A DNA stretch of 61,571 nt from Alicyclobacillus shizuokensis NBRC 103103. GTDB taxonomy: Bacteria > Bacillota > Bacilli > Alicyclobacillales > Alicyclobacillaceae. The stretch is from the NCBI RefSeq assembly GCF_001552255.1, contig NZ_BCQV01000028.1:1-61571 (forward strand). The letters run 5' to 3'. The position numbers and the translations under genes were made by a program. The notes below the pieces were generated by a model, which searched no databases, was not told where the DNA came from, and saw only the letters and a list, made by a program, of their open reading frames with translations. Shown piece by piece: positions 1-61,571 of the stretch (position 1 is the first letter of the stretch; every line of letters begins with the position of its first letter).

Positions 1-130
1 GTTAATCTTATCGGACATAAAACCAATATTGACAGTACATATAAAATGTTATGATTTATTAAAAACGATAAATTAAATCATACTAATCATTATATAAAAA
101 AGAATAGAAATACACCCAGCTGATGGAAAC

Positions 131-165
131 AAAAAACCGACCGGGACCGATGTGGCCCAGGTCGG
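131..165 (-). terminator. Intrinsic terminator of the Rpn-family gene
   Basis: On the minus strand a stem made of 156-165 and 137-145 (arms CCGACCTGGG and CCCGGTCGG) is followed by six T residues. It lies directly after the stop codon of the gene ending at 177, so it should end that transcript. Confidence 0.8.
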
Positions 166-176
166 CTTCTTCAATC

Positions 177-1031
177 TCAATGCAACTGCTTCCGCAGTTC
201 CTCAATTTGCTCCCGGCTCAAGCCGGTCGCTTTCACGATTACGTCTACGTTGACGCCCTCAGCGAGGAGTTTGATTGCTACCTCTTTACGCCCTTCCTCG
301 CGTCCTTCCTGACGCCCTTTTTGAAAGCCTTTTTCCAACGCTTCTTGCTCAACTTCCTGTACAAGCTCACGAACGACATCCGTCATCCTCATCGTCTCCT
401 TTAGGAGTTGTTTTTGAGCATCAGTTAAATTCCGGCCGCTTAACCCCATAATCAACGCTGTTACGTAGTTTTGCTCAAAGGTATCCGGAATTTTCCTCGT
501 TAACTCGAGTACCTCTTTAAATGCCTCATCACGAGGCCGTTTTTCAAAATGCATATGGAACGCAAAGGCTAAACGAACGCGGTCTTGTTCCGTCCAATCG
601 CCGAAGTCCAAGTGTCGTTTTACGGTATCGAGTGCCCCGTCGCCATCGAGCCGGTTCAGAAATACGTTTTCGACACGGTATATGGCACTGCCAATATCGA
701 GCGTATCCGGTCCAGAATGCACATCGCCGGTATATAGCACGATGGTCCGGATTTTGCGGCCAAAGCGCTCGGCTAAAGCCACGTCATATGCCAAAAACCG
801 ATATAGTGTAGTCTCACGACTCGACTGAAACTCAAGGTGCAAAATCTCCCCGGTCTCCAACTCGAACACGATATCCGTGAACTGCTGGCGTATCACGACT
901 TCGTCCAATTCAGTCGGTAAGGCGCGAACAACCGGGGCATGCGAGATGCCAATCACGTCCAAGACACCGTCGGGACATGCGCCCGTCAAGTGCTTGGACA
1001 AAACGTCGTTTGCATTGCGCACACTTTTCAT
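177..1031 (-). CDS. Rpn-family PD-(D/E)XK nuclease / transposase-like protein
   Basis: The protein resembles the Rpn (recombination-promoting nuclease, formerly transposase_31) branch of the PD-(D/E)XK nucleases, which cut DNA and promote RecA-independent recombination. The N-terminal half carries the core beta strands with the pattern FELETGEILHLEFQSS, where the E and Q sit where the family has its active-site E-x-Q/K. The C-terminus is a charged helix rich in GRQEGREEGRKE, typical of the family, ending with a short helix-turn-helix-like segment. I chose the ATG at 1031 because AGGTGAG lies just upstream; the frame stays open to 1079. It has its own terminator and is separated from pcfJ by another, so it is a single-gene unit. 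No terminal repeats were seen next to it. Confidence 0.75.
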   Translation of the reverse strand: MKSVRNANDVLSKHLTGACPDGVLDVIGISHAPVVRALPTELDEVVIRQQFTDIVFELETGEILHLEFQSSRETTLYRFLAYDVALAERFGRKIRTIVLYTGDVHSGPDTLDIGSAIYRVENVFLNRLDGDGALDTVKRHLDFGDWTEQDRVRLAFAFHMHFEKRPRDEAFKEVLELTRKIPDTFEQNYVTALIMGLSGRNLTDAQKQLLKETMRMTDVVRELVQEVEQEALEKGFQKGRQEGREEGRKEVAIKLLAEGVNVDVIVKATGLSREQIEELRKQLH

Positions 1032-1131
1032 TTTCTCACCTGTGTCTCTCAGTATAATCCGAAGCTTTCCCGGTGTCATCGTATCAAACTGAGACTTCCA
1101 ATAGTTGATCAGTCGGAGCTCACGGGCGGAT

Positions 1132-1169
1132 AAAAGCCGTCCTGGGATACATCAGTGTCCCAGGACGGC
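1132..1169 (-). terminator. Strong intrinsic terminator after pcfJ
   Basis: Twelve base pairs (1136-1147 with 1158-1169, arms GCCGTCCTGGGA and TCCCAGGACGGC) with a 10-base loop are followed on the minus strand by TTTTAT. It closes the long leftward DNA-processing operon 14 bases after the pcfJ stop codon. Confidence 0.9.
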
Positions 1170-1182
1170 ATCACTTCGTTAG

Positions 1183-2736
1183 TTAGCTCATCCTGCGAAT
1201 CTTCTGCTTCTCGAGCTTGTTCCATTTCACCCGGCGGAGATGCTGCATGAACCGGTCGAGAAACGCCTGTTCCTCGTCGTTAAGGCACCGATTTTGATAC
1301 CCTCTTGCCTGACGAACGACTCCGTTTTTGATTTCCACCGTGCAAAGCGGAGTGTCAGGATCGGCCACGAGGCGCATAAGGAACAGATCCGTTTGCCCAG
1401 CTGCATACCGGGCAGCGTAGCTCCCGACGCAGTGGTTCAGTGCTTTCCCCTCCTCGAACAGCTCGCTGGTACTTCTGGCCGGGCGGATTAAGAAATGTTC
1501 ATCCGCATAGCTGTACGATTCTAGCTCAGCCAGCCTTTCTTGGATCAGCTGATTGAGGTTTTCGTTCCGCTTTATCCACACTCGGCGCATCATTTTGTCG
1601 TGTGCTTCGCGCAGATTCGAGGGGAATATCACATGCTTCTCCGTCAAGGGAATTCCAAGTTCCTCACAGTTACGGAGATAGTCACGCCACTCTACCAAAG
1701 CATATGTCGCGCTATTGTAGACTTGTGATTTACGGATTTGCTTGAGAAGGTACTTCGCGATCTCGATTTCCGTACCCAATGCTCGCAGCTCCTCCAACTG
1801 CTGCCGATAGTATCTGTCGCTGAATTCCCTCAAAACGTGGGCGTCCATCGGCGACAGATCCCATCCGAGCTTTCTCCAGAAGCGGTAGCTGTACAGCGTC
1901 AGAGGTCGTACGGACGACGCTATCTGCTGCAACTGCCGCACTTCCGAGCGTGTCATGCGGAGCACCTTTTCGAGCGACTTTCCGCGCCAATTGACTACTC
2001 CATAGGTCTTTTCTCCATCAAGTTTGGCAGTGACTAATCCACTCAGCCCCAACTTGGTCAGGTATTCCACGCACGGGTATTTGGCAGCCAAGTCGAAGAA
2101 CGTAAGGAGAGTGTAGTAGCGGTCTCGGTATTTTTCCCACTGGCTGTATTGGAGTGGTGTGCCGTCCACAGCTTTTTCGACGCTCTCCCATGAGCACCAA
2201 ATGTAAATGCTGCGCCAATTCACCATTCCAGCAGGAAGCTGATGCACAGAGCGCATCTGCTTCCACTCGCCGGACCACGTACGTCGAAGCATCCTTCCGC
2301 CTCGACCTGGCTCGAACAAATACCGGGCGCGTGGCTCAAACTGAGTTTCGACGTTGTGGTAGTCTCCCGAGTAATCGCGCCAAGCGTAGTACCACGTGGC
2401 AACCACAACATGAGGGTCTATCATGGACTTTTCGTACCACACGATGTATGCATGATCGACCAGGTACTTACGTCCGCGGCCTCGTTGCTTGACAACGCAT
2501 TCGGAACCGCAGTTGAGGCAGGCCGTTTTTTCGTTGTGCTTATAGGCCGCTCGTCCAACACCAAGTTGGTATTCCGCGTGGCAGTGTGTGCAGTACGCCA
2601 TCTGTACCTTTCCAACACGCCACACGAACAAGTACCGACTTTCGAGAAACACGGTGTCTCTCGCGTACTCGATCAACGCTTGGCTAAGCCGTGCCGGGAA
2701 GTGAGCCAAGAACTCGTTGTAACCGTTCATTGCCAC
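1183..2736 (-). CDS. pcfJ: PcfJ-like protein
   Basis: The C-terminal part (about residues 405-500) matches the PcfJ domain, first named on the enterococcal conjugative plasmid pCF10, with the signature LFEEGKALNHCVGSY followed by a strand that ends CTVEIKNG. The N-terminus has a zinc-ribbon-like pair, CTHCHAEY near residue 50 and CLNCGSEC near 75. The biochemical role of PcfJ is not established; it is a common cargo gene of conjugative plasmids and ICEs. The start ATG overlaps the end of the pcfK-like gene by 10 bases, so the two are translationally coupled. It is the last gene of the operon, with a strong terminator behind it. Confidence 0.85.
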   Translation of the reverse strand: MAMNGYNEFLAHFPARLSQALIEYARDTVFLESRYLFVWRVGKVQMAYCTHCHAEYQLGVGRAAYKHNEKTACLNCGSECVVKQRGRGRKYLVDHAYIVWYEKSMIDPHVVVATWYYAWRDYSGDYHNVETQFEPRARYLFEPGRGGRMLRRTWSGEWKQMRSVHQLPAGMVNWRSIYIWCSWESVEKAVDGTPLQYSQWEKYRDRYYTLLTFFDLAAKYPCVEYLTKLGLSGLVTAKLDGEKTYGVVNWRGKSLEKVLRMTRSEVRQLQQIASSVRPLTLYSYRFWRKLGWDLSPMDAHVLREFSDRYYRQQLEELRALGTEIEIAKYLLKQIRKSQVYNSATYALVEWRDYLRNCEELGIPLTEKHVIFPSNLREAHDKMMRRVWIKRNENLNQLIQERLAELESYSYADEHFLIRPARSTSELFEEGKALNHCVGSYAARYAAGQTDLFLMRLVADPDTPLCTVEIKNGVVRQARGYQNRCLNDEEQAFLDRFMQHLRRVKWNKLEKQKIRRMS

Positions 2737-3179
2737 TCCCCTCCTTCGGCGTCACCAAAGAGCGAGAGCTGCGTCACGTCGGATGCGGCGGACTTTGCCG
2801 AGGTTTTTACCCGAGCAGCCGGTTTTGTGTTCCTAGCCGTGGGTGCCGTACGATTTGGTACTGCAGGTCTTGCAGGCGGTTGCGGCTCCGGCGGAATGTC
2901 GAACGGCTCGCCGTCCCAACACTCAAAGTATTGGAGGACTATTCCGTATCCGTCCGCGTCCGAAATCACTGCCATATTACCGACACACTTGGTTTCCGCA
3001 TATCGTCTCATCGCATCGAGGCTCTTGAGGATGGTCTTGCCTTCGGCAAGTATCTTTTCTGCGTGTTCCGGGTGCTTTTCGAGGTGCGCCAACAAGTATT
3101 GCCCAATCATTTGTACATAGGGATGTTTCTCGTTGGCAGCCATCTCGGTCGTCAGTTTCTCAACAGCCTTTTCGTACAT
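2727..3179 (-). CDS. pcfK: PcfK-like / AcrIIA9-family protein
   Basis: A small protein (150 aa) whose first 90 residues follow the PcfK pattern: a helix ending KSLDAMRRYAETK, a glycine, then a strand AVISDADGYGIVLQYF. PcfK relatives include AcrIIA9, reported as an inhibitor of Cas9, so a role against host CRISPR is possible but not shown here. The last third is a proline/alanine-rich basic tail ending in LSLFGDAEGG, which resembles a beta-clamp-binding peptide (QLSLF at about residues 139-143). That is notable because the element encodes its own beta clamp. It precedes pcfJ with a 10-base overlap, the usual pcfK-pcfJ order. Confidence 0.7.
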   Translation of the reverse strand: MYEKAVEKLTTEMAANEKHPYVQMIGQYLLAHLEKHPEHAEKILAEGKTILKSLDAMRRYAETKCVGNMAVISDADGYGIVLQYFECWDGEPFDIPPEPQPPARPAVPNRTAPTARNTKPAARVKTSAKSAASDVTQLSLFGDAEGGEWQ

Positions 3180-3184
3180 ATCGG

Positions 3185-3244
3185 TTCGCCCCTTTGCCCA
3201 TCCCCGATGTCACGGGGGATGGGCGAATTTAATCCCCGCGTGAC
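3185..3244 (-). promoter_or_regulatory. Alternating-hairpin leader of pcfK
   Basis: Between the helicase stop and the pcfK start the minus-strand RNA has competing stems. 3232-3244 can pair with 3209-3220 (GTCACG and GGGGAT arms). 3215-3224 can pair with 3196-3205 (GCCCATCCCC with GGGGATGGGC). 3221-3227 can pair with 3185-3191, which is the GGGGCGAA just before the start codon. The first two share bases and exclude each other. There is no T tract, so it is not a terminator. Confidence 0.6.
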
Positions 3245-3269
3245 TCGGGTTGGATGCAAAGGATGAGTG

Positions 3270-6200
3270 TTAGAGCGCGAACAACATGATTTGGTTATCC
3301 GCGACTTTCTGCTTTTTCACCCGCTTAGCCTTCGGCACCATACCCATCTGCTTACGCCAATCACCGTATGTGAGCGGCGTCTCAGGTTGTGTAGCAGATG
3401 TTTCGGGTGCAGGCTCAGGGCGCTCGGCCTTACTGTCCTCCACGTTGTCGGTCACCGCAAACAGTGGGAGTACCGTGACTTCCGCTGGCATTGCAGACGG
3501 CGCGACCGATTGCGAAGTCTCGACGACTTGCGTCGGATGCGATTCCTCAACCTCAGTCGGTTCAGGCACACCGGCCAGGCGACGAGTCTCGGATGCGAGC
3601 CGCTGCATGGCTTCGTGGATCTCGCGCTTGAAGCGTTCCTCCGCCAACATGACCACTCCGCTCGGAATGTCTTTGTCGGCGAGAGACTTCCACTTTTCCG
3701 CCAGGTCCTCCACGTCACCCAAGCAGTTCGCAATTGCATAAGTGGAAGCCGATTTTTCGTCCTGTTGAACGAACTGTGCTACCTCCGACTTGTCGAGACG
3801 GCCTTCCAGTAGCATGGCATGGCTTCGCTTTTGGAGCATGCGTTTGAACTGAACCATCTCGTAAGACCGGTTGTAGACATAGTAGAAGACTTTGCAGGTA
3901 CGATGCTGGCCAATTCTCCAAGCACGGCGACTGGCTTGACGCATCGTCGCGATCTCGTCGGTGAACTGGTAGAACATCAAGGTCGGAAATTCGAGAAGAT
4001 CAAGGCCCACTTCGACCAGTTTGGCGTTGCAGACCACCACTTCTGTGTCCTTCTCGACCGCCCGTTCCAGCCATTCGACGCGGTCCTCCGGCGATACGCT
4101 TGCTTGCAGGACCTGAACGCGGATCCCGTGTTGCTTGAGCACATCAGCTATGCGCCTGTCCTGTTGGACTTCACCGCTATAGCGCACGTACACCACACAA
4201 CGGCGGTTTTGCGCGAGCTCCGCCTGGATGTCTTCGAGCAAACGCCGTTCTTTCGCGGACAGTTCCTCTGCATCGTAGGTAGGCTCAAACTCGACAAGTT
4301 CGTCACCTACCCGTACCTCTTGGGGCATGTGCGGTTGGTTCGCCGCATTGACCACGGCCGGGATGAACTTCGCAAAGGCTTGGCTGTTTCCCATGGCGTA
4401 CTGCTTGCGCATTACGGTTTCTAGCGTGGAATGGAACGCCTGGTAGGTCAGGCTATGTTGCTCGTCCATGTCCACGAAAATCGGCCGTTCCTCCAGCTCC
4501 ACCAGCGGCAGGCCCATGTCTCCAAGCTCCAGAAATACTGTCTTGTCCGCCAAGTGATTGACGAACAGCTTGGGCGACAGGCCCGGGATTTCTTTTGGTG
4601 GGTTGAGGATCACCTTGCGGGAAGTTGATCCGCCCGCGGATTCCACTTCGTCTTTTGCATATCGTCCGCGCTGCTCCATGGTGCCATACAAGTAAACGAA
4701 CTTGTTAAGCGAACGATGGTCCAGTCCATCCGCCTTCATCTCATCCGGGCAAATGCGCCACAGCAGATGATAAAGGCTGGATGCTTTCCCATCGCTCAGT
4801 GTGCCTGTAAGACCCAGCACGCGCCGGTTGGCTCCAACGATTGCGCCCATTGCTTCTCCTTGGCCGGAGTTGTTCTTGTATTGATGCAACTCATCGACGA
4901 TCACCAGGTCGAACCATCCGCGCAAGTACCGTTGGATAAACCAAGCCGGTTGCAGACGACGGTGTTTGAGCCCAGAAACTTGCTCGCATTCCGGCACAGT
5001 ATCGCGCATCAGGTTGGCACCGCACTCCGTGCAGTGGTAATTTGTGACGGACTTCTTGAACATATACTGGGTTCGAATCTTCTTCCGGCCATCAATGCCC
5101 CTGCATTTCAAGGAGCGGACACCGGTTGCTAAGTCCTCGAACCCTAGTTTCCGTTCCGCGATTTGCGCGGACTCGTTGTCGTGTTTCCGCGCATCCTTCT
5201 CAGCGGTTTTCGTGTGCTTTTGTTGAATGCCACCGCAGTCTGGACAGAGCCAAACATCCTCTATGATCGCAGCTCCGGTGTAGTGGTCATTCCATTTGTT
5301 TTTGTCAGGAACGATCCACCGATGTTTGTAGATTAACGCCGGAGCTTTGGGCATCCCCAGCTTCGCGGTATCGCGTGAGAGCAGGACAAATTCCAATCGA
5401 TCCTTTTGTCCGCGAAGAACCCGCTGATTCCGGTAGCGGATAAGGTCTTTCCAGCTTTCGATGACCGTTACCCGAGCTCCAGGCAGCGTCTTTCCGATCT
5501 CGTCCCGAACCCATTTCGGGATTGTAATCCCTGGCACGAGAAGCAACACCGCAAACCCGCGATTCGAGCGTTCAGACAACGCCTTTGCCGTCGCCAGGCT
5601 GATGATGCTCTTGCCGGTGCCCATGTCGGACGAGACGATGACGCCCTTGCTCTGCTCCAGACCTTTCAAAATCGCTTGGACGGTATGCGCTTGGGCCGGG
5701 AACGGAACACGCTTCATCTGCGCAATCGCTGGATCGATAGGACGATCTAAATCGTGCGCAGGAGTTGCCATCTCCTCAATCGTGGTCGCCAGATGCGGCG
5801 CGTACGTTTGGAGATAGTCGATCACGTGGTACTCGCCGTTCTCATCTGGCTGAAGCGCCTCAGAAAGCAGTGGTGCCTCTGTGATCCCTTCTGGAAGTTC
5901 GATGGTTCCTGTGGCAAGTAAGTTGCTCAGGATCTCCTTCGCTTTATCCTCGTTGAGTTCTTCGGACACTTCAAATGCGACGAGGTCGTGCCAGTAGGGC
6001 ACGTTCGGATCCGTCCAGACATCGAGTGCCCGAACGAGTTCCTGCGAGTAGCAGGCTTCCCACACCGCGTCCTTCCAAGCGGGCACATACGGCAGATTGT
6101 AGTCGCCGGCAAACCGGCGTAGGAACAAGTCCGCCACGTCTCCGCCGTCCGGCACGATGATGAAGCGCGACTGCTCGGGTTCCAACTGTTCATCCACGGC

Positions 6201-6500
6201 CGACTTATGCAGGACAATCGCGTGTGTGAGCTTGCCGATCGGCCGCGTCACGAATCGATAGCCGTACTTGTCGGTGTAGATGTTGTCGGCAGTAAAGCTC
6301 CTCCGATTCTGCTTTAAACGCAGACGGCTGCCTTTGACAGCATGCGCGACAATGGCTCGCGCAGAGCTATCAAGATCAATCAGACCTGCAGCAATCAGAT
6401 CGTCTCCGTTGCGTTGAGGATTCTGATTCCGGCGGGTTACGATGAAATGAGCCGCCGCTTCCACGTAATTTTTCTCATCGCTATACACAATGGTCTTCAT
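3270..6500 (-). CDS. Large Snf2-like superfamily 2 helicase with zinc ribbon
   Basis: A DNA-dependent ATPase of about 1076 residues. The Walker A motif SSDMGTGKS is near residue 292, the Walker B/DEAH-like box VDELHQYKN is in the first RecA fold, and the second fold ends with an arginine-finger segment RQASRRAWRIGQ, as in Snf2-type remodellers. Two CxxC pairs (CPDCGG and CTECGA) inserted in the first lobe suggest a zinc ribbon. Such helicases occur on phages and plasmids, where they may move along duplex DNA or clear bound proteins. I chose the ATG at 6500 because the preceding in-frame codons lie inside a structured leader. The C-terminal 120 residues are low-complexity and basic. It sits between a toxin-antitoxin pair and pcfK in the same operon. 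Confidence 0.85.
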   Translation of the reverse strand: MKTIVYSDEKNYVEAAAHFIVTRRNQNPQRNGDDLIAAGLIDLDSSARAIVAHAVKGSRLRLKQNRRSFTADNIYTDKYGYRFVTRPIGKLTHAIVLHKSAVDEQLEPEQSRFIIVPDGGDVADLFLRRFAGDYNLPYVPAWKDAVWEACYSQELVRALDVWTDPNVPYWHDLVAFEVSEELNEDKAKEILSNLLATGTIELPEGITEAPLLSEALQPDENGEYHVIDYLQTYAPHLATTIEEMATPAHDLDRPIDPAIAQMKRVPFPAQAHTVQAILKGLEQSKGVIVSSDMGTGKSIISLATAKALSERSNRGFAVLLLVPGITIPKWVRDEIGKTLPGARVTVIESWKDLIRYRNQRVLRGQKDRLEFVLLSRDTAKLGMPKAPALIYKHRWIVPDKNKWNDHYTGAAIIEDVWLCPDCGGIQQKHTKTAEKDARKHDNESAQIAERKLGFEDLATGVRSLKCRGIDGRKKIRTQYMFKKSVTNYHCTECGANLMRDTVPECEQVSGLKHRRLQPAWFIQRYLRGWFDLVIVDELHQYKNNSGQGEAMGAIVGANRRVLGLTGTLSDGKASSLYHLLWRICPDEMKADGLDHRSLNKFVYLYGTMEQRGRYAKDEVESAGGSTSRKVILNPPKEIPGLSPKLFVNHLADKTVFLELGDMGLPLVELEERPIFVDMDEQHSLTYQAFHSTLETVMRKQYAMGNSQAFAKFIPAVVNAANQPHMPQEVRVGDELVEFEPTYDAEELSAKERRLLEDIQAELAQNRRCVVYVRYSGEVQQDRRIADVLKQHGIRVQVLQASVSPEDRVEWLERAVEKDTEVVVCNAKLVEVGLDLLEFPTLMFYQFTDEIATMRQASRRAWRIGQHRTCKVFYYVYNRSYEMVQFKRMLQKRSHAMLLEGRLDKSEVAQFVQQDEKSASTYAIANCLGDVEDLAEKWKSLADKDIPSGVVMLAEERFKREIHEAMQRLASETRRLAGVPEPTEVEESHPTQVVETSQSVAPSAMPAEVTVLPLFAVTDNVEDSKAERPEPAPETSATQPETPLTYGDWRKQMGMVPKAKRVKKQKVADNQIMLFAL

Positions 6501-6506
6501 TCTGTT

Positions 6507-6570
6507 CGCCCAGCATGCACCACGTCCGGGGGGCGCCCCGGTTTCGTGATGCACCGGGGCCTTCCCCCCT
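6507..6570 (-). promoter_or_regulatory. Alternating-hairpin leader of the helicase gene
   Basis: Arm 1 (6553-6560) pairs with arm 2 (6535-6542) as GCCCCGGT/ACCGGGGC. The loop and arm 2 can instead pair downstream: 6545-6552 with 6517-6524 (8 bp, one G-U) plus 6536-6541 with 6526-6531. The segment 6531-6535 can pair with 6507-6511 (CGCCC/GGGCG), just before the start codon. A purine run AGGGGGGAAG lies at the 5' edge. The arrangement matches the other leaders although the bases differ. Confidence 0.65.
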
Positions 6571-6593
6571 TTATGTGGTTTCGATGTACTTAA

Positions 6594-6902
6594 TTACCGC
6601 TGGTAAGCAGAATCATGGTCTGGATGGAGGGATAGAATTCGCATCCAGTCTTCTTCGCGATATGCAACAGCGCGGAATCCCTTTCCAATTCGGAAGCTAT
6701 ACAGACGTTTTCCATTCGGGCCGACCTTTGAATAGATCAATTCCCATTTGAGACCTTTGTCTTTGTACACCTGATCCCAAGACATCTCGGATAGCTTTCT
6801 AAGCGTACCAAGTACGAGCAATTGTTCTGATTTCGGCAAAGAGAACAACCCTCGCTGGAACGATGGGTTATTGAGATCGAGCCGAACCCGCTCATTCTGC
6901 AT
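6594..6902 (-). CDS. RelE/HigB-like toxin
   Basis: A 102-residue protein with the compact beta-sheet layout of RelE/ParE-superfamily toxins. The C-terminal strands LYSFRIGKGFRAVAYREEDW and the ending LSLHPDHDSAYQ resemble the region that carries the RNase residues (R, H, Y) in mRNA interferases. It overlaps its upstream partner by 11 bases, so the pair is translated together with the antitoxin first. I expect an mRNA-cleaving toxin, but the exact family (RelE, HigB or a type II remote relative) cannot be fixed by eye. Confidence 0.7.
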   Translation of the reverse strand: MQNERVRLDLNNPSFQRGLFSLPKSEQLLVLGTLRKLSEMSWDQVYKDKGLKWELIYSKVGPNGKRLYSFRIGKGFRAVAYREEDWMRILSLHPDHDSAYQR

Positions 6903-7161
6903 CCCGGATCTGCCTCTCTAATTCATCCAGATCACTGTCTTGTGGCGGATTCTGTTCAGCCCAATCAATGGCTTCATTCAATTCATGTTGAACCTTAGGC
7001 TCCAATAACCATCGTTCATTATCTGGCACAAATTCGCCAATTTTAACAATGAACACACCAGGTTCAATTTCGTCCAACCATACCAATTTTCCTGCATATT
7101 CCTTACCAAGCGAAATCTGACCGTTGCTTCCAACAGTCTTGATCACGCCCACTTTAGCCAT
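6892..7161 (-). CDS. AbrB/SpoVT-like antitoxin
   Basis: An 89-residue acidic protein. The first 50 residues (KVGVIKTVGSNGQISLGKEY, then a loop and VFIVKIG) have the swapped-hairpin AbrB pattern of MazE/VapB-type DNA-binding antitoxins. The acidic C-terminus (DSDLDELERQIRDAE) would be the toxin-binding tail. It precedes the toxin and has a normal ribosome-binding site (GGTGGTGATGG). The protein should repress its own operon. Confidence 0.7.
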   Translation of the reverse strand: MAKVGVIKTVGSNGQISLGKEYAGKLVWLDEIEPGVFIVKIGEFVPDNERWLLEPKVQHELNEAIDWAEQNPPQDSDLDELERQIRDAE

Positions 7162-7233
7162 GATCCATCACCACCGTTATTTTCGTGCCTTAGTGCTGCA
7201 CTATTTTGTGTTCATCATATGATGAGAACTATT

Positions 7234-8283
7234 TTATTGCAAATCTAAAATCGTTCCATCCGGCTGTACGGTGCGCACAGCCGTGACGTAGGATTCGGTG
7301 TCGACGATGGTCTCTGAACCGTCTTCGTTGCGAACCACTTCTCGGTTCACAATTTTCCGCGTCAATCCGACCACCATATGCCGATTCTCGCCAATTCCCA
7401 CCGCACCGTTCAGTGCTCCCGCCGCAATCAGCGTGGCCATGTGTGTACGCCGAAATGGCAGGAGTGGACGGCGGAGTTTGGCGGTAGTGTCGGACGGCAT
7501 GAGCATGTTGGCCGCGATCTGAAAGGCCTCGGATTGTGCGAGATCGAGCCGCAACTCCTCTTCGTCCAGGATGTATCCGCGGAAGAGAATTGGCGTTTCG
7601 ATATTCTCCACAGCAGGCACTGTCCATTGCCGACCATCGGGTGCATCCAGGTACGGCATCGGCAGGTTCTCATCCTTGCCATAGGACAGAAGCTCATTCT
7701 TCGCTTTACGGTCCTCGTTTGATAGCTCTTTGGCCCTCGTGAGGTTCTTTGAGCGCCTACGTCCGAACACCACGACTTGGCGGAAGGCGGCATACTCTTC
7801 GTCGTCGAACCGATACACCGCAATGTCGGTGTATCGGAGCAACAAGACGTTCACCAGTTCCGAGCTGAGTACGTAGCGCGGGATAATGAACACCAGTACG
7901 CCGTCCGGAGCCAGGTACTTGCTCAGGTCCCGCAAGAAGATGAGCTCCTTGCGGAAGATGTCCGATTGAACCCCTGATTGAGAATCGTACGGTGGGTTCA
8001 GGTAGAGTATCTGCATGCTGGCAGGTTCAACCCTTGCCCGTTCATATCCGCAATGAACGACGTGGTGCAGCCGCTCCTTCGCCTTCAGAGCGCGTTGCCC
8101 GTCGAGCTCAATCCCGTACGTTACCGCATCCGATGGTGCTACAGCTGCGAGCGCCTCGCCTTCTCCACAGCACGGGTCGAACCAACGTGCCGGACCGGAC
8201 GGAATAAGCCGCTTGCGAATCTTGTCCACCATGCTCAGCGGTGTGGGATAGTAGCCCATTTTGCTGATTCCTTCATATCTCAT
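7234..8283 (-). CDS. N6-adenine DNA methyltransferase-like protein (DUF6094 type)
   Basis: A class I SAM-dependent methyltransferase of 349 residues. It has the glycine loop WFDPCCGEGEAL (motif I) near residue 33 and the adenine-methylase motif NPPYD near residue 97, followed by a hydrophobic strand VLVFIIPRYVL. The N-terminus MGYYPTP is typical of plasmid and phage methylases in this group. It has no restriction partner nearby, so a protective or regulatory role is more likely than a restriction system. I placed the start at the ATG at 8283, which follows GAGGGACGAG. Frames further up run into the structured leader. The last 100 residues are less conserved in pattern. Confidence 0.8.
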   Translation of the reverse strand: MRYEGISKMGYYPTPLSMVDKIRKRLIPSGPARWFDPCCGEGEALAAVAPSDAVTYGIELDGQRALKAKERLHHVVHCGYERARVEPASMQILYLNPPYDSQSGVQSDIFRKELIFLRDLSKYLAPDGVLVFIIPRYVLSSELVNVLLLRYTDIAVYRFDDEEYAAFRQVVVFGRRRSKNLTRAKELSNEDRKAKNELLSYGKDENLPMPYLDAPDGRQWTVPAVENIETPILFRGYILDEEELRLDLAQSEAFQIAANMLMPSDTTAKLRRPLLPFRRTHMATLIAAGALNGAVGIGENRHMVVGLTRKIVNREVVRNEDGSETIVDTESYVTAVRTVQPDGTILDLQ

Positions 8284-8360
8284 CTCGTCCCTCACGCCGT
8301 GCGTTTGGGACGAGAGGTTTCCCCTCCGTCCCAACGTGCAAGACGGAGGGGTTCACCTCC
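8284..8360 (-). promoter_or_regulatory. Alternating-hairpin leader of the methylase gene
   Basis: A perfect Shine-Dalgarno GGAGGTGAAC follows the vapC stop codon directly, but no gene starts there. Arm 1 (8342-8351) pairs with arm 2 (8321-8330) over 10 bp. Arm 2 can instead pair with arm 3: 8327-8334 with 8305-8312 (8 bp) and 8323-8326 with 8314-8317. Arm 3 (8307-8314) can pair with 8284-8291, GGGACGAG touching the ATG. Formation of 1:2 therefore allows 3:4 and covers the methylase ribosome-binding site; 2:3 frees it. Confidence 0.75.
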
Positions 8361-8768
8361 TTACAAGGTCTCTACTCCAACAGACTGCGCAGCAAGGTAT
8401 AGCTGCTTATCCGTAGTCGCCAATGGGCACTTCAAGCGTTGTGCCAGTTCCAAATATGCCGCGTCATACGCGGTTAGGCCGTTGTCCAATGCCAAGCTTA
8501 GAGTTTTATGAAAAACATGGGACGCTGAAACCTCGTCAACCACGATTTCCAAACCCGACAATAGTTTCGTGGCAATCCGAATCTGCTCCAGGTTCATGCG
8601 GTTTCGCCTGTGACCGACAAGAAGTGCGTTGGAGACTTCCAACGGCCAGATTGCCGGTACGGTTGCGGTGTCCTGCTTGAACCTGTTCAGAATTCGTGCT
8701 GCATAATCGTTTGATTCGTCTGGAAAACACCAACTCAGAGCAACCGAAGCGTCCAAAACAAAGGTCAT
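8361..8768 (-). CDS. vapC: VapC-like PIN-domain toxin
   Basis: A 135-residue PIN-domain RNase. The first aspartate is in FVLDASVALSW, the conserved glutamate in WPLEVSNALL, and the later acidic residues in LTAYDAAYLELA and LATTDKQL, so the four-acid metal site is complete. VapC toxins cut tRNA or rRNA until bound by the antitoxin. Its ATG overlaps the antitoxin stop codon (ATGA). The stop codon is followed at once by the leader of the methylase gene. Confidence 0.9.
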   Translation of the reverse strand: MTFVLDASVALSWCFPDESNDYAARILNRFKQDTATVPAIWPLEVSNALLVGHRRNRMNLEQIRIATKLLSGLEIVVDEVSASHVFHKTLSLALDNGLTAYDAAYLELAQRLKCPLATTDKQLYLAAQSVGVETL

Positions 8769-9007
8769 CAGAAGCGCCGCCCCTCTTCGATCATTTCTTG
8801 AATAGACGGCCCCTCTGAACTCACCATTTGCCGAAGGCGCTTGAACCCGTCCGCGATGTCATCCACAGACATTGTTTCATCCCGATATGGAACAATTTTC
8901 GCCACTGGTTTTCCACGTCGCGTTACCAAGATGGTTTCGCCATTCATCACTTCATCCAGTAATTCGGCTAAATGAGTTTTTGCTTCGTATGCTCCAACTT
9001 CTTTCAT
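8768..9007 (-). CDS. Phd/YefM-family antitoxin
   Basis: A 79-residue antitoxin with the Phd/YefM N-terminus VGAYEAKTHLAELLDEVMNG, strand ILVTRRGKPVAKIVP and an acidic C-terminal helix that should wrap VapC. I chose the ATG at 9007 because GGAGATG lies 8 bases upstream and the family starts just before this motif. The frame is also open from an ATG at 9088 that sits next to the hairpin leader, which would add 27 residues. If that start is used, the leader controls the antitoxin directly. Confidence 0.85.
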   Translation of the reverse strand: MKEVGAYEAKTHLAELLDEVMNGETILVTRRGKPVAKIVPYRDETMSVDDIADGFKRLRQMVSSEGPSIQEMIEEGRRF

Positions 9008-9088
9008 ACGGATCATCTCCAATAAACCAGTCGTTACGACCAGTTTATTCGAAATGACATCTGTTAACAATCGTGTTTTATCCACCAT

Positions 9089-9158
9089 GTCCCTCGCCTG
9101 GGCTTGGGACGAGAGGCTCCCTCCGTCCCAGGCATGCAGACGGAGGGATTCACCTCCT
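9089..9158 (-). promoter_or_regulatory. Alternating-hairpin leader of the phd-vapC pair
   Basis: It is a sequence relative of the methylase leader. AGGAGGTGAA follows the ardC stop closely; arm 1 (9139-9148) pairs with arm 2 (9118-9127). Arm 2 can instead pair with arm 3 (9124-9130 with 9105-9111, and 9120-9123 with 9113-9116). Arm 3 (9106-9110) can pair with 9089-9093, adjacent to an ATG. The loop base changes between this copy and the methylase copy leave all three pairings intact. Confidence 0.7.
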
Positions 9159-9162
9159 GTTT

Positions 9163-10020
9163 TTAGATCGCCTTGCGCAACTCCGGCGTCTCTTCCAATG
9201 CCCTGAGAATCCGATCCGCCGCCTGCTGAATCCTCGTCCCGCACGCCTTGAGGGCATTCACGGCCTCTTTCCCACTCCATCCGGCGATGTATCCGAACGA
9301 GTAGTCCGAGGTATCCAACCCCAACGCGTGTGCGACTACAAAGGCGGTAGATTCAGCCTCAAGCTCGATCCACGGCCGGCAGGATGCATCCAGGGGACCC
9401 TGGTTGTGCAGAATCCCATGTGCCCATTCGTGAATCAAGGTTTTTGCCTTGTGCGCCTCGGGCAATGTCTGAACAATCTCGATGTGCTGCGTTCGCAACT
9501 CGAATCGACCGTTTGCGCTGCCGAGGGACTTGACTTCACGAATCGGGAACGGGCAGGCCTTATGCAGCTTTCCGTACAGGTCACTCTCACCCGTGAGAAT
9601 CCGCGGTCTCTCAACTTGCGGCAACGGCTCTCCTTCTGTTTGCGATACGTCGAACACGTACACGACACGATAGCCGTACAACACGCGCTCCGTGTCTTCA
9701 TCATGTTGCTCTTTCTCTTGTTCCTCTTCGCTTGCCTGTTCCTCGTTCACCGGTTTTGCCTTGGTCTTACGGAACAACGGTGCGAAGATCTCAATCCCGC
9801 GCTCACCCTTTTTGACATAGCGGCCAAGCTCCTTCCACCGGTTGTAGCCGGCGACGAGGGTCGCATTGGGCCGCTGGATCATGATGAGCAACGTGTTTGC
9901 GAAGCTATATCGATGGAACGTCGCTTGGAACTGCAGAAACTTTCGCCACTCAGCACTATCGAGCAGTGTCTCCAGTCCTTTTTCCAAGCGTTCCATGGCA
10001 GCTTTCGTCTTCCCGTTCAT
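9163..10020 (-). CDS. ardC: ArdC-like antirestriction protein with zincin domain
   Basis: The N-terminal 120 residues follow the ArdC ssDNA-binding domain (the pattern YSFANTLLIMIQRP, then VAGYNRWKELGRYVKKGERG). The C-terminal half has a zinc metallopeptidase motif HEWAH near residue 217 with a downstream ELEAES glutamate, as in ArdC and ImmA/IrrE-like proteins. ArdC-type proteins protect incoming plasmid DNA from restriction; the protease activity is reported for related proteins but is unproven here. An acidic insert (about residues 95-110) is rich in E and Q. It follows dnaN in the operon and has a structured leader before its ATG. Confidence 0.85.
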   Translation of the reverse strand: MNGKTKAAMERLEKGLETLLDSAEWRKFLQFQATFHRYSFANTLLIMIQRPNATLVAGYNRWKELGRYVKKGERGIEIFAPLFRKTKAKPVNEEQASEEEQEKEQHDEDTERVLYGYRVVYVFDVSQTEGEPLPQVERPRILTGESDLYGKLHKACPFPIREVKSLGSANGRFELRTQHIEIVQTLPEAHKAKTLIHEWAHGILHNQGPLDASCRPWIELEAESTAFVVAHALGLDTSDYSFGYIAGWSGKEAVNALKACGTRIQQAADRILRALEETPELRKAI

Positions 10021-10023
10021 TTC

Positions 10024-10090
10024 GACGCCCCACCCATCAACACCAAAGGGGGCGTCCCCTCTTGGTGCTGACGAGGGGACTTCCTCCCTT
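10024..10090 (-). promoter_or_regulatory. Alternating-hairpin leader of ardC
   Basis: Arm 1 (10073-10080) pairs with arm 2 (10054-10061) as GTCCCCTC/GAGGGGAC. Arm 2 can instead pair with arm 3: 10062-10067 with 10041-10046 (CACCAA/TTGGTG), plus 10056-10059 with 10048-10051. Arm 3 (10049-10056) can pair over 8 bp with 10024-10031 (GACGCCCC/GGGGCGTC), four bases before the ATG. GGGAGGAA precedes arm 1. The sequence is unlike the methylase leader, but the layout is the same. Confidence 0.7.
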
Positions 10091-10116
10091 CGGATTTAGA
10101 TTTGGTGGGCCTTACC

Positions 10117-11298
10117 TTACGCGCTCTTACGCTTACTGGTCGCAGACTGGGCCGGGGCATTCAGCATCGGAGCGATGAGACCCAACCCTGAGCCGTCGAC
10201 CGGTTTTACCGTGAACGTCTGTTTGGCGTTCGTGAAGCCTGCCTCTACCAACTCCACACCCTCATACGACCGGAGCAAGGCAATCCAGTAGTGAATATTG
10301 CAGTGAATGATCATTTCTTCCCCCGTTTGCGTAGACGACTTCACGTCAACGGTGTCCGTTGCGTACCCATATTGTGCTGACTGGGTGAACAACACAACAC
10401 GCTCGGGAGAAATCCGGAATTCAACTTCATGTTCCGTCTCGGACAAAACCGATACCCGTTCGCATGCTTCCAGCAACGCCTGACGGTCCACAACCACCTT
10501 GATGGGCGGATTCTGCGGGATGACGCGGGAGGTGTCGGGATAAACCCCTTCCAACCCACGCATGACCATGCGGTACATATCGTCATCCCAAGACACCGTG
10601 CAGGATGATGGGCCGAGCGTCAAAGTGACCTCTTCGTCATCATCCCGCGCCGGTAGAACCGCGACCAACTTGTCCAACAGGACCGCAGGTACTGGCAGGC
10701 TCCGTGGTTCTCCACTCACCGACTTGCACACTACGGTGTATTCGGCGAGCCGCATCCCGTCGGTTGCAACCGCGTGAATGCCTGTGTCCGACACGGTCAG
10801 GTTCACGCCGGTCAAGACAGGGCGAGCATTTCCTTCATACACTGCGTAGGTCGTCCGTCGAAGTAAACGATGCAGCTCAGGCGCCACGAGTACCACCGTG
10901 GTCGTGTCGTCCGGGTTATCGGTGTACGGAGTGAACAGATCCGGTTCGAGACCGGACAGCTCATACTTCGTCTTGCCGAATGCAATTTGAGCTTTCTTCT
11001 CACTGCTTGTGAGAGTGATCTGGTCCTTCGCCCTCTTGACGATCTCGAACAGCTCTTTTGCAGGAAGTAGGCATGCACCAGAGCCTTCAATGACGACGGG
11101 TGAGTCCGCCGCTTCCTGGTAGAGCGTTCGACGGATGGACATATCCAGGCTGCTCGCATATACGTCCACACGTTCTTCGTCCTTGTCCGCTTTGATGAGG
11201 ATGTGCTTGAGTACCACCTTGTTTGTCGAGGTCGGCACAACACGAACCACATCACGCAGTACCTTTTCCAGTTCTACATGGTTAAACATCACTTTCAT
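10117..11298 (-). CDS. dnaN: DNA polymerase III beta sliding clamp
   Basis: A full-length clamp subunit (393 aa; chromosomal clamps are about 370-380) with the three-domain repeat pattern. The third domain holds SVLSETEHEVEFRISPERV, and the C-terminal segment VKPVDGSGLGLIAPM corresponds to the family's PMR-type ending, here altered. It would tether polymerases and other clamp-binding proteins to DNA. A plasmid-borne clamp suggests the element builds or biases its own replication or repair complex. It has an ordinary ribosome-binding site (AAAGGAGGAAAACGAA) and no hairpin leader, so it may be expressed without the switch control seen around it. Confidence 0.9.
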   Translation of the reverse strand: MKVMFNHVELEKVLRDVVRVVPTSTNKVVLKHILIKADKDEERVDVYASSLDMSIRRTLYQEAADSPVVIEGSGACLLPAKELFEIVKRAKDQITLTSSEKKAQIAFGKTKYELSGLEPDLFTPYTDNPDDTTTVVLVAPELHRLLRRTTYAVYEGNARPVLTGVNLTVSDTGIHAVATDGMRLAEYTVVCKSVSGEPRSLPVPAVLLDKLVAVLPARDDDEEVTLTLGPSSCTVSWDDDMYRMVMRGLEGVYPDTSRVIPQNPPIKVVVDRQALLEACERVSVLSETEHEVEFRISPERVVLFTQSAQYGYATDTVDVKSSTQTGEEMIIHCNIHYWIALLRSYEGVELVEAGFTNAKQTFTVKPVDGSGLGLIAPMLNAPAQSATSKRKSA

Positions 11299-11331
11299 TT
11301 CGTTTTCCTCCTTTTGTTTGTCCGAAAAAGT

Positions 11332-11643
11332 TCAATGAAAAACCAGCCGAGTCCATGCGGGGTGCACTTGAGTAGGCACCTCCAAGACGTCGCCTGGTTG
11401 AATTCGTGAGACATCACGGATGTGGTTATGCTGAACAATGGCATCGACCACATACCGCGTATTATTGGATGTATTTTGTTTCTCGGCGATGGACCAAACG
11501 GTTTGCCCCGGTTGCACAACGACTTGTTTCCAACCCGTTAACTCAGGCGGAAGAAGTCGAAGCGTAAGGAGCATTTCGACTCCGGCTAGAAGAATGAGTC
11601 CAATCGCGCCGTATCCGATGTATCTTATGATTCGCAATGCCAT
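11332..11643 (-). CDS. Small membrane-anchored LysM protein
   Basis: A 103-residue protein with an N-terminal transmembrane segment (about residues 7-30) and a LysM motif in the second half (VVVQPGQTVWSIAEKQ, then IVQHNHI and IQPGDVLEVP). The layout recalls YneA-type division inhibitors, which are induced with the SOS response, but a simple cell-wall-binding role is equally possible. Its start codon is buried in one of the strongest leader hairpins of the window, so translation should be tightly controlled. Confidence 0.75.
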   Translation of the reverse strand: MALRIIRYIGYGAIGLILLAGVEMLLTLRLLPPELTGWKQVVVQPGQTVWSIAEKQNTSNNTRYVVDAIVQHNHIRDVSRIQPGDVLEVPTQVHPAWTRLVFH

Positions 11644-11645
11644 CC

Positions 11646-11719
11646 CCTCCGTGGGTGTAGTTCACCCACGGAGGCCCGCCGCCCGAGGGTGATTATTCAC
11701 CCCCGTTGGCGGGCGGGGT
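11646..11719 (-). promoter_or_regulatory. Alternating-hairpin leader of the LysM gene
   Basis: A 12-bp hairpin (11663-11674 with 11646-11657, CCTCCGTGGGTG against CACCCACGGAGG) buries the GGAGG ribosome-binding site, two bases from the ATG. Upstream, 11697-11702 and 11687-11692 form GGGTGA/TCACCC with loop ATAA inside a larger GC stem. TCACCC can pair instead with the GGGTGA at 11662-11667, which would open the SD hairpin. Confidence 0.75.
11673..11719 (-). repeat. Leader repeat, copy 1 (47 nt identical)
   Basis: These 47 bases recur without change at 12609-12655, in the same place relative to the next start codon. They fold into a GC stem with an inner GGGTGA-ATAA-TCACCC hairpin. Confidence 0.9.
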
Positions 11720-11725
11720 GGTTAC

Positions 11726-12106
11726 TTAGTGAATGGACATCATTTCATCAAGGCTTGTCTTTGTGCCAGAAGGCAACGAAAGAGCCATTTGCTCCAACTT
11801 GCCAATCAGCAGAAGATCCCAAGCCTTGTTTCCGCAATGGTTGCAGACGATGGTGGGAACACCATCTATCACAACACCGTTCACGGTATCGAAAGTGTCC
11901 AATCGTTCCTCTGCTAACTGTCCGCATTTGGGACAATGGGCAGACTCCATGAATTGAATGGGTTCTTTGTAAGCCGCAACAGCTCTTTTTATCAACTCTT
12001 GTTTGTCACCGTTCGTCCACAAACGAGCTTTGATTTCTAACACGTTCCATACCTCCTCATTGAGGTTGGCTTTTAGAACTGCATCATTCAAATCTGGGTG
12101 CATCAT
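11726..12106 (-). CDS. YgiT/MqsA-type zinc-finger antitoxin-like protein
   Basis: A 126-residue protein with a CPKCGQ and CNHCGNK pair spaced as in the YgiT (MqsA N-terminal) zinc finger. The start is the first of two consecutive ATG codons, preceded by AAAGGAG; longer frames begin inside the upstream gene. It follows a DUF4258 protein, and YgiT with DUF4258 is a recurrent toxin-antitoxin-like pair. Unlike MqsA the HTH part is not evident, so its DNA-binding role is unsure. Confidence 0.65.
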   Translation of the reverse strand: MMHPDLNDAVLKANLNEEVWNVLEIKARLWTNGDKQELIKRAVAAYKEPIQFMESAHCPKCGQLAEERLDTFDTVNGVVIDGVPTIVCNHCGNKAWDLLLIGKLEQMALSLPSGTKTSLDEMMSIH

Positions 12107-12152
12107 AGGGATCGTTCTCCTTTCAGTTGCACCCATTATATCGAACATTCGT

Positions 12153-12572
12153 TCATTCCTTTTCTGGTTTCCAACACAATCGGATCGTGTAGGTTTCATC
12201 CCATAAATGTGGCGACTGAGACGGATCGTATACCGTTACAACGGTTAAAACTTTGTCCTTGGTATCAGTGGCGATCACCAAGTGCAAAGGCCTATAGACC
12301 GTTGGCGCAATTTTAGCGTAACCCAGCCAAAGCCACTTAGTTCCAGACTTTGTGCATGCAAAATGAATGCATTCCCCATTTTCAAATGCTTGGATTGCCT
12401 GCCACGGTGGGATATGACGTTGATCTTCCCGATCTTCGACATGGCGCGACCATTCTAACTTATATCCGCTACGCAGAAGTTCACGAAGCTCGTCGCCATG
12501 TTCTTCCGCATGTTTTATACCGCGCATCCAAGCTCGTGCTTTGCTTTGACATTCAGGATGTGAGCATGCCAT
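12153..12572 (-). CDS. DUF4258-like protein, probable toxin of a YgiT pair
   Basis: A 139-residue protein with an N-terminal CSHPECQSKA segment (possible metal site) and a C-terminal beta region, WLGYAKIAPTVYRPLHLVIATD, then VLTVVTVYDPS, that resembles the RelE-like fold of DUF4258/MqsR-type toxins. The next gene downstream encodes a YgiT zinc-finger protein, 46 bases away. The ATG at 12572 follows GGGGAGGGAGC. A structured leader with the duplicated 47-base element precedes it. The toxin role is inferred from the family pairing. Confidence 0.6.
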   Translation of the reverse strand: MACSHPECQSKARAWMRGIKHAEEHGDELRELLRSGYKLEWSRHVEDREDQRHIPPWQAIQAFENGECIHFACTKSGTKWLWLGYAKIAPTVYRPLHLVIATDTKDKVLTVVTVYDPSQSPHLWDETYTIRLCWKPEKE

Positions 12573-12582
12573 TTTGCTCCCT

Positions 12583-12655
12583 CCCCGCAGGTCAACTTTC
12601 ACCCGCGGGGCCCGCCGCCCGAGGGTGATTATTCACCCCCGTTGGCGGGCGGGGT
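12583..12655 (-). promoter_or_regulatory. Alternating-hairpin leader of the DUF4258-YgiT pair
   Basis: The 5' half is the duplicated 47-base element. The 3' half forms CCCCGC/GCGGGG (12605-12610 with 12583-12588) immediately before GGGGAGGGAGC and the ATG. The GGGTGA at 12597-12606 can pair back to TCACCC of the duplicated part, giving the same three-way choice as in the LysM leader. Confidence 0.7.
12609..12655 (-). repeat. Leader repeat, copy 2 (47 nt identical)
   Basis: Identical to 11673-11719. The flanking bases diverge at once on both sides, which shows that only the 5' half of the leader was duplicated or conserved. Confidence 0.9.
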
Positions 12656-12666
12656 TATCAAAGCTC

Positions 12667-12942
12667 TTACAATGCGTGCGTGTGTTTGTGTTTCCGTCGC
12701 ACCGTGATACTGGTTTTCCACTCGTCCGCGGAGTACACAGTAATTACCGTGTTCGGCTTGGCAAGAACCACATGAATTGGTTTGCCATTGATGTCTCCAC
12801 GCTTCATAACACGGGTTCCGTTCTCTTGCACGGTAACGCCGACCTGGGCGATCTGCTCAACTGCTTCAATGGGCAGCCGGCGTTCGATGATCCGTCGGAC
12901 AGCGTGTCCGTTGAATACTGGTTTCATCAGGGTCATTCTCAT
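12667..12942 (-). CDS. DUF4258 domain protein
   Basis: A 91-residue protein with the DUF4258 pattern: an N-terminal H-x3-R-x3-ERRLP helix, then VTVQENGTRVMKRGDINGKPIHVVLA and a final strand VITVYSADEW. Members resemble RelE-type toxins and are often in two-gene units, but I see no clear antitoxin directly beside it. The start is uncertain (three ATG codons within 15 bases). The 5' end overlaps the 3' end of the neighbouring small ORF by 77 bases, so one of the two boundaries may be wrong. Confidence 0.6.
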   Translation of the reverse strand: MRMTLMKPVFNGHAVRRIIERRLPIEAVEQIAQVGVTVQENGTRVMKRGDINGKPIHVVLAKPNTVITVYSADEWKTSITVRRKHKHTHAL

Positions 12943-13090
12943 GTGGTTTCACACTCCAATCGTCGATGTGCTCCCGGTATGCCGTGAGCGCGGCAGGGAG
13001 CGTGCCATCGAAGTAGTGTTTGAGTATCTGTTTCAGTACGTACGCGTCGTCGTCCGACCGGAAGAACGAGGGGATGGAGAACATTTGCAT
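12866..13090 (-). CDS. Small protein of unknown function
   Basis: A 74-residue ORF beginning 14 bases after the stop of the ATPase gene, with GAGGGTGAT at good distance from its ATG. The first 45 residues look like a folded unit with two helices (DDDAYVLKQILKHYFDGTLP); the tail is basic and polar and overlaps the next gene. I do not recognise it. Its tight coupling to the SbcC-like ATPase suggests it could be an accessory subunit. Confidence 0.5.
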   Translation of the reverse strand: MQMFSIPSFFRSDDDAYVLKQILKHYFDGTLPAALTAYREHIDDWSVKPHENDPDETSIQRTRCPTDHRTPAAH

Positions 13091-13103
13091 GTGCTTATCA
13101 CCC

Positions 13104-14642
13104 TCATGCAACGGCCGAATCGCCTTCGCGTTTAACGATGAGCTGCGTGTCGGCAACAAACGCTGCGATAACTTGTCCGCTAAATGTCTCGCCGAACAGG
13201 TTTTGCACCGATTCGGCATTGTCGACGTACACGGGCATTTCTTCACCGCGGGCGAAGGCCAACACGCGCCCGATCTCGATGTCACACCGCACCTTTTCGG
13301 AGAAGGAGAGCAACCGGTACGGACGCCCTTTCCACTCGATGCGGAAAGACTCTCGAATCTCGCCGGTCTCCTTGTTCACGTCCATCAAATGGATGCGGAC
13401 GTTCTTAAAGAGACCGTTGAGTTTCTCGTGTTGCGCACGGATGTACTCGAATCGGAACTCCTGCAACGCCTTGAGCTTGCTCTGAAGCGATTCGAGGTTT
13501 CGACGATCTTGCTCAATCATCGTACGCAATTCTTGCAACTTCTCTTTGGCAGTCTGGTAGCTTTTAAGAGCCACCGCATATTCCGCTTGCTTCTGACGTT
13601 CTTCATCGATCGCTGTCTCTACGCGTTCGATGAGTGCTTGGATCGAAGCCTCCAACTTTGGCCGATCCGGCAGAGCTTCAAGGCGATCCAACTCTGCCCG
13701 AACCTGCTTGCCTTGCTGGATGACTTCTGCCAGCCGCTCTTTGTATTCTCGCATCGCCTTTTCACGGACGGCCTGCACTTTATCCCCTGGAAGGCGCTGT
13801 CCGCATGCGGGGCAGTGAGTATCCACCTTTGGAGGATTCGACTTGATTTCCCGGTATTTTTGCTGGAGCCGAGTATGTTCCACCTTCAGTTCCTTCAACC
13901 GAGATTCGCGTACTTCCACTTGTGCTTCAAACTTGATACTAGCCCGCTTGGCCATTTCGTACCGCTGGCGATCTTCTGCGGAAACGAGGGGCTTAAACGG
14001 CTTTGGCGGTCCCTGTTCGAGCACGCTCGTGTATGCGCGCATTTCTCCTTCGGCCCGAATGAGTTCCTGTTCCAACTCATGGATTTCGTTGCGCACTTTT
14101 TTCGTGGCAACTTCGATGGAATCAATGCCCATGGCAAATTGGTCATGAGCGAGGAGCTCCGCGGATTCTGAAGACATCCGTGTCAGTACTTCCTCTTTGG
14201 GAACATCCGGGACACACTTGGCCAGAATGGCTTTTGCGTCTTTTGGCTCCAAAGAACTGAAGTACCCCGGAAGGAAAACCGACAGGAATTCAGAGACCGT
14301 TCCGAACATCCCTTCGATCTCCCCGGGCTTAGGCCGCCGGCCGTTCACCGTGAGCACGGAGGCTTTCTTTCCGGCCCGCGTCCGCGCGAGTACGATTTCC
14401 TTGCCCGCCGCGTCCACGAGCGTGACCGCGACCGACATGTCCTTGGCTCCCAGGCGCATCAGGCTTTCGTCTTGCTTGGACTTGCCCAGGATGTTGGTGC
14501 CGTATAAGCACCACACCACAGCTTCAGCCAATGTGGACTTGCCCGCGCCGTTGTGCCCGTGAATGGTGGTCACAGGGCCAAACTCGACAGTTTGGTGTTC
14601 GTAGCAGCGGAAATTCTCGAGGGTGATCGTCTTGATACGCAT
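13104..14642 (-). CDS. Rad50/SbcC-like AAA ATPase
   Basis: A 512-residue SMC-type ATPase. The Walker A motif HGHNGAGKST is near residue 32, followed by a Q-loop, a long coiled coil, and a CPACG half-hook near the middle (about residue 280) as in Rad50 zinc hooks. The C-terminal ATPase half has LLSFSEKVRCDIEIGRVLA in the position of the signature motif and PVYVDNAES where Walker B is expected. Rad50 proteins work with an Mre11-type nuclease; none is encoded nearby, so it may use the host SbcD or act alone. Start chosen at the ATG preceded by AAAGGATGG. Confidence 0.8.
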   Translation of the reverse strand: MRIKTITLENFRCYEHQTVEFGPVTTIHGHNGAGKSTLAEAVVWCLYGTNILGKSKQDESLMRLGAKDMSVAVTLVDAAGKEIVLARTRAGKKASVLTVNGRRPKPGEIEGMFGTVSEFLSVFLPGYFSSLEPKDAKAILAKCVPDVPKEEVLTRMSSESAELLAHDQFAMGIDSIEVATKKVRNEIHELEQELIRAEGEMRAYTSVLEQGPPKPFKPLVSAEDRQRYEMAKRASIKFEAQVEVRESRLKELKVEHTRLQQKYREIKSNPPKVDTHCPACGQRLPGDKVQAVREKAMREYKERLAEVIQQGKQVRAELDRLEALPDRPKLEASIQALIERVETAIDEERQKQAEYAVALKSYQTAKEKLQELRTMIEQDRRNLESLQSKLKALQEFRFEYIRAQHEKLNGLFKNVRIHLMDVNKETGEIRESFRIEWKGRPYRLLSFSEKVRCDIEIGRVLAFARGEEMPVYVDNAESVQNLFGETFSGQVIAAFVADTQLIVKREGDSAVA

Positions 14643-14657
14643 CGTCATCCATCCTTT

Positions 14658-14720
14658 CCGTGGATTTGTGGTCACACAAACCCACGGACGGTGCCGGGGC
14701 TTGTGTGACATGCCCCGCAC
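14658..14720 (-). promoter_or_regulatory. Alternating-hairpin leader of the SbcC-like gene
   Basis: Arm 1 (14712-14720) pairs with 14691-14700. Its loop holds GTCACACAA (14701-14709 on the complementary strand), which can pair over 9 bp with 14671-14679. The segment 14675-14687 can instead pair over about 12 bp with 14658-14670 (CCGTGG...CCACGG), right in front of the AAAGGATGG ribosome-binding site. All three pairings share bases. Confidence 0.7.
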
Positions 14721-14766
14721 ACGCGTGCAGGAGGTTCAGATGCTTTTTAGAGAGGTGTCGTGTTGC

Positions 14767-15516
14767 TCAGATCGTTACCAAGGACGTTTCGTCATGCCAA
14801 AGGTCATAAATGAAACCGATCCCCTTGGCCGTAACTAACGTCTGCGTTACGTTGACGACTTTGTCCTTTCGAGTGGTACTGACTTCGCGGACCTTGAAAT
14901 ATCCGCGTTCAAGGTATTCCTGATACGGCAGGTTGTTTTTCATCAAGACCTTCTTCTCTCGCAGGAACTTAAACAGCCGGTTTCGGCCTGTACCCAGTGC
15001 TTTCGCAACCTGAGCGATGGTCTGAGCGTTAGCGCCTGACAGAAGTACGCCATACGCTTCCGCCTTCGGCGCGAGCTCTTGGACCTGTTCCTGCAAGCAA
15101 AGGCGATCCTTTTCTGTCTCAACGAGTGCCTCCAGTGCCTCCAGGTAGTTCGACGGCAGCTTGCGCCCGTCCACGTACATCCCGGGCTTCACGTACATAC
15201 CCGTCTTGCGGATCTGAGGGAGCACCTCATGGACTACCCAGCGCTTGAACTGCTTGGCCTCCGGTTTGCGGCTGCGGAGGACCAAAGAATACAACCCAGG
15301 CTCGTTGACGACGGTCATTTTCTGGTTCCCACCAGGGGTACTCACAATATGAGTACCCTTTTCGTCATCATCCAAGCCGGCGACACCTCGGTCGACCTTT
15401 GCGATTCCAAGCACCTCGCAGACATCTTTCGCGACCCACCAAGGTTCTCCGTTGATCATGATCACTCGGACCTTCTCACTCTGGAAATTGAACTCCATGA
15501 TCTCTTCCATTTGCAT
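14767..15516 (-). CDS. Phage-type antirepressor (BRO-N plus KilAC)
   Basis: A 249-residue protein. Residues 5-105 match the BRO-N domain (INGEPWWVAKDVCEVLGI, then KQFKRWVVHEVLPQIRKTG). Residues 125-245 match the KilAC antirepressor domain (AQTIAQVAKALGTGRNRLFKFLREKKVL). Phage antirepressors of this build disable repressors or act on DNA directly. Here it probably adjusts plasmid or resident prophage gene expression. The ATG at 15516 follows GGGGAGGTT, part of which is held in a leader hairpin. Confidence 0.85.
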   Translation of the reverse strand: MQMEEIMEFNFQSEKVRVIMINGEPWWVAKDVCEVLGIAKVDRGVAGLDDDEKGTHIVSTPGGNQKMTVVNEPGLYSLVLRSRKPEAKQFKRWVVHEVLPQIRKTGMYVKPGMYVDGRKLPSNYLEALEALVETEKDRLCLQEQVQELAPKAEAYGVLLSGANAQTIAQVAKALGTGRNRLFKFLREKKVLMKNNLPYQEYLERGYFKVREVSTTRKDKVVNVTQTLVTAKGIGFIYDLWHDETSLVTI

Positions 15517-15522
15517 AACCTC

Positions 15523-15593
15523 CCCGTGAGTTGGGTTTTATGAGAACCACAAGCCCACGGGTAGCGCCGGGGCTTGTGGTGATTGCCCCGCGC
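15523..15593 (-). promoter_or_regulatory. Alternating-hairpin leader of the antirepressor gene
   Basis: Arm 1 (15585-15593) pairs with 15564-15573 (GCGC plus GGGGC). The loop segment 15571-15580 can pair over 10 bp with 15546-15555 (ACCACAAGCC/GGCTTGTGGT). The segment 15556-15561 can pair with 15523-15528 (CCCGTG/CACGGG), which overlaps the GGGGAGG ribosome-binding site. It is clearly related in sequence to the SbcC-like leader. Confidence 0.7.
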
Positions 15594-15611
15594 GCTATGC
15601 GGGATGTAATG

Positions 15612-15662
15612 AAAAAGACCAACACAATCCAAGGGGAGTATCCCTTCTGGATTCCGTTGGTC
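15612..15662 (-). terminator. Intrinsic terminator / possible attenuator before the antirepressor
   Basis: Nested stems GACCAAC/GTTGGTC (15656-15662 with 15617-15623) and AATCCA/TGGATT are followed by five T residues on the minus strand. It lies between a promoter-like sequence and the antirepressor leader, so it could work as an attenuator, or simply end the upstream disrupted gene. Confidence 0.75.
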
Positions 15663-15685
15663 TTCCTGAACGAACCGAGGTTCGT

Positions 15686-15714
15686 TTTCTATTACGTTGT
15701 TGGCCGAATGTCAA
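15686..15714 (-). promoter_or_regulatory. Putative promoter upstream of the antirepressor
   Basis: TTGACA (15709-15714) and TAGAAA (15686-15691) are separated by 17 bases on the minus strand. The -35 is perfect and the -10 is weak. Transcripts would run into the terminator hairpin 24 bases further on. Confidence 0.5.
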
Positions 15715-15778
15715 CAGTCAGCTGACTTATTATGAGCCGCCCATTCAGGAAAGGCCTCTTCAAGTTTCTTAATGAGAC
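15711..15778 (-). pseudogene. 3' fragment of a gene interrupted by an IS1341 element
   Basis: Next to the right end of the TnpB element an open frame encodes about 21 residues (SLIKKLEEAFPEWAAHNKSA, then DC) ending in TGA. It reads like the C-terminus of a real protein, and it lacks a start. The matching 5' part should lie across the insertion, near 17090-17190. Confidence 0.4.
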
Positions 15779-17082
15779 TTGACACTCCACACGGCTAAAG
15801 CCGTGGGATTCTTGGGAGCATCCTCGCAACCGAAGATTCTGCCTTGCGGCTCCAAGCTATCCCCGTGTGTCCCACGGTTGAGTCCGCTTAGGCGGACATA
15901 TTCAATAGTCGCAATCCTTCTCGAAGAATGTTTCTGGCGGCGTTCACATCGCGATCATGGTGTTCGCCGCAGTTTGCGCACGTCCACTCGCGTACAGACA
16001 AATCTTTTGTCTCAGAGTTTCGATATCCGCAATTGGAGCAAAGTTGGCTGGACGGAAACGACGGAGATACGACAGATATCTGTCTTCCGTACCAGACCGC
16101 TTTGTATTCTAACTGCCGACGAAACTCAGACCAACTGGCATCTGAAATGTTTTTCGCCAGGCGGTGGTTCTTCTGCATGTTTTGCACGCGCAGGTCTTCC
16201 AGACAGATCACTTGGTTCTCGCGAATGAGCCTGGTGGACAGCTTGTGCAGGAAATCCAGCCGGGCGTTGCGTACCTTCTCATGCAGCCTGGCCGCTTTCA
16301 GCCTGGCTTTCTCCCGGTTCTTTCCTCCGGACTTCCGCCGGGAAAGAATCTGCTGCCAGCGTTTCAGTTTCTCTTCGTGTTTTCTCAGATGCCGGGGGTT
16401 CGGGATCGTTTCCCCGGTGCTGAGAATGGCGAAATCCTTTAACCCAAGGTCGATGCCAACGGCGGTCGTCTCTGGCTTCAAGGATGGAATCTCAGTATCT
16501 ACCAACACTGAGACAAAGAATTTGCCTGAAGGCGTTAAGCGCACCGTCGCAGAGAGAATTCGTCCTTGCACTTCGCGGGATTTGGCAAACTCCACCCATC
16601 CCACCTTCGGAAGCCGAATCCGGTTACCTTCGATACGGATGGTGGCTTTGTCGTCCTCTCGGCCGTTGCGTTTCGACGTATAGGACTGCTTCGGGTGTTT
16701 CTTGCTCTTGAAGTGTGGGTAGCCTTTCTTCTCCCGGAAGAACCGCTGAAAGGCGTCGTCTAGTTCTTCCACCGCCCGTTGCAGGGCCGTGGAGTCCACA
16801 TCCCGAAGCCAAGAGTACTGCTGTTTCAACGCTGGCAACTCGCGCATACAGGCGTATTGGTTCAAGGTGGTGCCGTCCTGCTCGTAGACTTCTTTTCGAC
16901 GGGCGAGGAAGTGATTGTATACAAACCGACAACAACCTATTGTTCGCCGGATTTGTTGTTCCTGCTCTTTCGTCGGATAGAGACGGAAGGAATAGGCTTT
17001 GTGCACCGAAATCACCAAGAAAATGGTACCATATCGCGCTTCATCCCACCCCTAAAGGAGTGGGCTTTCGCGCGCGTTTCTT
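15779..17082 (-). mobile_element. IS1341-type element with tnpB only
   Basis: The left end (near 17045-17082) follows a TTAC tetranucleotide and has the subterminal hairpin CCCACTCCTTTAGGGGTGGG. The right end is the hairpin CACGGCTTTAGCCGTG followed by GTGTCAA, the same end as in the element at 48-49.4 kb. IS200/IS605-family ends are of this kind, without terminal inverted repeats or target duplication. There is no tnpA, so it must be moved by a TnpA supplied in trans. Confidence 0.8.
15888..17006 (-). CDS. tnpB: TnpB RNA-guided endonuclease (intact RuvC)
   Basis: A 372-residue TnpB. RuvC aspartate in [12 protein letters not shown], glutamate in [12 protein letters not shown] and the last aspartate in [12 protein letters not shown] are all present, with the zinc finger CSNCGYRN...CANCGEHH between. 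TnpB cuts DNA at sites chosen by an RNA made from the right end of the element, next to a short target-adjacent motif, which preserves the element during transposition. The likely start is the GTG at 17006; TTG at 17018 is also possible. The guide RNA should cover the 3' end of the gene and the hairpin at about 15780-15890. Confidence 0.9.
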
Positions 17083-17190
17083 GTAACTCTTAGCTTCGTT
17101 TCCCGTTATCCGTTGTAGAACAGCTTGTCTATCAACGGAAGTGAAATCAACCGAGACATAGGGTTTAACGTGCTCAGCAATGCCATTTCA
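17083..17190 (-). pseudogene. 5' part of the gene interrupted by the IS1341 element
   Basis: Downstream of ssb, an open frame encodes IAEHVKPYVSVDFTSVDRQA and continues to the left end of the element. It has no in-frame ATG, which suggests either a frame error or that the start has been lost. A hairpin (about 17185-17225) with AAAGGAGGGAGCC resembles the leaders of neighbouring genes, so the original gene probably belonged to the same regulated set. Confidence 0.4.
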
Positions 17191-17249
17191 AAGAGGGTAG
17201 CTCCTCTCGCACTATTGAACGAGAAGGGCTCCCTCCTTTCTCCTGGTTG

Positions 17250-17726
17250 TTAGAACGGAAAAGCAGCATCAGCGGCGTCCGTCGGCAAGTCGTCTGCAAA
17301 CAGATCGTCCGCAAACGGATCGTCGCCATATGAATCTGACCCTGCTTGCGGTGCCTTTGCTGCCTGTCCTCCACGGCTGTTGCTCTTCTGTTGCTCGTGA
17401 TTTTGCTGGCTGCGTTCAAGGAAGCGGACACTCTGTGCCACAACCTCGGCCACGCGCACACGCTGTCCTTCGCGATTCTCATAACTGCGAATTTGCAAAC
17501 GTCCGTCCACTGCGGCCAAGCGCCCCTTGTGCAGGTACTGCGCGCAGTTTTCGGCTGTTTTACCCCATGTGACAATGTTGATAAAATCAGCCTCTTGTTC
17601 CCCGTTTTGGTTAGTGTGCATGCGATTCACGGCCAGGGTAAACGATCCGACTGCCGTACCGCTTTGTGTGTATCGTAGTATGGGATCGGCCGTCAGGCGG
17701 CCGATCAGTACAACACGATTAAGCAT
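17250..17726 (-). CDS. ssb: Single-stranded DNA-binding protein
   Basis: A 158-residue bacterial SSB. The OB fold covers about residues 1-108 ([19 protein letters not shown], then [18 protein letters not shown] and [17 protein letters not shown]). A glutamine/alanine-rich linker and the acidic tip DAAFPF follow, the docking peptide for DNA-repair and replication partners. Plasmid SSBs protect the single strands formed in transfer or replication. It has a normal ribosome-binding site (AAAGGAGAG) and no hairpin leader. Confidence 0.95.
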
Positions 17727-17741
17727 GTTCGGTTCTCTCCT

Positions 17742-18812
17742 TTAAGACACAATCGCGAAATCGATCAATTCCATACGGTTTTGCCATTTCTGTGATGGAG
17801 CCGTTCGGAAGCGAATCGCGGTGCCTTCCTTTATTGGCTTGAGTTGACGGACCAATTTCGGGTCATCCGTTAGAACCTCAAGGAGTTGCCCGTCTATCGT
17901 GGCTAACTTCGCTCTAACAACTTCCCGATTGGCTTGATTGCGGCGGCATTCTACTTTTGCCACAGCCGCAATGTCCTCGTCGGTGGACACATTCGTATCA
18001 GATTGCGCTGACGATGTATCCTCGTCAGTCACGTGATCAGTGGACTCACCCACGTCTTCCTCGTCCACCAAATTGGCATTGATGAACAAATCCTCAGGGA
18101 GTTCATTCTCAGGAATCGGTTCAACATTTGGAGTACTCGCCGCAAGAAGCGGTGTTTGTTTGAGAAAGTCTGTGAGGCGCAGATCGTCGATTCCAAGCGT
18201 TAGGACATACACTGTCTTGGATTTGCCATCTGGATTGACGACCTTTGGCACGATCCGCAATTTGAGCGGGATCATCGCGATGCGCCCACCCGTTAACGCT
18301 CGGATCATTTGAATGCTTCCGTTGAGATTCACCGTGCTATGGAAACTGGTCGTGTCAATCTGCCAGACTCCAATTCCAGGTACGTCTGGCAAAAAGAACT
18401 GAAGACGACCAAGCTCCTTGCACTTCCCTGCCTGATAGATTGGGCAGTCACGATACAGACACTGAATCTGTACCTTTCTGCCTTCTCCATCCGAACGGCG
18501 TGCGATTTCACCATCGCCCTGGCAAAACAGTTCGTACCGACCGTTTCCGCCTCGATAGGAGGACAACCACTGCGGAAAGAACTGTTCTGGGTCGTTGGAC
18601 GGGAAGGCAATGGTGATCTCATCCGGTTTGTCGCCATACACGTCATGGAAGGCTTGAGCCGCCTTCTCGGACGTGGATTCGTCCGGCTTGACAACGAAAT
18701 AATTCACAGCTTTGGGATATGATTTTCCATTATCATTTGTGGTCCGTACACCCAAGTGAATCTTGCCAACTCGATGAATACGCATAATGTCGCTGAAGCC
18801 TTTAATCGGCAT
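17742..18812 (-). CDS. Gp3-like recombination directionality factor domain protein
   Basis: A 356-residue protein resembling the Gp3-like proteins named after the directionality factor of phage phiC31, which turns serine integrases from integration to excision. A cysteine cluster (CLYRDCPIYQAGKCKELGRL near residues 125-145) and the following FFLPDVPGIGVWQIDTTS match that family's zinc region. The C-terminus is acidic and then basic. No serine integrase is present in this window, so it may act with one elsewhere or have an unrelated ssDNA role. The ATG at 18812 follows AAGGAGGGAAAC. Confidence 0.7.
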   Translation of the reverse strand: MPIKGFSDIMRIHRVGKIHLGVRTTNDNGKSYPKAVNYFVVKPDESTSEKAAQAFHDVYGDKPDEITIAFPSNDPEQFFPQWLSSYRGGNGRYELFCQGDGEIARRSDGEGRKVQIQCLYRDCPIYQAGKCKELGRLQFFLPDVPGIGVWQIDTTSFHSTVNLNGSIQMIRALTGGRIAMIPLKLRIVPKVVNPDGKSKTVYVLTLGIDDLRLTDFLKQTPLLAASTPNVEPIPENELPEDLFINANLVDEEDVGESTDHVTDEDTSSAQSDTNVSTDEDIAAVAKVECRRNQANREVVRAKLATIDGQLLEVLTDDPKLVRQLKPIKEGTAIRFRTAPSQKWQNRMELIDFAIVS

Positions 18813-18938
18813 TTGTGTTTCCCTCCTTCGCCCCTGAACAACAAAAAACGCCAATACGAAGCCAGCGTGCATGTGTCAGCACACTGTTCTCGTTGACGTT
18901 TCCTCGCCCGTTGGGGTGTCAAAAAATTTATGGTGCTT

Positions 18939-19160
18939 TTACTCGAGATAATCGAGAAGTTGCTCAGGGGTCAGGCTTGCTTGATGCAAAATCTCTTGTA
19001 AGGTCCCACGTTTAATGGGGTTATGATTGGGGACGACAACGACGTGCCCATTTGCGTTTTCCAAAATCACGTGAGAACCGGATTGGCGTTTTACTTCAAA
19101 TCCGGCCTTTTTTAGCGCTGCCAGAACCTCGCGGGCAGACAGTTGTGGAAGCTTTGGCAC
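18939..19160 (-). CDS. hicA: HicA-like toxin
   Basis: A 73-residue HicA-type mRNA interferase with a dsRNA-binding-like fold: LSAREVLAALKKAGFEVKRQ, then GSHVILEN with the catalytic histidine, and VVVPNHNPIKRGTLQEIL. It begins directly after the HicB stop codon, so the antitoxin is made first, which is the less common gene order for hicAB. Confidence 0.9.
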   Translation of the reverse strand: MPKLPQLSAREVLAALKKAGFEVKRQSGSHVILENANGHVVVVPNHNPIKRGTLQEILHQASLTPEQLLDYLE

Positions 19161-19385
19161 TTAGTCCACCTCGATTGTAGTCAAGGTGGAAGGTGGCACA
19201 TCTTCAACAGTCTCTCCCTTGTCCTTCATGTACTGAAGGTACAGGGCGATTGCATCTCGCGCGTTCGACACGGCTTCTTCAAATGTATCGCCTTCCGTAA
19301 CGCATCCCGGAAGACCAGGAACAGTCACGACATACCCGCCGTCGTCTGGATCAGGCGTTAACACGACGGAGAAAATCCTTTTCAA
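19161..19385 (-). CDS. hicB: HicB-like antitoxin
   Basis: A 74-residue HicB antitoxin with the partial RNase H-like fold (VVLTPDPDDGGYVVTVPGLP, then GCVTEGDTFEEAVSNARDAI). I prefer the TTG start at 19385 because GGAGGTG lies 6 bases upstream and homologues begin just before this motif. An ATG at 19442 is also in frame. No separate DNA-binding domain is visible at the C-terminus. Confidence 0.85.
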   Translation of the reverse strand: MKRIFSVVLTPDPDDGGYVVTVPGLPGCVTEGDTFEEAVSNARDAIALYLQYMKDKGETVEDVPPSTLTTIEVD

Positions 19386-19453
19386 GTCGAACACCTCCGT
19401 GCTGTTTCCTTTAGCACGAAGTATATCCGATATCGTCGACATGGTTCCAGCTT

Positions 19454-19993
19454 TCACCTCTCAACTTGTTCAAGCATCTGTTGCAGACGCTCGATCTGTT
19501 CTCTTTTAAACCTTTCGTGTTCCTTCCACTCGCGCCAAATCCAGTCGAGCTCCGCCTTACGATGACGCCGCCATTGCACGGGATCAATACCGCCAGGTGC
19601 AATGCGCCGCGGCGTACGGAGTGTGAATCCAAGCTCAGCCAGTTGGGCTTTGGTGAGGGTTTCAGCAGGGTGCAGCCGGCGTTTGGCTCGCTTTCCACTC
19701 TGCGGGTAGAGTTCCGCCTTCGCAGCCTCGAAGCTGATTCCTCGAAGCCACGCGTGGAACGCTATCACGCCGCCTTTTGCGCCACATTTGTGACAAAAGA
19801 ACGTGTCTTTAACGGAGGATACGTACAGGTGAAACTGCCTGTTCGTATCGCCGCATACTGGACAGTGGGCCTTCCACTGGCCTGGGCGGTACGTCTTGAA
19901 CAACTGGAGGTTGTTGCGTGAAGCAACTTCCTCGATGCTGATCAATCCGGACCTGCTTGACACGTGATGACGAATCTCAGACCCAACCGACAC
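19454..19993 (-). CDS. CHC2 zinc-finger primase-like protein
   Basis: The core is a DnaG-type CHC2 zinc finger: HCPVCGDTNRQFHLYVSSVK, then TFFCHKCGAKGGVIAFHAWL. No TOPRIM catalytic domain follows; the C-terminal 80 residues are basic and helical (WIWREWKEHERFKREQIERL). It may be a DNA-binding subunit that works with another primase, or a truncated primase. The start is uncertain: GTG at 19993 after a run of eight G residues, or TTG codons further in. Confidence 0.7.
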   Translation of the reverse strand: MSVGSEIRHHVSSRSGLISIEEVASRNNLQLFKTYRPGQWKAHCPVCGDTNRQFHLYVSSVKDTFFCHKCGAKGGVIAFHAWLRGISFEAAKAELYPQSGKRAKRRLHPAETLTKAQLAELGFTLRTPRRIAPGGIDPVQWRRHRKAELDWIWREWKEHERFKREQIERLQQMLEQVER

Positions 19994-20013
19994 GACTACC
20001 CCCCCCAAGAAAC

Positions 20014-20196
20014 TCAGACTGTACGTGCTGTGCGCAAATCTGTCTGTGATTCTAAAGGAGGTTTTTCGGCAGTTGCGGTCATTTCGAGGGCTTGTTGGAC
20101 AGTTATCTTTGCGAGGTGCTCTCTGTGGGGATTGTCTCCGTCGCTCAGTGCACGAATGAGCTCCGAGACGTTGCGTGGTTTCATGGACTTTGGCAT
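20014..20196 (-). CDS. Short first ORF of the DNA-processing operon
   Basis: A 60-residue ORF that I do not recognise. It starts MPKSMKPRNVSELIRALSDG and looks helical, with a polar tail. It is the first ORF after the long leader, has an alternating-hairpin element in front of it and ends six bases before the primase-like frame. Its position suggests a regulatory or leader role. Confidence 0.5.
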   Translation of the reverse strand: MPKSMKPRNVSELIRALSDGDNPHREHLAKITVQQALEMTATAEKPPLESQTDLRTARTV

Positions 20197-20207
20197 TTCG
20201 ATCTCTC

Positions 20208-20274
20208 TCCCGATATTCTCCCCGCTAAGGCCGCCGGGGAGAAGTGTTTTCTCCCCGCGGCAGGGGATTCGGGA
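20208..20274 (-). promoter_or_regulatory. Alternating-hairpin leader of the first operon gene
   Basis: Arm 1 (20249-20261) pairs with 20230-20243 (GCCGCGGGGAGAA/TTCTCCCCGGCGGC). The middle arm can instead pair over 8 bp with 20216-20223 (TTCTCCCC/GGGGAGAA). TCGGGA at 20208-20213, next to the ribosome-binding site, can pair with TCCCGA at 20269-20274, 5' of arm 1. Confidence 0.6.
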
Positions 20275-20276
20275 TC

Positions 20277-20343
20277 AAAAAAGGCAAACGCAAGCCTCTC
20301 GAACATTGGTCAATCCAAGTTCCAGACGCTTTGAGCGTTTGCC
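20277..20343 (-). terminator. Attenuator-like terminator in the operon leader
   Basis: GGCAAACGC (20335-20343) and GCGTTTGCC (20283-20291) form a stem closed over a 43-base loop, followed by six T residues on the minus strand. The loop contains TTGGATTGACCAA, itself able to pair. It lies inside the 5' leader between the promoter at 20.8 kb and the first gene. Confidence 0.75.
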
Positions 20344-20790
20344 TCTTAACTGCCCTAGAGCATAAATACCCTATGGCAGGATTCCCTTCTTACTTCTAAG
20401 TAGTTCTCGTTGCGTGCTCGTTGCCAATACAACTAGCGTTAGATTGTGAGCGAGTCGCATTTCAACGGTTGCGCGACTTACTGCGCCCTGTCACCGGCCG
20501 CGCTTGCATTTACGGAAAGCTGACAGGGGAGATTGAACATCTGTCCCTGAATACCGTCTCGATTTGTGAGACCGACTCATATTCAGGTAATCCTATCAAG
20601 ACAGGCGATAGGAAAATGGTGTTGCAGCCAAAGACTAAACCGACACAACCAGAACGCCTCAACACGACAGTTACTGGAGTTGGCTATGGAAGTCGGCGCG
20701 AACTTCCACACCTCTCACCTAGTGAGCTCCAGAACTCCGGCACTCACCCACTTAGGGGCTTCAAGCGTGCCTTCAAATACCTTTGTGATA
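20344..20790 (-). other. Long operon leader without a convincing gene
   Basis: About 450 bases of the predicted transcript. It contains only short ORFs, for example two of 29 codons (starting near 20576 and 20462), and local pairings such as CTGCC/GGGCAG around 20345-20375. It may be a structured regulatory RNA; I see no known riboswitch class. Confidence 0.4.
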
Positions 20791-20797
20791 CACTGAT

Positions 20798-20826
20798 ATC
20801 ATACCTCACACTTTTTCTTACTGCAA
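20798..20826 (-). promoter_or_regulatory. SigA-type promoter of the leftward DNA-processing operon
   Basis: TTGCAG (20821-20826) and TATGAT (20798-20803) are spaced by exactly 17 bases on the minus strand. Transcription should start near 20791, giving a leader of about 590 nt before the first gene at 20196. Confidence 0.65.
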
Positions 20827-21032
20827 CCGCATTTTATCAAGATGTGCCGTAAGACCCCGAGCTTTAGCTCTGGGGATATAAGGCGCTCGCCGTTAGGCGA
20901 AAAATCGAGTACAATTACCTCATAGCCGCAGGGCCTGCGGTGTTAGCCTGTCGATAGATCGTGAGACCTGGGGGGAGTTGCTGGCTGCGGCTCAAACCGC
21001 GTAAGATCCCCACAATGGGGATCTTACTGGCG

Positions 21033-22347
21033 TTGACTTCCTCCCCACGGCTAAAGCCGGGGGATTCCAACGCTCACGCGCTGGATTTCCTGCTTCCTTG
21101 AGGCTTGCCTTAGCGTTTCGCAGATAGCTTACGCCCAGGTCTTACGGCCTCTCCACAGGCTAACACCGCCAGCCCGGCGGCTAAGATGTTCTGTGCAGCA
21201 TTTACATCCCTGTCGTGTTTCTCTCCACATTCAGGACACGTCCATTCCCGAATGTAAAGAGGCATTTTAGGTATGATGTGGCCGCAATCAGAGCACCGTT
21301 TACTGGATGGATAGAACTTGTCAATTTTTACGAGTGTTCTACCGTACCAATCGGCTTTGTATTCGAGTTGCCGTATCAGTTCGCCCCACCCCACATCCGC
21401 AATGGCTTTTGAGAGATGGTGATTGCGAAGCATGTTCTTGACCTGCAAACTCTCCACGCAGATGACTTGGTTCTCGTTCACCAAACGTGTTGTGAGTTTA
21501 TGCAGGAAGTCCATGCGCCGATCCGAAATCTTGGCATGGATGCGGGCAACTTTGATACGAGCCTTTTCCCAATTCCGAGATCCTTTCTGTTTGCGCGACA
21601 GGCTTCGTTGCGCCTTGGCCAGTCGTTTCTCGTCCTTACGGAAGAAACGAGAGTTGCCGAACTTTTGTCCTGTAGAAAGAATCACGGAATCCAAAAGGCC
21701 CAAGTCAATTCCTACTTGAGATTGAACAGGCGCTTTCGGTTCAATCTCTTCTTCAACCAAGATAGAAACAAAATACCGTTCCGCCGCATCTTTTGTGATA
21801 GTGACTGTAGAGGGTTTACCAACAAAGCGGCGTGACCATCGAATGTCAAGTGGATCAGACATCTTGGCGATCCAAAGGTTTTGACCATCCCACTTGAACG
21901 CAGAAGATGCGAATGTAGCAGACTGTTTACCACGTTTCTTGTGGAATTTCGGGTACTTGGTACGGCCTTCAAAGAAGTTGAGAAAGGCGCGATCCAAGTG
22001 CCTCAATTCTTGTTGAAGCGCTACACTGGATACTTCATTGAGCCATACCGTCTCAGGTTGCCGTTTCAATACCGTCAGTTGAGCAGACAAATCCTTGTAA
22101 TACAAACGTTTCCCTTCGTTGTAATAGGCATCTGTTTTGAGACGCAAACCCCAATTGTAGACATAGCGAACACAACCAAACGTCTTGGCGAGGATTTGCT
22201 TCTGCTCTTCTGTTGGGTAGAAACGGTATCGGTAGGCTCTTTTCTTCAGCATACTTACATTATATCGCATTTCGTGTAACTGGAACATATATTCGCCTTG
22301 CGGCGAGCGCCTTATATCCCCAGAGCTAAAGCTCGGGGTCTTACGGC
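21033..22347 (-). mobile_element. IS1341-type element with tnpB, nested in a related element
   Basis: The right end (21033-21080) has the hairpin CGGCTTTAGCCG followed by GTCAAC. The left end (22301-22347) is 47 bases identical, in inverse orientation, to the left end of the outer element at 20845-20891. The nested pair could form a large cruciform. Confidence 0.7.
21110..22252 (-). CDS. tnpB: TnpB RNA-guided endonuclease (intact RuvC)
   Basis: A 380-residue TnpB with the RuvC residues in VGIDLGLLDSVI, VICVESLQVKNM and [12 protein letters not shown] and a full zinc finger (CSDCGHII...CPECGEKH). Start at the ATG at 22252, giving MLKKRAYRYRFYPTEEQ, the usual TnpB opening. It is about half identical in pattern to the copy at 15.9 kb, so it comes from a separate insertion. 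It lies between the DNA-processing operon and the Tad operon. Confidence 0.9.
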   Translation of the reverse strand: MLKKRAYRYRFYPTEEQKQILAKTFGCVRYVYNWGLRLKTDAYYNEGKRLYYKDLSAQLTVLKRQPETVWLNEVSSVALQQELRHLDRAFLNFFEGRTKYPKFHKKRGKQSATFASSAFKWDGQNLWIAKMSDPLDIRWSRRFVGKPSTVTITKDAAERYFVSILVEEEIEPKAPVQSQVGIDLGLLDSVILSTGQKFGNSRFFRKDEKRLAKAQRSLSRKQKGSRNWEKARIKVARIHAKISDRRMDFLHKLTTRLVNENQVICVESLQVKNMLRNHHLSKAIADVGWGELIRQLEYKADWYGRTLVKIDKFYPSSKRCSDCGHIIPKMPLYIREWTCPECGEKHDRDVNAAQNILAAGLAVLACGEAVRPGRKLSAKR

Positions 22348-22640
22348 GCGTCATGATAATCAAGCTATCCCCTGGGCTGTCTCGTTGAAGCAGGAACCCC
22401 AACTCGTGAGGGTTGGAATCCCCTGGCTTTAGCCCTGGGGAGGAAGGTCAACGCCTCAACTCCTTGCGAGAACACAGAGAAGGATTCCAGACACAAATCC
22501 GACGGACCACAACCAACGCACGGGCGTAAGAATGTCACTCGTGACCGCGTCCAGCGCAAATACTACCCAATGCACTTTGAAAACACCTCGCTCGACGCAA
22601 AATATTGAGCTGTCGATTAAATCGCCGAAACTGATAGATT

Positions 22641-22678
22641 AAGAGCGACGGCAACTCATTGATCCGTCGCTCGCTTTT
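22641..22678 (-). terminator. Terminator at the end of the Tad operon
   Basis: GAGCGACGG (22643-22651) and CCGTCGCTC (22664-22672) form a 9-bp stem. On the minus strand it is followed only by TTAATC. The plus strand has GCTTTT. It lies 30 bases after the last gene of the leftward operon. Confidence 0.6.
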
Positions 22679-22704
22679 GAATCATCGACTTATCCTCAGA
22701 CAAA

Positions 22705-23589
22705 TTAAGCAACCGGTTCTGGCACCACATCTAGCACTGTCCCAATCAGGACTTTTTCCTCGTCGTTATGCCCGGTAATACGAAGATTTACCCAAGTCCC
22801 TGTTCTTAACATTTCACGTTCCCCACCTCGCCGGAACCGGACATTTACGCCGTCATGTAGTACGGCATACCCATTTGGGCCACGCAAAACGCGAACTTGA
22901 GCAAGCACATTGCCTCCACGAACGTATTTCCCTTTGTGCAGATCATACGGATTTTCCATTGCGTCTTTCCGAGAAACGACAATGGTATTTCCGGAACGCT
23001 GATCCGTAACTTTAACAGTGACCATTTCTCCGATCTGCAACTCTCGAGGTTTGACGACATTAAAATCCACCAACGAAAGCGGCAACCATGTCGGGAAACC
23101 TCCTACATTTACCATGTATCCGCGAGGTAATCGTCTGTAAATCACCCCTGTCCAGGTTGTTCCTGGCGTGATTTTCGACACATTCGCATTCTGCATGGCT
23201 TCTTGGGCTCTCTGCCGTGAAAACAGCAGAATGGGCCGTTCCCCGGTACCCGGATTAAATCTGTCCGGCATGACTGCAATGTACCGATTGTAATAACGGG
23301 TGAATCGATCTGCGCTTGGTAAACCCGACTCTGAAAGCGGGACATGGCCAATTAGAGGTCCAAACCGAATCATCAGCGATTCTTCCTCATGCCATTCTTG
23401 CCCATCCGCCTTATTCAAGTAATACTTGATCCGTTCGGAACCGGTTACGAGGGCTTGTACAACCGTATCGTTGCTACGCCAGGACATAAACATCATCAGA
23501 GCGTGTTCGTCGCTATCAAACTGCTGGGGATTGATCCGCGCTCCTTCTGCAGTGATGTTCAGATAAACTGGAATTCCATCCATATTCAT
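22705..23589 (-). CDS. S1-like RNA-binding domain protein
   Basis: A 294-residue protein. About residues 142-205 form an S1/OB-type domain (PGTTWTGVIYRRLPRGYMVN, a strand WLPLSLVD, then IGEMVTVKVTDQRSGNTIVV). A second, weaker OB-like repeat follows at about 225-285. The N-terminal 130 residues have a mixed pattern I do not recognise. Proteins of this build occur on large Gram-positive plasmids next to conjugation genes. It is the last gene of the Tad operon and could bind RNA or ssDNA. Confidence 0.65.
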   Translation of the reverse strand: MNMDGIPVYLNITAEGARINPQQFDSDEHALMMFMSWRSNDTVVQALVTGSERIKYYLNKADGQEWHEEESLMIRFGPLIGHVPLSESGLPSADRFTRYYNRYIAVMPDRFNPGTGERPILLFSRQRAQEAMQNANVSKITPGTTWTGVIYRRLPRGYMVNVGGFPTWLPLSLVDFNVVKPRELQIGEMVTVKVTDQRSGNTIVVSRKDAMENPYDLHKGKYVRGGNVLAQVRVLRGPNGYAVLHDGVNVRFRRGGEREMLRTGTWVNLRITGHNDEEKVLIGTVLDVVPEPVA

Positions 23590-23601
23590 TTCCCCCTCTG
23601 C

Positions 23602-23907
23602 TCAAACTTGCAATTTGGCTTCCCATGTCTTCCCGTTGAACCGCACACCTAGCACCTTTGAGTACCCTAATTTTCGACAGTGATCTTGCGCCCGACGAAG
23701 CGCCACGTTTGCCACGTTTGCCAGTTCCTTTGCTTGTACTCCATCTGGCGGCGGTACCTCGTAGAGGATCAGGGTGACCCGATATTCCGCTCGCACACCG
23801 TCCATTCTTGATTCCACCCGAACCACGGGGTTTTTCGTGACTTTTGCCTGTTTGTGAGCAACCACTCGGCGCAAGATTCGTAGCTCCTCTTGCTCCGTCC
23901 TCTCCAG
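23602..23907 (-). CDS. Small basic protein of unknown function
   Basis: About 101 residues, with a beta region (VVRVESRMDGVRAEYRVTLI) followed by a helix (AKELANVANVALRRAQDHCR) and a final strand pair. I do not recognise the family. No ATG, GTG or TTG fits the strong AAAGGGGG site, but a CTG eight bases downstream does, so I placed the start there; it remains uncertain. A TTGCAT box lies about 60-80 bases upstream, directly after the prepilin peptidase stop. Confidence 0.55.
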   Translation of the reverse strand: MERTEQEELRILRRVVAHKQAKVTKNPVVRVESRMDGVRAEYRVTLILYEVPPPDGVQAKELANVANVALRRAQDHCRKLGYSKVLGVRFNGKTWEAKLQV

Positions 23908-23967
23908 GACTAACGCCCCCTTTCTAGTGCGCTGTGCAAGCTCATTGTCCGCCCAATGTTTCCGCCC

Positions 23968-23988
23968 AAAAATGCAAAAACGATGCAA
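23968..23988 (-). promoter_or_regulatory. TTGCAT-N5-TTGCAT box 1
   Basis: TTGCATCGTTTTTGCATTTT on the minus strand, nine bases after the prepilin peptidase stop codon and 60 bases before the next start. It is one of seven copies. Confidence 0.7.
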
Positions 23989-23995
23989 GTTTCTC

Positions 23996-24427
23996 CTACA
24001 ACATGTGCGACCATGCCACGGCACCCAGAGTACCCAGTAGAATATACGGTGCCACCGCTATCCTTGCTCTTTGTCGTCTGATTACAGGTAACAGAAAACG
24101 CATGAGCACGAGCGCGTTGGTGACCGCAAAGGCAAGTAGAACCACGGAGGGGCCAAAAATGGCCCCAATCATGCCGTATAAAAGAGTGTCTCCCCATCCC
24201 ATGCGAAGGAATAAAGAGAAGGTCGCCCCCAAAAAGAGCCCTAAGGCAATCCCGGCCAAGGACCACCACAACCCACGCCAACCACCGAATACCACCGCCA
24301 ATACCATCCCGGAAGTTCCGCCCACTAATACGACAGGTAGCGAAATGGTGTAACTCATCCGGTCTTCCACGGCGGCCACGCCCAACGCAATCAAGCCGAC
24401 GAGCACGGTAAGCACAAACCTAAGCAT
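23996..24427 (-). CDS. tadV: Prepilin peptidase, TadV/CpaA-like
   Basis: A 143-residue membrane protein with about five or six transmembrane segments and the two aspartates of A24 peptidases: VAAVEDRMSYTISLP near residue 21 and GWGDTLLYGMIGA (the GxGD motif) near residue 78. It has no methylase domain, as in Tad-system peptidases. It would trim the Flp-like pilins and TadE-like pseudopilins encoded upstream. It overlaps the GT-C-like gene by 8 bases. Confidence 0.85.
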   Translation of the reverse strand: MLRFVLTVLVGLIALGVAAVEDRMSYTISLPVVLVGGTSGMVLAVVFGGWRGLWWSLAGIALGLFLGATFSLFLRMGWGDTLLYGMIGAIFGPSVVLLAFAVTNALVLMRFLLPVIRRQRARIAVAPYILLGTLGAVAWSHML

Positions 24428-25865
24428 GAGCGAGAGCTTCCTTTCGGACGAACACGTCGTAATGCTTGCCTTGATATACCGTTTTCCAGTCCGGCGATGT
24501 CTTCAACAGTTCCACTAGTGGCGCGCTTTTGTTCATCAGAACGTAATCGACTCCCTTCGCCCGCAGGTCCCTAAGCGTCCCGGGCCTCGCGTATTCCGAA
24601 TCGTAGTAGGTCTTCATGACTCCATTTGATAGGTACAATTCGGTTCGTCCGTCCACACTGGCTGGCACACCTGCAGCTTCGAGCGTGCCTCCGAGGTCAT
24701 AGTCGTTCCACAACCGCCAGCTTGGGTGTTCTCGGTGGAGTTCTTCAACAACCTGTACAGCTTTTGGATATAACACCGGCGCCGCATGCGAACGCAGGGT
24801 GCCATGCACAGTAAGACCTTCCCGCACAAAAAAGCCAGTCATCCCAAGCACCAATCCGAAAGCCAATGGCCGACTCCAAGCCTGAAAGGGGAGCCTCGGA
24901 AACGATGCGCTTGGAGCCAAAAACCAAGGCAAGGCGATCAGGAAATACGAGCCGAAACGAACGGCGTGTAAGAACATCACGAGAATGCCCACAGACCACA
25001 CAGTCCGGAAGAAGCTCACAGGCTCCTTGGAAGACAACCGGGCGACAATACCCGTACCCAGTGCGACGATGGCCGCGGCGGTATACCACTCAGTCGCTAC
25101 GGGTGGTTGCCATTCCATGATGTATTGAGAGACATGGGACCTTACTGACAACCAGACTGTAAAGGAGTACAAGTGCCAGTCCTGCGGGTTGAACAGGCTC
25201 ACCACAATCAGCCCCACAGCGGTTATCAGCAGGGGTCGAGCTTGTCTCCTTTGCGGCCGATGACGAATCCATCCCCAGTCCCAGTCCGGTATGAGATCGG
25301 CCACACCGGCCCACACGACCAACCCAATGCCAAGAATGAACGAGCCATGTAGGTTCACCCATGCGAGCATCATTGGCAACAACCAAACGAGATGGCGTAC
25401 CTTTGCATCGTCGCGGAACCGTTCCACCTGCATCACAAACAGCGCAAACAGCAGATAGGAGAACGTTTCCGCTCGAATCTGATCCCAAGGCAGGGAGAGA
25501 ACTGCCAGTACAAAGGCGATGACACGCGGATACGCCGCGCGGTGACGTTCCAATAGCTCCGCCAATGTCCACCAGGTGCCTGTGGAGATGAGTGCCATCA
25601 TGCCAACGACACCGCGAATCCCGAGCCAATGGTCAGCTAGGTAGAGTAGTACCTCGCACCCCCACTCTTGCGGCGTCCATGCTTGTCCATAGGCGGTCCA
25701 AGTCCAATAATCCTGGTGGGGAATCTGATGGTGTACAACGATCCACTCTCCGATGAGATTCGACCAAATCGGATCCTCGATGGAAAAGGGAATGTTGTAC
25801 CATCCCACGAATAGGGCCAAAAGAGCCGCCCCAAAGGCAGCTCTTCTCAACGGACGACTTACCAT
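24420..25865 (-). CDS. Polytopic GT-C-like membrane protein
   Basis: A 481-residue protein with about 9-11 transmembrane helices. The first large loop has DPIWSNLIGEWIVVHHQIPH and then WTPQEWGCEVL, the pattern common in GT-C-type lipid-linked sugar transferases. The C-terminal soluble part (WRLWNDYDLGGTLEAAGVPA, then DGRTELY) is shared with a widespread family of bacterial membrane proteins without assigned function. In a pilus operon it could glycosylate pilins or surface proteins, but this is inference. It overlaps parM by 7 bases at its start. Confidence 0.6.
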   Translation of the reverse strand: MVSRPLRRAAFGAALLALFVGWYNIPFSIEDPIWSNLIGEWIVVHHQIPHQDYWTWTAYGQAWTPQEWGCEVLLYLADHWLGIRGVVGMMALISTGTWWTLAELLERHRAAYPRVIAFVLAVLSLPWDQIRAETFSYLLFALFVMQVERFRDDAKVRHLVWLLPMMLAWVNLHGSFILGIGLVVWAGVADLIPDWDWGWIRHRPQRRQARPLLITAVGLIVVSLFNPQDWHLYSFTVWLSVRSHVSQYIMEWQPPVATEWYTAAAIVALGTGIVARLSSKEPVSFFRTVWSVGILVMFLHAVRFGSYFLIALPWFLAPSASFPRLPFQAWSRPLAFGLVLGMTGFFVREGLTVHGTLRSHAAPVLYPKAVQVVEELHREHPSWRLWNDYDLGGTLEAAGVPASVDGRTELYLSNGVMKTYYDSEYARPGTLRDLRAKGVDYVLMNKSAPLVELLKTSPDWKTVYQGKHYDVFVRKEALAHA

Positions 25866-27193
25866 GCGGCACGCCCTTCTCGAAAACGAGCCGGGATGTG
25901 TGGTTTATTATGGGACGTGTGCCCGTCGACTCCTATCGCGATGGTTTCCTCCGCTTTTTGCGGTTCCACCTTCGGTTTGGAATCGAACACCGAGGCATTC
26001 GCCAGTGTCGGTTTTTCCGCGGCCTTAGTAGGTTCCTGGGTCCGCTCCTCAGATCCTTGTACAGGCGGCTCTGGGGCAGATGAGGATGCGTCTGGCTTGG
26101 CCAAACTGTGATCCGTCCCCGTCTCGGGATGAACCTTGGCCTGTAGTGAAGAAGATGTTACAGGCTGTCTGTCCAGATTCCGACTCTCGTCAGCGATGTG
26201 AACCGTAACGGCCTTCAAACATCCTCTGGCATTGGCCCACTGTGCGTCCTTCACGAACACCTCATGGGGGTGAAATCCGGCCAATGCCTGACCGAGCGCC
26301 TGTGCCCCACCCCCGATCCAAAACACGGCGCGCACTCGGTTGCGTTTCGAGCCCCACAAGTCAGCTACTTGGGACTGAATACTGCGAGCGAGGGCCAGTC
26401 TCGCTTCGGTCACTTCGTCCTCGAAGCTCCACGTCCGGTTGTTGTAAAAAATGGAACCTCGCTCCAACGCCCGGTCGGCCAGATCCGGCTCCAGCATCTC
26501 TCCGGTCTTCGTTTCAAAGGCCCGACGAATGGCCACCGTCAAGTCCCTGGTGCCATGAGGGAGAGTGCCGGAGAGTTCTTCATGAATCAGCATCTCTGAG
26601 CCCGATACCTCGATCACCACCACGTCTGTGGTGTCTCCGCCGATGTCGACCACGGCGATGTATCCGTCCTCGTCTGCGAACTCTGGATGTTCCGGCGCCA
26701 AGGCGTAAGCGGCCACCAAGCTCTGGGGATAGGTCTTCACCGATCGGATCGTGAGGTGTTTTCGTTCTCCATCCACGATCTCGAGATCCTTTTGCGCCCC
26801 CTGGAGTCGCGCGGCGAAGTCCGACTGGACGACAGGATATTGGGAGTACGGGAAGTCAATCACCAGGTCCACCGGTTCTTCCGGTCGGGCGAGGAATCCC
26901 AGCGCCGCCCATACCAGCACCTCCGCAGATTCACTAGCAAACCGGTCTCGTCCGAATACGTACTCCGGCAAAGCTCCAAATCGCTCCGCCATCTTGCCGA
27001 CGTACACATCTCTCGTCTTATCGTCTTCAAATAACCTCACTTGAAGGACATCCTCAGGTTTTGACGGCTTGCCGGAAAGAGAGTACACAGTCCGGCGGCG
27101 GCCGTTGGCCACTACAGACCGGAACATCACCTTATCTCCTGTCTCTGACATGGCCTTCACGTACCGATTGCCCAAGTCCACTGCGATCTTCAT
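25859..27193 (-). CDS. parM: ParM/Alp-like plasmid actin
   Basis: A 444-residue actin-fold ATPase: phosphate 1 loop VDLGNRYVKAMS at the start, phosphate 2 YIAVVDIGGDTTDVVVIEV near residue 190, adenosine motif FWIGGGAQALG near 305. The core is about 330 residues; the last 110 are a proline/serine/lysine-rich tail, longer than usual. ParM filaments push plasmids apart. No adjacent ParR is visible, and a ParA-type system exists at 54.7 kb. Inside the Tad operon it might instead organise the transfer machine. Clear ribosome-binding site GGAGGGGATAAAACC. Confidence 0.85.
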   Translation of the reverse strand: MKIAVDLGNRYVKAMSETGDKVMFRSVVANGRRRTVYSLSGKPSKPEDVLQVRLFEDDKTRDVYVGKMAERFGALPEYVFGRDRFASESAEVLVWAALGFLARPEEPVDLVIDFPYSQYPVVQSDFAARLQGAQKDLEIVDGERKHLTIRSVKTYPQSLVAAYALAPEHPEFADEDGYIAVVDIGGDTTDVVVIEVSGSEMLIHEELSGTLPHGTRDLTVAIRRAFETKTGEMLEPDLADRALERGSIFYNNRTWSFEDEVTEARLALARSIQSQVADLWGSKRNRVRAVFWIGGGAQALGQALAGFHPHEVFVKDAQWANARGCLKAVTVHIADESRNLDRQPVTSSSLQAKVHPETGTDHSLAKPDASSSAPEPPVQGSEERTQEPTKAAEKPTLANASVFDSKPKVEPQKAEETIAIGVDGHTSHNKPHIPARFREGRAAW

Positions 27194-27197
27194 GGTT

Positions 27198-27833
27198 TTA
27201 TCCCCTCCAATTCTTGCTGAATACCTGACTCCAATCCTTGACTTGGTTTTGTGGAAGTGGCCCCGGAATCTCTACCACCTGGCCTTTACTGTTCAAGACG
27301 TACGTGTCCGGTACTCCCGTGATCCATTGGTCTGCTGGCTGGCTGGTCTGAGACGACACCAAGGTGTACACAGGTTCAGTCAGGCCAAGTTTTTTCATGA
27401 CTTGCTGGACCTTTTGGCCGGCTGTTTGGAGCGACTCGCCCTTCTGCGGCCAAGTCACCACGACATCAGGCAGATTCGCATAATTGTGTTGAGTTGACAG
27501 TTGAGAGAGGATGTCCGTATCCCAGTCGGAAACGAACACGATTGGATGGTCTTTAACGCTAAGTGTCAAGGACTTGCCATTGAGATCTCGAACAGGAACC
27601 GCATAGTATTTCTTAGCCGATCCAGACTTTAAGATGCGTTCCCGTTTTTTCAGAGGCCACGGTTTTGGGCTTTTTGAAGTGGACGAAGCAGATGAAGTGG
27701 GCTGTGCTTTCATTTGAGGCGGTGCCGGGGCCGGTTTGTGACTGCCACTGGCGGTAAACCCGAGCACCGTGCCCCCACCCAATAGCAGGACGGCCATCCC
27801 GGCCAGAGCAGCAATCTTGGTTTCCTTGCGCAT
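27198..27833 (-). CDS. Membrane-anchored thioredoxin-fold protein without CXXC
   Basis: A 211-residue protein with an N-terminal transmembrane anchor (about residues 5-28), a proline/serine linker and a C-terminal thioredoxin-like fold (SLTLSVKDHPIVFVSDWDTD, then YTLVSSQTSQPADQWITGVP and DTYVLNSKGQVVEIPG, as in TlpA or conjugal proteins with a cis-proline). The usual CXXC is replaced by DWDT, so it is unlikely to act as a disulfide oxidoreductase. The ribosome-binding site GGAGAGG is paired with CCTCTCC in an 11-bp hairpin, and a TTGCAT box lies just upstream. Confidence 0.6.
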   Translation of the reverse strand: MRKETKIAALAGMAVLLLGGGTVLGFTASGSHKPAPAPPQMKAQPTSSASSTSKSPKPWPLKKRERILKSGSAKKYYAVPVRDLNGKSLTLSVKDHPIVFVSDWDTDILSQLSTQHNYANLPDVVVTWPQKGESLQTAGQKVQQVMKKLGLTEPVYTLVSSQTSQPADQWITGVPDTYVLNSKGQVVEIPGPLPQNQVKDWSQVFSKNWRG

Positions 27834-27842
27834 TCCTTTGCA

Positions 27843-27896
27843 TCTCCTCTCCGTCGAACTCCTTGTCAAGCCCAGTATCGCAAAGCGACGGAGAGG
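27843..27896 (-). promoter_or_regulatory. Ribosome-binding-site hairpin of the thioredoxin-fold gene
   Basis: CCTCTCCGTCG (27886-27896) pairs over 11 bp with CGACGGAGAGG (27846-27856), which carries the Shine-Dalgarno sequence. It begins directly after the TTGCAT box. Confidence 0.7.
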
Positions 27897-27916
27897 AAAA
27901 ATGCAAAATCGATGCA
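27897..27916 (-). promoter_or_regulatory. TTGCAT-N5-TTGCAT box 2
   Basis: CTGCATCGATTTTGCATTTT on the minus strand, 19 bases after the stop of the upstream membrane-protein gene. The first T of the first half-site is changed to C. Confidence 0.65.
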
Positions 27917-27935
27917 GGATTCGTCGTGCTGCTCC

Positions 27936-28631
27936 TCACCGGTTGACCCAGACAAACCCAGACCAGCTCTTCCCGGGATACAACAACCGCTGGCCGAAGC
28001 GGGGAGGGAACCGACCACACCAAGCCTCTTGCAACAGGTGTTGCACGGCATGGTAACCTACCCGCCCAAAACCGCCCGTGTAGGTGACACCGGAAATAGC
28101 GAACTGCCGGGATCGCTCGGCACAATGAAGTGTGATCCTTTCAGCATCCCGTTGTGTCCGACGTATGATCTCGCGATGATCGGACTCAATGGCCTTGAAC
28201 GCTTTTGGTGATACATGCACCTCATAGAGATCGCCCCCGGGGGTGTACCCTGTGAAGCGGCATACGCGGGAACGCAAGGCCGGATGCAGAGGATAGCACG
28301 CCAATAGGGATAGCGTGTAATGTTCCATGGCCCGTGCCCATGCCACCTGAAGCATGAAAGCCAGGAGAAGAATCACTCCCATACTTGCGAGGATTGGTTC
28401 TTGGACGGTCGACGGCGCGAACAATGAGACACCCTCGAGGACTGGCACAGTTAGCAAAAGTACGACTCGTCCGCGAACGCGCAACATCAACCATTCCAAA
28501 AAAGCCATGACGTTGTACAAGGGGCTGTACACGCTAAACAGAAGCGACAACCAGCGGGTCAGCCTGTCGAACCATTGGGCTTCGGCGATGAGATTCCCTT
28601 GCTTTAACCGTGAAGCGGTTGACTTGTACAT
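27936..28631 (-). CDS. Membrane protein of unknown function in the Tad operon
   Basis: A 231-residue protein with two or three transmembrane segments between about residues 25 and 110 and a basic soluble C-terminal half with conserved-looking aromatic and glycine residues (TGGFGRVGYHAVQHLL). I do not recognise it. The ATG at 28631 follows GAGGTGA; it overlaps nothing but starts inside the last codons region of the TadE-like gene. Its place among pilus genes suggests an assembly or anchoring role. Confidence 0.55.
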   Translation of the reverse strand: MYKSTASRLKQGNLIAEAQWFDRLTRWLSLLFSVYSPLYNVMAFLEWLMLRVRGRVVLLLTVPVLEGVSLFAPSTVQEPILASMGVILLLAFMLQVAWARAMEHYTLSLLACYPLHPALRSRVCRFTGYTPGGDLYEVHVSPKAFKAIESDHREIIRRTQRDAERITLHCAERSRQFAISGVTYTGGFGRVGYHAVQHLLQEAWCGRFPPRFGQRLLYPGKSWSGFVWVNR

Positions 28632-28648
28632 CGCGGTCACCTCTTTTT

Positions 28649-29155
28649 CTAACTCACTGTTTGCCCCTGGAGTCCAGCCACCGGTGACACAGTCCACGTA
28701 ATGGGTGGCGGATCCGGAAACGCAGTGTGACCCAATAGACCGACTATCAAATCTGTCGCTGCATAAATACCTTGCGGGGTGTACGATACCGTGACGGTGT
28801 ACTGAGCATGAGCCGGGGAAGGAAAGGACACCTCAGCGCTTTGCACCTGAATGACTTGATCCAAACCAGCTTTTTGTTCCTGGTCCTGAAATACTTGATT
28901 CGCTATGGTAGTTGCCTGACTCACATTTACGTCAGAAGTGAACCCGATTCCGTTTTGTTCCGACACGGTACTGTACTGTGCCTGCGTGGCAGCACTGACT
29001 GCTGCCGCTTTTGCTGCGTCGTATACCAAATTGTGCACATGTACCATTTGATAGGTATCCACGGCAAACCAGATCGCAAACAGGGTCAAGGGGATGGAGA
29101 ACAGCGTGTAGACTACTGTGTCCTCCAGATCCCCGCGAAGTCTCTTTCCCTTCAT
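28649..29155 (-). CDS. tadE: TadE-like pseudopilin
   Basis: A 168-residue protein with a single N-terminal hydrophobic helix (TVVYTLFSIPLTLFAIWFAV) after a short acidic stretch with a glutamate (LEDT), the layout of TadE-type pseudopilins processed by TadV. The rest is a secreted beta-rich domain. The start at 29155 follows AGGAGCTAT and lies eight bases beyond the previous stop. It should be a minor subunit of the pilus. Confidence 0.7.
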   Translation of the reverse strand: MKGKRLRGDLEDTVVYTLFSIPLTLFAIWFAVDTYQMVHVHNLVYDAAKAAAVSAATQAQYSTVSEQNGIGFTSDVNVSQATTIANQVFQDQEQKAGLDQVIQVQSAEVSFPSPAHAQYTVTVSYTPQGIYAATDLIVGLLGHTAFPDPPPITWTVSPVAGLQGQTVS

Positions 29156-29162
29156 ATAGCTC

Positions 29163-30476
29163 CTAATATGCTTCAGCCGTAAACGGCACTTGTGTCCCGT
29201 CACTGAGCGTCACCACCCCGCTTGTGTCGTCGGCACTAGCAGCCTGCACCTGCACCTCGTTGGCAGAAATCTGTGTTTGATTGGAGAGCCCTGTGCCTGT
29301 CACCACGCAGTTGGTCAAGTCCTTCCCGAAGATATCAATGAACTGGCCACCGTCCGCAGTGGGATACATGACAGCTTGGAGATGTTGAGTGTCATCTGAC
29401 CACGTTACGCTGAGATTGTTGCTCAGCGCGATCGCCTGGTCGATTTGGCCCTCCGGACCGTAATAGGCAATATAGCTGTGAGAATCGGGAGTTCCACTGT
29501 TGACCTGAAAAGATGCGGTATCTCCGGATCCTGTCCAAGTCAGATACTGATCATCCGTTGCATCGTAGATTCCCACTCCATTGGTTCCGTCTCCCGGGAT
29601 CGAGCTGCTGGCAACCAGCAGGATGGAAGTTCGAGTCGGGTTGACAGCAGAAGTGTAGTTGACATCGCTTTGTCCACTTTGTTTCCAGCCTAATTGCACG
29701 CTGTATTGGGTTGTGCCGGACGGATTGGCCACAAAATAGTACGTCGTGGATCCGTTCGCCGTATTCACGGTGATCTCACAGTTGTCACCGGGACGGATGA
29801 CCTCGGTGCCTTTATCAAAGTTCTGAATGCCCGAGATCTTGATTTCGTTGTCCTGCCAGCTGCTGTAGGTGATCGCAAGTCCGCTGGTTACCGGGCCTGC
29901 CTGCCATCCCTGGGTATCGTCCTGAAAGGTGAGAAAGTCGCCCATAGTGGTCCCAGGAACCCCGGCCGGCGGAGAACCGAATCCCTGGCCTTGGATGTCC
30001 ATCGTCAGATCCTGCCCGGAAACCTGCAAAGTAACGCTCGTGATTCCGATTTTGCCGGGAGGCGAATCGGTCAACACCGCATGCAGACCATTGTGAGCGT
30101 AGTCGAGCGCCTGAACCCCACCACGGGTGATCGGTATCGTGAGATTCAGCCCGAAGTTCCTTTCCATCGCGCCAAAGACGGGCATATGATAGGTGACCGC
30201 TACGTTCACTTCCTGGTTTTGATCCGTCTTTGTCACCGAGACGTCCGAATTGGGATCAAACAGCCCCCCGGCTGAGGGGAGGGCTGCCTCGATGTTCTGC
30301 ACCACGGCTTGTTTTACGGCGTCAGTGTCGCTGGTAATCGCGGCCGTTGACAGGCCTGCGGAAGCCGCGGCTTCCACCACGTTGGCGGTGTGCTCAAACA
30401 TGAGCAAAAACAAGACCCCGACTAACCCCAAAAGGGTCACGAACGTCCAAAACACGCGTGTGAGCAGGGTATTCAC
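29163..30476 (-). CDS. TadG-like secreted pilus protein
   Basis: A 437-residue protein with one N-terminal transmembrane helix (residues 8-28) and a long extracellular part made mostly of beta strands, with two stretches that look like IPT/TIG-type Ig domains (GKIGITSVTLQVSGQDLTMD, and FIDIFGKDLTNCVVTGTGLS). TadG or a large surface subunit is the best match by position. GTG start after GGTGGTGAAAAACC. Confidence 0.55.
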   Translation of the reverse strand: MNTLLTRVFWTFVTLLGLVGVLFLLMFEHTANVVEAAASAGLSTAAITSDTDAVKQAVVQNIEAALPSAGGLFDPNSDVSVTKTDQNQEVNVAVTYHMPVFGAMERNFGLNLTIPITRGGVQALDYAHNGLHAVLTDSPPGKIGITSVTLQVSGQDLTMDIQGQGFGSPPAGVPGTTMGDFLTFQDDTQGWQAGPVTSGLAITYSSWQDNEIKISGIQNFDKGTEVIRPGDNCEITVNTANGSTTYYFVANPSGTTQYSVQLGWKQSGQSDVNYTSAVNPTRTSILLVASSSIPGDGTNGVGIYDATDDQYLTWTGSGDTASFQVNSGTPDSHSYIAYYGPEGQIDQAIALSNNLSVTWSDDTQHLQAVMYPTADGGQFIDIFGKDLTNCVVTGTGLSNQTQISANEVQVQAASADDTSGVVTLSDGTQVPFTAEAY

Positions 30477-30497
30477 GGTTTTTCACCACCCTTCTAT

Positions 30498-30923
30498 CTA
30501 TTGGGAATACGGCACCCATTCATCCGCCACGCTGCTCACGGTCACGGTCTTGGTGTCCGTTACAGGGAGGGTCGGTCCGGCGAACCCAAACATACGGACA
30601 ATAGGCCCAAACACCGGAACTTCATAGATAACGGAGATTTTCTCCTGCCCCTGCCCCAAGTCCACCACCTGGATATCTTGCGCTGGGTCGAACAGCACCG
30701 TCCCATCGAGTTGAGTCGGCATCTGACTTTCGATGACGGTCTGGGCTTCTTGTACCACGTCCGCGGATTCCGATCCGGTTTGGGCCATTTGTGTTGCCTG
30801 AAAACACGCGGTATCCACCACGGATACCGCGTGCGCCAACGGGACACCGATGACAAAGACCAGGACCACCACCACTAACCACAAGCCTAACGTCAGCATC
30901 TTGGTCAGAAAATCGTCGTCCAT
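30498..30923 (-). CDS. TadE/TadF-like pseudopilin
   Basis: A 141-residue protein with an N-terminal hydrophobic helix (LGLWLVVVVLVFVIGVPLAH) and a beta-rich C-terminal domain that ends VADEWVPYSQ. It resembles the first half of the neighbouring TadG-like protein, suggesting a duplicated pseudopilin family. A GC-rich leader (about 30940-30985) with CCCCCGG/CCGGGGG precedes it. Confidence 0.6.
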   Translation of the reverse strand: MDDDFLTKMLTLGLWLVVVVLVFVIGVPLAHAVSVVDTACFQATQMAQTGSESADVVQEAQTVIESQMPTQLDGTVLFDPAQDIQVVDLGQGQEKISVIYEVPVFGPIVRMFGFAGPTLPVTDTKTVTVSSVADEWVPYSQ

Positions 30924-31006
30924 GTGCACCAACCCTCTCCGAGGTCCCCCGGCGAAATCCCGGGGGATTCCCGGCCGGTCCCAATCTCTTGGTCCCCTTT
31001 GATGCG

Positions 31007-31237
31007 TTAATTCGTCGGGAAGCTGAAATTTTGGGACACTGTGTTCAAGCTGGAGCCAACGGCACCCTTGACCAAACTGATGGCCTCAGGACCAAACACC
31101 AAGAGCACCGCTGCGATGACGGCCACGAAAATCCAGGCCTTACCCGTCATGTCCTCAAGGCTGGCAGGCAACCGTCCCTCACAGACAACCCACCGGAATA
31201 CCTGACGATTGAAAAACCCCTTCATAGCTTGCACCAT
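31007..31237 (-). CDS. flp: Flp-like pilin 1
   Basis: A 76-residue pilin candidate. After a 29-residue leader comes EDMTGKAWIFVAVIAAVLLV and then the glycine/serine-rich tail GAVGSSLNTVSQNF. Flp pilins normally have GATAIEYGL at this place; here the glutamate at +5 after the glycine is missing. It is paralogous to the next gene (about half of the last 48 residues identical). Strong ribosome-binding site GTAGGAGGAATT. Confidence 0.75.
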   Translation of the reverse strand: MVQAMKGFFNRQVFRWVVCEGRLPASLEDMTGKAWIFVAVIAAVLLVFGPEAISLVKGAVGSSLNTVSQNFSFPTN

Positions 31238-31255
31238 ACGTAAATTCCTCCTACA

Positions 31256-31444
31256 TTAGGGAATTTGGAAACGAGACGAAACCGTATCGACACTCGAACC
31301 TAAAACCCCTTGAACCACATGGATTGCGACCGGGCCCAAAACCAAGACAATCGCCACAAGTATGGCCAAAAACAACCAGGCCCTTCCGGTGATATCCTCG
31401 AAAGTGGCCCGAAGGTGATAGAAATCACATTTGCCCGGCCGCAT
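31256..31444 (-). CDS. flp: Flp-like pilin 2
   Basis: A 62-residue pilin candidate with EDITGRAWLFLAILVAIVLV and GVLGSSVDTVSSRF, clearly a duplicate of the neighbouring pilin. It overlaps the end of tadC by 20 bases. Two pilins in tandem may give a mixed or switchable fibre. Confidence 0.75.
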   Translation of the reverse strand: MRPGKCDFYHLRATFEDITGRAWLFLAILVAIVLVLGPVAIHVVQGVLGSSVDTVSSRFQIP

Positions 31445-32228
31445 TTTTCACCAACCCCCATACAAAGAGCATGACATCCAGGATGAACGGACTGACAAAA
31501 AACAACATGAACTTCATGTACACAGCCGTTTTCGTGTTGCGTTGCTTGCTCCCAAGACGCAGAGCATCTTCATGATTGATCTCCGAAATCGCCTGACTCA
31601 GGGTCTCGGAAATCTCGGCCCCGTGCTTAGCGCCTTGTTTGAGCGCTTTCGCCACCACCTCCAATTCCTCACTCGGAGACTGCTGTGCAACAACCTGCAT
31701 AGCCTCCTCGAACGTCATCTGGCTCATCAGAGATCGGGCATCGTGGACAATGCGACGTAGGTGACCTTTGAGGTAGCTTTCCACCAGACGCAAGGCCTGT
31801 ACATTGCTTAATCCGGCGTTGACATAGATTTTTAGCAGCAGAATCATCAACCGCATTTCCGCCGCGATGCTCTTTGCCACCGCCTTGGCCTTGGCCCGAA
31901 CCTGCAAAACCGGGTACAAGAACGCGATGATCCCTAACAGCAGGGCCAGCAGCCAGCTTCCTGTGAACACCCGGATGACTGCAACTGTACCCACACCGAA
32001 CAGCCACTGTTGTTGTTCGAGTCTCTCCGGGGTACGCTTGGAACCAGCCTGTGCAAGCCAACGGGCATAGCGGGGATGGAACCACGCCAAAGGCCATTTC
32101 CTGGGCCGATCCCGAGCCCGGCCGCGGGCTTCAAACGCATCCCGGGTTCTTCTCTGCATGCGCCGGCGTTGCCATTGGTTCTCCCACAGCCACAACAGCC
32201 CGGCTGCGAAGATCAGCACTCCCACCAA
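31425..32228 (-). CDS. tadC: TadC-like pilus platform protein
   Basis: A 267-residue inner-membrane protein of the T2SSF/GspF family: an N-terminal helix, a central soluble domain with the pattern MTFEEAMQVVAQQSPSEELE, then the C-terminal pair of helices (MKFMLFFVSPFILDVMLFVW). It would form the platform with TadB that the ATPase drives. TTG at 32228 is one possible start; CTG at 32243 fits the AAAGGAGGGAT site better and would add five residues. Confidence 0.85.
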   Translation of the reverse strand: MVGVLIFAAGLLWLWENQWQRRRMQRRTRDAFEARGRARDRPRKWPLAWFHPRYARWLAQAGSKRTPERLEQQQWLFGVGTVAVIRVFTGSWLLALLLGIIAFLYPVLQVRAKAKAVAKSIAAEMRLMILLLKIYVNAGLSNVQALRLVESYLKGHLRRIVHDARSLMSQMTFEEAMQVVAQQSPSEELEVVAKALKQGAKHGAEISETLSQAISEINHEDALRLGSKQRNTKTAVYMKFMLFFVSPFILDVMLFVWGLVKNAAGQM

Positions 32229-32309
32229 AATCGCCGTCTGCAGGACATATCCCTCCTTTCATCTGCGTCAAGACTTCACGTCTCCAGCGTCTCAGAAATT
32301 CAGCGCAAA

Positions 32310-32329
32310 AAAATGCAATTTCGATGCAA
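32310..32329 (-). promoter_or_regulatory. TTGCAT-N5-TTGCAT box 3
   Basis: TTGCATCGAAATTGCATTTT on the minus strand, one base after the tadB stop codon and about 70-80 bases before tadC. Confidence 0.7.
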
Positions 32330-32330
32330 C

Positions 32331-33224
32331 CTATCCGTCGAGATTGGTCGTTTTCGCCACTTGGGAGACCCCGACAAACGACGAGATCAGTGTGATGAAA
32401 AGACCAATTTGCATGATCCCGTGGATGTGCAGAGGCCGGTAGCCCACTGTGGCCACCGCGACAATGGCGAGAAATAATCCAATGGCTATCAATCGATAGA
32501 TAGATATCTCCGAAAGGATCGCATTTTGCGTCTGTATTTTTTCGGCTAATGCTTGTCTGGTATCTCGCCACAGGTCCGGAAGTGAAGCATTATAACGTTG
32601 ACCTTCATACGTGAGCACCGCCAAGGTTTCAAATTCAGGAATGTGCAATTCTTGCGCCCGAATCATCATCGCTTTTGCCACACTCATGTCTCCCGGCGCC
32701 CTTCCCAGCTCGTTGATATACTTAAACTCGCGACGGATCATGGGGGATGTCGTTTCTCGCTCGATCTCCTCACAGGCGTCCTCAATGGAACCTGTGTGCA
32801 GGACGTGGATACCTGGGTTTATGACATCCATCAAGAGACGCTTCCGCAAATTGACCACATAGCGATTGGACAATTCCGCCACAATCTGACGAGGCAAAAG
32901 CACGAGAAGGACGACCATTGTAAGTCCCAACCATAGGGGCACTCCAAAAGCCAGACGGCTGATCCCGATGAACACCAGTCCTGCGATGGGTACGTAGCGC
33001 GCGTAACGGTAGACGTCCACCTTCAGGCCAATGCGATTCAGATCGGTTTGAAGAGTGGTGAGGTACCGTTGCCAAAAGGAAGTCTTTTTCTGAACCTGAA
33101 GCAAGTCCCCGAAGAACTGTCGCGTACGAAGCAGGACTGCACGCTTCTCTGCAGCTCTTGCGCCCCACCAAAACACTCCAGACAAAAAGATTAGGGCTCC
33201 CACTGCCAGCGCCGTCGGCACCAT
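32331..33224 (-). CDS. tadB: TadB-like pilus platform protein
   Basis: A 297-residue T2SSF-type membrane protein. It has an N-terminal anchor, two hydrophobic segments around residues 85-125, a soluble region (VLHTGSIEDACEEIERETTS) and two C-terminal helices. It is the usual TadC partner. The ATG at 33224 follows GGGAGGTGTTC. Spacing to tadA is 16 bases. Confidence 0.85.
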   Translation of the reverse strand: MVPTALAVGALIFLSGVFWWGARAAEKRAVLLRTRQFFGDLLQVQKKTSFWQRYLTTLQTDLNRIGLKVDVYRYARYVPIAGLVFIGISRLAFGVPLWLGLTMVVLLVLLPRQIVAELSNRYVVNLRKRLLMDVINPGIHVLHTGSIEDACEEIERETTSPMIRREFKYINELGRAPGDMSVAKAMMIRAQELHIPEFETLAVLTYEGQRYNASLPDLWRDTRQALAEKIQTQNAILSEISIYRLIAIGLFLAIVAVATVGYRPLHIHGIMQIGLFITLISSFVGVSQVAKTTNLDG

Positions 33225-33240
33225 GAACACCTCCCTTCGG

Positions 33241-34707
33241 TTAAAAGTCTTCTTCTCCCGGTTCTAACAAGCTCTCCGGGATATCGATCCCGTATTTGTA
33301 CGCGCGGTCCAGCATTCGGTCAGACAGCCCGTGAAACACCACTTTCCGAGTTCGGTACTGGCGCTCAAATACCGGCCGCCAGTACACACGGTTGATATCC
33401 GCCTCCTCGACTTCGCCAATGGTTGTCACGAGCCGTCTCGCCTGCACCGACCCGTCGGGGTGCTTGGTCTTGACCAGCTCGACCGAAATCAACTGCTGAA
33501 AGGAGGCTACAAAAAGGTCCAGCGCTCGCTCGTATTTGGGGTTTTCCCCAGAGGACATGAGCATGTTCACGTACACCTGGATCATCTTCTCAGGACTCGT
33601 TGCATGAATCGTGGAAGAAAACAGCCCAGACGTCATCATGGCCACATCCGTCGCCCGCATCGCCGCCGGTCCGTCTCGCATCTCGCCGACAATGGCGTTT
33701 TGCGGGTTCATGCGTTTGAGGTCAAAGAGGTTTCTCTCGATGGTGATCTCTCCTTTGCCCTCCCCATTCGCCTCCTGGGTCCACATGCGCCCGTAAAAGC
33801 CGCCGAGCACCTTGGCATCCGGCGTATCCTCCAATACCCAAGTCAGTTCGTCCTGCGGAATGTAAGCCATCATCGCGTTTTGCAAGGTTGACTTGCCTGT
33901 TCCGGTGGTGCCACCCACCAAGAAGGAATCCCGAACCTGAGGGATCAGCGCGAGGTAATCCCGCATCCGGGGCGTAAACATACCGGTCTGTTGAAGCTCG
34001 TCGAGCGTCCAAGGATGTCCGAAACGCCGAATCACGAGAATGGGTTCGTTGCGAAACAGCACGTACTCGCCGTCGCACCAGGTGGAAAACCCACAGGCCT
34101 TGTCCCGGTAGAAAATCCGGGACCCGTCCGGGAAAATCGCGTTGACGCTGGGTGCTGACAGATCGAGCTGGAAGTCCGCCCCCAGTTTGCGTTCTACGTA
34201 ACGGCGCAGGTCTTCGGCGGTTTTGAAGTGTACGCGGTTCCCCCGGGCATCCACCAGCCACTTGTTTTGACCGTTCTCCTGGTACAGCACTCCGTAGGTA
34301 CCAAACACCCATATATCGGTAACGTCCGTGTTGTGTTCGTCCATCACGGGCTGCAAGATCCCGTGATGGTACATCTGAAGGATGACTGCTTCAATGGCGT
34401 CGTGGGCCTTCACCGGTAGGCGCTCCACGTCACCCTGCTGAATCGCCTTGGTCAACCGGGCCCGCATCTCATCCTCACTCGGATTGGTCCGCAGGTAATC
34501 CAGGTCTCGATAGGCGTACTCCAGCAGAATTTCCTGTTGACGCTCCAACAGTGAGGCCAGGTCCTGGTGGCCGTTTTTGCTAGACTGATAGTGCTCACGA
34601 ATGGTTCTCGCCTGTTCAATACGCTTGTCCAGTTCAACGGGATTGTTTCGGCGCAGTTCAGCTAAGAGGTCAGGCTCTTGATCTTTTCTCCAAGCGCTAC
34701 TGCTCAA
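33241..34707 (-). CDS. tadA: TadA/CpaF-type secretion ATPase
   Basis: A 488-residue hexameric ATPase. Walker A GGTTGTGKST near residue 268, aspartate box WVLEDTPDAK, Walker B NAIVGEMRDG and the histidine box STIHATSPEK are all visible. It powers pilus assembly and, in related archaeal and bacterial systems, retraction. TTG start four bases inside the cpaB stop (TTGA), with GGGAGGTG upstream, so cpaB and tadA are coupled. Confidence 0.95.
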   Translation of the reverse strand: MSSSAWRKDQEPDLLAELRRNNPVELDKRIEQARTIREHYQSSKNGHQDLASLLERQQEILLEYAYRDLDYLRTNPSEDEMRARLTKAIQQGDVERLPVKAHDAIEAVILQMYHHGILQPVMDEHNTDVTDIWVFGTYGVLYQENGQNKWLVDARGNRVHFKTAEDLRRYVERKLGADFQLDLSAPSVNAIFPDGSRIFYRDKACGFSTWCDGEYVLFRNEPILVIRRFGHPWTLDELQQTGMFTPRMRDYLALIPQVRDSFLVGGTTGTGKSTLQNAMMAYIPQDELTWVLEDTPDAKVLGGFYGRMWTQEANGEGKGEITIERNLFDLKRMNPQNAIVGEMRDGPAAMRATDVAMMTSGLFSSTIHATSPEKMIQVYVNMLMSSGENPKYERALDLFVASFQQLISVELVKTKHPDGSVQARRLVTTIGEVEEADINRVYWRPVFERQYRTRKVVFHGLSDRMLDRAYKYGIDIPESLLEPGEEDF

Positions 34708-35546
34708 TGTGTTGCACCTCCCGCACTGGCATTCGACGGATTGGACGTATTCGAGCTTGACAACGTTTGACTCGTCGCTTGGCTCGATGTCTGGCCTGTT
34801 GTGTTGGTTGTTCCATCGTTCTCTGGCGAGATTGAAGACGAAGAGCTACCAGCCCCTGTAGTGGATGATGTACTTGTCGTAGCTTCCGCGTTTGCCGTAC
34901 TGCTATTGGCTGAGTTGCCTTTCTGATGTTGAGAAACCATCAGCACCTGTACACTCCCTCCCGATATGGCTTGTTCCATGGCCATGTACTGGGATTGGGA
35001 GATGGTCATGATGAGCATCTCGTTTTGATTCTGGTTGTTGCTTGTACCAGAATTGTTCACCGTCTGGTTATAACCGGTGTTCGAGAGCACATGTACGTGG
35101 TCTGCATGTAGCACACTGCCATTGGGACCGGGTGCCGCCAAATCTACGTAAGTCCCGGGTGCGACGTAGGAATCTATCGAGCCAGGCTTGTAGGATAGGC
35201 CAAATGTGACCTGGCCGGGTTGAGATGTGGCATCCACCATTCCCTGCATCGAATTCGCCTGGCTAAACATCCCCATCCGCACTTGTGACCCCGCCAAAAT
35301 CCCCAGTGTAGTCATGCGTCCGTTCACCTGGCTGGCTGTGTGGACCGCGTCTGAGGACACAGCAGCTGCTGGAATGTACTGGACGGAAAAGTCCTTCGAA
35401 GTCACGAAACTGTAGGGCGGTATGTTGTGCGTGGCCACGAGCACGGGTTCGGTGCGCTGTGCACGATAAACCGCGTAACCGCCCGTGACCGCCGCAGCCG
35501 CCAATAAGACCACGGCGGTAATGCGCATGACTTTCGGTTGGTTCAA
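34704..35546 (-). CDS. cpaB: CpaB/RcpC-like protein with SAF domain
   Basis: A 280-residue protein with one N-terminal transmembrane helix, then the SAF-type beta-clip motif (VLVATHNIPPYSFVTSKDFS, and LAGSQVRMGMF). The C-terminal 75 residues are almost only S, T, N, G and Q, a flexible extracellular tail probably lying in the cell wall. CpaB/RcpC proteins belong to Tad systems; in Gram-positives there is no secretin, so it may guide the pilus through peptidoglycan. TTG start after AAAGGAG. Confidence 0.85.
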   Translation of the reverse strand: MNQPKVMRITAVVLLAAAAVTGGYAVYRAQRTEPVLVATHNIPPYSFVTSKDFSVQYIPAAAVSSDAVHTASQVNGRMTTLGILAGSQVRMGMFSQANSMQGMVDATSQPGQVTFGLSYKPGSIDSYVAPGTYVDLAAPGPNGSVLHADHVHVLSNTGYNQTVNNSGTSNNQNQNEMLIMTISQSQYMAMEQAISGGSVQVLMVSQHQKGNSANSSTANAEATTSTSSTTGAGSSSSSISPENDGTTNTTGQTSSQATSQTLSSSNTSNPSNASAGGATH

Positions 35547-35584
35547 GCTGTGTCATCTCCTTTCTGACCGCTCCTGAATACCAC

Positions 35585-37198
35585 TCAGGAGTGTGCAACC
35601 TTGGCAGTCTTTTTCCCGCCCCCAAACAGGCGTGCGAAAAACCCGCCACGGCTTTTGTCTTGACTTTGTGCCGTCGCTACAGCTGGGAGATTTTGAGACA
35701 CCTCTCGCAGCTCCGCCAATTGAGTATCGAACCACGGAATGACCGCTTTGGAATACTCGGCGTTTTTCTTCTCCAGCACAATCGCCTTGTGATTCTCCCG
35801 GTACTCGTAAAAACGCTGGTCCTCCGGAATGATGAGGGATAGCGGCATATTCAACTGGCGGCTGATTTCTTCCATTTCCACGTCCCAGTTCTTGCCCAGA
35901 TACGCTCGGCTGATAATGACCCGGATGCGCTCCCGAGGCACCCCGATCCGCATCGCGGGATTCGTAATAAGGTCCAGGGTGGCCTTGTAATGCGGGTATT
36001 GCGCTGCATCATGCAATCCGATGAGAATCAGGCGATCCGCCTCCTGCATCATGGTGACGATGGGATCCGCCCACATGGATGGGCTGTCCACCAAGATAAG
36101 GTCAAAGTACGGTGCAGTCTGGGTGAGAATCCAGGACAGGACTTCCGTCGAAATGACAGACACCTTGGCCGCCGCCGCGATCAGTGAAAACCCGAACGCC
36201 GGGTGATGCTCGACACTATCCAGGACGGCCCGCTCCGTCAGGTGAGCATCGGGATTTTGTTCCATCAGGTGCTGCCAATGCGCGACGTTCAATTCCCCCT
36301 CGGCATCAGCGAGAGTGCCAAACACCCCATTCGGATCCAGATCCACCACCAGCACAGACAGGCCCCGCTTGGCGGCATACGCGGCAAAGTTGAATACGAA
36401 TCCGGTCTTGCCCGCACCACCCCCGGTGTTACGAAGGGGTCCGATGGCGAAGATTCTCGCTCTCCGGCTCCGCCCCCCACGAATCTCTTGCCGGACTGTG
36501 TGGCGCGTCGTTGGGATCGGCTCCTGGGTGCCCCGTGACGTTGGGGGTTCCAGGGGCTCCGATGGTTCCGATGGAACCGGTGAGCCTGCCGGAATGGAGG
36601 AATATGCCGATACCTGTGATGCGGGAGAAGTTGATGACTCGTTCCCCGCGGCCTTTACCTCACTCCCAACTGACTTTCGAGAGAGTGTCAGGACCGGTTT
36701 TGATTTTGGAGTTCCCGAACTTTGTACCGAGGGCTTCCCCGGTGATTGCAGAGACAAAGCGGGACGGGTGGATGCTTTTCTGTCGCTGGAAACCCTGGTT
36801 TGTGGCCCCCGTTCCGTAGACAGATTCGATTCCGCCTGTGAAGAGGAGGGCATTTGTTTCGCAAGCGATGTCTCGCTCGGTTCATTGTGCGGCTCCAGCT
36901 TTTCCGCCTGTTCTCTCAGAAAGTCGAGCAACTGCGCGTCGGATACCATGTCCCGAACCCGAGGGAAACGCCGCCGCAACTGCAGGGTGACGCGCTTGGC
37001 CACGACACAGATAGGAATCCCCCATTCTTCCTGCAGCTCCCGCACAACATCTGGGCCCTGTCCTTCATCTACTATCACCAAATCCGGGTGAATACCCGCG
37101 AGTTCCAATAGGGAGCGATAGTGCTCAGGACGATAAGAGGCAAGCATCTCAAGTCGCTCCTGAGCCGACAGGGAATTATCCAGCAACACGATCTGCAA
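35585..37198 (-). CDS. tadZ: TadZ/CpaE-like ParA-fold ATPase
   Basis: About 537 residues. An N-terminal receiver-like domain (QIVLLDNSLSAQERLEMLAS) is followed by a low-complexity linker rich in S and P (residues 125-250) and a MinD/ParA-type ATPase: NTGGGAGKTGFVFNFAAY with a deviant Walker A, VVDLDPNG and DLILVDSPSMW. TadZ localises the pilus machine to the pole. The TTG at 37198 follows GGAGGTGGAGACT, inside the end of the upstream gene, so the two are coupled. Confidence 0.8.
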   Translation of the reverse strand: MQIVLLDNSLSAQERLEMLASYRPEHYRSLLELAGIHPDLVIVDEGQGPDVVRELQEEWGIPICVVAKRVTLQLRRRFPRVRDMVSDAQLLDFLREQAEKLEPHNEPSETSLAKQMPSSSQAESNLSTERGPQTRVSSDRKASTRPALSLQSPGKPSVQSSGTPKSKPVLTLSRKSVGSEVKAAGNESSTSPASQVSAYSSIPAGSPVPSEPSEPLEPPTSRGTQEPIPTTRHTVRQEIRGGRSRRARIFAIGPLRNTGGGAGKTGFVFNFAAYAAKRGLSVLVVDLDPNGVFGTLADAEGELNVAHWQHLMEQNPDAHLTERAVLDSVEHHPAFGFSLIAAAAKVSVISTEVLSWILTQTAPYFDLILVDSPSMWADPIVTMMQEADRLILIGLHDAAQYPHYKATLDLITNPAMRIGVPRERIRVIISRAYLGKNWDVEMEEISRQLNMPLSLIIPEDQRFYEYRENHKAIVLEKKNAEYSKAVIPWFDTQLAELREVSQNLPAVATAQSQDKSRGGFFARLFGGGKKTAKVAHS

Positions 37199-38294
37199 AG
37201 TCTCCACCTCCAAGCAAAGCATCTTTTAAGCGCTCCATGGCAGAACGAACCGGTTCGGAGAAAGTCAAGACCGGAAGACCCTGGGCCACAGCTGCGCACT
37301 GCTCTTCCTCGTAGGGCACAAACACCAACTTCGCTTCTGGCCAGAAGACTCGAAACTCGTCTTCATCAAAGGGGAGACGCTTGGGCGTTTGATTAATCAC
37401 GACCACGTCCGCCGGCACGCCCTCCAAGTACCGGCAACGGTGAATATCCGCCGTGGTCACCAGCACCCGCAGAGTCTCTGTGGCAAACTCGTGATCGAGA
37501 GTGGACAGATAATCCTGCAAACCCATATCCATGACCACCGGGTCAACAAACCGGGCCGCTGCCGCCGCCACCTCACGCAGATCCACCGTCTCATCCCCAA
37601 ACGGATTGCGGGTGTACACGGCCAAATCTTCCCGAAGTAAAGCGGGCTTCAAAGGAGAAATCAGCGAAGCCGCTTCTTCCTCGTTCTCGGCACAAAGCCA
37701 GGTTGTGAGCGCCGGCCGGAGTCCGGCTTCCACATAGTTCACCGCTGCCGATTGAGCCAAGGTACTGGCAAGGTTCAGTCCTACGAACGTCGTCCCGCAC
37801 CCAGGTGCGCCCGATATCACGATGCAACGAGGACATCCAGGGCCTTGACCTGAAGATGGGTGAACCGGAGCCCCCATGATCGTTTCGGCTACGGATTCGG
37901 AGGACGTTTGAACAGCCTTCACGTTCGCCTGCCAGGTCGATAGGCATTCCGTGAGCCACTCCTCCAGTTCTTTGGGGTCTAATTCCTCACGGAAAAAGGT
38001 CTGCACGCCTAGACCTTCTAAAGTTTCTAAGAAGCTCAGATCTCCACGAGGCGTTCCCAGGTACAACAAGTGCAGGCCGGTACTCACGAGACCTTGAATT
38101 TGCTCAATAATGTCGTTATCCGTCTGTTGTTCTGAAAAACGGTTATCGGATAGAATCGCCGCGTGTTCAGACAATCCCGTCAGCGGAAGGGTCGCGAGAT
38201 CATCTGCAGTACCTAGCTCCAACTGAAAACTTTCGGCCAAAGGCGCGAGAAACTCCTCAAATCCATCAATGCCACTCAAGTCGAATAAGGTCAT
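37176..38294 (-). CDS. Second TadZ-like, degenerate ParA-fold protein
   Basis: A 372-residue protein: an N-terminal receiver-like half (about 1-130), then a MinD-like half beginning CIVISGAPGCGTTFVGLNLA. The P-loop lacks the deviant lysine and the GK of a normal one (GCGTT), so ATP hydrolysis is doubtful. It ends with the acidic and helical segment MERLKDALLGGG. It may pair with TadZ as a non-catalytic partner. It overlaps both neighbours. Confidence 0.65.
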   Translation of the reverse strand: MTLFDLSGIDGFEEFLAPLAESFQLELGTADDLATLPLTGLSEHAAILSDNRFSEQQTDNDIIEQIQGLVSTGLHLLYLGTPRGDLSFLETLEGLGVQTFFREELDPKELEEWLTECLSTWQANVKAVQTSSESVAETIMGAPVHPSSGQGPGCPRCIVISGAPGCGTTFVGLNLASTLAQSAAVNYVEAGLRPALTTWLCAENEEEAASLISPLKPALLREDLAVYTRNPFGDETVDLREVAAAAARFVDPVVMDMGLQDYLSTLDHEFATETLRVLVTTADIHRCRYLEGVPADVVVINQTPKRLPFDEDEFRVFWPEAKLVFVPYEEEQCAAVAQGLPVLTFSEPVRSAMERLKDALLGGGDFADRVAG

Positions 38295-38989
38295 CAGTCC
38301 GCCTCCTCTCGTAAACTGGCCTGCAGCAGACGCCTGGCACCTTCACTGCGTCCGCGAAATAAAAAGTATCCTTCGTCTTCCTCCAAATCCTCGACGTCTA
38401 CGTCGCTCAAGTGATTCAATCGAACCCATTCGTTCCATGCGTCGTCGTTCGGTACACCCGCCAACACAATTTGGGTGTCATAGAAGCTTGACATTCTATC
38501 CCATTGAAGCGGCTGAAAACGGTCGGCGATGAGCCACACGCCGTTCTCACGCATGCGCTCCAGAGCGCTCTGCAAAGCGTGTTTTTCTGCGTCGGTCAGA
38601 ACCCGCACGTCTCCTAGATGCACCAGAACTACATGCGGAAACCTGGATGTCTTTTTGAACACATAAATCAGGTCCAAGGTTTCCAGAAGATGACTCAGCG
38701 ACGGAACTCGTACTGTGATTGGTACACGCAAGTTAGCCATGGCATTCAATTCAACCATCGACCATTTCCCGCCCAAAAGATGGGGTGGGCCAAGATCCGA
38801 GCCTTCACTCAGGTCGAGCAGAACGAATTTCCATCCCAGCCGAGCAAACATCTCAATCTGCTTCCGAACCCACACGATTTTGTATGGATTGGATTGCGGT
38901 GCTACAAGAAGCAGATTTTCGCCTTTGGCGTGGCGATAATGCAGCTCTATCGCCTGCATCACAGGTGAATAACACTCGTGAGATATCAT
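38294..38989 (-). CDS. Unknown P-loop-less ATPase-like protein
   Basis: A 231-residue protein of alternating strands and helices (WKFVLLDLSEGSD, FPHVVLVHLGDV, GVWLIADRF) like a RecA or TadZ fold, but no Walker A is visible. The ATG at 38989 is preceded by AAGGAGAGG, which can pair with CCTCC just upstream. It starts a group with the two TadZ-like genes, sharing one base with the next start. Confidence 0.55.
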   Translation of the reverse strand: MISHECYSPVMQAIELHYRHAKGENLLLVAPQSNPYKIVWVRKQIEMFARLGWKFVLLDLSEGSDLGPPHLLGGKWSMVELNAMANLRVPITVRVPSLSHLLETLDLIYVFKKTSRFPHVVLVHLGDVRVLTDAEKHALQSALERMRENGVWLIADRFQPLQWDRMSSFYDTQIVLAGVPNDDAWNEWVRLNHLSDVDVEDLEEDEGYFLFRGRSEGARRLLQASLREEAD

Positions 38990-39096
38990 GTTGGTTCCTC
39001 TCCTTCGGAGGACTGCAATATCATGCGTGTATTCCCCCTCTTTGAACTCGTCATTCGTTTTGCGATGCATCTCCAGCATGTCAAACATCGGGCGTG

Positions 39097-39118
39097 AAAA
39101 AATGCAAAAACGATGCAA
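39097..39118 (-). promoter_or_regulatory. TTGCAT-N5-TTGCAT box 4
   Basis: TTGCATCGTTTTTGCATTTT on the minus strand, 108 bases before the start at 38989, in the 140-base gap after the peptidoglycan-active gene. Confidence 0.7.
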
Positions 39119-39258
39119 TGTGAAAGGAGCTCGTTTACGAGCAAACAGAAGAAAGGCGGCATAAAGACGAAGGGAAGTAGGAATATTGGAACGTACAGTT
39201 CAAGAAGAAAATAGAGGATGAGCGGGCGATGTTGACTTGTGGAAAAACCCGCTCAAGA

Positions 39259-40506
39259 TCATTGCACATACGCCATAATGTCGTTGAAGAACCGCTTGAC
39301 CCCGAATGCCCAATGGGGATCTGTAGCATAGATCCCCCACGGATTTCGAGGATCGTTGATCCAGAGAATGGCGTCTTCTCCCTTCGGGGGTGGCACGGAT
39401 AGCTTGTGACGAACGGTGTCCGCAGCGATGTTGGCGGCGTCCGTCAGTGTGGTGTTGTACACCTGCCAGCTGTAGAACACGTTGAACGGATTATTCCGGA
39501 TCAAGTCGGCGTCCGGGCCAGGCGGAACAAATGCTTGCTCTTGTCCGGTAATCGCGATGAGCAATGCCGGATTGACATCGTATCGCCGAGCAGCCGCACA
39601 GATGGTGGCAATGTCGCTACGGGTGAATGTGGATCCCTGCTGCCGTACATAGGCATAGAGTTTATCAATGGGCAGATTCTGATAACGAAGATTCTTGGGA
39701 ACCACGTGTTCTCCGACATCCAACTGTATAGCAAGGATCCGTTCTTGCTCTTCGGTTTGCGCTTCAAGCTGCTGAATCTGGCTGTTTGTCAGATTGAGCC
39801 CATCCTGTAGCTGTTTTTGCTTGGACACCAGCGACGCGATTCCACGACTCGCTAGCACCAAGGACTTCTGCTGCCGCTGCTCGAGCTGGAGTTGAGCTTG
39901 TTTCATTTGGAGCAAGCGATACCCTTTTTGAATCAATGCATTGACATTCTGCTGTTGTTGGGCTTCATCCGCTCGCAGTTGCCGTTGCAGTGCCTGTATT
40001 TCCACGACTGACTGATGTTCCTGCTCCGTCACCGCGGAAATGGTTTGAACGCGGCTGAGCAAATCGGACCAACTACTCGCATTAAAGAGAACCTCGATGA
40101 GAGGGACATTGCCGTATTCGTAGGTCGCCCGCAGCATGGAAGCGACGTTTTCGCGGGCGTGCGTCAACTCGTCCTGGGTACGTGCCATCTGTTCATACAA
40201 CTGTGCCACTTTTTCCTGCAATGTTTTGATGTCCGATTGATTCTGGTCGATTTGTTGAGAGAGCTGAGAGACCTCCTGGCGCGTTTTGTGAACTTGCTGC
40301 TTCAGACGCTCCACTTGCTTGCGTTCTTGAGCGAGTTTCTTCGCGTTTTCATGGGCGACCTTTTGCAGGTGGACCATCTCTTGTTGCTTTTTACTCAGCG
40401 TACTGGCGTACACTTCTGTACCGAGGCTGCCGGTCAGTAGGCACGCGGCAGTTGTAGCTGCAGCAAGTTTTAGCAACATACTCGACCCGGCAGTTTCTCT
40501 GGTCAC
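39259..40506 (-). CDS. Secreted coiled-coil protein with lysozyme-like C-terminus
   Basis: A 415-residue exported protein. The signal peptide (about residues 1-34, LLKLAAATTAACLLTGSLGT) is followed by a long coiled coil of the PcsB/CwlO type (residues 40-260) and a C-terminal domain of about 140 residues with VNPALLIAITGQEQAF and NNPFNVFYSW, which resembles glucosaminidase/lysozyme-like muramidases with the catalytic glutamate in GQEQ. It probably opens the cell wall for the pilus or transfer channel. I chose GTG at 40506, preceded by AAAGGGGG. Confidence 0.8.
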   Translation of the reverse strand: MTRETAGSSMLLKLAAATTAACLLTGSLGTEVYASTLSKKQQEMVHLQKVAHENAKKLAQERKQVERLKQQVHKTRQEVSQLSQQIDQNQSDIKTLQEKVAQLYEQMARTQDELTHARENVASMLRATYEYGNVPLIEVLFNASSWSDLLSRVQTISAVTEQEHQSVVEIQALQRQLRADEAQQQQNVNALIQKGYRLLQMKQAQLQLEQRQQKSLVLASRGIASLVSKQKQLQDGLNLTNSQIQQLEAQTEEQERILAIQLDVGEHVVPKNLRYQNLPIDKLYAYVRQQGSTFTRSDIATICAAARRYDVNPALLIAITGQEQAFVPPGPDADLIRNNPFNVFYSWQVYNTTLTDAANIAADTVRHKLSVPPPKGEDAILWINDPRNPWGIYATDPHWAFGVKRFFNDIMAYVQ

Positions 40507-40520
40507 TTCAACTTCCCCCT

Positions 40521-40586
40521 TTAGCTTGTCATTTTTGCAATAGGAATTCCATTGCGCTTGTAGGTTTCTGATTGTGCTTGTGGCAT
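40521..40586 (-). CDS. Possible 21-residue leader ORF
   Basis: A short ORF (MPQAQSETYKRNGIPIAKMT then S) between the coupling ATPase and the peptidoglycan gene, ending two bases before the ribosome-binding site of the latter. AAGGACAGG precedes it. It may couple translation; there is no other support. Confidence 0.25.
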   Translation of the reverse strand: MPQAQSETYKRNGIPIAKMTS

Positions 40587-40638
40587 GGTACAACCTGTCC
40601 TTACGAGCGTGAATTTGCCCGCTTGGGGACTCGATCAG

Positions 40639-43440
40639 CTAGGCGCGCACCCGGTGCCCGCAGGCCGTACAGACCCACACCTTGCGGTTTCCCGCCATGC
40701 GCAGCTGCATGGGTTCCCCGTCCAATGGACAGTGGGTATGTGGGTCGATCTCCCCCACCTTGACGTGGCGTGGTGGTGCACCCTGCGTGGAGCGGCGCAA
40801 GGATTGGCGGGTCAATTGCTCTCGTTCCTGCCACGGGATCTCCACACGCGCTGGTTGAAGCTTTTCGGAGTAATCTTGTTCACGGCGCAGAGTAAGACGT
40901 GGCCGGGTGAATTCACGGGTCTGCGTTCTCTGTTGAGACGATGTCTTTGCGCGCCCTGGTTCCTGTCGGAAGACGGACTTTGAGCTCAAGCTGTCCGTGC
41001 GGATTCGGAGCTGGGGGCGAACATATGCGTTGGGCTTTTCTGCCGCCGGTGTGTTTGTCCGCTCCGCGTCGTCGGGATGGGTGTTCGTCCTCGTGTCATC
41101 GGGGTGGTGCCCAAGCGAGTCTTTTTGGACTTTCTCCCCGCCCGGCAATCCAGGTGGGTCCACGTCTATCGTCCTAGCGTGATCCACCCGCGTCTTCCGT
41201 GGTGCATATACGTCCCTGCCCAATGACACCCCCCACCGATACACGTATAAGGTCTGGTTCCCCAAGGTCAGCAACGGCCACTTGACCCGCGCAACCGTGT
41301 CAGCCTTGGGATATACGGACACGGGCCTGGGGTGTCGCGGACGAACAGGTTTTTTCACGGTTCCGCCAGCGACTTGTTTCATTAGGGAGCGATTTTCTCT
41401 GGGCTCGGTGATGCGCATGCGCACCGGGTTTTGGCCTTTCCGCTCCTTGACACCGATGTAGATCACTTCATTTTCCGTGAGACCGTAGCGAATAAACTGG
41501 GGCGAAAAACGGTCTACCCACTCTTCCTGTTCCGTTTTGGTGACTAAAGGCTCGCCCCGGTCCCGGCCCAGTCCGCCCATGCGGATCTGCCGAGTAGAGG
41601 TGTTTATCTTAATCCGTTTGATCCGCCCACATAGCTTGGAGACGGCCTGGGCATCATCCGCGCCCAGGTTCGAGAGATACACCCAGTGGCGCGTTGACCC
41701 CTCCATTGTCTCTAGGTAACCTTTCCCGACTTGCTCCATTTGTGCCCTCGACTGCATAGCCATGACCATCGAGTGGCAGTGTTTGCGGCCTTGAGTACGA
41801 ATCTCATTGATGGACCGGGTGGCATACGATGGATACTCGTCCACGTAGGTGTACACTGGCGGTTTGTCGTTATCCTTGCCAGGCCGGTTCAACACCGCCT
41901 GTTGTAAGAACACCAGCACCATGCGCCCCACCAGCTTGCCGGTTTCCGTTTGTCCGGTGATGACAGAAAGCAGCTCACCTTTACGGCCATGCGGGGCACC
42001 TTGTTTCCAGGCCTTCAGGTCTTCGGCTTTCGGCCTGGCCCACTCTGGCGGGTCGATCCAGGTCTCGAAGTCAAAATTCGGCCGTCCCGCCGAGGCCGCC
42101 ACTTCCGTACCCAACAGTTCCTGCACGTACTGACTGGAGATGAGCACACGAACCTTTCCGCGGAGGCCCCGGATGATGTTCTTGTACGCTTCCGCGTTCT
42201 TGCCGGTGAGACTTCCGCCAAACTCGTTGATGATGCTGGCGGCTGCACGGCGTAACATCACTCGCTGGGGTTCGGTAAGCTTGGGCCAAACCACGGTTCG
42301 GATCCATTCGGCCCGTGGTTCCGGCAGAGGCTGATCCAGCGCGCCCTGGGCCTCGTGATCCGCAACCATTTGAACCCTCGTCGCCTCCGTGAACAACTCG
42401 TCCATCTGTACGAGATACCGGTCATACCACCCGATCATGTCGATCTCTACCGGGTTACCCTCGTCGTCAAAGCCGTGCAGGAACTTGTACAGCTGCAGCG
42501 AATCCGTCGTCGCTTGAGCAGCCATAATGTCGAAGAACGCCTCTCCCTTGGCACGATCGCCGGTCTGTTCGTTCAGCACCACGTTGACGTTGTTGATGAT
42601 CGCGTCAATGTCGTTGCCAGCCAAAGGATTGAACCGGATGTTCGTGGTTTTTCCCTCTCCCACCTGACCATCAATGATGTGGATCCGCCGCACCGTAAGG
42701 CCGAGCTTCTCTGCGTAGCTCTCGATGCTTGGTTCTGGCTGGGGCGAGATCCAGACCACATTAGCCATGACCCCGCGGGCCAGGGCCTCGAGGTCTTGAT
42801 AGATCATCGGCTTCATCGTCATGAAGGTCTTGCCGGAACCAATCGGGCCGATAATGCCCATGTTGAGAAACCGGTCCTTCGCGCCAATGACCACTCTTTT
42901 ACCCGCACCCTTCCCGGCGTCCGGCAATCCAGGCTCCGCCTCGCCGATGACCGTCCCGATGGTCACATCCGGAAAGGTATAGGTGTCTTCCCGACCGCCG
43001 CCTTTCGTAATGGGCTGCGTGAGCGAGACCCACAGACGGTTTAAGGCGTATCCGAACGAATAACCCGAGGCACGTACCATGCCCCAAACAAGCAGTACAA
43101 TAAGAGCCACGACCAACAACACTGCGACCAGCCCATAGTTAGGGCCATGCACCGGCAGAACCGGTAGAGCCGATTCGTGATGGTGCGAATCCATCATCGG
43201 CATAACCACCCACGTTTGGTGAGGGTGTTTTGCCATAACGTCATTGACGCCTTGGTACAAGGCATACATCCCGTACCCAGCCGCACCCAATAGTCCCGCC
43301 AGAAACAGCCACCTACCGGCGCGCCAGGCGGAACTAGCAAACAGCAGAATCAACAGGGCGGGCACCAACAGAAGCAGCGGGTGTGACACAAAAGGTTGCA
43401 ACGAAAACGACAGGTGCGGAAAAGGCAAAGGACTTGACAT
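40639..43440 (-). CDS. VirD4/TraG-like coupling ATPase
   Basis: A 933-residue membrane ATPase. Four hydrophobic segments lie in the first 145 residues. Walker A IIGPIGSGKTFMTMKP is near residue 203, Walker B PVYTYVDEYPSYAT near 505, and IRTQGRKHCHSMVMAMQSRA follows, the hexameric FtsK/VirD4 pattern of type IV coupling proteins. The C-terminal 200 residues are basic and disordered, ending in a zinc pair (THCPLDG, WVCTACG) that could bind DNA or a relaxosome. Coupling proteins bring DNA or effectors to a secretion channel. Here the neighbours are Tad genes, not VirB genes. It is the second gene of the operon. Confidence 0.85.
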   Translation of the reverse strand: MSSPLPFPHLSFSLQPFVSHPLLLLVPALLILLFASSAWRAGRWLFLAGLLGAAGYGMYALYQGVNDVMAKHPHQTWVVMPMMDSHHHESALPVLPVHGPNYGLVAVLLVVALIVLLVWGMVRASGYSFGYALNRLWVSLTQPITKGGGREDTYTFPDVTIGTVIGEAEPGLPDAGKGAGKRVVIGAKDRFLNMGIIGPIGSGKTFMTMKPMIYQDLEALARGVMANVVWISPQPEPSIESYAEKLGLTVRRIHIIDGQVGEGKTTNIRFNPLAGNDIDAIINNVNVVLNEQTGDRAKGEAFFDIMAAQATTDSLQLYKFLHGFDDEGNPVEIDMIGWYDRYLVQMDELFTEATRVQMVADHEAQGALDQPLPEPRAEWIRTVVWPKLTEPQRVMLRRAAASIINEFGGSLTGKNAEAYKNIIRGLRGKVRVLISSQYVQELLGTEVAASAGRPNFDFETWIDPPEWARPKAEDLKAWKQGAPHGRKGELLSVITGQTETGKLVGRMVLVFLQQAVLNRPGKDNDKPPVYTYVDEYPSYATRSINEIRTQGRKHCHSMVMAMQSRAQMEQVGKGYLETMEGSTRHWVYLSNLGADDAQAVSKLCGRIKRIKINTSTRQIRMGGLGRDRGEPLVTKTEQEEWVDRFSPQFIRYGLTENEVIYIGVKERKGQNPVRMRITEPRENRSLMKQVAGGTVKKPVRPRHPRPVSVYPKADTVARVKWPLLTLGNQTLYVYRWGVSLGRDVYAPRKTRVDHARTIDVDPPGLPGGEKVQKDSLGHHPDDTRTNTHPDDAERTNTPAAEKPNAYVRPQLRIRTDSLSSKSVFRQEPGRAKTSSQQRTQTREFTRPRLTLRREQDYSEKLQPARVEIPWQEREQLTRQSLRRSTQGAPPRHVKVGEIDPHTHCPLDGEPMQLRMAGNRKVWVCTACGHRVRA

Positions 43441-43450
43441 GTCCGCACCC

Positions 43451-43903
43451 TCAGTCCCCGATAAGCTCCCGACCCAACAAATCCAGCAGATGATATTGCC
43501 CCACTGGTTCTACCGCCGTGGCAAAGTAAAGCATGTTGGTACGCTCGTCATGTTGAACAAAGTAACGCCCCACCAGTTCCTCCCCGCGCCGAGTGATCTG
43601 CATGGTCCAGCGATCCCCCGGCAGGGTAGCCATCTTCCCCACCGGAACAAAGTGCAGTTCTCGCTCTCCAAACCGAATGTGTAGCTCTCCATCCGCCCGT
43701 TTGGTCTCCCAGACCTTGGCTACGCTTTCCGCCGGATACGACGCCAGTTTTTCCTCAACTGTATGGGTGATAAGTTCGATGATGTTGAAAAGCTCCTCGC
43801 ACAATCCGGAAAATCTCTTTTCCATCAGAGCGTCCCAGGCGTCCGCTTCCACCTGTTGCTGGACTCGCTTGGCTACCGACTCGACCAATTCTTGAATATC
43901 CAT
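43451..43903 (-). CDS. Unknown protein at the head of the Tad/coupling operon
   Basis: A 150-residue protein with a helical, acidic N-terminal half (MDIQELVESVAKRVQQQVEA) and a beta-rich C-terminal half. I do not recognise it. It is ten bases before the coupling ATPase and directly after a TTGCAT box, so it may be an adaptor or chaperone for the coupling protein. Its ribosome-binding site GGAGGTGG can pair with CCACCTC upstream. Confidence 0.55.
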   Translation of the reverse strand: MDIQELVESVAKRVQQQVEADAWDALMEKRFSGLCEELFNIIELITHTVEEKLASYPAESVAKVWETKRADGELHIRFGERELHFVPVGKMATLPGDRWTMQITRRGEELVGRYFVQHDERTNMLYFATAVEPVGQYHLLDLLGRELIGD

Positions 43904-43907
43904 CACG

Positions 43908-43940
43908 CCCCACCTCCGACGTCCATTTTGAGGTGGACTT
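43908..43940 (-). promoter_or_regulatory. Ribosome-binding-site switch of the Tad/coupling operon
   Basis: On the minus strand GTCCACCTC (about 43932-43940) can pair with TGGAC (43921-43925) or with GAGGTGG (43911-43917), the ribosome-binding site. The two pairings exclude each other. Confidence 0.55.
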
Positions 43941-43948
43941 CAGCTCGG

Positions 43949-43968
43949 AAAATGCAATTTTGATGCAA
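43949..43968 (-). promoter_or_regulatory. TTGCAT-N5-TTGCAT box 5, divergent region
   Basis: TTGCATCAAAATTGCATTTT on the minus strand, in the 115-base gap between the divergent 43903 gene and the ribbon-helix-helix gene at 44018. It could control both. Confidence 0.7.
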
Positions 43969-44017
43969 GTTGACGTATCATACAGGTAAATAACCGTTTG
44001 AAAGAAGTGAGTATCCA

Positions 44018-44398
44018 TTGCCACGTCCACCTAAACGCGACGAGGAAAAACGGACACATCGACTTACGGTGTACCTCACCGAGGAAGAGCGGGAGATGCT
44101 AGGTCTATTGGCCGAACGGGAGAACCGGCCCATGACACAGGTTCTGGTCTTGGCGATGAAGGAGTATCTCTCGAATCGACTCAATCCACCCGAACCACTC
44201 AAGAAAGCGATGTGGGAGCGAATCATGCGGGAGGAACGGGTATGGCTCAAGGGATTTGTCTGTAGAAACGGCCACCCCTTCTGGATTGAAGCAGCAGAGC
44301 CGATGCAACCTGACATCTGCCCGGTCTGCCGAAGTGAGCGACAACTTGCTCGAACGTGGGAAGGAATCATTCAGCGCGGACACGAAATATACAGGTAA
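44018..44398 (+). CDS. Ribbon-helix-helix regulator with zinc ribbon
   Basis: A 126-residue protein. Residues 12-52 (HRLTVYLTEEEREMLGLLAE and the following helix PMTQVLVLAMKEYL) form a typical ribbon-helix-helix DNA-binding motif (CopG/MetJ/Arc type). The C-terminal part has C-x7-H and CPVCRSER, a possible zinc ribbon. It is transcribed away from the Tad/coupling operon across a TTGCAT box. Such proteins bind direct or inverted short repeats, so it is my candidate for the regulator of the TTGCAT set. TTG start after GAAGTGAG. Confidence 0.75.
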   Translation: MPRPPKRDEEKRTHRLTVYLTEEEREMLGLLAERENRPMTQVLVLAMKEYLSNRLNPPEPLKKAMWERIMREERVWLKGFVCRNGHPFWIEAAEPMQPDICPVCRSERQLARTWEGIIQRGHEIYR

Positions 44399-44521
44399 AA
44401 AACGTTGGTTGTAAATCACCGATATACAATTTCTATTAAAAAGTCTCTTTTTGTAATTTTTGTTGCTTTTATGGGCATCCTGCTATTGTAGCCTCGTAGA
44501 GGCGAGATAGGAGGTGCTCAT

Positions 44522-44735
44522 ATGGATTGGCGGACAGTTTTCCAGGACTTCGAGAACCTCGACCACGAACAAAAACTGGAGCTCTTTCGGGCCATTCGAA
44601 GCGCTCTGTTTCCGGACACCCCGCAACCACTCGCAGCCTTAGTGGGCGAACTCCGGGAAGCTCGCTTTGCCGAAGCCATCACGTGTCCACATTGCCAAAG
44701 CCAATCTGTGAAACGCAACGGAAAGTATCCTGGTA
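44522..44735 (+). pseudogene. N-terminal remnant of an IS1595-type transposase
   Basis: The first 70 codons (MDWRTVFQDFENLDHEQKLE and then ITCPHCQSQSVKRNGKY) match the N-terminal zinc region of IS1595-family transposases. The pattern is lost after about 44735, although the frame stays open for longer. No DDE domain remains. It keeps a strong ribosome-binding site. Confidence 0.65.
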
Positions 44736-44852
44736 CAATATGGATGAATAAGGCGGAAGACTTGGTGTTCTTGAAGGGCCGCCCGCACGACATAAATAGC
44801 GCTGGCGCTATGATTCTACTTTTCATAAGCAACAATCTTTGCGAAAAGAGCC

Positions 44853-44890
44853 AAAAAAAAAAAAAAAGACATCGTCTCTATGACGACGTC
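44853..44890 (-). terminator. Intrinsic terminator with 15 T residues
   Basis: GACGTCGTC (44882-44890) and GACGATGTC (44868-44876) form a 9-bp stem followed on the minus strand by 15 T residues. It ends transcription of the YdjM-like gene 80 bases downstream of its stop. Confidence 0.9.
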
Positions 44891-44969
44891 CTTGGGGGAA
44901 AAGGGTTTCTACATAATTACATCACAACAAAATTCGACATGCAACTTTTAACCTGCGGATTTCTCGAAC

Positions 44970-45740
44970 TTAAACCACAACGGAGACAATGCACAAACAA
45001 GCTGCAACCACTCCAATCAAAGAATCCATCAATCCACCGGTACGTATCAAACGTATCCCTTGACGTTCATTCCACGGCCACAAAAGTGGTACGCCGCCGG
45101 CTACGCTGTCCGCCACCAAGTGCAGGACGTATCCCACTGTCAGCCCCCACGCCGCGACGGATAGTGGGACGCCATGCATCTGGCCGAGAGCATCCAGCAC
45201 AGTGAATGCTCCAGAAACCAACAAGGCCGCGCCTAGTAAGCTGTGCGTGAACGTCCGGTGTTCGGTGAACATCGCGCCCACGATCCAAACCGCAAGGAGA
45301 ATCGACCCGAGCATCGGGATCGTACCATGCACCGCGAGAAACAGCAGTCCTGCGCCGGTAATGCCAAGACCAATCCTGCGTGCAACATTACTGTTGGCGC
45401 CCAGGGCGAAGCTCACCACTATGGCTAGTGCCCACAATACCCAGTGTGTCTGCCAATGCATGAGGAAAAGGAGCGCGGCCATGAGTACGAACGCCACGAC
45501 CTGCCCCACCCGCTCCACTTTGCGCGCGGCGAGCGAATTTCGCTGGTCGAGGTCGGGGAGCAAACTCCCGACAACGGCTGCGACGACGAGCAATGCTTGG
45601 ACAACAAGCGCACCGGAGGCCGCTTGCCATTCACGGCCCTGTGCGAAATTGCGTAAGGCGTCCCAAGGCGCATGCACAATGAAGGGTGCGACTGCAACGG
45701 AAGCAACGGCCCCGATGGCCATGTGTGTTCGTCCAAGCAT
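44970..45740 (-). CDS. YdjM-like membrane protein (DUF457 metal-dependent hydrolase)
   Basis: A 256-residue protein with about seven hydrophobic segments and the family's histidines and aspartates: MLGRTHMAIG, LLPDLDQRNS, EHRTFTHSLLG and YVLHLVADSVAGGV. These resemble the YdjM/LexA-regulated inner-membrane hydrolases, a family of phospholipase-C-like membrane metalloproteins. Its role is unknown. A TTGCAT box with one change and an SD-covering hairpin (GCCCCT/AGGGGC) precede the ATG at 45740. Confidence 0.8.
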   Translation of the reverse strand: MLGRTHMAIGAVASVAVAPFIVHAPWDALRNFAQGREWQAASGALVVQALLVVAAVVGSLLPDLDQRNSLAARKVERVGQVVAFVLMAALLFLMHWQTHWVLWALAIVVSFALGANSNVARRIGLGITGAGLLFLAVHGTIPMLGSILLAVWIVGAMFTEHRTFTHSLLGAALLVSGAFTVLDALGQMHGVPLSVAAWGLTVGYVLHLVADSVAGGVPLLWPWNERQGIRLIRTGGLMDSLIGVVAACLCIVSVVV

Positions 45741-45794
45741 ATTGCAAACAGCCCCTTTCAACAAATACGATAACAGGCTGACGAGGGGCAGATA

Positions 45795-45811
45795 GCGCAA
45801 ATTCGATGCAA
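45795..45811 (-). promoter_or_regulatory. TTGCAT box 6, second half degenerate
   Basis: TTGCATCGAATTTGCGC on the minus strand, 55 bases before the YdjM-like gene. The second half-site has GCGC in place of GCAT. Confidence 0.55.
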
Positions 45812-45832
45812 CTTTCTAGAACCAAGTCTGCA

Positions 45833-45860
45833 TTGACGTATATTCTTGCTGTGTTACACT
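45833..45860 (+). promoter_or_regulatory. Promoter of the antisense RNA
   Basis: TTGACG and TACACT are spaced by 16 bases on the plus strand. The transcript would start near 45867. Confidence 0.6.
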
Positions 45861-45866
45861 AAACAT

Positions 45867-46004
45867 GAAAAGAGAGCCGAAGGCGGCATCCTTCGACTCC
45901 CGGGCACCGGCGCCTTGAGCGTTGTCCCTGCCCAACAGATTTGAACGTTAGGCAAGTGACCGCCCCAATGGCGCTAACCGATGGGGGCGGTCACTTGCGT
46001 TTTA
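45867..46004 (+). ncRNA. Antisense RNA antitoxin of the holin-like toxin
   Basis: A transcript of about 138 nt that ends in a 15-bp stem (45952-45966 with 45984-45998) and GTTTTA. The terminator region overlaps the end of the toxin gene on the opposite strand, the same convergent layout as TxpA/RatA-type type I systems. No ORF of note lies within it. Confidence 0.6.
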
Positions 46005-46095
46005 TGGCAAGAACCACGGCCACGACGAGCGACAAAAGCGCTACGATGAACGATCCGAATTGGATCATCAACGACAGCGCAGCAGCTACACTCAT
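45991..46095 (-). CDS. Type I holin-like toxin, 34 residues
   Basis: A short hydrophobic peptide: N-terminal MSVAAALSLMIQFGSF, a single membrane helix and a basic end (IKRK). It belongs to the putative holin-like toxins of Bacillota plasmids and chromosomes, which depolarise the membrane. The ribosome-binding site (AAGGGGGTGGGG) is partly covered by the hairpin CCCTGCCCGG...CCGGGAAGGG (about 46110-46135), as is common in type I toxins. The 3' end is complementary to the antisense RNA on the plus strand. Confidence 0.7.
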   Translation of the reverse strand: MSVAAALSLMIQFGSFIVALLSLVVAVVLAIKRK

Positions 46096-46322
46096 GGCCC
46101 CACCCCCTTCCCGGTATGCCGGGCAGGGAGTGACCCCCAAGGAAAGGTGCTTGGATACAGTCTATCAGATTTCGTGTATCTGAGAGAGGAGATTCAAGAA
46201 AAAACAGAGGAGTCCGCGCCGCCGGCCCCTCCTTCGCCGAACGGCAATGGCAGCCACGCATGCTGCCCTACCCGACTTGCAGTATACACATTTATCACCG
46301 CAAAAATTGGCGGTTGTGCTAC

Positions 46323-48026
46323 CTATTTTGCGTCCACTAGCTGCATCTGCAACGTTTTTTGCCCATTCCATTCGTTGTCTCCCACTTTAACGAGCAGATG
46401 ACGGTGACTCGCTGTCCTCCACTCGTCTACCTCATTTCCATGCCCAAACGCCAGGACTGGATACGTTTGGCCGACAGAGTCCCGAACCCATACTTTGAGG
46501 TGCTTGCGTTCGGCTCCGATTGCCTGTGCGGTGACGATTTGAGCATCGCGCACAAAGAACACCGGCTCTGGATTGCCTTGCCCAAACGGCTCCAATAACC
46601 GTAGGTCGTCGACCAACTTGTACGAAAGCTCATCTATGGCCAATGGCGCGTCACAGAGGATGTGTGGATCCAACTCTACATCCTCGAACCAGTTTCTTTC
46701 TATTGCGTACCAGAACGATTGCTGAAGCCGATTCAGGTCTTTGGTGTGTAAACTGAATCCGGCCGCAGCTTCATGCCCGCCGAAGTGCGTGAAAACATGG
46801 ATGTGTTCTTGTACGTCTGCCAAAGTGCGATATAGGTCAAAGTTCGGAATGGCCCGCCCAGACCCCTTCGCGTTTTCACCATCGACACTAATGCAGAGCG
46901 TGGACTTGTGGAAACGCTCGGTGAGTCGGCCGGCCACAATGCCAATCACACCCTCGTGCCAGTGTCCCGCTACAACTAGCCCCGGCTTGTCCAACCAGTT
47001 CGGATGCGCTTCGATTTGCTCAAGTGCCTCTCTCTCCACTTGGTCTTGTAGTTGTTGCCGTCGCTGGTTGTATGCATTAAGTTCTTTGGCAATCGCCCGT
47101 GCCTCACGCTCATCCTCTGCGAGGAACAGCTCTACCGCTCGCTTGGCATGGGCAAGTCGGCCGACTGCGTTGATACGCGGTGCGAGCCGGAATGCCACGT
47201 CCGTAGAGGATGTGTCACCATTGACACCCGCTACGTCCATCAGCGCTGTGATACCGGCTGACAAGCGCAGGTTCATGCGAGCTATACCTTCACGTGCCAG
47301 AACGCGGTTCTCTCCGATAAGTGGCACCTGATCCGCAATCGTTGCTAGGCCAACCAGTTCCAGCAATTCTTCCGGAAATCGTCCTAGAAGTGCTTGGGCA
47401 ACTTTAAACGCTACGCCCGCTCCACACAGGTCATGAAACGAGTACATCGACCTCGGATACGCCGGATGCACAACAGCGTAGGCATCTGGAATATCACCAA
47501 TCTGGTGGTGATCGGTGATGATAAGATCCACGCCCAGCTCGTTCGCCGTGGCAGCTGCTTCAAATCCCGTGATACCAGTGTCAACCGTGATGACGAGCGT
47601 GATACCATGTTCTGCGGCAGAGCGCACAACATGCGCGTGCAACCCGTATCCGTCCTTGAAACGCGATGGAACAAACCAGGCCGGATCTGCGCCAAGAGAC
47701 CGAAGTGCCCGTACCAGAATGGCCACACTCGCCGTTCCGTCGACGTCATAATCCCCGTACACTAGGATCTTCTCATGGCGCAGCACAGCTTCTTTGATGC
47801 GCGCAATTGCCCGTTCCATGTGGTGCATGAGGAACGGATCGAGCAGTTGCGCTCGGTCTGGACGCAAGAAGCGTGCTGCCGAATCGATTCGCGAGCAATT
47901 TCTCGCAGAAAGAATGCGGGCCACCACTGGATGGATACCAAAGTGGTCTGCCAGTATCGCTGCCGCGTCTAGGTCAGCCTTTTGGCCGATCCATTTGCGT
48001 TTCAACTGAACTCGCGTTAAATTCAT
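46323..48026 (-). CDS. recJ: RecJ single-stranded DNA exonuclease
   Basis: A 567-residue RecJ. The DHH-phosphoesterase motifs are present: ILVYGDYDVDGTASV, LVITVDTGI, LIITDHHQIGD and DLCGAGVAFKVAQ; the DHHA1 part has KGSGRAIPNFDLYRTL and HFGGHEAAAGFSL. RecJ degrades 5' ssDNA ends in recombination and repair. At 567 residues it is a minimal form without the long C-terminal extension of Bacillus RecJ. Insertion of a TnpB element five bases before its ATG has removed the original ribosome-binding site, so expression is uncertain. Confidence 0.9.
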   Translation of the reverse strand: MNLTRVQLKRKWIGQKADLDAAAILADHFGIHPVVARILSARNCSRIDSAARFLRPDRAQLLDPFLMHHMERAIARIKEAVLRHEKILVYGDYDVDGTASVAILVRALRSLGADPAWFVPSRFKDGYGLHAHVVRSAAEHGITLVITVDTGITGFEAAATANELGVDLIITDHHQIGDIPDAYAVVHPAYPRSMYSFHDLCGAGVAFKVAQALLGRFPEELLELVGLATIADQVPLIGENRVLAREGIARMNLRLSAGITALMDVAGVNGDTSSTDVAFRLAPRINAVGRLAHAKRAVELFLAEDEREARAIAKELNAYNQRRQQLQDQVEREALEQIEAHPNWLDKPGLVVAGHWHEGVIGIVAGRLTERFHKSTLCISVDGENAKGSGRAIPNFDLYRTLADVQEHIHVFTHFGGHEAAAGFSLHTKDLNRLQQSFWYAIERNWFEDVELDPHILCDAPLAIDELSYKLVDDLRLLEPFGQGNPEPVFFVRDAQIVTAQAIGAERKHLKVWVRDSVGQTYPVLAFGHGNEVDEWRTASHRHLLVKVGDNEWNGQKTLQMQLVDAK

Positions 48027-48030
48027 AGAA

Positions 48031-49428
48031 AATTGGGCGCGGAAACCCACTGCTTTAGCGGTGGGAGGAAGCGCCCCTTCCTCCTTTCTCTGTCCCTCGC
48101 TATATTCTATAATATTAGCGAAAGGATGTGATTTGATTGTACGCGACACAAAAGAACCAAATTCGTGGTTTAAGCAAGCGTGAATATAACGCCTTGCGTC
48201 TTTTGTGTCGGCTGTCAAAGAACCTATACAATGTTGGCCTTTACAACGTGCGTCAGTATTACATCCAAGAACGCAAGCATCTTCGATATGAGTCGAACTA
48301 TCATTATTCAAAAGAAAACGATAATTACAAGTTGCTCAATACCGATGTGGCACAGCAGACGTTAAAAGTAGTTGATCGTTCGTTCCGTTCTTTCTACGGG
48401 CTAATCAAGAAAGCACGAAATAACGAGTACCGTTTCCATGATGTCAAGTTGCCGAGGTACTTGCCGAAAGACGGATACTTCCCGTTGATTATCCCGCGCA
48501 TTCGCGTGAAAGATGGATTTCTTTATGTGCCCATGTCTCTTGAATTCAAAAAAGAACATGGTGACATCAAGATTCCTTTTCCTGAACGTCTTGCGAATAA
48601 AATTATCAAGGAGGTAAGGATTCACCCGAAATACAATGCTCGCTTTTTTGAGATTGAATATGTGTACGTTCAAGATGAAGAACCGAAAACCGTAGACCCT
48701 GATTCTGCACTTGCAATCGACTTTGGGTTAGACAATCTTGCAGCGTGTATTGATACCAATGGGGCGTCGTTTTTGATCGACGGTAGACCTCTCAAAAGTA
48801 TCAACCGTTGGTACAATAAGCGAAATGCAAGATTGCAAAGCATCAAGGATTTGCAAGGTATTAAGGGTACAACCGAACAGCAAGCACGTTTGACGATGTA
48901 TCGCAACAACTACATTCGTGACTACCTAAACAAATCGGCACGTTACATCGTGAACCATTGCATTGAACACTGTATTGGTAAAATTATTGTTGGTGTCAAC
49001 CCTGAATGGAAACAAGACATCAACATCGGTAAACGAAACAACCAAAATTTCGTTCAGATTCCGCATTGGTCGCTTCGTTGTAAACTCGAAGGACTTTGTC
49101 AACGCTACGGAATTCAATACGTTGAGCAAGAAGAATCCTACACGTCGAAAGCGAGTTTCCTTGACCAAGATGACCTTCCAATCTACAATGCAGACAATCC
49201 GCAGCAATACACTTTCTCTGGAAAGCGTGTGAAACGCGGATTGTATCGCGCGTCAGACGGACAATTAGTGAATGCCGACATCAATGGAGCGGCTAACATC
49301 TTGCGTAAAAGTAACCACAGACTCAACTTTGAGCGAGTGGCTAGAGGGCTTTTGGCTAACCCTTTGCGAGTAAAACTCTCGTAGTTCCTCGCAAGAATCC
49401 CACGGCTTTAGCCGTGTGGAGTGTCAAT
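48031..49428 (+). mobile_element. IS1341-type element with a divergent tnpB
   Basis: Left end with hairpin CCCACTGCTTTAGCGGTGGG (48044-48063) flanked by GGGCGCGG and GCGCCCC; right end with hairpin CACGGCTTTAGCCGTG and GTGTCAA at 49401-49428, identical to the right end of the element at 15.8 kb. No tnpA. It lies exactly between the stop codon of the DECH helicase and the start of recJ. Confidence 0.8.
48137..49384 (+). CDS. tnpB: TnpB lacking the zinc finger, possibly with a relocated catalytic glutamate
   Basis: A 415-residue TnpB of a branch without the CxxC...CxxC zinc finger (that region reads YTSKASFLDQDDLPIYN and FSGKRVKRGLYRA). RuvC-I aspartate is in LAIDFGLDNLAA and the last aspartate in VNADINGAANIL. 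The usual RuvC-II glutamate is replaced by glycine in IIVGVNPEWKQ; a glutamate in EQEESYTSK about 45 residues later could take its place, as described for TnpB and Fanzor proteins with rearranged active sites. TTG start after AAAGGATGTG, with TATAAT upstream. Confidence 0.85.
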   Translation: MYATQKNQIRGLSKREYNALRLLCRLSKNLYNVGLYNVRQYYIQERKHLRYESNYHYSKENDNYKLLNTDVAQQTLKVVDRSFRSFYGLIKKARNNEYRFHDVKLPRYLPKDGYFPLIIPRIRVKDGFLYVPMSLEFKKEHGDIKIPFPERLANKIIKEVRIHPKYNARFFEIEYVYVQDEEPKTVDPDSALAIDFGLDNLAACIDTNGASFLIDGRPLKSINRWYNKRNARLQSIKDLQGIKGTTEQQARLTMYRNNYIRDYLNKSARYIVNHCIEHCIGKIIVGVNPEWKQDINIGKRNNQNFVQIPHWSLRCKLEGLCQRYGIQYVEQEESYTSKASFLDQDDLPIYNADNPQQYTFSGKRVKRGLYRASDGQLVNADINGAANILRKSNHRLNFERVARGLLANPLRVKLS

Positions 49429-51175
49429 GCCCCACGGCCTTTGCCGATTCCGCATACGCGCGGAATCGTTCAATCCGCCTAGACAGCCACACTTTTCCGT
49501 TGTCTGTAGCCAAGACCTTTCTCCACTGCTCGGGATTGAAGTTCTTACACAGCGTCTTGATTCTCCTTTTTGCAAATACCTTCGCCAATGCATCCGCGGC
49601 CATGCCCCGGGTCCACGTATCGTCATAACGAATGCGATACTTATCGAGCACATACTTCTGACGTGGCGACATCGGTGCGTCTCGCCACTCTGCGTCCTTT
49701 TGGATGAGTTTCGAATTGAGCAGCTGTAGAAATCCCTCAGCAATCCCTTGCGCGTATTCGAGTGGCACAGGTCTGTCATGCAGCGGCATGAACTTTTCGT
49801 TGTTGAGTTCCAGCACCGGCCAGTAGTCATCGCCGTCACGATACAGATATGCCCATCGCGAGTCTTCGAAGGATATAGCAAACATATCCTGAATCTGTTG
49901 CCAACGATACCGTGCCCGATTGGCAAACAGGTTAATGGCTTCAGCCACCTGTTGGGCCTTCTCTTGCTTCTTCCGATTCGTTTCTTCTACACGGATGAGC
50001 CATTCGGTTACGCTTTCCCCGTTCTCCATGACCATTTCATCCGCGTTGGAATCCACAACTGTGGCGGTATGGCTGTTTAGCTTACGCTGTGTTTTCATGA
50101 GGCGTGTGAAAGTTTGCAGCGACTTATCCTCACTTGCACCAGTCAGATCCAACACAAGCGCATCAGTTTTGCTGGGATGGAGACGCAGGGCTCGGCCTAC
50201 CATCTGCGTATAGAGCGCTTGGGAGCGGGTAGGTCTGGCGATGACCACCGCGTCCACATCCGGTTGGTCGTAACCCTCAGTGAGAATTTGACAGTTGACG
50301 AGCACCCGCAGTCGGTTCTGCGCGAATGCCTCTAAGATGGAAACTCGTTCTTCGGCCGACATTTTGCCGTCCACTGCCGCACACGCCATTCCTGCAGCCT
50401 GAAATCGTTCCGCCAACGCTCTCGCATGTTGGACATCCACCGCGAATACAAGACATTTGCGTCCAGACGCATGGGTTTGGACAGCGTCCACAACGGCATC
50501 AAGCGCTCCATCCACGTTCATGACGTACGACAGATCCTTCGCATTATAATCTCCACCTGTTGTACGAATGGCGCTAAGGTTCAGTCCTGGAACCTCAACC
50601 TTAATCCCGCGCACATCCGCCAAGTATCCGTCCATGATCATCTGGAGGATTGTGCGCTCATACGTCAAATGCTCGAACACGTCTCCAAGCTCCGTCTTGT
50701 CCGACCGCGACGGTGTGGCCGTTACGCCAAGCAAAGGCGGCCCATCTGACTCAAACACTCCAAGTTGTGTGAGGACGCCAAGCGCCCCTTCCGCACGGCT
50801 GTGGTGGCATTCATCGTAGATGATGAGCCCAGGTTGCGGAATCTTTCTCCCCGCAACCAGTGTCTGTGTTGACGCCAAAAGCACCATTCCCAGTTGCTCG
50901 TTGCGCTGGGCTTGAATTCGGCCGATCATGGCTTCAGGCCAGACAAAGTGAATTTTTTGTTCTGCCTGGTCGAGCAACTCGGAACGGTGGGCGATCACAA
51001 GGATAGGCTTTTCTGCTGAAACATCTTCGTAGAACCGTCGGGCAATCGCCCCGAATACTACCGTTTTGCCCGCGCCCGTAGGCAGGACAATCAGTTGACG
51101 ACGATGGTTAGAGAGGGCGTCGAAAAACGCCTCAACAGCCTCTTTTTGATAGGGACGAAGCTGAAGTTTCATCAT
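49424..51175 (-). CDS. DECH-box superfamily 2 helicase
   Basis: A 583-residue helicase with Q-motif-like LRPYQKEAVEAF, Walker A LPTGAGKTVV, DECHHSRAEG, SAT-like GVTATPSRSD, and the second-lobe motifs CLVFAVDVQHARALAERF and QMVGRALRLHPSK. It resembles RAD25/YprA- or restriction-type helicases found on mobile elements. Its stop codon TGA is formed by the first bases of the adjacent TnpB element. It presumably worked with RecJ, which lies beyond the insertion. Confidence 0.9.
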   Translation of the reverse strand: MMKLQLRPYQKEAVEAFFDALSNHRRQLIVLPTGAGKTVVFGAIARRFYEDVSAEKPILVIAHRSELLDQAEQKIHFVWPEAMIGRIQAQRNEQLGMVLLASTQTLVAGRKIPQPGLIIYDECHHSRAEGALGVLTQLGVFESDGPPLLGVTATPSRSDKTELGDVFEHLTYERTILQMIMDGYLADVRGIKVEVPGLNLSAIRTTGGDYNAKDLSYVMNVDGALDAVVDAVQTHASGRKCLVFAVDVQHARALAERFQAAGMACAAVDGKMSAEERVSILEAFAQNRLRVLVNCQILTEGYDQPDVDAVVIARPTRSQALYTQMVGRALRLHPSKTDALVLDLTGASEDKSLQTFTRLMKTQRKLNSHTATVVDSNADEMVMENGESVTEWLIRVEETNRKKQEKAQQVAEAINLFANRARYRWQQIQDMFAISFEDSRWAYLYRDGDDYWPVLELNNEKFMPLHDRPVPLEYAQGIAEGFLQLLNSKLIQKDAEWRDAPMSPRQKYVLDKYRIRYDDTWTRGMAADALAKVFAKRRIKTLCKNFNPEQWRKVLATDNGKVWLSRRIERFRAYAESAKAVGH

Positions 51176-51205
51176 CGTAATGACGCCCCCTTTGTGGCTT
51201 TGTGC

Positions 51206-51261
51206 TACAATATTGCTCGAATCATACCCTGTCTCCAGCCGCCATATAAGGCGGCTTTTTC
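51206..51261 (+). terminator. Short plus-strand terminator, possibly a tiny RNA
   Basis: GCCGCC (51238-51243) and GGCGGC (51250-51255) form a stem with five T residues on the plus strand. TACAAT at 51206-51211 could be a -10, but no -35 is evident, so a separate small RNA is speculative. Confidence 0.5.
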
Positions 51262-51268
51262 TACACCG

Positions 51269-51469
51269 TTATCCTCGACGTCGAAGGAAATACAAAGCGA
51301 AAACCACTAACGCAATTAGAACAATGACTGTAAACGGAAGGTGGCGTACCAACTGATACCCAATGCCCCAACCCATTCCGTGTACGATAGCTCGACCGAA
51401 TACGTGTCCAAGGTGAGAATAGGAATATGCATGAGAATACGAATGGAAATATACAGGGTGATATCGCAT
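51269..51469 (-). CDS. Small histidine/tyrosine-rich membrane protein
   Basis: A 66-residue peptide: an N-terminal half rich in H, Y and S (MRYHPVYFHSYSHAYSYSHL) and one transmembrane helix near the end (FTVIVLIALVVFALYFLRR). I chose the ATG at 51469 because AAGGAGCAACGG precedes it. A hairpin ATGCCATCCC/GGGATGGCAT lies between the HU gene and this start. Function unknown; a metal-binding or membrane-active role is possible. Confidence 0.55.
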   Translation of the reverse strand: MRYHPVYFHSYSHAYSYSHLGHVFGRAIVHGMGWGIGYQLVRHLPFTVIVLIALVVFALYFLRRRG

Positions 51470-51534
51470 ATGTCCGTTGCTCCTTGTTGTTCCATGCCAT
51501 CCCATTAGGGATGGCATGATTGTTTTGCCGCCAT

Positions 51535-51810
51535 TTACGCTCTAACGACTGTCTTCAGTTCTTTTCCGGCCTTAAACGCGGGTGCAAGACTGGCAGGAAT
51601 TGTAATTGCTTCGCCTGTCTGTGGATTCCGCGCGCGCCGCTCTGCTCGTTCGCGAACCTCGAAAGTTCCAAACCCCGTGATTTGCACCTTCTCCTTCCTC
51701 GCCAGCGCTTCCTGAATCGAAGCGAACACAGCATTGACGGCTGTATCGGCGTCTTTTTGTGAGAGCCCTGTTCGTTCTGCGACCTTGCGTACAAGTTCCG
51801 ATTTCGTCAT
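51535..51810 (-). CDS. hup: HU-type nucleoid protein
   Basis: A 91-residue HU. It starts [20 protein letters not shown] and has the DNA-binding arm segment [20 protein letters not shown] with GEAITIPAS. It bends DNA and may help the initiator or silence host-contacting genes. Strong ribosome-binding site AGGAGGTTGTGTC. It is the second gene downstream of the UvrD-like helicase and has its own promoter-like region around 51830-51870. Confidence 0.95.
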
Positions 51811-51893
51811 GACACAACCTCCTAGATATTCTTGATTACAACTCCAGTGTAACATGTATACATCTCATAAATCGGTCTGTTTTACACCGTTTT

Positions 51894-54038
51894 TCACTGC
51901 TGCAAAACCCTCACATATCGCGATAACTCCACTGGTTCACCGCCGTACTGCTGGGCGGCCATGAGATACAGGTTCTCCTTGGCGCGAGTGATCGCCACGT
52001 AGCACAGCCTTGTTTCCTCGCGCAGCCCCGGACCAAACATGGACTTCCGGTGGGGAAGAATCCCCTCTACGAGATCCACCACGAATACCGTCCACCACTC
52101 TAGGCCCTTTGACTTGTGAATGGTCATCAGTTGAACCGCGTCGTCCTTAGGTTCCTTGGACTTCTCAATTACCCAGTCCACATACCTCAGAAACTCAAGC
52201 ACAGTCTTATACCTTTTTGCTGACTGAATCAACGAATCCACCCACTTGACCGGCTCGTCTGCGTCTTGTTGGCGCACCACCGTCGCGTGCGTGTCCACCA
52301 GCCAACGTAGGGCCTCTGCCGGGCTTTCGTATCGGCTCAACTTTTCCACGGTCTCGCGGAATTCGTGGCACTTGGGATGAGCCATCACTGCGTCCCAACC
52401 GCCGGCTTTCACTTCCTCAATGACCTGTCTGGAAATAAAGCGCTTCGGCCGATTGAGCAAGGGCAGCCATACGCCTGGATCGGAATGGTCCTGTGTGATA
52501 CGGAGGTAATTCAGCAAAGTCTTTACGTCATGGTTTTCATAAAAGTGCTTGTCCCCTACGACTTGGTACGGAATGTCGTGTTCCGCCAAGAGTTCTTCAT
52601 ACACACGGGACTGAACGTTGGTCCGATACAGTACCGCGTACTCGCTCCAGGGAATACGCGGATAACGTTCATGCAAACGCGAGATTTCCTCGGCAACAAA
52701 TTTAGCCTCGCCCCAGTCGGATTTCGACGTGATAATTTCAGCAGTGGAGGTGTCCTCTGACACCTGACGAGCCGCTTGAACACGTTTGTCGATCTGGTGG
52801 CCACGGTTTAAGGCAATCACTTGCCCAGCGATGTCAAGGATCAGGTCGTGCGATCGGTAGTTCATGTCGAGCACAATCTTTTTGGCGTCCGGAAACTGTC
52901 TGTGGAATTGGAACATCAGATCCGGGCGGGCGCCGCGAAACCCGTAGATGGACTGAAAATCGTCACCAATCACAAACAGATTGTGAGTGTACCGAACCAA
53001 CTCCAGCAAAAATAGCCATTGTGCGAGATTCGTGTCCTGAAACTCGTCCACAAGCACGTATCGCCAGCGTCGGCTCCATCGGTCACGAAAGTTCGGATCT
53101 GACTTGAAGAACCGCAGGGCGTATAACAACATGTCATCGAAGTCGAGAATGTGCTGCTCGGCCTTCAAGGCCTCGTAGGCGGAATACACCTTGGCCAGAA
53201 CTTTATCATCCACCTGCTCCGGCATGAGTGCTTCAGCTTTCGCCCGGGAGATCTCTGTTAAGGCATCCTGTGCGCTTTTATACAGGGGACCTACGCCATA
53301 CGGGTTGACGCGACTGGGTTCGTCCAGCACGCTTTCCATCAGCCAGGTTGGATCGGTTGCCACCTTCCAGTCGTCTTTGCCCAGCATCGATTTAAGCATT
53401 CGATAAGCAACAGAGTGCATCGTGCCGATGGTCACTTGTTTGGCCGCTTCCCTACCTACTACGTCCACCAAGCGTATTCGCATCTCTTCCGTCGCCTTAC
53501 GAGTAAAGGTACAGGCAAGAATGGCACGAGGGACAACACCACTCTCTATGAGGTATTGGATCCTGGCAATGAGCACAGCAGTCTTGCCAGACCCAGCGGC
53601 CGCGATGACCATGCAGGGCCCGTCCTTGTACCGAGCAGCTGCTTGCTGGGCTGGGTTCAGTTCTTGAAGTGTAGGCACGTAGAAGGTGCTCCTTTCCCAG
53701 TTTGCATAAACCGTTTCTACGGAATCGGTTACTATTTGACGTTCCGTAATTCGCGTCTCTGGGGGTACACGCAGAATGTGCGTGGAGAAGCGCGGACAAT
53801 CCGGGGAGTGTTTCCCGTGTGGGTTGGTAACTAGACAATAGGCTGGGGGTTGTATCTGATAGCGCCGAATATGCATGGGCACCGGCCGCTCGGGTTTACA
53901 CATACACAGAAGGGTGGCATTCGCGCTGTAGAGTCGATGTAATACACTCTGCACATTCGTGCCACCCTCGGCTAATTCTCCATATTCCAAGCGCGTTATC
54001 CCGGCCTCCGTCTTGGCCTCAATCCACGCCACGCTCAT
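51894..54038 (-). CDS. UvrD/Rep-like superfamily 1 helicase
   Basis: A 714-residue 3'-5' DNA helicase. An N-terminal 120-residue domain with two CxxxCxP-type positions (LCMCKPERP, DCPRF) precedes the core. Core: LNPAQQAAARYKDGPCMVIA, Walker A AAAGSGKT, LVDEFQDTN, NYRSHDLI, VQLMTIHKSKGLEW and LCYVAITRAKENL. It may unwind plasmid replication or transfer intermediates. A TTGCAT box and a ribosome-binding-site hairpin (GCCTC/GAGGC) precede its ATG at 54038. Confidence 0.95.
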   Translation of the reverse strand: MSVAWIEAKTEAGITRLEYGELAEGGTNVQSVLHRLYSANATLLCMCKPERPVPMHIRRYQIQPPAYCLVTNPHGKHSPDCPRFSTHILRVPPETRITERQIVTDSVETVYANWERSTFYVPTLQELNPAQQAAARYKDGPCMVIAAAGSGKTAVLIARIQYLIESGVVPRAILACTFTRKATEEMRIRLVDVVGREAAKQVTIGTMHSVAYRMLKSMLGKDDWKVATDPTWLMESVLDEPSRVNPYGVGPLYKSAQDALTEISRAKAEALMPEQVDDKVLAKVYSAYEALKAEQHILDFDDMLLYALRFFKSDPNFRDRWSRRWRYVLVDEFQDTNLAQWLFLLELVRYTHNLFVIGDDFQSIYGFRGARPDLMFQFHRQFPDAKKIVLDMNYRSHDLILDIAGQVIALNRGHQIDKRVQAARQVSEDTSTAEIITSKSDWGEAKFVAEEISRLHERYPRIPWSEYAVLYRTNVQSRVYEELLAEHDIPYQVVGDKHFYENHDVKTLLNYLRITQDHSDPGVWLPLLNRPKRFISRQVIEEVKAGGWDAVMAHPKCHEFRETVEKLSRYESPAEALRWLVDTHATVVRQQDADEPVKWVDSLIQSAKRYKTVLEFLRYVDWVIEKSKEPKDDAVQLMTIHKSKGLEWWTVFVVDLVEGILPHRKSMFGPGLREETRLCYVAITRAKENLYLMAAQQYGGEPVELSRYVRVLQQ

Positions 54039-54081
54039 CCGCCTCGCCCCCATCTCCCATTGTGCACGAGACTGGAGGCTG

Positions 54082-54102
54082 AAAAATGCAAGTTTGATGC
54101 AA
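54082..54102 (-). promoter_or_regulatory. TTGCAT-N5-TTGCAT box 7
   Basis: TTGCATCAAACTTGCATTTT on the minus strand, 45 bases before the UvrD-like gene. Confidence 0.7.
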
Positions 54103-54120
54103 TCTCAGTTTGTTCACCGA

Positions 54121-54182
54121 CTGATTCGCGCGGAAACCCCTGCCTTTAGGCATGGGGAGGAAGCGCGTTCCCTTTCGCATTG
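54121..54182 (+). mobile_element. Solitary left end of an IS1341-type element
   Basis: GCGCGGAAACCCCTGCCTTTAGGCATGGGGAGGAAGCGCG (written in two parts: 54127-54146 and 54147-54167) matches the left ends of the TnpB elements in this window. No tnpB follows, so it is a relic. Confidence 0.6.
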
Positions 54183-54222
54183 ATCGGTCAGTGCTATAGT
54201 AGAGTCATTCTCCATCCACTAC

Positions 54223-54279
54223 TTTTAAATTCTATTTTAGAAGGCTATCCGTAAAACTGTGTTGAAATAGAATTTTAAA
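54223..54279. repeat. AT-rich inverted repeat
   Basis: TTTAAATTCTATTT (54224-54237) and AAATAGAATTTTAAA (54264-54278) are imperfect inverted repeats around a 26-base spacer. They lie between the solitary IS end and the zinc-ribbon gene. Function unknown; perhaps a terminator for the minus-strand gene. Confidence 0.4.
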
Positions 54280-54286
54280 CTTCCAA

Positions 54287-54508
54287 TTATTCAATTGGTT
54301 CTCCATCTCGTGTCGGAACACAGGTAAATTCAATGCTTGGCATTAACAACACTTCATTTCCGCATGTAGGGCAAGTTATAAGATGGTCGCTATCTAACTC
54401 CTGCTGTCCGCCTAAAACTTCATCGTGAGAGTGCTTTTCTCGGCACCATGGACACTTCCAATAATCAACAGTTTTTGTTTGTTTCAATGGTTTTCGAGTT
54501 TTCGCCAC
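54287..54508 (-). CDS. Small zinc-ribbon protein
   Basis: A 73-residue protein with YWKCPWCREKHSHDEV and HLITCPTCGNEVLL, a four-cysteine zinc ribbon, and a basic N-terminus (MAKTRKPLKQTKTV). Its base composition is AT-richer than most of the window. I do not recognise a family. It is divergent from parA. Confidence 0.65.
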   Translation of the reverse strand: MAKTRKPLKQTKTVDYWKCPWCREKHSHDEVLGGQQELDSDHLITCPTCGNEVLLMPSIEFTCVPTRDGEPIE

Positions 54509-54573
54509 AGAAATTCCTCCAAATCAAACTGGAAACCAAAATCAATATATCAACACGCTTTTACGAAGACCCT

Positions 54574-54636
54574 TTAGAACTAAGGTTGGCGTTAGAACTA
54601 AGTATAGAATAAGCTGTAACCTTGACTCTAACTTAG
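54574..54636. promoter_or_regulatory. Partition-site-like repeats upstream of parA
   Basis: TTAGAACTAAG occurs at 54574-54584 and 54592-54602, 18 bases apart. The palindrome GACTCTAACTTAGTC follows at 54624-54638. Repeats of this kind before a parA with a ribbon-helix-helix partner are usual for the operator/centromere. Confidence 0.6.
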
Positions 54637-54681
54637 TCACTTCGGTACCATGAATACAAATTGCCTTTAGGAGGCGTACAG

Positions 54682-55629
54682 ATGGCTGTTACTTTGTCCT
54701 TCATGCTGCAGAAAGGCGGCGTAGGTAAGACGACAACCATGGGAATTATGTCGTTCTTGCTCGCTCGAATGGGCAAAAAGGTCCTGGCCGTCGATATGGA
54801 CTCACAGGGAAATGTTAGCACGTTACTGTTACAACGAAATGTATACACTTTCTCCAACGAGACAATTCTTGAGGCAGTTGAGGACCAAGACCCGCGCCCC
54901 TACATTGTTCCGTCCGTTGAAATCCCCAACCTTCATGTTATTCCAGCGGATGATCTTCTTGCGATTTATGGGCGACGCATCTATGAGATTCAACGAGAAG
55001 AGCAAAGATCTGTTCCACCGCTTTTATATCTCAAACAAACCTTGGATGTAGTGCGAGACGAGTACGATTATATCCTAATTGATTGCCCTCCCAGCTTAAA
55101 TGAACAAACCCTTTCGGCATTGGCTGCCTCAGATTGTGTCGTGACGGTTCTCCAAGCGGAGGTTTATGCCTATCAAGCACTCACGCGTTTCTTTGAGACT
55201 TTATTTCATGTCAAGAAGAACGTTAGGCCAGACCTCGTCATGCTCGGTATCGCCGTCGGCTTAACAGACCGATACACTCTGCAAGACACGATTTTGGACG
55301 AATGCCGAGATGAATATGGTGCCCTGATATTCAACACGGTGATACGCAGACTCGCCAGAGTTGCCGAATTCGCCACATTGGGCATCTCTGACGCACGAAA
55401 GGACCAAAAGACCGCTCTCACGCAATACGAAGACTTGCTAAAAGAAATTCTGGACCGTATCGACTCGGGATTCTACGACAACTCCATCTACTTACGAGCC
55501 CTTCAGAACAGGTTGTATTACATCGATGGCAAATTGCAAGAAACTCTTCCAGAAGTTAAACGTATCCGTTTCGAAGGACTGCGCGATGAGACGCTTCAGC
55601 ACATCGAGATCGCAAAGGAGTGGGTGTAA
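54682..55629 (+). CDS. parA: ParA-type partition ATPase
   Basis: A 315-residue ParA with the deviant Walker A KGGVGKTTT near residue 11, VLAVDMDSQGN (A') and YILIDCPPSLNE (B). There is no N-terminal helix-turn-helix, so it is of the type Ib-like class in which the partner protein is the repressor. It would position the plasmid over the nucleoid. Start at ATG 54682 after TTTAGGAGGCG. Its stop codon lies two bases before the partner gene start. Confidence 0.9.
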   Translation: MAVTLSFMLQKGGVGKTTTMGIMSFLLARMGKKVLAVDMDSQGNVSTLLLQRNVYTFSNETILEAVEDQDPRPYIVPSVEIPNLHVIPADDLLAIYGRRIYEIQREEQRSVPPLLYLKQTLDVVRDEYDYILIDCPPSLNEQTLSALAASDCVVTVLQAEVYAYQALTRFFETLFHVKKNVRPDLVMLGIAVGLTDRYTLQDTILDECRDEYGALIFNTVIRRLARVAEFATLGISDARKDQKTALTQYEDLLKEILDRIDSGFYDNSIYLRALQNRLYYIDGKLQETLPEVKRIRFEGLRDETLQHIEIAKEWV

Positions 55630-55631
55630 TA

Positions 55632-56528
55632 ATGGCCAGCACGAGAGACAAGCTTCGTAATCGCTTGAAAGCAGAGAGGCCGCGCTCTCCCTACGAATCT
55701 CTCTTCGACGGAAACGATGTTACAGACATATCGAAAGATGTGTCAAAGAAAAATGATCGTACCAAATCCACTGTTACTACTGACTCCAAGTCTGGTATCG
55801 ACTCTAGGGTTAACTCTAGTTTTAGTTCCAAAGTAGAGTTCAATAATGACGGTAATGATAACTTTAGTTCTAATGCCGATACTACCGCTCGCGTTAATTC
55901 TGGTAGCAATACTGATGCCGATACCAATAATGATTCCGATGCCAGTGTCAGCGTTGGTTCAGTGACTAATACTAAATCCGACTATAATGTTGACATTGAT
56001 CCTAAAGCTGACATGGATACCGAATCTAGTGATGGTCCTTCTATCGATTCAAGTTTAGATATTAGTTCTGACGTCGGCATTAGTTCTAAGTTGCGTAATG
56101 ATACCAACTCTATATCTGATAATATTTCTGATAGTAGTTCTGGTAGTAGTATTGAAATTCGAGTTGAATCTAATTCAAATTCTACTTCTAGCCCTAACCT
56201 TGCTTCTACTACTAATGCCCGTTCTGATGTTGACTCTAACTCTAGTTTTGGTTCTAAATCTGAAGCTAAATCTCCATTCGGAGATCCAGAAGCTGCACAA
56301 CAATACGTCGAGAATTACTTGAAAGCCGCGGCACAAAATCTCATAAGCGTTCGCAATGGACGCGTTGTGAAGATGAAAAAAACCGATACTTACACACATA
56401 CAACATTGTATTTGGATAAGGCAATCCAGCCGCGACTCGAGCGTTATCTCAAGCAGACTGGGATCGACAAGTCTCCCTTCATCAATGTGGCAATTAGTTT
56501 TCTCCTTGATCATCTTAGTGTGAAGTGA
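55632..56528 (+). CDS. ParB-like centromere-binding protein with long disordered linker
   Basis: A 298-residue protein in three parts: a basic N-terminus (residues 1-30, TRDKLRNRLKAERPRSPYES), likely to activate ParA; a linker of about 190 residues made almost only of S, D, N, T and V; and a C-terminal ribbon-helix-helix-like domain (YTHTTLYLDKAIQPRLERYL, then TGIDKSPFINVAISFLLDHL). Known partners of this kind are about 100 residues, so the linker is unusual. The linker coding region holds two perfect copies of the upstream repeat core. Confidence 0.75.
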   Translation: MASTRDKLRNRLKAERPRSPYESLFDGNDVTDISKDVSKKNDRTKSTVTTDSKSGIDSRVNSSFSSKVEFNNDGNDNFSSNADTTARVNSGSNTDADTNNDSDASVSVGSVTNTKSDYNVDIDPKADMDTESSDGPSIDSSLDISSDVGISSKLRNDTNSISDNISDSSSGSSIEIRVESNSNSTSSPNLASTTNARSDVDSNSSFGSKSEAKSPFGDPEAAQQYVENYLKAAAQNLISVRNGRVVKMKKTDTYTHTTLYLDKAIQPRLERYLKQTGIDKSPFINVAISFLLDHLSVK

Positions 56529-56940
56529 CGCACCAACGCACTCCGGCGCCGGGAGGCCCCGACGTTGCCCGTGGAGCGATGACTCCCGCGCCGAGGCAAA
56601 TTCGAATCTGTCCCCGAGATGTCGGACGGTTGCGCGCCTCTATTGCAAAATTTAAGGCCGCCGCAGCCAAACGCCAATAGAAGAGTCTAACAAAGTCCAA
56701 TAAACATAGAAGGCTCAGTACCGGCCACTGACGTTCTGGGTTTAGTATAAACTGCGGACGTCTCTCTAATCTGTGGCAGGGGTCGAAATTCAGATTTTCA
56801 AGCACTCCAGAATCGGCGACAGAGCAGAGAAGAGCCATAGAACGAAGTAACCCCCCGGATTACCAGAGGGTTACTAACCAGCTACGCAGGATTAAGTTTG
56901 CCTTTATAATACCACGGTGTGAATAAAGTTTCAATCGGCA
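56529..56940. other. Intergenic region without a supported gene
   Basis: No convincing gene. A minus-strand frame (56515-56838) stays open, but lacks a ribosome-binding site and any recognisable domain; it may be the remains of a transposase. A hairpin GTAACCC/GGGTTAC at about 56846-56873 could be a terminator for the partition genes, though it lacks a T tract. Confidence 0.4.
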
Positions 56941-56943
56941 AAT

Positions 56944-57222
56944 CTACAATTTCATCGAATTTGGCGCGGCGCGGATACCCCTGTCTCTAGGCATGGGGAG
57001 GAGCGCCGCGCTTCCTCCCTTCAAAAGCCGTATTGATATCCATCTGCCTTGTGCACGATCTCGCAGTACCGATGCGAAATCCCATCCACAGTGCCTACAC
57101 GAAAAACGGCGAAACACGGCCGCTTTGCTCTTCTTCAGAAGCTGTCTGGCCCGTGCTGGGTGACAGGGCATCAGCGGGTTTCGATGATTGTCCAGTACAA
57201 ACACACGGTTTTGCTTACTCAT
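56944..57222 (-). pseudogene. iscB: Internally deleted IscB
   Basis: About 92 codons. The first 38 are the PLMP domain of IscB (VFVLDNHRNPLMPCHPARAR, then QLLKKSKAAVFRR), which binds the omega RNA. They run straight into a C-terminal zinc-like segment (FSCRHCGWDF) and the end of the gene. The bridge helix, RuvC and HNH domains of a normal 400-500-residue IscB are missing, so it cannot cut DNA. The downstream end of the element with hairpin CCCCATGCCTAGAGACAGGGG-type sequence (about 56963-57005) is retained. Confidence 0.75.
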
Positions 57223-57410
57223 GGCAGTTACCTGCCTTTCTCCCCGATTGGGGGTCACGTTGGCCTCGCCCGGTTATCCCGGCTTGTCATGCCCGGCATA
57301 CTGGCTTCCACCCCGTATGCCTGTTTAATGCCGGACGGCAGGGCCTGGAGCTGGCCTCGCACCCCAGGGTGCCATGACCGGGATAACGTCTGCATGAGGG
57401 GCTGTTCCCT
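57223..57410 (-). ncRNA. Omega RNA (HEARO) of the IscB element
   Basis: The minus strand in front of the iscB remnant carries the typical omega-RNA blocks: GGCACCCTGGGGTGCGAGGC (about 57347-57366), GGCATTAAACAGGC, CGGGATAACCGGGCGAGGCC and AACGTGACCCCCAATCGGGG, ending just before the iscB ATG. The hairpins appear undamaged. The guide part would be at the 5' end near 57400-57422, directly beside the right end of the neighbouring IS605. Confidence 0.8.
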
Positions 57411-57441
57411 CTCATGAGGGCTGTTGACGTTCTCCCCAGCC

Positions 57442-58617
57442 CTAAAGGACGGGGATTCTTTCTCGCTCATCGCGAGCTACGCGGGTGCGCAGGTGCGGAT
57501 GCCACCGCACTCCCGTGGGGGACGCCATCGCCCCGACTACTGGGCCGAGGCCCAGATACTTGCGCCGAATGTTTACCGCTCCAACGCCATCTCGATGGAA
57601 ACGGAACCCGCAGGTCGGACAAATATACACTCGTCCCTTCGGTTTATGGCGACAACCACAGCGTGGGCATTCCTGGGAGGTATACGCCTCATCCTGGAGC
57701 TCCACCCGTATTCCGAGCCGCTCTGCCTTGTACGTGATCAGCCAGCGAACTTTGCCACTGACCATCTGGTGGATTCGCTGGTTCACCGCAGGCCCGTAAT
57801 CCACCCGCTTTCGGAGATCCCGCACGTCGCCGATGACCACCGTCTGCACCCCGCTCGCGTGGAGGGTGGAGACCAGCATTGTGGTCTGCTTGTGCAGGAT
57901 ATCCCAGATTTGATGGTCGAGCTTTCGCAGTTGTTTCCGCTTGCTTCGCTGCAGCTTCCGCCAGCGGCGTGACCCTTTCTGCATACGCGATTGTTTGGCC
58001 GAGAGAATCGCCTTCAGCTTGTTCTGATACCGCCGTGTGGCCCGAAGTTCCCGCCCGTTGTATATCGTCGTCCGTGTGCCATCATGAACCACCGCCAAGT
58101 GGACCTCCCCAAGGTCCACCCCGGCCGTGTCACCTTGGGCAACAGGTTTGGCCGCAGGTCTGACGTACACAGCTCGCAGTTCATAGGCCGTACCCGCCCA
58201 GCCTAGTTCAACCAATACAGGGATTTCCCAAGGCCAAGGTACGACCAGCGGGGCGTTGCCGCGTCCGTTGGAGAGGATGAGCTTCCCGGCCCGGACCCGG
58301 ATCGCGGACGACTTCCACTGGATCCGAAAGTAGAACCGCCGACGATACGGCGGTTTGGCTTGCGGGTCCGTCTTCCGACGCTCGCGCCAGGATTTGAGGG
58401 CGGCGTAGAAACTCTGCACGACCGCATCAGCGCTGTGGGCATGAAGTTGGTTCGACGTGTGCCACCGCATCATGGAAGATGCTTTGAGCCAGATGTTTTT
58501 CTTGCGTACAGTGCGCCAAAACCCCACCAACGTGCGCGTGTACAGTTCACCTGCCGCCCGGGCTAAGGCATCCAACTCAGGCGTGGGTTTAAGGTGAAGT
58601 TTTCGTACTTCATACAT
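57442..58617 (-). CDS. tnpB: TnpB RNA-guided endonuclease of the IS605 element
   Basis: A 391-residue TnpB beginning MYEVRKLHLKPTPELDALAR. RuvC-I aspartate in AGVDLGEVHLAVV; RuvC-II reads VVIGDVRDLRKRV with D in place of the usual E; zinc finger CPRCGCRH...CPTCGFRF; RuvC-III aspartate in HRDGVGAVNIRR. A glutamate in LQDEAYTSQ may compensate, as in other TnpB proteins with a shifted site. It overlaps tnpA by 8 bases. Its stop codon lies in the right-end hairpin. Confidence 0.9.
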   Translation of the reverse strand: MYEVRKLHLKPTPELDALARAAGELYTRTLVGFWRTVRKKNIWLKASSMMRWHTSNQLHAHSADAVVQSFYAALKSWRERRKTDPQAKPPYRRRFYFRIQWKSSAIRVRAGKLILSNGRGNAPLVVPWPWEIPVLVELGWAGTAYELRAVYVRPAAKPVAQGDTAGVDLGEVHLAVVHDGTRTTIYNGRELRATRRYQNKLKAILSAKQSRMQKGSRRWRKLQRSKRKQLRKLDHQIWDILHKQTTMLVSTLHASGVQTVVIGDVRDLRKRVDYGPAVNQRIHQMVSGKVRWLITYKAERLGIRVELQDEAYTSQECPRCGCRHKPKGRVYICPTCGFRFHRDGVGAVNIRRKYLGLGPVVGAMASPTGVRWHPHLRTRVARDERERIPVL

Positions 58618-59002
58618 GTTTTTGTTGTTCGATGTATTGTTTGATGACGGCAAGTGGCGCACCCCCAACGGTGGAGACAAAGTAGGAGTTGGTCCACAAG
58701 GTCGGCAAACGACTCCTAAGCCAAGGGAACTCTTCACGCAGTATTCTCGAAGATCGTCCTTTCATCAATTTGACCAAGCGGTGGATGCCAAACTGCGGAT
58801 CAACTTCCACAAGCAAGTGTACGTGGTCCGGCATGACCTCCATTTCGATGATTACGACCCGACGTTCTTCCGCTACGGCCCTGAGGATTTCCTTGAGCCG
58901 TTCATCTACTCCGTTGACCAGAACCTTTCGGCGATATTTGGGGCACCAGACGACATGGTATTTGCATGAATACACGACGTTTCGATTGGATTTGTACTCC
59001 AT
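58610..59002 (-). CDS. tnpA: IS200/IS605 TnpA Y1 transposase
   Basis: A 130-residue HUH transposase: N-terminal VVYSCKYHVVWCPKYRRKVL, the HUH motif MPDHVHLLV near residue 64, and the catalytic tyrosine in VIKQYIEQQ near residue 121. It cuts and joins single strands at the hairpin ends of the element. Length and motifs are complete, so it is probably active. Confidence 0.95.
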   Translation of the reverse strand: MEYKSNRNVVYSCKYHVVWCPKYRRKVLVNGVDERLKEILRAVAEERRVVIIEMEVMPDHVHLLVEVDPQFGIHRLVKLMKGRSSRILREEFPWLRSRLPTLWTNSYFVSTVGGAPLAVIKQYIEQQKHV

Positions 59003-59100
59003 GAGAGTATTATACAGCACGAAAGTATCTAATCGATGACAAAAGATTTGCCCGCCTTATCCCCAGGGCTGAAGCCCGTGGCTTGCGGCGGCCGAGTTTT

Positions 59101-59156
59101 GGTCAACCCCAGGCTTGCTCAACGCAAGCCCCCGGCTTTGCCGTGGGGTGGTTGAC
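59101..59156. repeat. 56-base palindromic element with two inner hairpins
   Basis: GGTCAACCCC and GGGGTGGTTGAC close a three-way structure that contains GGCTTGC/GCAAGCC and CGGC/GCCG hairpins. The right half matches an IS1341-type right end (CCCCCGGCTTTGCCGTGGGG). It may be a minimal non-autonomous element next to the left end of the IS605. Confidence 0.5.
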
Positions 59157-59274
59157 ACAAACTCGACTAGATCCTCGCTCGACATAAACCGACCGAAACT
59201 ATTTTCTCTCATGGCACATTATGCTATACTTCTCAATGACCAGCCAGCGCAGGACACATGCGCCGACACTACTC

Positions 59275-59353
59275 TTGACGTAGTGTATAGGGCGTAGTGT
59301 ATCTATAGAGACAAATCTCGCGCATCTGGTTGGTCAGATGCGCTTTTATTTTT
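59275..59353 (+). promoter_or_regulatory. Rep leader with direct repeats and attenuator
   Basis: TTGACG (59275-59280) begins a region with CGTAGTGTAT repeated at 59279-59288 and 59293-59302. An intrinsic terminator follows: GCGCATCTG (59320-59328) with CAGATGCGC (59335-59343) and a TTTTATTTTT tail. It stands between the possible promoter and the initiator gene, so initiator mRNA must read through it. An upstream TATACT (59224-59229) could start a short RNA that ends here. Confidence 0.55.
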
Positions 59354-59370
59354 CGCCAGTAGCCCAATAG

Positions 59371-59520
59371 AAAGGAGGACCGTCGAACAGGGCGTGGTTG
59401 GGCAAAAAGAAAAGACCCTCAGGTTGGCCGCCGGAGGGGTCTTACGGGTTCTCGGTATGAATCTCGCAAAAAGAGATTATCATACCGGCTAGTTAAAGTC
59501 AACCACTTTCCGCTGTTCGA
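59371..59520 (+). promoter_or_regulatory. Structured 5' region of the initiator gene
   Basis: A strong Shine-Dalgarno AAAGGAGGAC (59371-59380) is not followed by an ATG at normal distance. A 20-codon ORF begins TTG at 59398 and ends at 59460. Hairpins GACCCTC/GAGGGGTC (about 59413-59442) and GGTATGA/TCATACC (about 59453-59487) separate the SD from the initiator ATG, which has no SD of its own. Confidence 0.5.
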
Positions 59521-59527
59521 TGAACCT

Positions 59528-60352
59528 ATGGAGCATGACAAGCTCGAAGCCATCTGGGGACATCGACTGCTTGACGAGGGATTCCTCGCTATCCCCAATA
59601 TCATCGTCCGCAATTACCGTCGCCTCGGAATTGAACATGGCGAGTTCGGTTTCATTTGCGCCGTCCTCACATACAAACACGACGGTCGAGATCCTTACCC
59701 GAGCCAGGAGACATTAGCCGAACACCTTCAGTGTAGTACACGCCAGATCCGCAAATGGGCAGATAGCCTCGAAAAGAAAGGTCTACTTCTCATCGGTCAG
59801 CGTCGCAATCGGCAGAGCAAACAATTCGGGAACGTCGTCTACAACTTTCGACCTCTCATCGAGGCCGCATTGAAGCTCGTCGGCGAAAAGCCACTGCCAG
59901 CCTCCAAGGAAGACTGGGACGTCGAGTATCGACAGCCGGTGGAACCTGAAGTTCCAGCGGAACCTCAGATACCGGTGGAACTTCAAGTACCGACGGGTAA
60001 TACCGGACTTCAAGTACCACCGGTTCCGGAACTTGAAGTCCTCAAATTAGGACCTGAAGTTCCGCAGAATATATCACTTGAACAAACAAAAGAATATAAT
60101 AAACCTGATCCTACTTTATTAACGGAACATCTATGCGAAAAACTCAGACAACAATTCTCATCTTCATCTTACGATACTTGGTTCCGTAATATACGCGTTG
60201 AGGGAATTTCAGATGACATCCTCTTTGTGGAAACAGAACATGAGCTGGCTGCTACGTATTGTCAGCAACACTATGTAAACAAGTTTCTCGACATTCTTCA
60301 CGACCTAGGCTATGAAGTCAGTCATGTGAAATTCTTTGTCCGGGACAGTTGA
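59528..60352 (+). CDS. rep: Replication initiator: winged helix plus DnaA domain I-like C-terminus
   Basis: A 274-residue protein. The N-terminal 110 residues form a helix-turn-helix/winged helix of the RepA_N/DnaD-like type (AIPNIIVRNYRRLGIEHGEF, then YPSQETLAEHLQCSTRQIRK). A proline- and glutamate-rich linker (about 135-185) is followed by a C-terminal segment that matches DnaA domain I (LCEKLRQQFSSSSYDTWFRN, then LFVETEHELAATYCQQHYVN), the part that contacts DnaB helicase and other partners. The linker is coded by palindromic repeats that look like the origin. Start at ATG 59528; the frame is open upstream but lacks ATG, GTG or TTG. Confidence 0.8.
   Translation: MEHDKLEAIWGHRLLDEGFLAIPNIIVRNYRRLGIEHGEFGFICAVLTYKHDGRDPYPSQETLAEHLQCSTRQIRKWADSLEKKGLLLIGQRRNRQSKQFGNVVYNFRPLIEAALKLVGEKPLPASKEDWDVEYRQPVEPEVPAEPQIPVELQVPTGNTGLQVPPVPELEVLKLGPEVPQNISLEQTKEYNKPDPTLLTEHLCEKLRQQFSSSSYDTWFRNIRVEGISDDILFVETEHELAATYCQQHYVNKFLDILHDLGYEVSHVKFFVRDS
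59941..60063. other. oriV: Probable replication origin: six palindromic repeats inside rep
   Basis: Six copies of a 14-15-base palindrome with consensus GGAACTTSAAGTTCC lie at 59941, 59959, 59977, 60004, 60028 and 60050, spaced 18-27 bases. An AT-rich stretch (60064-60125) follows. An origin inside the rep gene is usual for RepA_N-type theta plasmids. Confidence 0.75.
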
Positions 60353-60511
60353 CACTTACTGATATAGACATTTATCCTAGAGTTGCTGAACCTGCATGAA
60401 AACGATTTTTGAGAGAACCGAGTTTGCTAGTCTTGAAAACTCGCTTATGAAACGACCATGAAGACCGCCATCAAAACAAAATTTAAAACATATAACGAAG
60501 GGATGATTAAT

Positions 60512-61258
60512 GTGGGAAGGCTAGAAGGTAAAGTAGCTTTAATTACGGGTGCTGCACGCGGTATGGGCGCTTCTCATGCCCGGCGATTTGTTGAAGAAGG
60601 TGCTAAGGTAATTATGACGGACCTCAACGAGGAAGCAGGCTCCACGCTTGCTAAAGAACTGGGTTCCAATGCACTGTTCCTGCGGCATGACGTAACAGAT
60701 GCGTCCTCTTGGAGTGAGGTGGTATCCAAAGGGACGTCGACGTTCGGACCCATCACCGTCTTGGTCAACAATGCCGGAGTTTTGGGCCCCATCGCAAATA
60801 CGGCTGAGTTGTCCGTGGAAGACTACTTAAAAGTCTGTGCAATCAATCAACATGGGGTCTTCCTAGGCATGAAAACAGTGATTCCATCAATGCTGGAAGC
60901 TGGGATCGGGTCGATTGTGAACATCTCTTCGATCGCGGGAATAGTCGCCATTTATGGCTTCCCGAGTTTGGCGTATGTAGCCAGTAAGTTCGCGGTACGT
61001 GGCATGACGAAAGCCACAGCTGTTGAGTATGGCCCAAAGAATATTCGGGCGAATTCGGTGCACCCCGGATTCATCAAAACACCGATGATGGTGGAAGCAA
61101 CCGATGAGTCTGGCGGCGACGCCCTGAAGCAGATCCCACTAGGGCGCCTCGGAGACCCGAACGAAGTATCGAACCTGGTGCTATTCCTGGCTTCGGACGA
61201 GTCCTCCTACATCACTGGTACAGAGTTTGTGATTGATGCCGGTATGTCCGCCCAGTGA
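60512..61258 (+). CDS. Short-chain dehydrogenase/reductase
   Basis: A 248-residue SDR. GTG start gives MGRLEGKVALITG, with AAGGGATG upstream. Cofactor motif TGAARGMG, NNAG near residue 85, catalytic serine in VNISSIAG and YVASK. It resembles 20-beta-hydroxysteroid-dehydrogenase-like or 3-oxoacyl-ACP-reductase-like SDRs; the substrate cannot be told. Its neighbours suggest it is the first gene outside the plasmid replication module. A terminator follows. Confidence 0.9.
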   Translation: MGRLEGKVALITGAARGMGASHARRFVEEGAKVIMTDLNEEAGSTLAKELGSNALFLRHDVTDASSWSEVVSKGTSTFGPITVLVNNAGVLGPIANTAELSVEDYLKVCAINQHGVFLGMKTVIPSMLEAGIGSIVNISSIAGIVAIYGFPSLAYVASKFAVRGMTKATAVEYGPKNIRANSVHPGFIKTPMMVEATDESGGDALKQIPLGRLGDPNEVSNLVLFLASDESSYITGTEFVIDAGMSAQ

Positions 61259-61303
61259 CTTGGAGGGCTGTTCAGGATATCCCAGGGTGGGTATGAGACA
61301 GGG

Positions 61304-61342
61304 AGCCGTGCTATCCACAAATCGTGTGATAGCACGGCTTTT
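61304..61342 (+). terminator. Intrinsic terminator after the dehydrogenase
   Basis: AGCCGTGCTATC (61304-61315) and GATAGCACGGCT (61328-61339) form a perfect 12-bp stem followed by TTTTCC. Confidence 0.9.
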
Positions 61343-61373
61343 CCATTGTGCTTTTTCGTATATTCGCCGTGAT

Positions 61374-61571
61374 TTGTTATATGGCATCCTTACACTGAAT
61401 CTTCGGTATCCAATTGGCAAGGTCTTCGAATCTCAAGACAAAGTTACGCTCGAACAGAGACAGCGATGGATAGCAGATATCGCTGAGGCACCGTTCCAAC
61501 TACGTCTAGCTATAAAAGGATTATCGCCAGAGCAACTAGATACTCCATATCGCCTTGGTGAATGGACGGTT
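61374..61571 (+). CDS. YfiT/DinB-like metal-dependent hydrolase, partial
   Basis: The frame runs off the window. It encodes LRYPIGKVFESQDKVTLEQR, then APFQLRLAIKGLSPEQLDTP and YRLGEWTV, matching the N-terminus of YfiT (putative metal-dependent hydrolase/bacillithiol transferase of the DinB superfamily). The start is unclear: TTG at 61374 is in frame, but no ribosome-binding site is evident, and earlier codons may be damaged. Confidence 0.65.
   Translation, partial: MLYGILTLNLRYPIGKVFESQDKVTLEQRQRWIADIAEAPFQLRLAIKGLSPEQLDTPYRLGEWTV

Follow-up and report, generated by a model that had tools for sequence, protein, structure and literature searches.

Switchable split ribosome binding sites proposed for gene leaders of an Alicyclobacillus plasmid-family operon

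The window, by which we mean the whole 61,571-nucleotide stretch that was analyzed, is contig NZ_BCQV01000028.1 of Alicyclobacillus shizuokensis NBRC 103103. The original prediction had claimed structured leaders at ten places on its minus strand, and such leaders were found at all ten (10/10). They are listed below with two further features, using "arm" for a pairing segment and SD for a Shine-Dalgarno sequence.

3177..3269, minus strand: type II leader of the pcfK-like/AcrIIA9-family gene, start 3179
6498..6572, minus strand: type I leader of the helicase gene; SD arm AAAGGGGGG, bridging hairpin and start codon (ATG 6500-6498), in that order
8281..8363, minus strand: type I leader of the DUF6094 methylase gene, ATG 8283; SD arm AAGGAGGTGAA directly 3' of the vapC stop
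9083..9160, minus strand: type I leader of phd, a near-copy of the methylase leader; its ATG at 9088 shares the reading frame of the customary Phd start (9010)
10018..10090, minus strand: type I leader of ardC (start 10020), with a bridging hairpin that follows SD AAGGGAGGAAG
11641..11722, minus strand: leader of the LysM gene; two hairpins, the second over the SD
12570..12660, minus strand: leader of the 12572 gene, a paralogue of the LysM leader
14646..14722, minus strand: type II leader of the SbcC-like gene, start 14648
15514..15605, minus strand: type II leader of the antirepressor gene, start 15516, a paralogue of the SbcC leader
17185..17244, minus strand: probable decayed type I leader (an eleventh copy) after ssb, recognized by eye
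20194..20285, minus strand: leader of ORF 20196; the minimum free energy (MFE) fold covers the SD
22705..23589, minus strand: S1-like protein of the same plasmid family, matching bS1 chains (best E 2.4e-7)

The leader at 12570..12660 had been labeled as that of a DUF4258 gene. It belongs to gene 12572, whose own DUF4258 match stays below threshold (20 bits against a cut-off of 25), and is preceded by the 12667-12942 gene, which has a DUF4258-annotated counterpart. The leader sequences do form several groups, as had been claimed, but not all are unrelated, since phd/methylase, LysM/12572, and SbcC/antirepressor are related pairs. A terminator-like repeat lies 5' of the antirepressor leader. The decayed copy precedes a gene split by a tnpB-carrying IS200/IS605-type element; its counterpart in a relative (L026, start 35718) has intact geometry.

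Each leader was folded together with an alternative that shares no pair with the MFE structure. None of 100 dinucleotide shuffles gave as good an alternative for the pcfK, helicase, methylase (z -7.0), ardC, SbcC, antirepressor, 12572, and ORF 20196 (z -3.0) leaders, and one did for LysM (z -2.4); the phd leader entered the inner-hairpin and two-fold energy tests instead. When a stricter control preserved the first fold, the alternative was equaled in 0/100 cases for both SbcC and antirepressor, 1/100 for pcfK, and 2/100 for 12572, but in 8/100 for ORF 20196 and 12/100 for LysM, and in these last two the alternative fold is weak. The genes said to have ordinary leaders behaved accordingly, with shuffles as good in 93/100 cases for dnaN, 45 for ssb, and 86 for the RDF-like gene, and also 56 for pcfJ. 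One control region, the coding stretch in front of the DUF4258 gene (12942), nonetheless scores 2/100. No T tract is seen by eye 3' of the leaders and no minus-strand terminator is listed inside any of them, both in keeping with the prediction; a T tract after the alternative stem, as in an intrinsic-terminator attenuator, was not found in the window leaders.

The prediction had one alternating-hairpin plan for all the leaders, and here it fails: there are at least two designs, and the proposed separate hairpin of arms 3 and 4 exceeds chance in only 3/35 type I leaders. Arm 4 mostly partners arm 1 within one long hairpin rather than arm 3 separately. The six window leaders outside type I each have an ordinary SD close by, which is covered in one of the folds. 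In the pcfK-like leader, the local SD is paired with an arm that lies 3' of the helicase stop, and the alternative hairpin releases part of this SD (MFE -43.3, alternative -34.2 kcal/mol). The local SD of the SbcC-like leader is paired at 6/7 bases in the MFE fold and 1/7 in the alternative (-47.4 and -44.0), that of the antirepressor leader at 4/7 and 3/7 (-42.8 and -40.5), and that of the 12572 leader at 5/7 in either.

Several leaders had been said to begin with a perfect SD that starts no gene. An SD arm, hereafter arm 0, is present in 4/10 (helicase, methylase, phd, and ardC), with the exact GGAGGTGAA in methylase and phd only, AAAGGGGGGAA in helicase, and AAGGGAGGAAG in ardC. In all four it appears to be the SD of the gene itself. 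The helicase interval between SD and start folds as one hairpin of -36.0 kcal/mol that leaves an effective spacing of 10-11, and the ardC leader, found by the helicase model R1 at 4.2e-6, as a single hairpin of -41.2 with a spacing of 8. The methylase leader of the window has a hairpin of -40.2 and a spacing of 10, but its interval MFE (-42.6) is not the single hairpin, so it was left out of the inner-hairpin and spacing counts. The phd leader matches a second sequence model, R2, at 1.6e-7.

The same geometry recurs in relatives; 70 leaders collapse to 42 non-redundant ones. A single hairpin is the MFE structure of the interval in 20/20 distinct helicase, 12/16 methylase, and 6/6 distinct arm-0-bearing ardC leaders, mostly at -27 to -53 kcal/mol; in the table of interval folds, the arms of two 12572-gene rows (L041 and L042) are misplaced. 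Of the 42, eight are matches without a start codon at their end, and of the 34 others, which also served for the spacing shuffles and SD exposure, 30 form a single hairpin and four fold otherwise. In these 30 the raw SD-start span is 55-81 nt and the effective spacing is 6-14 in every case (30/30; mean 10.4, sd 2.2), computed after trimming outer stacks of fewer than three pairs; untrimmed spacings include 1-4 where two outer pairs lengthen the stem. Shuffled intervals reached 6-14 in 565/3400 cases, and only one of the 565 was as stable as the real interval. Arm 0 pairs with the anti-SD at -13.6 and -16.3 kcal/mol (helicase and methylase), versus -5.0 and -6.9 for the local site and local-site means of -9.8 to -13.0 in six gene sets treated as leaderless. 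These leaders combine a strong distant SD and a weak local site with a predicted hairpin that brings the former to working distance and that compensating changes maintain in relatives.

Covariation beyond chance, named beforehand as the test, was seen for the bridging hairpin. In one alignment 18/20 pairs changed on both sides (score 0.437 vs 0.173; 0/500 shuffles) and in a second 24/24 (0.490 vs 0.213), both counts coming from alignments fitted to this fold. The unfitted MAFFT helicase alignment gave 10/24 pairs (0.322 vs 0.216; 0/500 shuffles). When matched and mismatched hairpin halves were compared, the matched pair was better for helicase (12 leaders) and methylase (14), each at p=0.0002, against p 0.45-0.88 in five control sets; the comparison was not significant for pcfK, AAA, LysM, DUF6744, g12572, or hyp25137.

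An alternative use of the same parts is standby binding, in which the 30S subunit docks on arm 0 and reaches a weak start-side SD by melting the hairpin or sliding past it, the hairpin tuning the rate only. Standby and sliding are documented on structured leaders (PMC3936740), and the methylase leaders retain a moderate local site (-6.9). This model leaves unexplained why the spacing is held at 6-14 in 30/30 single-hairpin leaders and why so stable a long hairpin covaries, and the local sites of the helicase leaders (-5.0) are weak for it; we consider it unlikely.

Arm 0 could also belong to a leader-peptide attenuator: a short ORF would use it as SD, and ribosomes translating that ORF would open the hairpin and be passed on to the next start. 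A GTG or ATG does lie 8-14 nt 3' of arm 0 in 15/20 helicase leaders, and several of the resulting ORFs end at, or fuse to, the helicase start. Their frames differ, however, with five in frame, ten short ORFs, and five leaders without a start; the peptides are alike in their first residues and little else, and the intervals differ in length by non-multiples of three. Across all types a start codon follows arm 0 by 4-13 nt in 14/42 leaders, about chance by our own estimate for 10 positions and three start codons. No conserved short ORF was found in the helicase and methylase orthologues, which were read, or in the other types, judged by start-codon position, and we regard this explanation as very improbable. 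A strict form of translational coupling, driven by a ribosome at the stop of the preceding gene, was also considered; it is weakly supported, given the loose distance from stop to arm 0, which ranges from overlap to 66 nt.

A second fold, fold A, excludes the bridging fold, fold B. It consists of a hairpin inside the 5' arm (arms 1 and 2), and in it the SD is for the most part paired with arm 3. The inner hairpin exceeds permutations that keep fold B in 35/35 testable leaders (k<=10/200; mean -18.0 vs -8.0), seven of the 42 not being single hairpins, and was matched by 0/200 permutations in both the helicase leader (fold A -35.3, fold B -36.0 kcal/mol) and the phd leader (-41.5 and -38.3). Column-based counts for this hairpin on alignments fitted to fold B are weak, and in alignment A5 the score was higher for a register one column away. 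The energy difference between the folds averages -3.1 kcal/mol (sd 5.3) and is within 5 in 19/35 leaders; fold B is favored by 5-16 kcal/mol in 13 and fold A by 6-7 in three, and there a switch would be one-sided. Of the seven SD bases, 5.4 are paired in fold A and 1.5 in fold B. At 50 C the predicted probability that the SD is free is 0.72 after arm 2, 0.25 after arm 3, and 0.60 when the leader is complete, and 0.35 with arm 4 shuffled (34 leaders).

Pairing of the SD with arm 3 is the weakest element of the model. It beats composition-matched shuffles (k<=5/100) in 13/35 leaders, and in ardC its gain is equaled by 57/100, which is not beyond chance; covariation is unable to test it because arm 0 hardly varies. 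SD hiding by fold A is a prediction. A pseudoknot, in which the loop pairs with arm 4 while arms 1 and 2 stay paired, was set aside in favor of the nested fold B because the leaders inspected by eye have little or no linker on one side; short contacts of this kind may still act as toeholds for refolding.

Hairpins that process or stabilize mRNA, such as RNase III sites, would likewise place long paired stems between the co-directional genes of a long operon. Such a role has no need of an SD arm, a fixed distance to the start, or a second exclusive fold, and it has very little probability in our judgment.

Leaders of this family occur in Alicyclobacillaceae plasmids and some chromosomes, and models built on the leaders of one gene retrieve those of others. 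Leader types are modular between genes: arm 0 is missing from the ardC leaders of L028 and L040-L042 but present in the others, and the DUF6744 gene occurs with either design. One Brevibacillus plasmid shows the same kind of design in unrelated sequence. Under stricter filters, R2 found nothing outside the genome of the window among 398 genomes sampled across the phylum, and R1 found only nine family genomes among 299 sampled across the class. Four of the matches that the one-gene models had retrieved were dropped, namely two that were real leaders read in antisense (L030 and L031), a weak one in L046, and one after pcfJ in L027, whose counterpart in L043 was kept. Viral contigs scanned for the pattern yielded 0 matches. 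Two viral contigs that encode distant methylases were folded one time each, with the start position uncertain, and showed no recognizable leader of this kind. The design was seen at 0/20 gene starts in Cytobacillus, and a strict scan, which recovers only 2/4 of the window type I leaders, gave 0 in stretches of Cytobacillus, Thermobacillus, and Halobacillus. A loose geometry scan of 22 sources gave 59 sites on the operon strand, some of them chance, and one on the opposite strand; in three sources, reversed copies gave three sites versus 14 real ones, and single matches are not proof. The strict scan of nine sources gave 12 and 0. A DNA-level element, such as a recombination or single-strand hairpin site (an attC-like cassette or single-strand promoter), would suit the modularity but is extremely improbable given these strand biases and the scarcity of A-C mismatches relative to G-U pairs, the RNA expectation, which is clear on fitted alignments and seen in the unfitted alignment A1 (A-C 10 vs 24.2 column-expected, G-U 70 vs 79.2), while in A2 A-C is not below expectation (17 vs 16.7).

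Taken together, both folds, the conservation of the bridging and inner hairpins, and the spacing are supported by computation. We propose, with a probability of roughly two in three, that the type I leaders are switchable split ribosome binding sites. In this model, arm 0 is a strong SD located past the preceding gene and 55-81 nt 5' of the start codon. Fold B, the ON state, in which arm 1, loop, and arm 2 pair with arm 3, loop', and arm 4, would bring it to about 10 nt from that codon, and the 30S would use both SD and start. Fold A, the OFF state, would form the hairpin of arms 1 and 2 and place arm 3 on the SD. Fold A may form first during transcription. Fold B has to wait for arm 4, whose end lies close to the start codon, so the SD would remain hidden until that codon has been made. 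The balance might be tipped by upstream ribosomes or a trans factor, and such leaders would control translation. Type II leaders (pcfK-like, SbcC, antirepressor, and others) may work along similar lines, with their SD located at the last arm. The S1-like protein, found at E<=1e-7 in 14/15 methylase-bearing genomes versus 4/26 others, is a candidate trans-acting partner; NCBIfam S1 models score it far under their cut-offs and it has no Pfam match. A broader reading, which we consider unlikely, is a plasmid-wide, self-timed class in which the SD is hidden until the start is transcribed and then borne over a 65-nt gap, the plasmid S1-like protein sets the balance on the host 30S, and the operon is controlled via RNA shape rather than sequence.

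Translational riboswitches and attenuators have two exclusive folds, one over the SD, as these leaders are predicted to have. Unlike them, the plasmid leaders have no conserved unpaired core and no universal leader peptide, and the ON fold is itself the bridge. No Rfam family reached its gathering score in the leaders, and below it only snoRNA and miRNA families appeared. The invariant columns fall in the SD, the arms, and the start codon, and no conserved aptamer core was found; the idea of a ligand-sensing riboswitch is not supported. Of the predicted undescribed switch, the exclusive folds at translation starts have the backing of covariation and structure-keeping controls, but the single plan does not. 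In hok or MS2-type metastable leaders, folding order during transcription can set SD exposure, as it could here; we know of no SD-to-start bridging in them. In phage T4, a hairpin shortens the SD-AUG distance from 22 to 5 nt in gene 38 and from 27 to 11 nt in gene 25, and the gene 25 hairpin is maintained in close relatives (PMC3014915). The plasmid leaders are likewise predicted to bring a distant SD to working distance, but they span 55-81 nt, recur across one operon in several sequence groups, and have a second conserved fold that may hide the SD. The ribosome is also said to accommodate a long hairpin unopened in Escherichia coli thrS, as predicted here, although there the hairpin (domain 2) lies 3' of single-stranded domain 3 and the available part of that article describes no SD 5' of it (PMC3936740).

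If the proposal is correct, these leaders would form a modular, evolving split-RBS family with a built-in OFF fold across the operon of a mobile element, recurring in another bacterial lineage with unrelated sequence. To the best of our knowledge, split ribosome binding sites are known from only a few genes. Gene prediction that relies on the SD to place starts may misjudge genes with such leaders. The family would open to test how much folded RNA the 30S tolerates between SD and start, and it would offer a natural part for RNA engineering.

The window is one complete contig of a genome of 3.63 Mb in 148 contigs. Its operon and the features around it are as follows (window coordinates).

Operon, first genes (minus strand): primase-like, RDF-like, ssb, antirepressor, SbcC-like, DUF4258, LysM, dnaN, ardC
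Operon, remaining genes (minus strand): phd-vapC, DUF6094 methylase, helicase, pcfK-like, pcfJ
2727-3179 (minus): pcfK-like protein; two Alicyclobacillus plasmids carry counterparts whose annotation is Cas9 inhibitor AcrIIA9 family
8361-9160 (minus): phd-vapC, which along with a copy of the methylase leader seems, judging by the repeats, to have entered between ardC and methylase, as if a leader moves together with its gene
15615-15664: inverted repeat resembling a terminator, T run included, immediately before the antirepressor leader; by eye, a similar repeat lies near 20274-20345, before ORF 20196
15888-17018 and 21110-22402 (minus): two TnpB-like ORFs identified by eye, the former seeming to break up a gene located downstream of ssb and its leader
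57254-57455 (minus): HEARO RNA (RF02033, 98.6 bits), with no relation to the leaders

Relatives of the window that share the operon are from Alicyclobacillaceae, the nearest being Alicyclobacillus kakegawensis. Counterparts sit on Alicyclobacillus plasmids (e.g., NZ_CP066785 and pDSM3922.1); in some species they are found on contigs of several megabases, among them the A. mengziensis chromosome. The methylase gene is present in 15 of 41 family genomes, and orthologous leaders were drawn from these methylase-bearing genomes.

In the helicase, methylase, phd, and ardC leaders (type I), a strong AAGGAGG-like Shine-Dalgarno sequence (SD), which we call arm 0, lies downstream of the preceding gene and 55-81 nt upstream of the start codon. 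The minimum free energy (MFE) fold of the SD-start interval by itself is a single long hairpin in 20/20 distinct helicase leaders, 12/16 methylase leaders, and 6/6 distinct arm-0-bearing ardC leaders; the window methylase leader is among the four methylase intervals that fold otherwise. With the hairpin looped out and outer stacks of <3 pairs trimmed, the effective spacing between SD and start is 6-14 nt (mean 10.4, sd 2.2) in 30 of 42 non-redundant leaders, the remainder being 4 whose interval is not a single hairpin and 8 model matches that do not end in a start codon. Of 3400 shuffled intervals, 565 attain this geometry and 1 does so with equal stability. Pairing with the anti-SD is much better at arm 0 than at the start-adjacent site in type I leaders, the opposite of what is seen in six gene sets treated as leaderless. 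The original prediction regarded the perfect SD at the head of several leaders as starting no gene; because the looped-out spacing is 6-14 nt and arm 0 out-pairs the local site, arm 0 is best read, on these predicted folds, as the SD of the downstream gene itself. T4 genes 25 and 38 are known examples of a hairpin splitting the ribosome binding site (PMC3014915). We note that an SD-hairpin-ATG geometry also occurs at 48026 (minus) within a RecJ-like gene (46326-48311), possibly by chance or as an insertion-sequence end.

Covariation, which the original prediction expected of the leader pairings, is seen for the long hairpin. Its paired columns covary at 24/24 pairs in alignment A4 (47 distinct rows) and 18/20 in A5 (41 distinct rows), with 0/500 shuffles attaining either score; both are structure-fitted alignments that include a few antisense or chance matches. 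An unfitted MAFFT alignment of 20 helicase leaders has 10/24 pairs changed on both sides and a score above all 500 shuffles. An alignment-free half-swap concurs (p = 0.0002 for helicase and methylase, 0.0004 for SbcC, 0.025 for ardC; 0.45-0.88 in five control sets) and is not significant for pcfK, LysM, AAA, DUF6744, hyp25137, or the gene starting at 12572 (g12572, a sub-threshold DUF4258 match).

Mutually exclusive folds, also part of the original prediction, are borne out by comparison of leader and control sets. The best fold lacking every base pair of the MFE fold was scored as passing when ≤5/100 shuffles reached it. This occurred in helicase 12/12, methylase 14/14, ardC 6/7, g12572 4/5, pcfK 3/4, SbcC 6/9, antirepressor 2/2, AAA 4/4, DUF6744 3/4, hyp25137 2/2, ORF 20196 1/1, and LysM 3/7, versus pcfJ 0/5, primase 0/1, RDF-like 1/9, ssb 2/10, dnaN 3/11, DUF4258 3/11, and VWA 2/5 among the controls, where the A. 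acidoterrestris dnaN and RDF-like leaders are themselves structured. A stricter control, which leaves the first fold intact while permuting its pairs (100 permutations), upholds the window leaders of pcfK (1/100), ardC (0), SbcC (0), antirepressor (0), and g12572 (2), and does not uphold LysM (12/100) or ORF 20196 (8/100). It is passed by 1/11 dnaN controls and by no ssb, RDF-like, pcfJ, or VWA control.

In type I leaders, the fold with the long hairpin (fold B, proposed ON) is predicted to compete with fold A (proposed OFF), in which arms 1 and 2 form a hairpin and the SD is mostly paired to arm 3. When the long hairpin was retained and its pairs permuted (200 permutations), the 1:2 hairpin of the 5' arm was stronger than the permutations in 35/35 leaders (k ≤ 10/200; k = 0 in 24), averaging -18.0 kcal/mol against -8.0 in the permutations, while the 3' arm's own hairpin (3:4) exceeded them in only 3/35. 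The modeled 1:2 hairpin is thus conserved on top of the long hairpin, with which it is mutually exclusive, and 3:4 pairing, which the original prediction placed in the shared plan, is not a general feature. Column-wise 1:2 counts are weak on fold-B alignments, probably reflecting a register shift of arm 2. The number of paired SD bases averages 5.4 of 7 in the full fold A and 1.5 of 7 in fold B, and the mean energy difference between the two folds is -3.1 kcal/mol (sd 5.3). Since the SD:arm 3 pairing exceeds composition-matched shuffles (k ≤ 5/100) in 13/35 leaders, this predicted pairing is supported for the group and not for each leader; the window ardC leader fails (57/100).

In type II, which comprises the leaders of pcfK-like, SbcC, antirepressor, and several related genes, a strong SD of the usual kind instead lies close to the start. 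Average pairing of this SD is higher in the MFE than in the alternative fold for pcfK, SbcC, antirepressor, AAA, and LysM, and not for g12572, ardC, or DUF6744. The dnaN controls also have a difference of this kind, so SD covering alone is no hallmark of type II. Leader types are modular between genes: the DUF6744 leader is type II in one relative (L026), type I in two (L027 and L038), and not recognized at all in L030, and arm 0 is absent from ardC in four loci (L028, L040, L041, and L042) and present in the other eight read.

The methylase-leader model, R2, matches in 16/59 genomes of the order; one of these genomes, from a second family, has three places with the same geometry, two of them near-identical before methylase relatives and the third before another gene. 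A match at L077 7157-7242 (plus) has no start codon at the expected end and is possibly a decayed leader. Across 398 genomes sampled from the phylum, the window's own genome is the only match. On a Brevibacillus marinus plasmid picked for its helicase relative, 17 gene starts were scanned by fold alone and 2 were flagged; each of these reads as a split site of the same design, in a sequence unrelated to the family. A strict scan recovers the helicase-relative leader there and finds none on the opposite strands, the rest of the plasmid read, or three other plasmids. Separately, on a viral contig (L063), a long hairpin of symmetric shape (-29.9 over 95 nt) lies upstream of 950 (plus), before a distant methylase whose start codon is uncertain. 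In the open-licence literature, no title among the matches listed concerns such Alicyclobacillus plasmid leaders or a split site in competition with an OFF fold, which does not prove absence.

An S1-like protein of the window (22705-23589) resembles ribosomal bS1 across ~100 residues, and the top fold match of its low-confidence model (pLDDT 63, four sequences) is bS1 in a 30S mRNA delivery complex. According to PMC3858243, structured mRNAs are unfolded on the ribosome by E. coli S1. The protein occurs at E ≤ 1e-7 in 14/15 methylase-bearing genomes versus 4/26 others, although status as a backbone gene would by itself produce this co-occurrence. The Brevibacillus plasmid bearing split-site leaders also has an annotated S1 RNA-binding domain protein (L094 3584-4591, minus). 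That the S1-like protein acts on these leaders as a partner is a guess, and it is offered as a candidate.

Growing prefixes of 34 leaders were folded at equilibrium at 50 °C. Once arm 2 is included, the SD is predicted to be free with a probability of 0.72; this drops to 0.25 when a further 16 nt are added (arm 3) and climbs to 0.60 at the start codon. With arm 4 shuffled, it stays at 0.35 at full length. This last climb exceeds 0.2 in 23/34 leaders, and in 2 there is a fall. We infer from this equilibrium folding that the SD may be kept hidden until the gene's own start codon has been transcribed.
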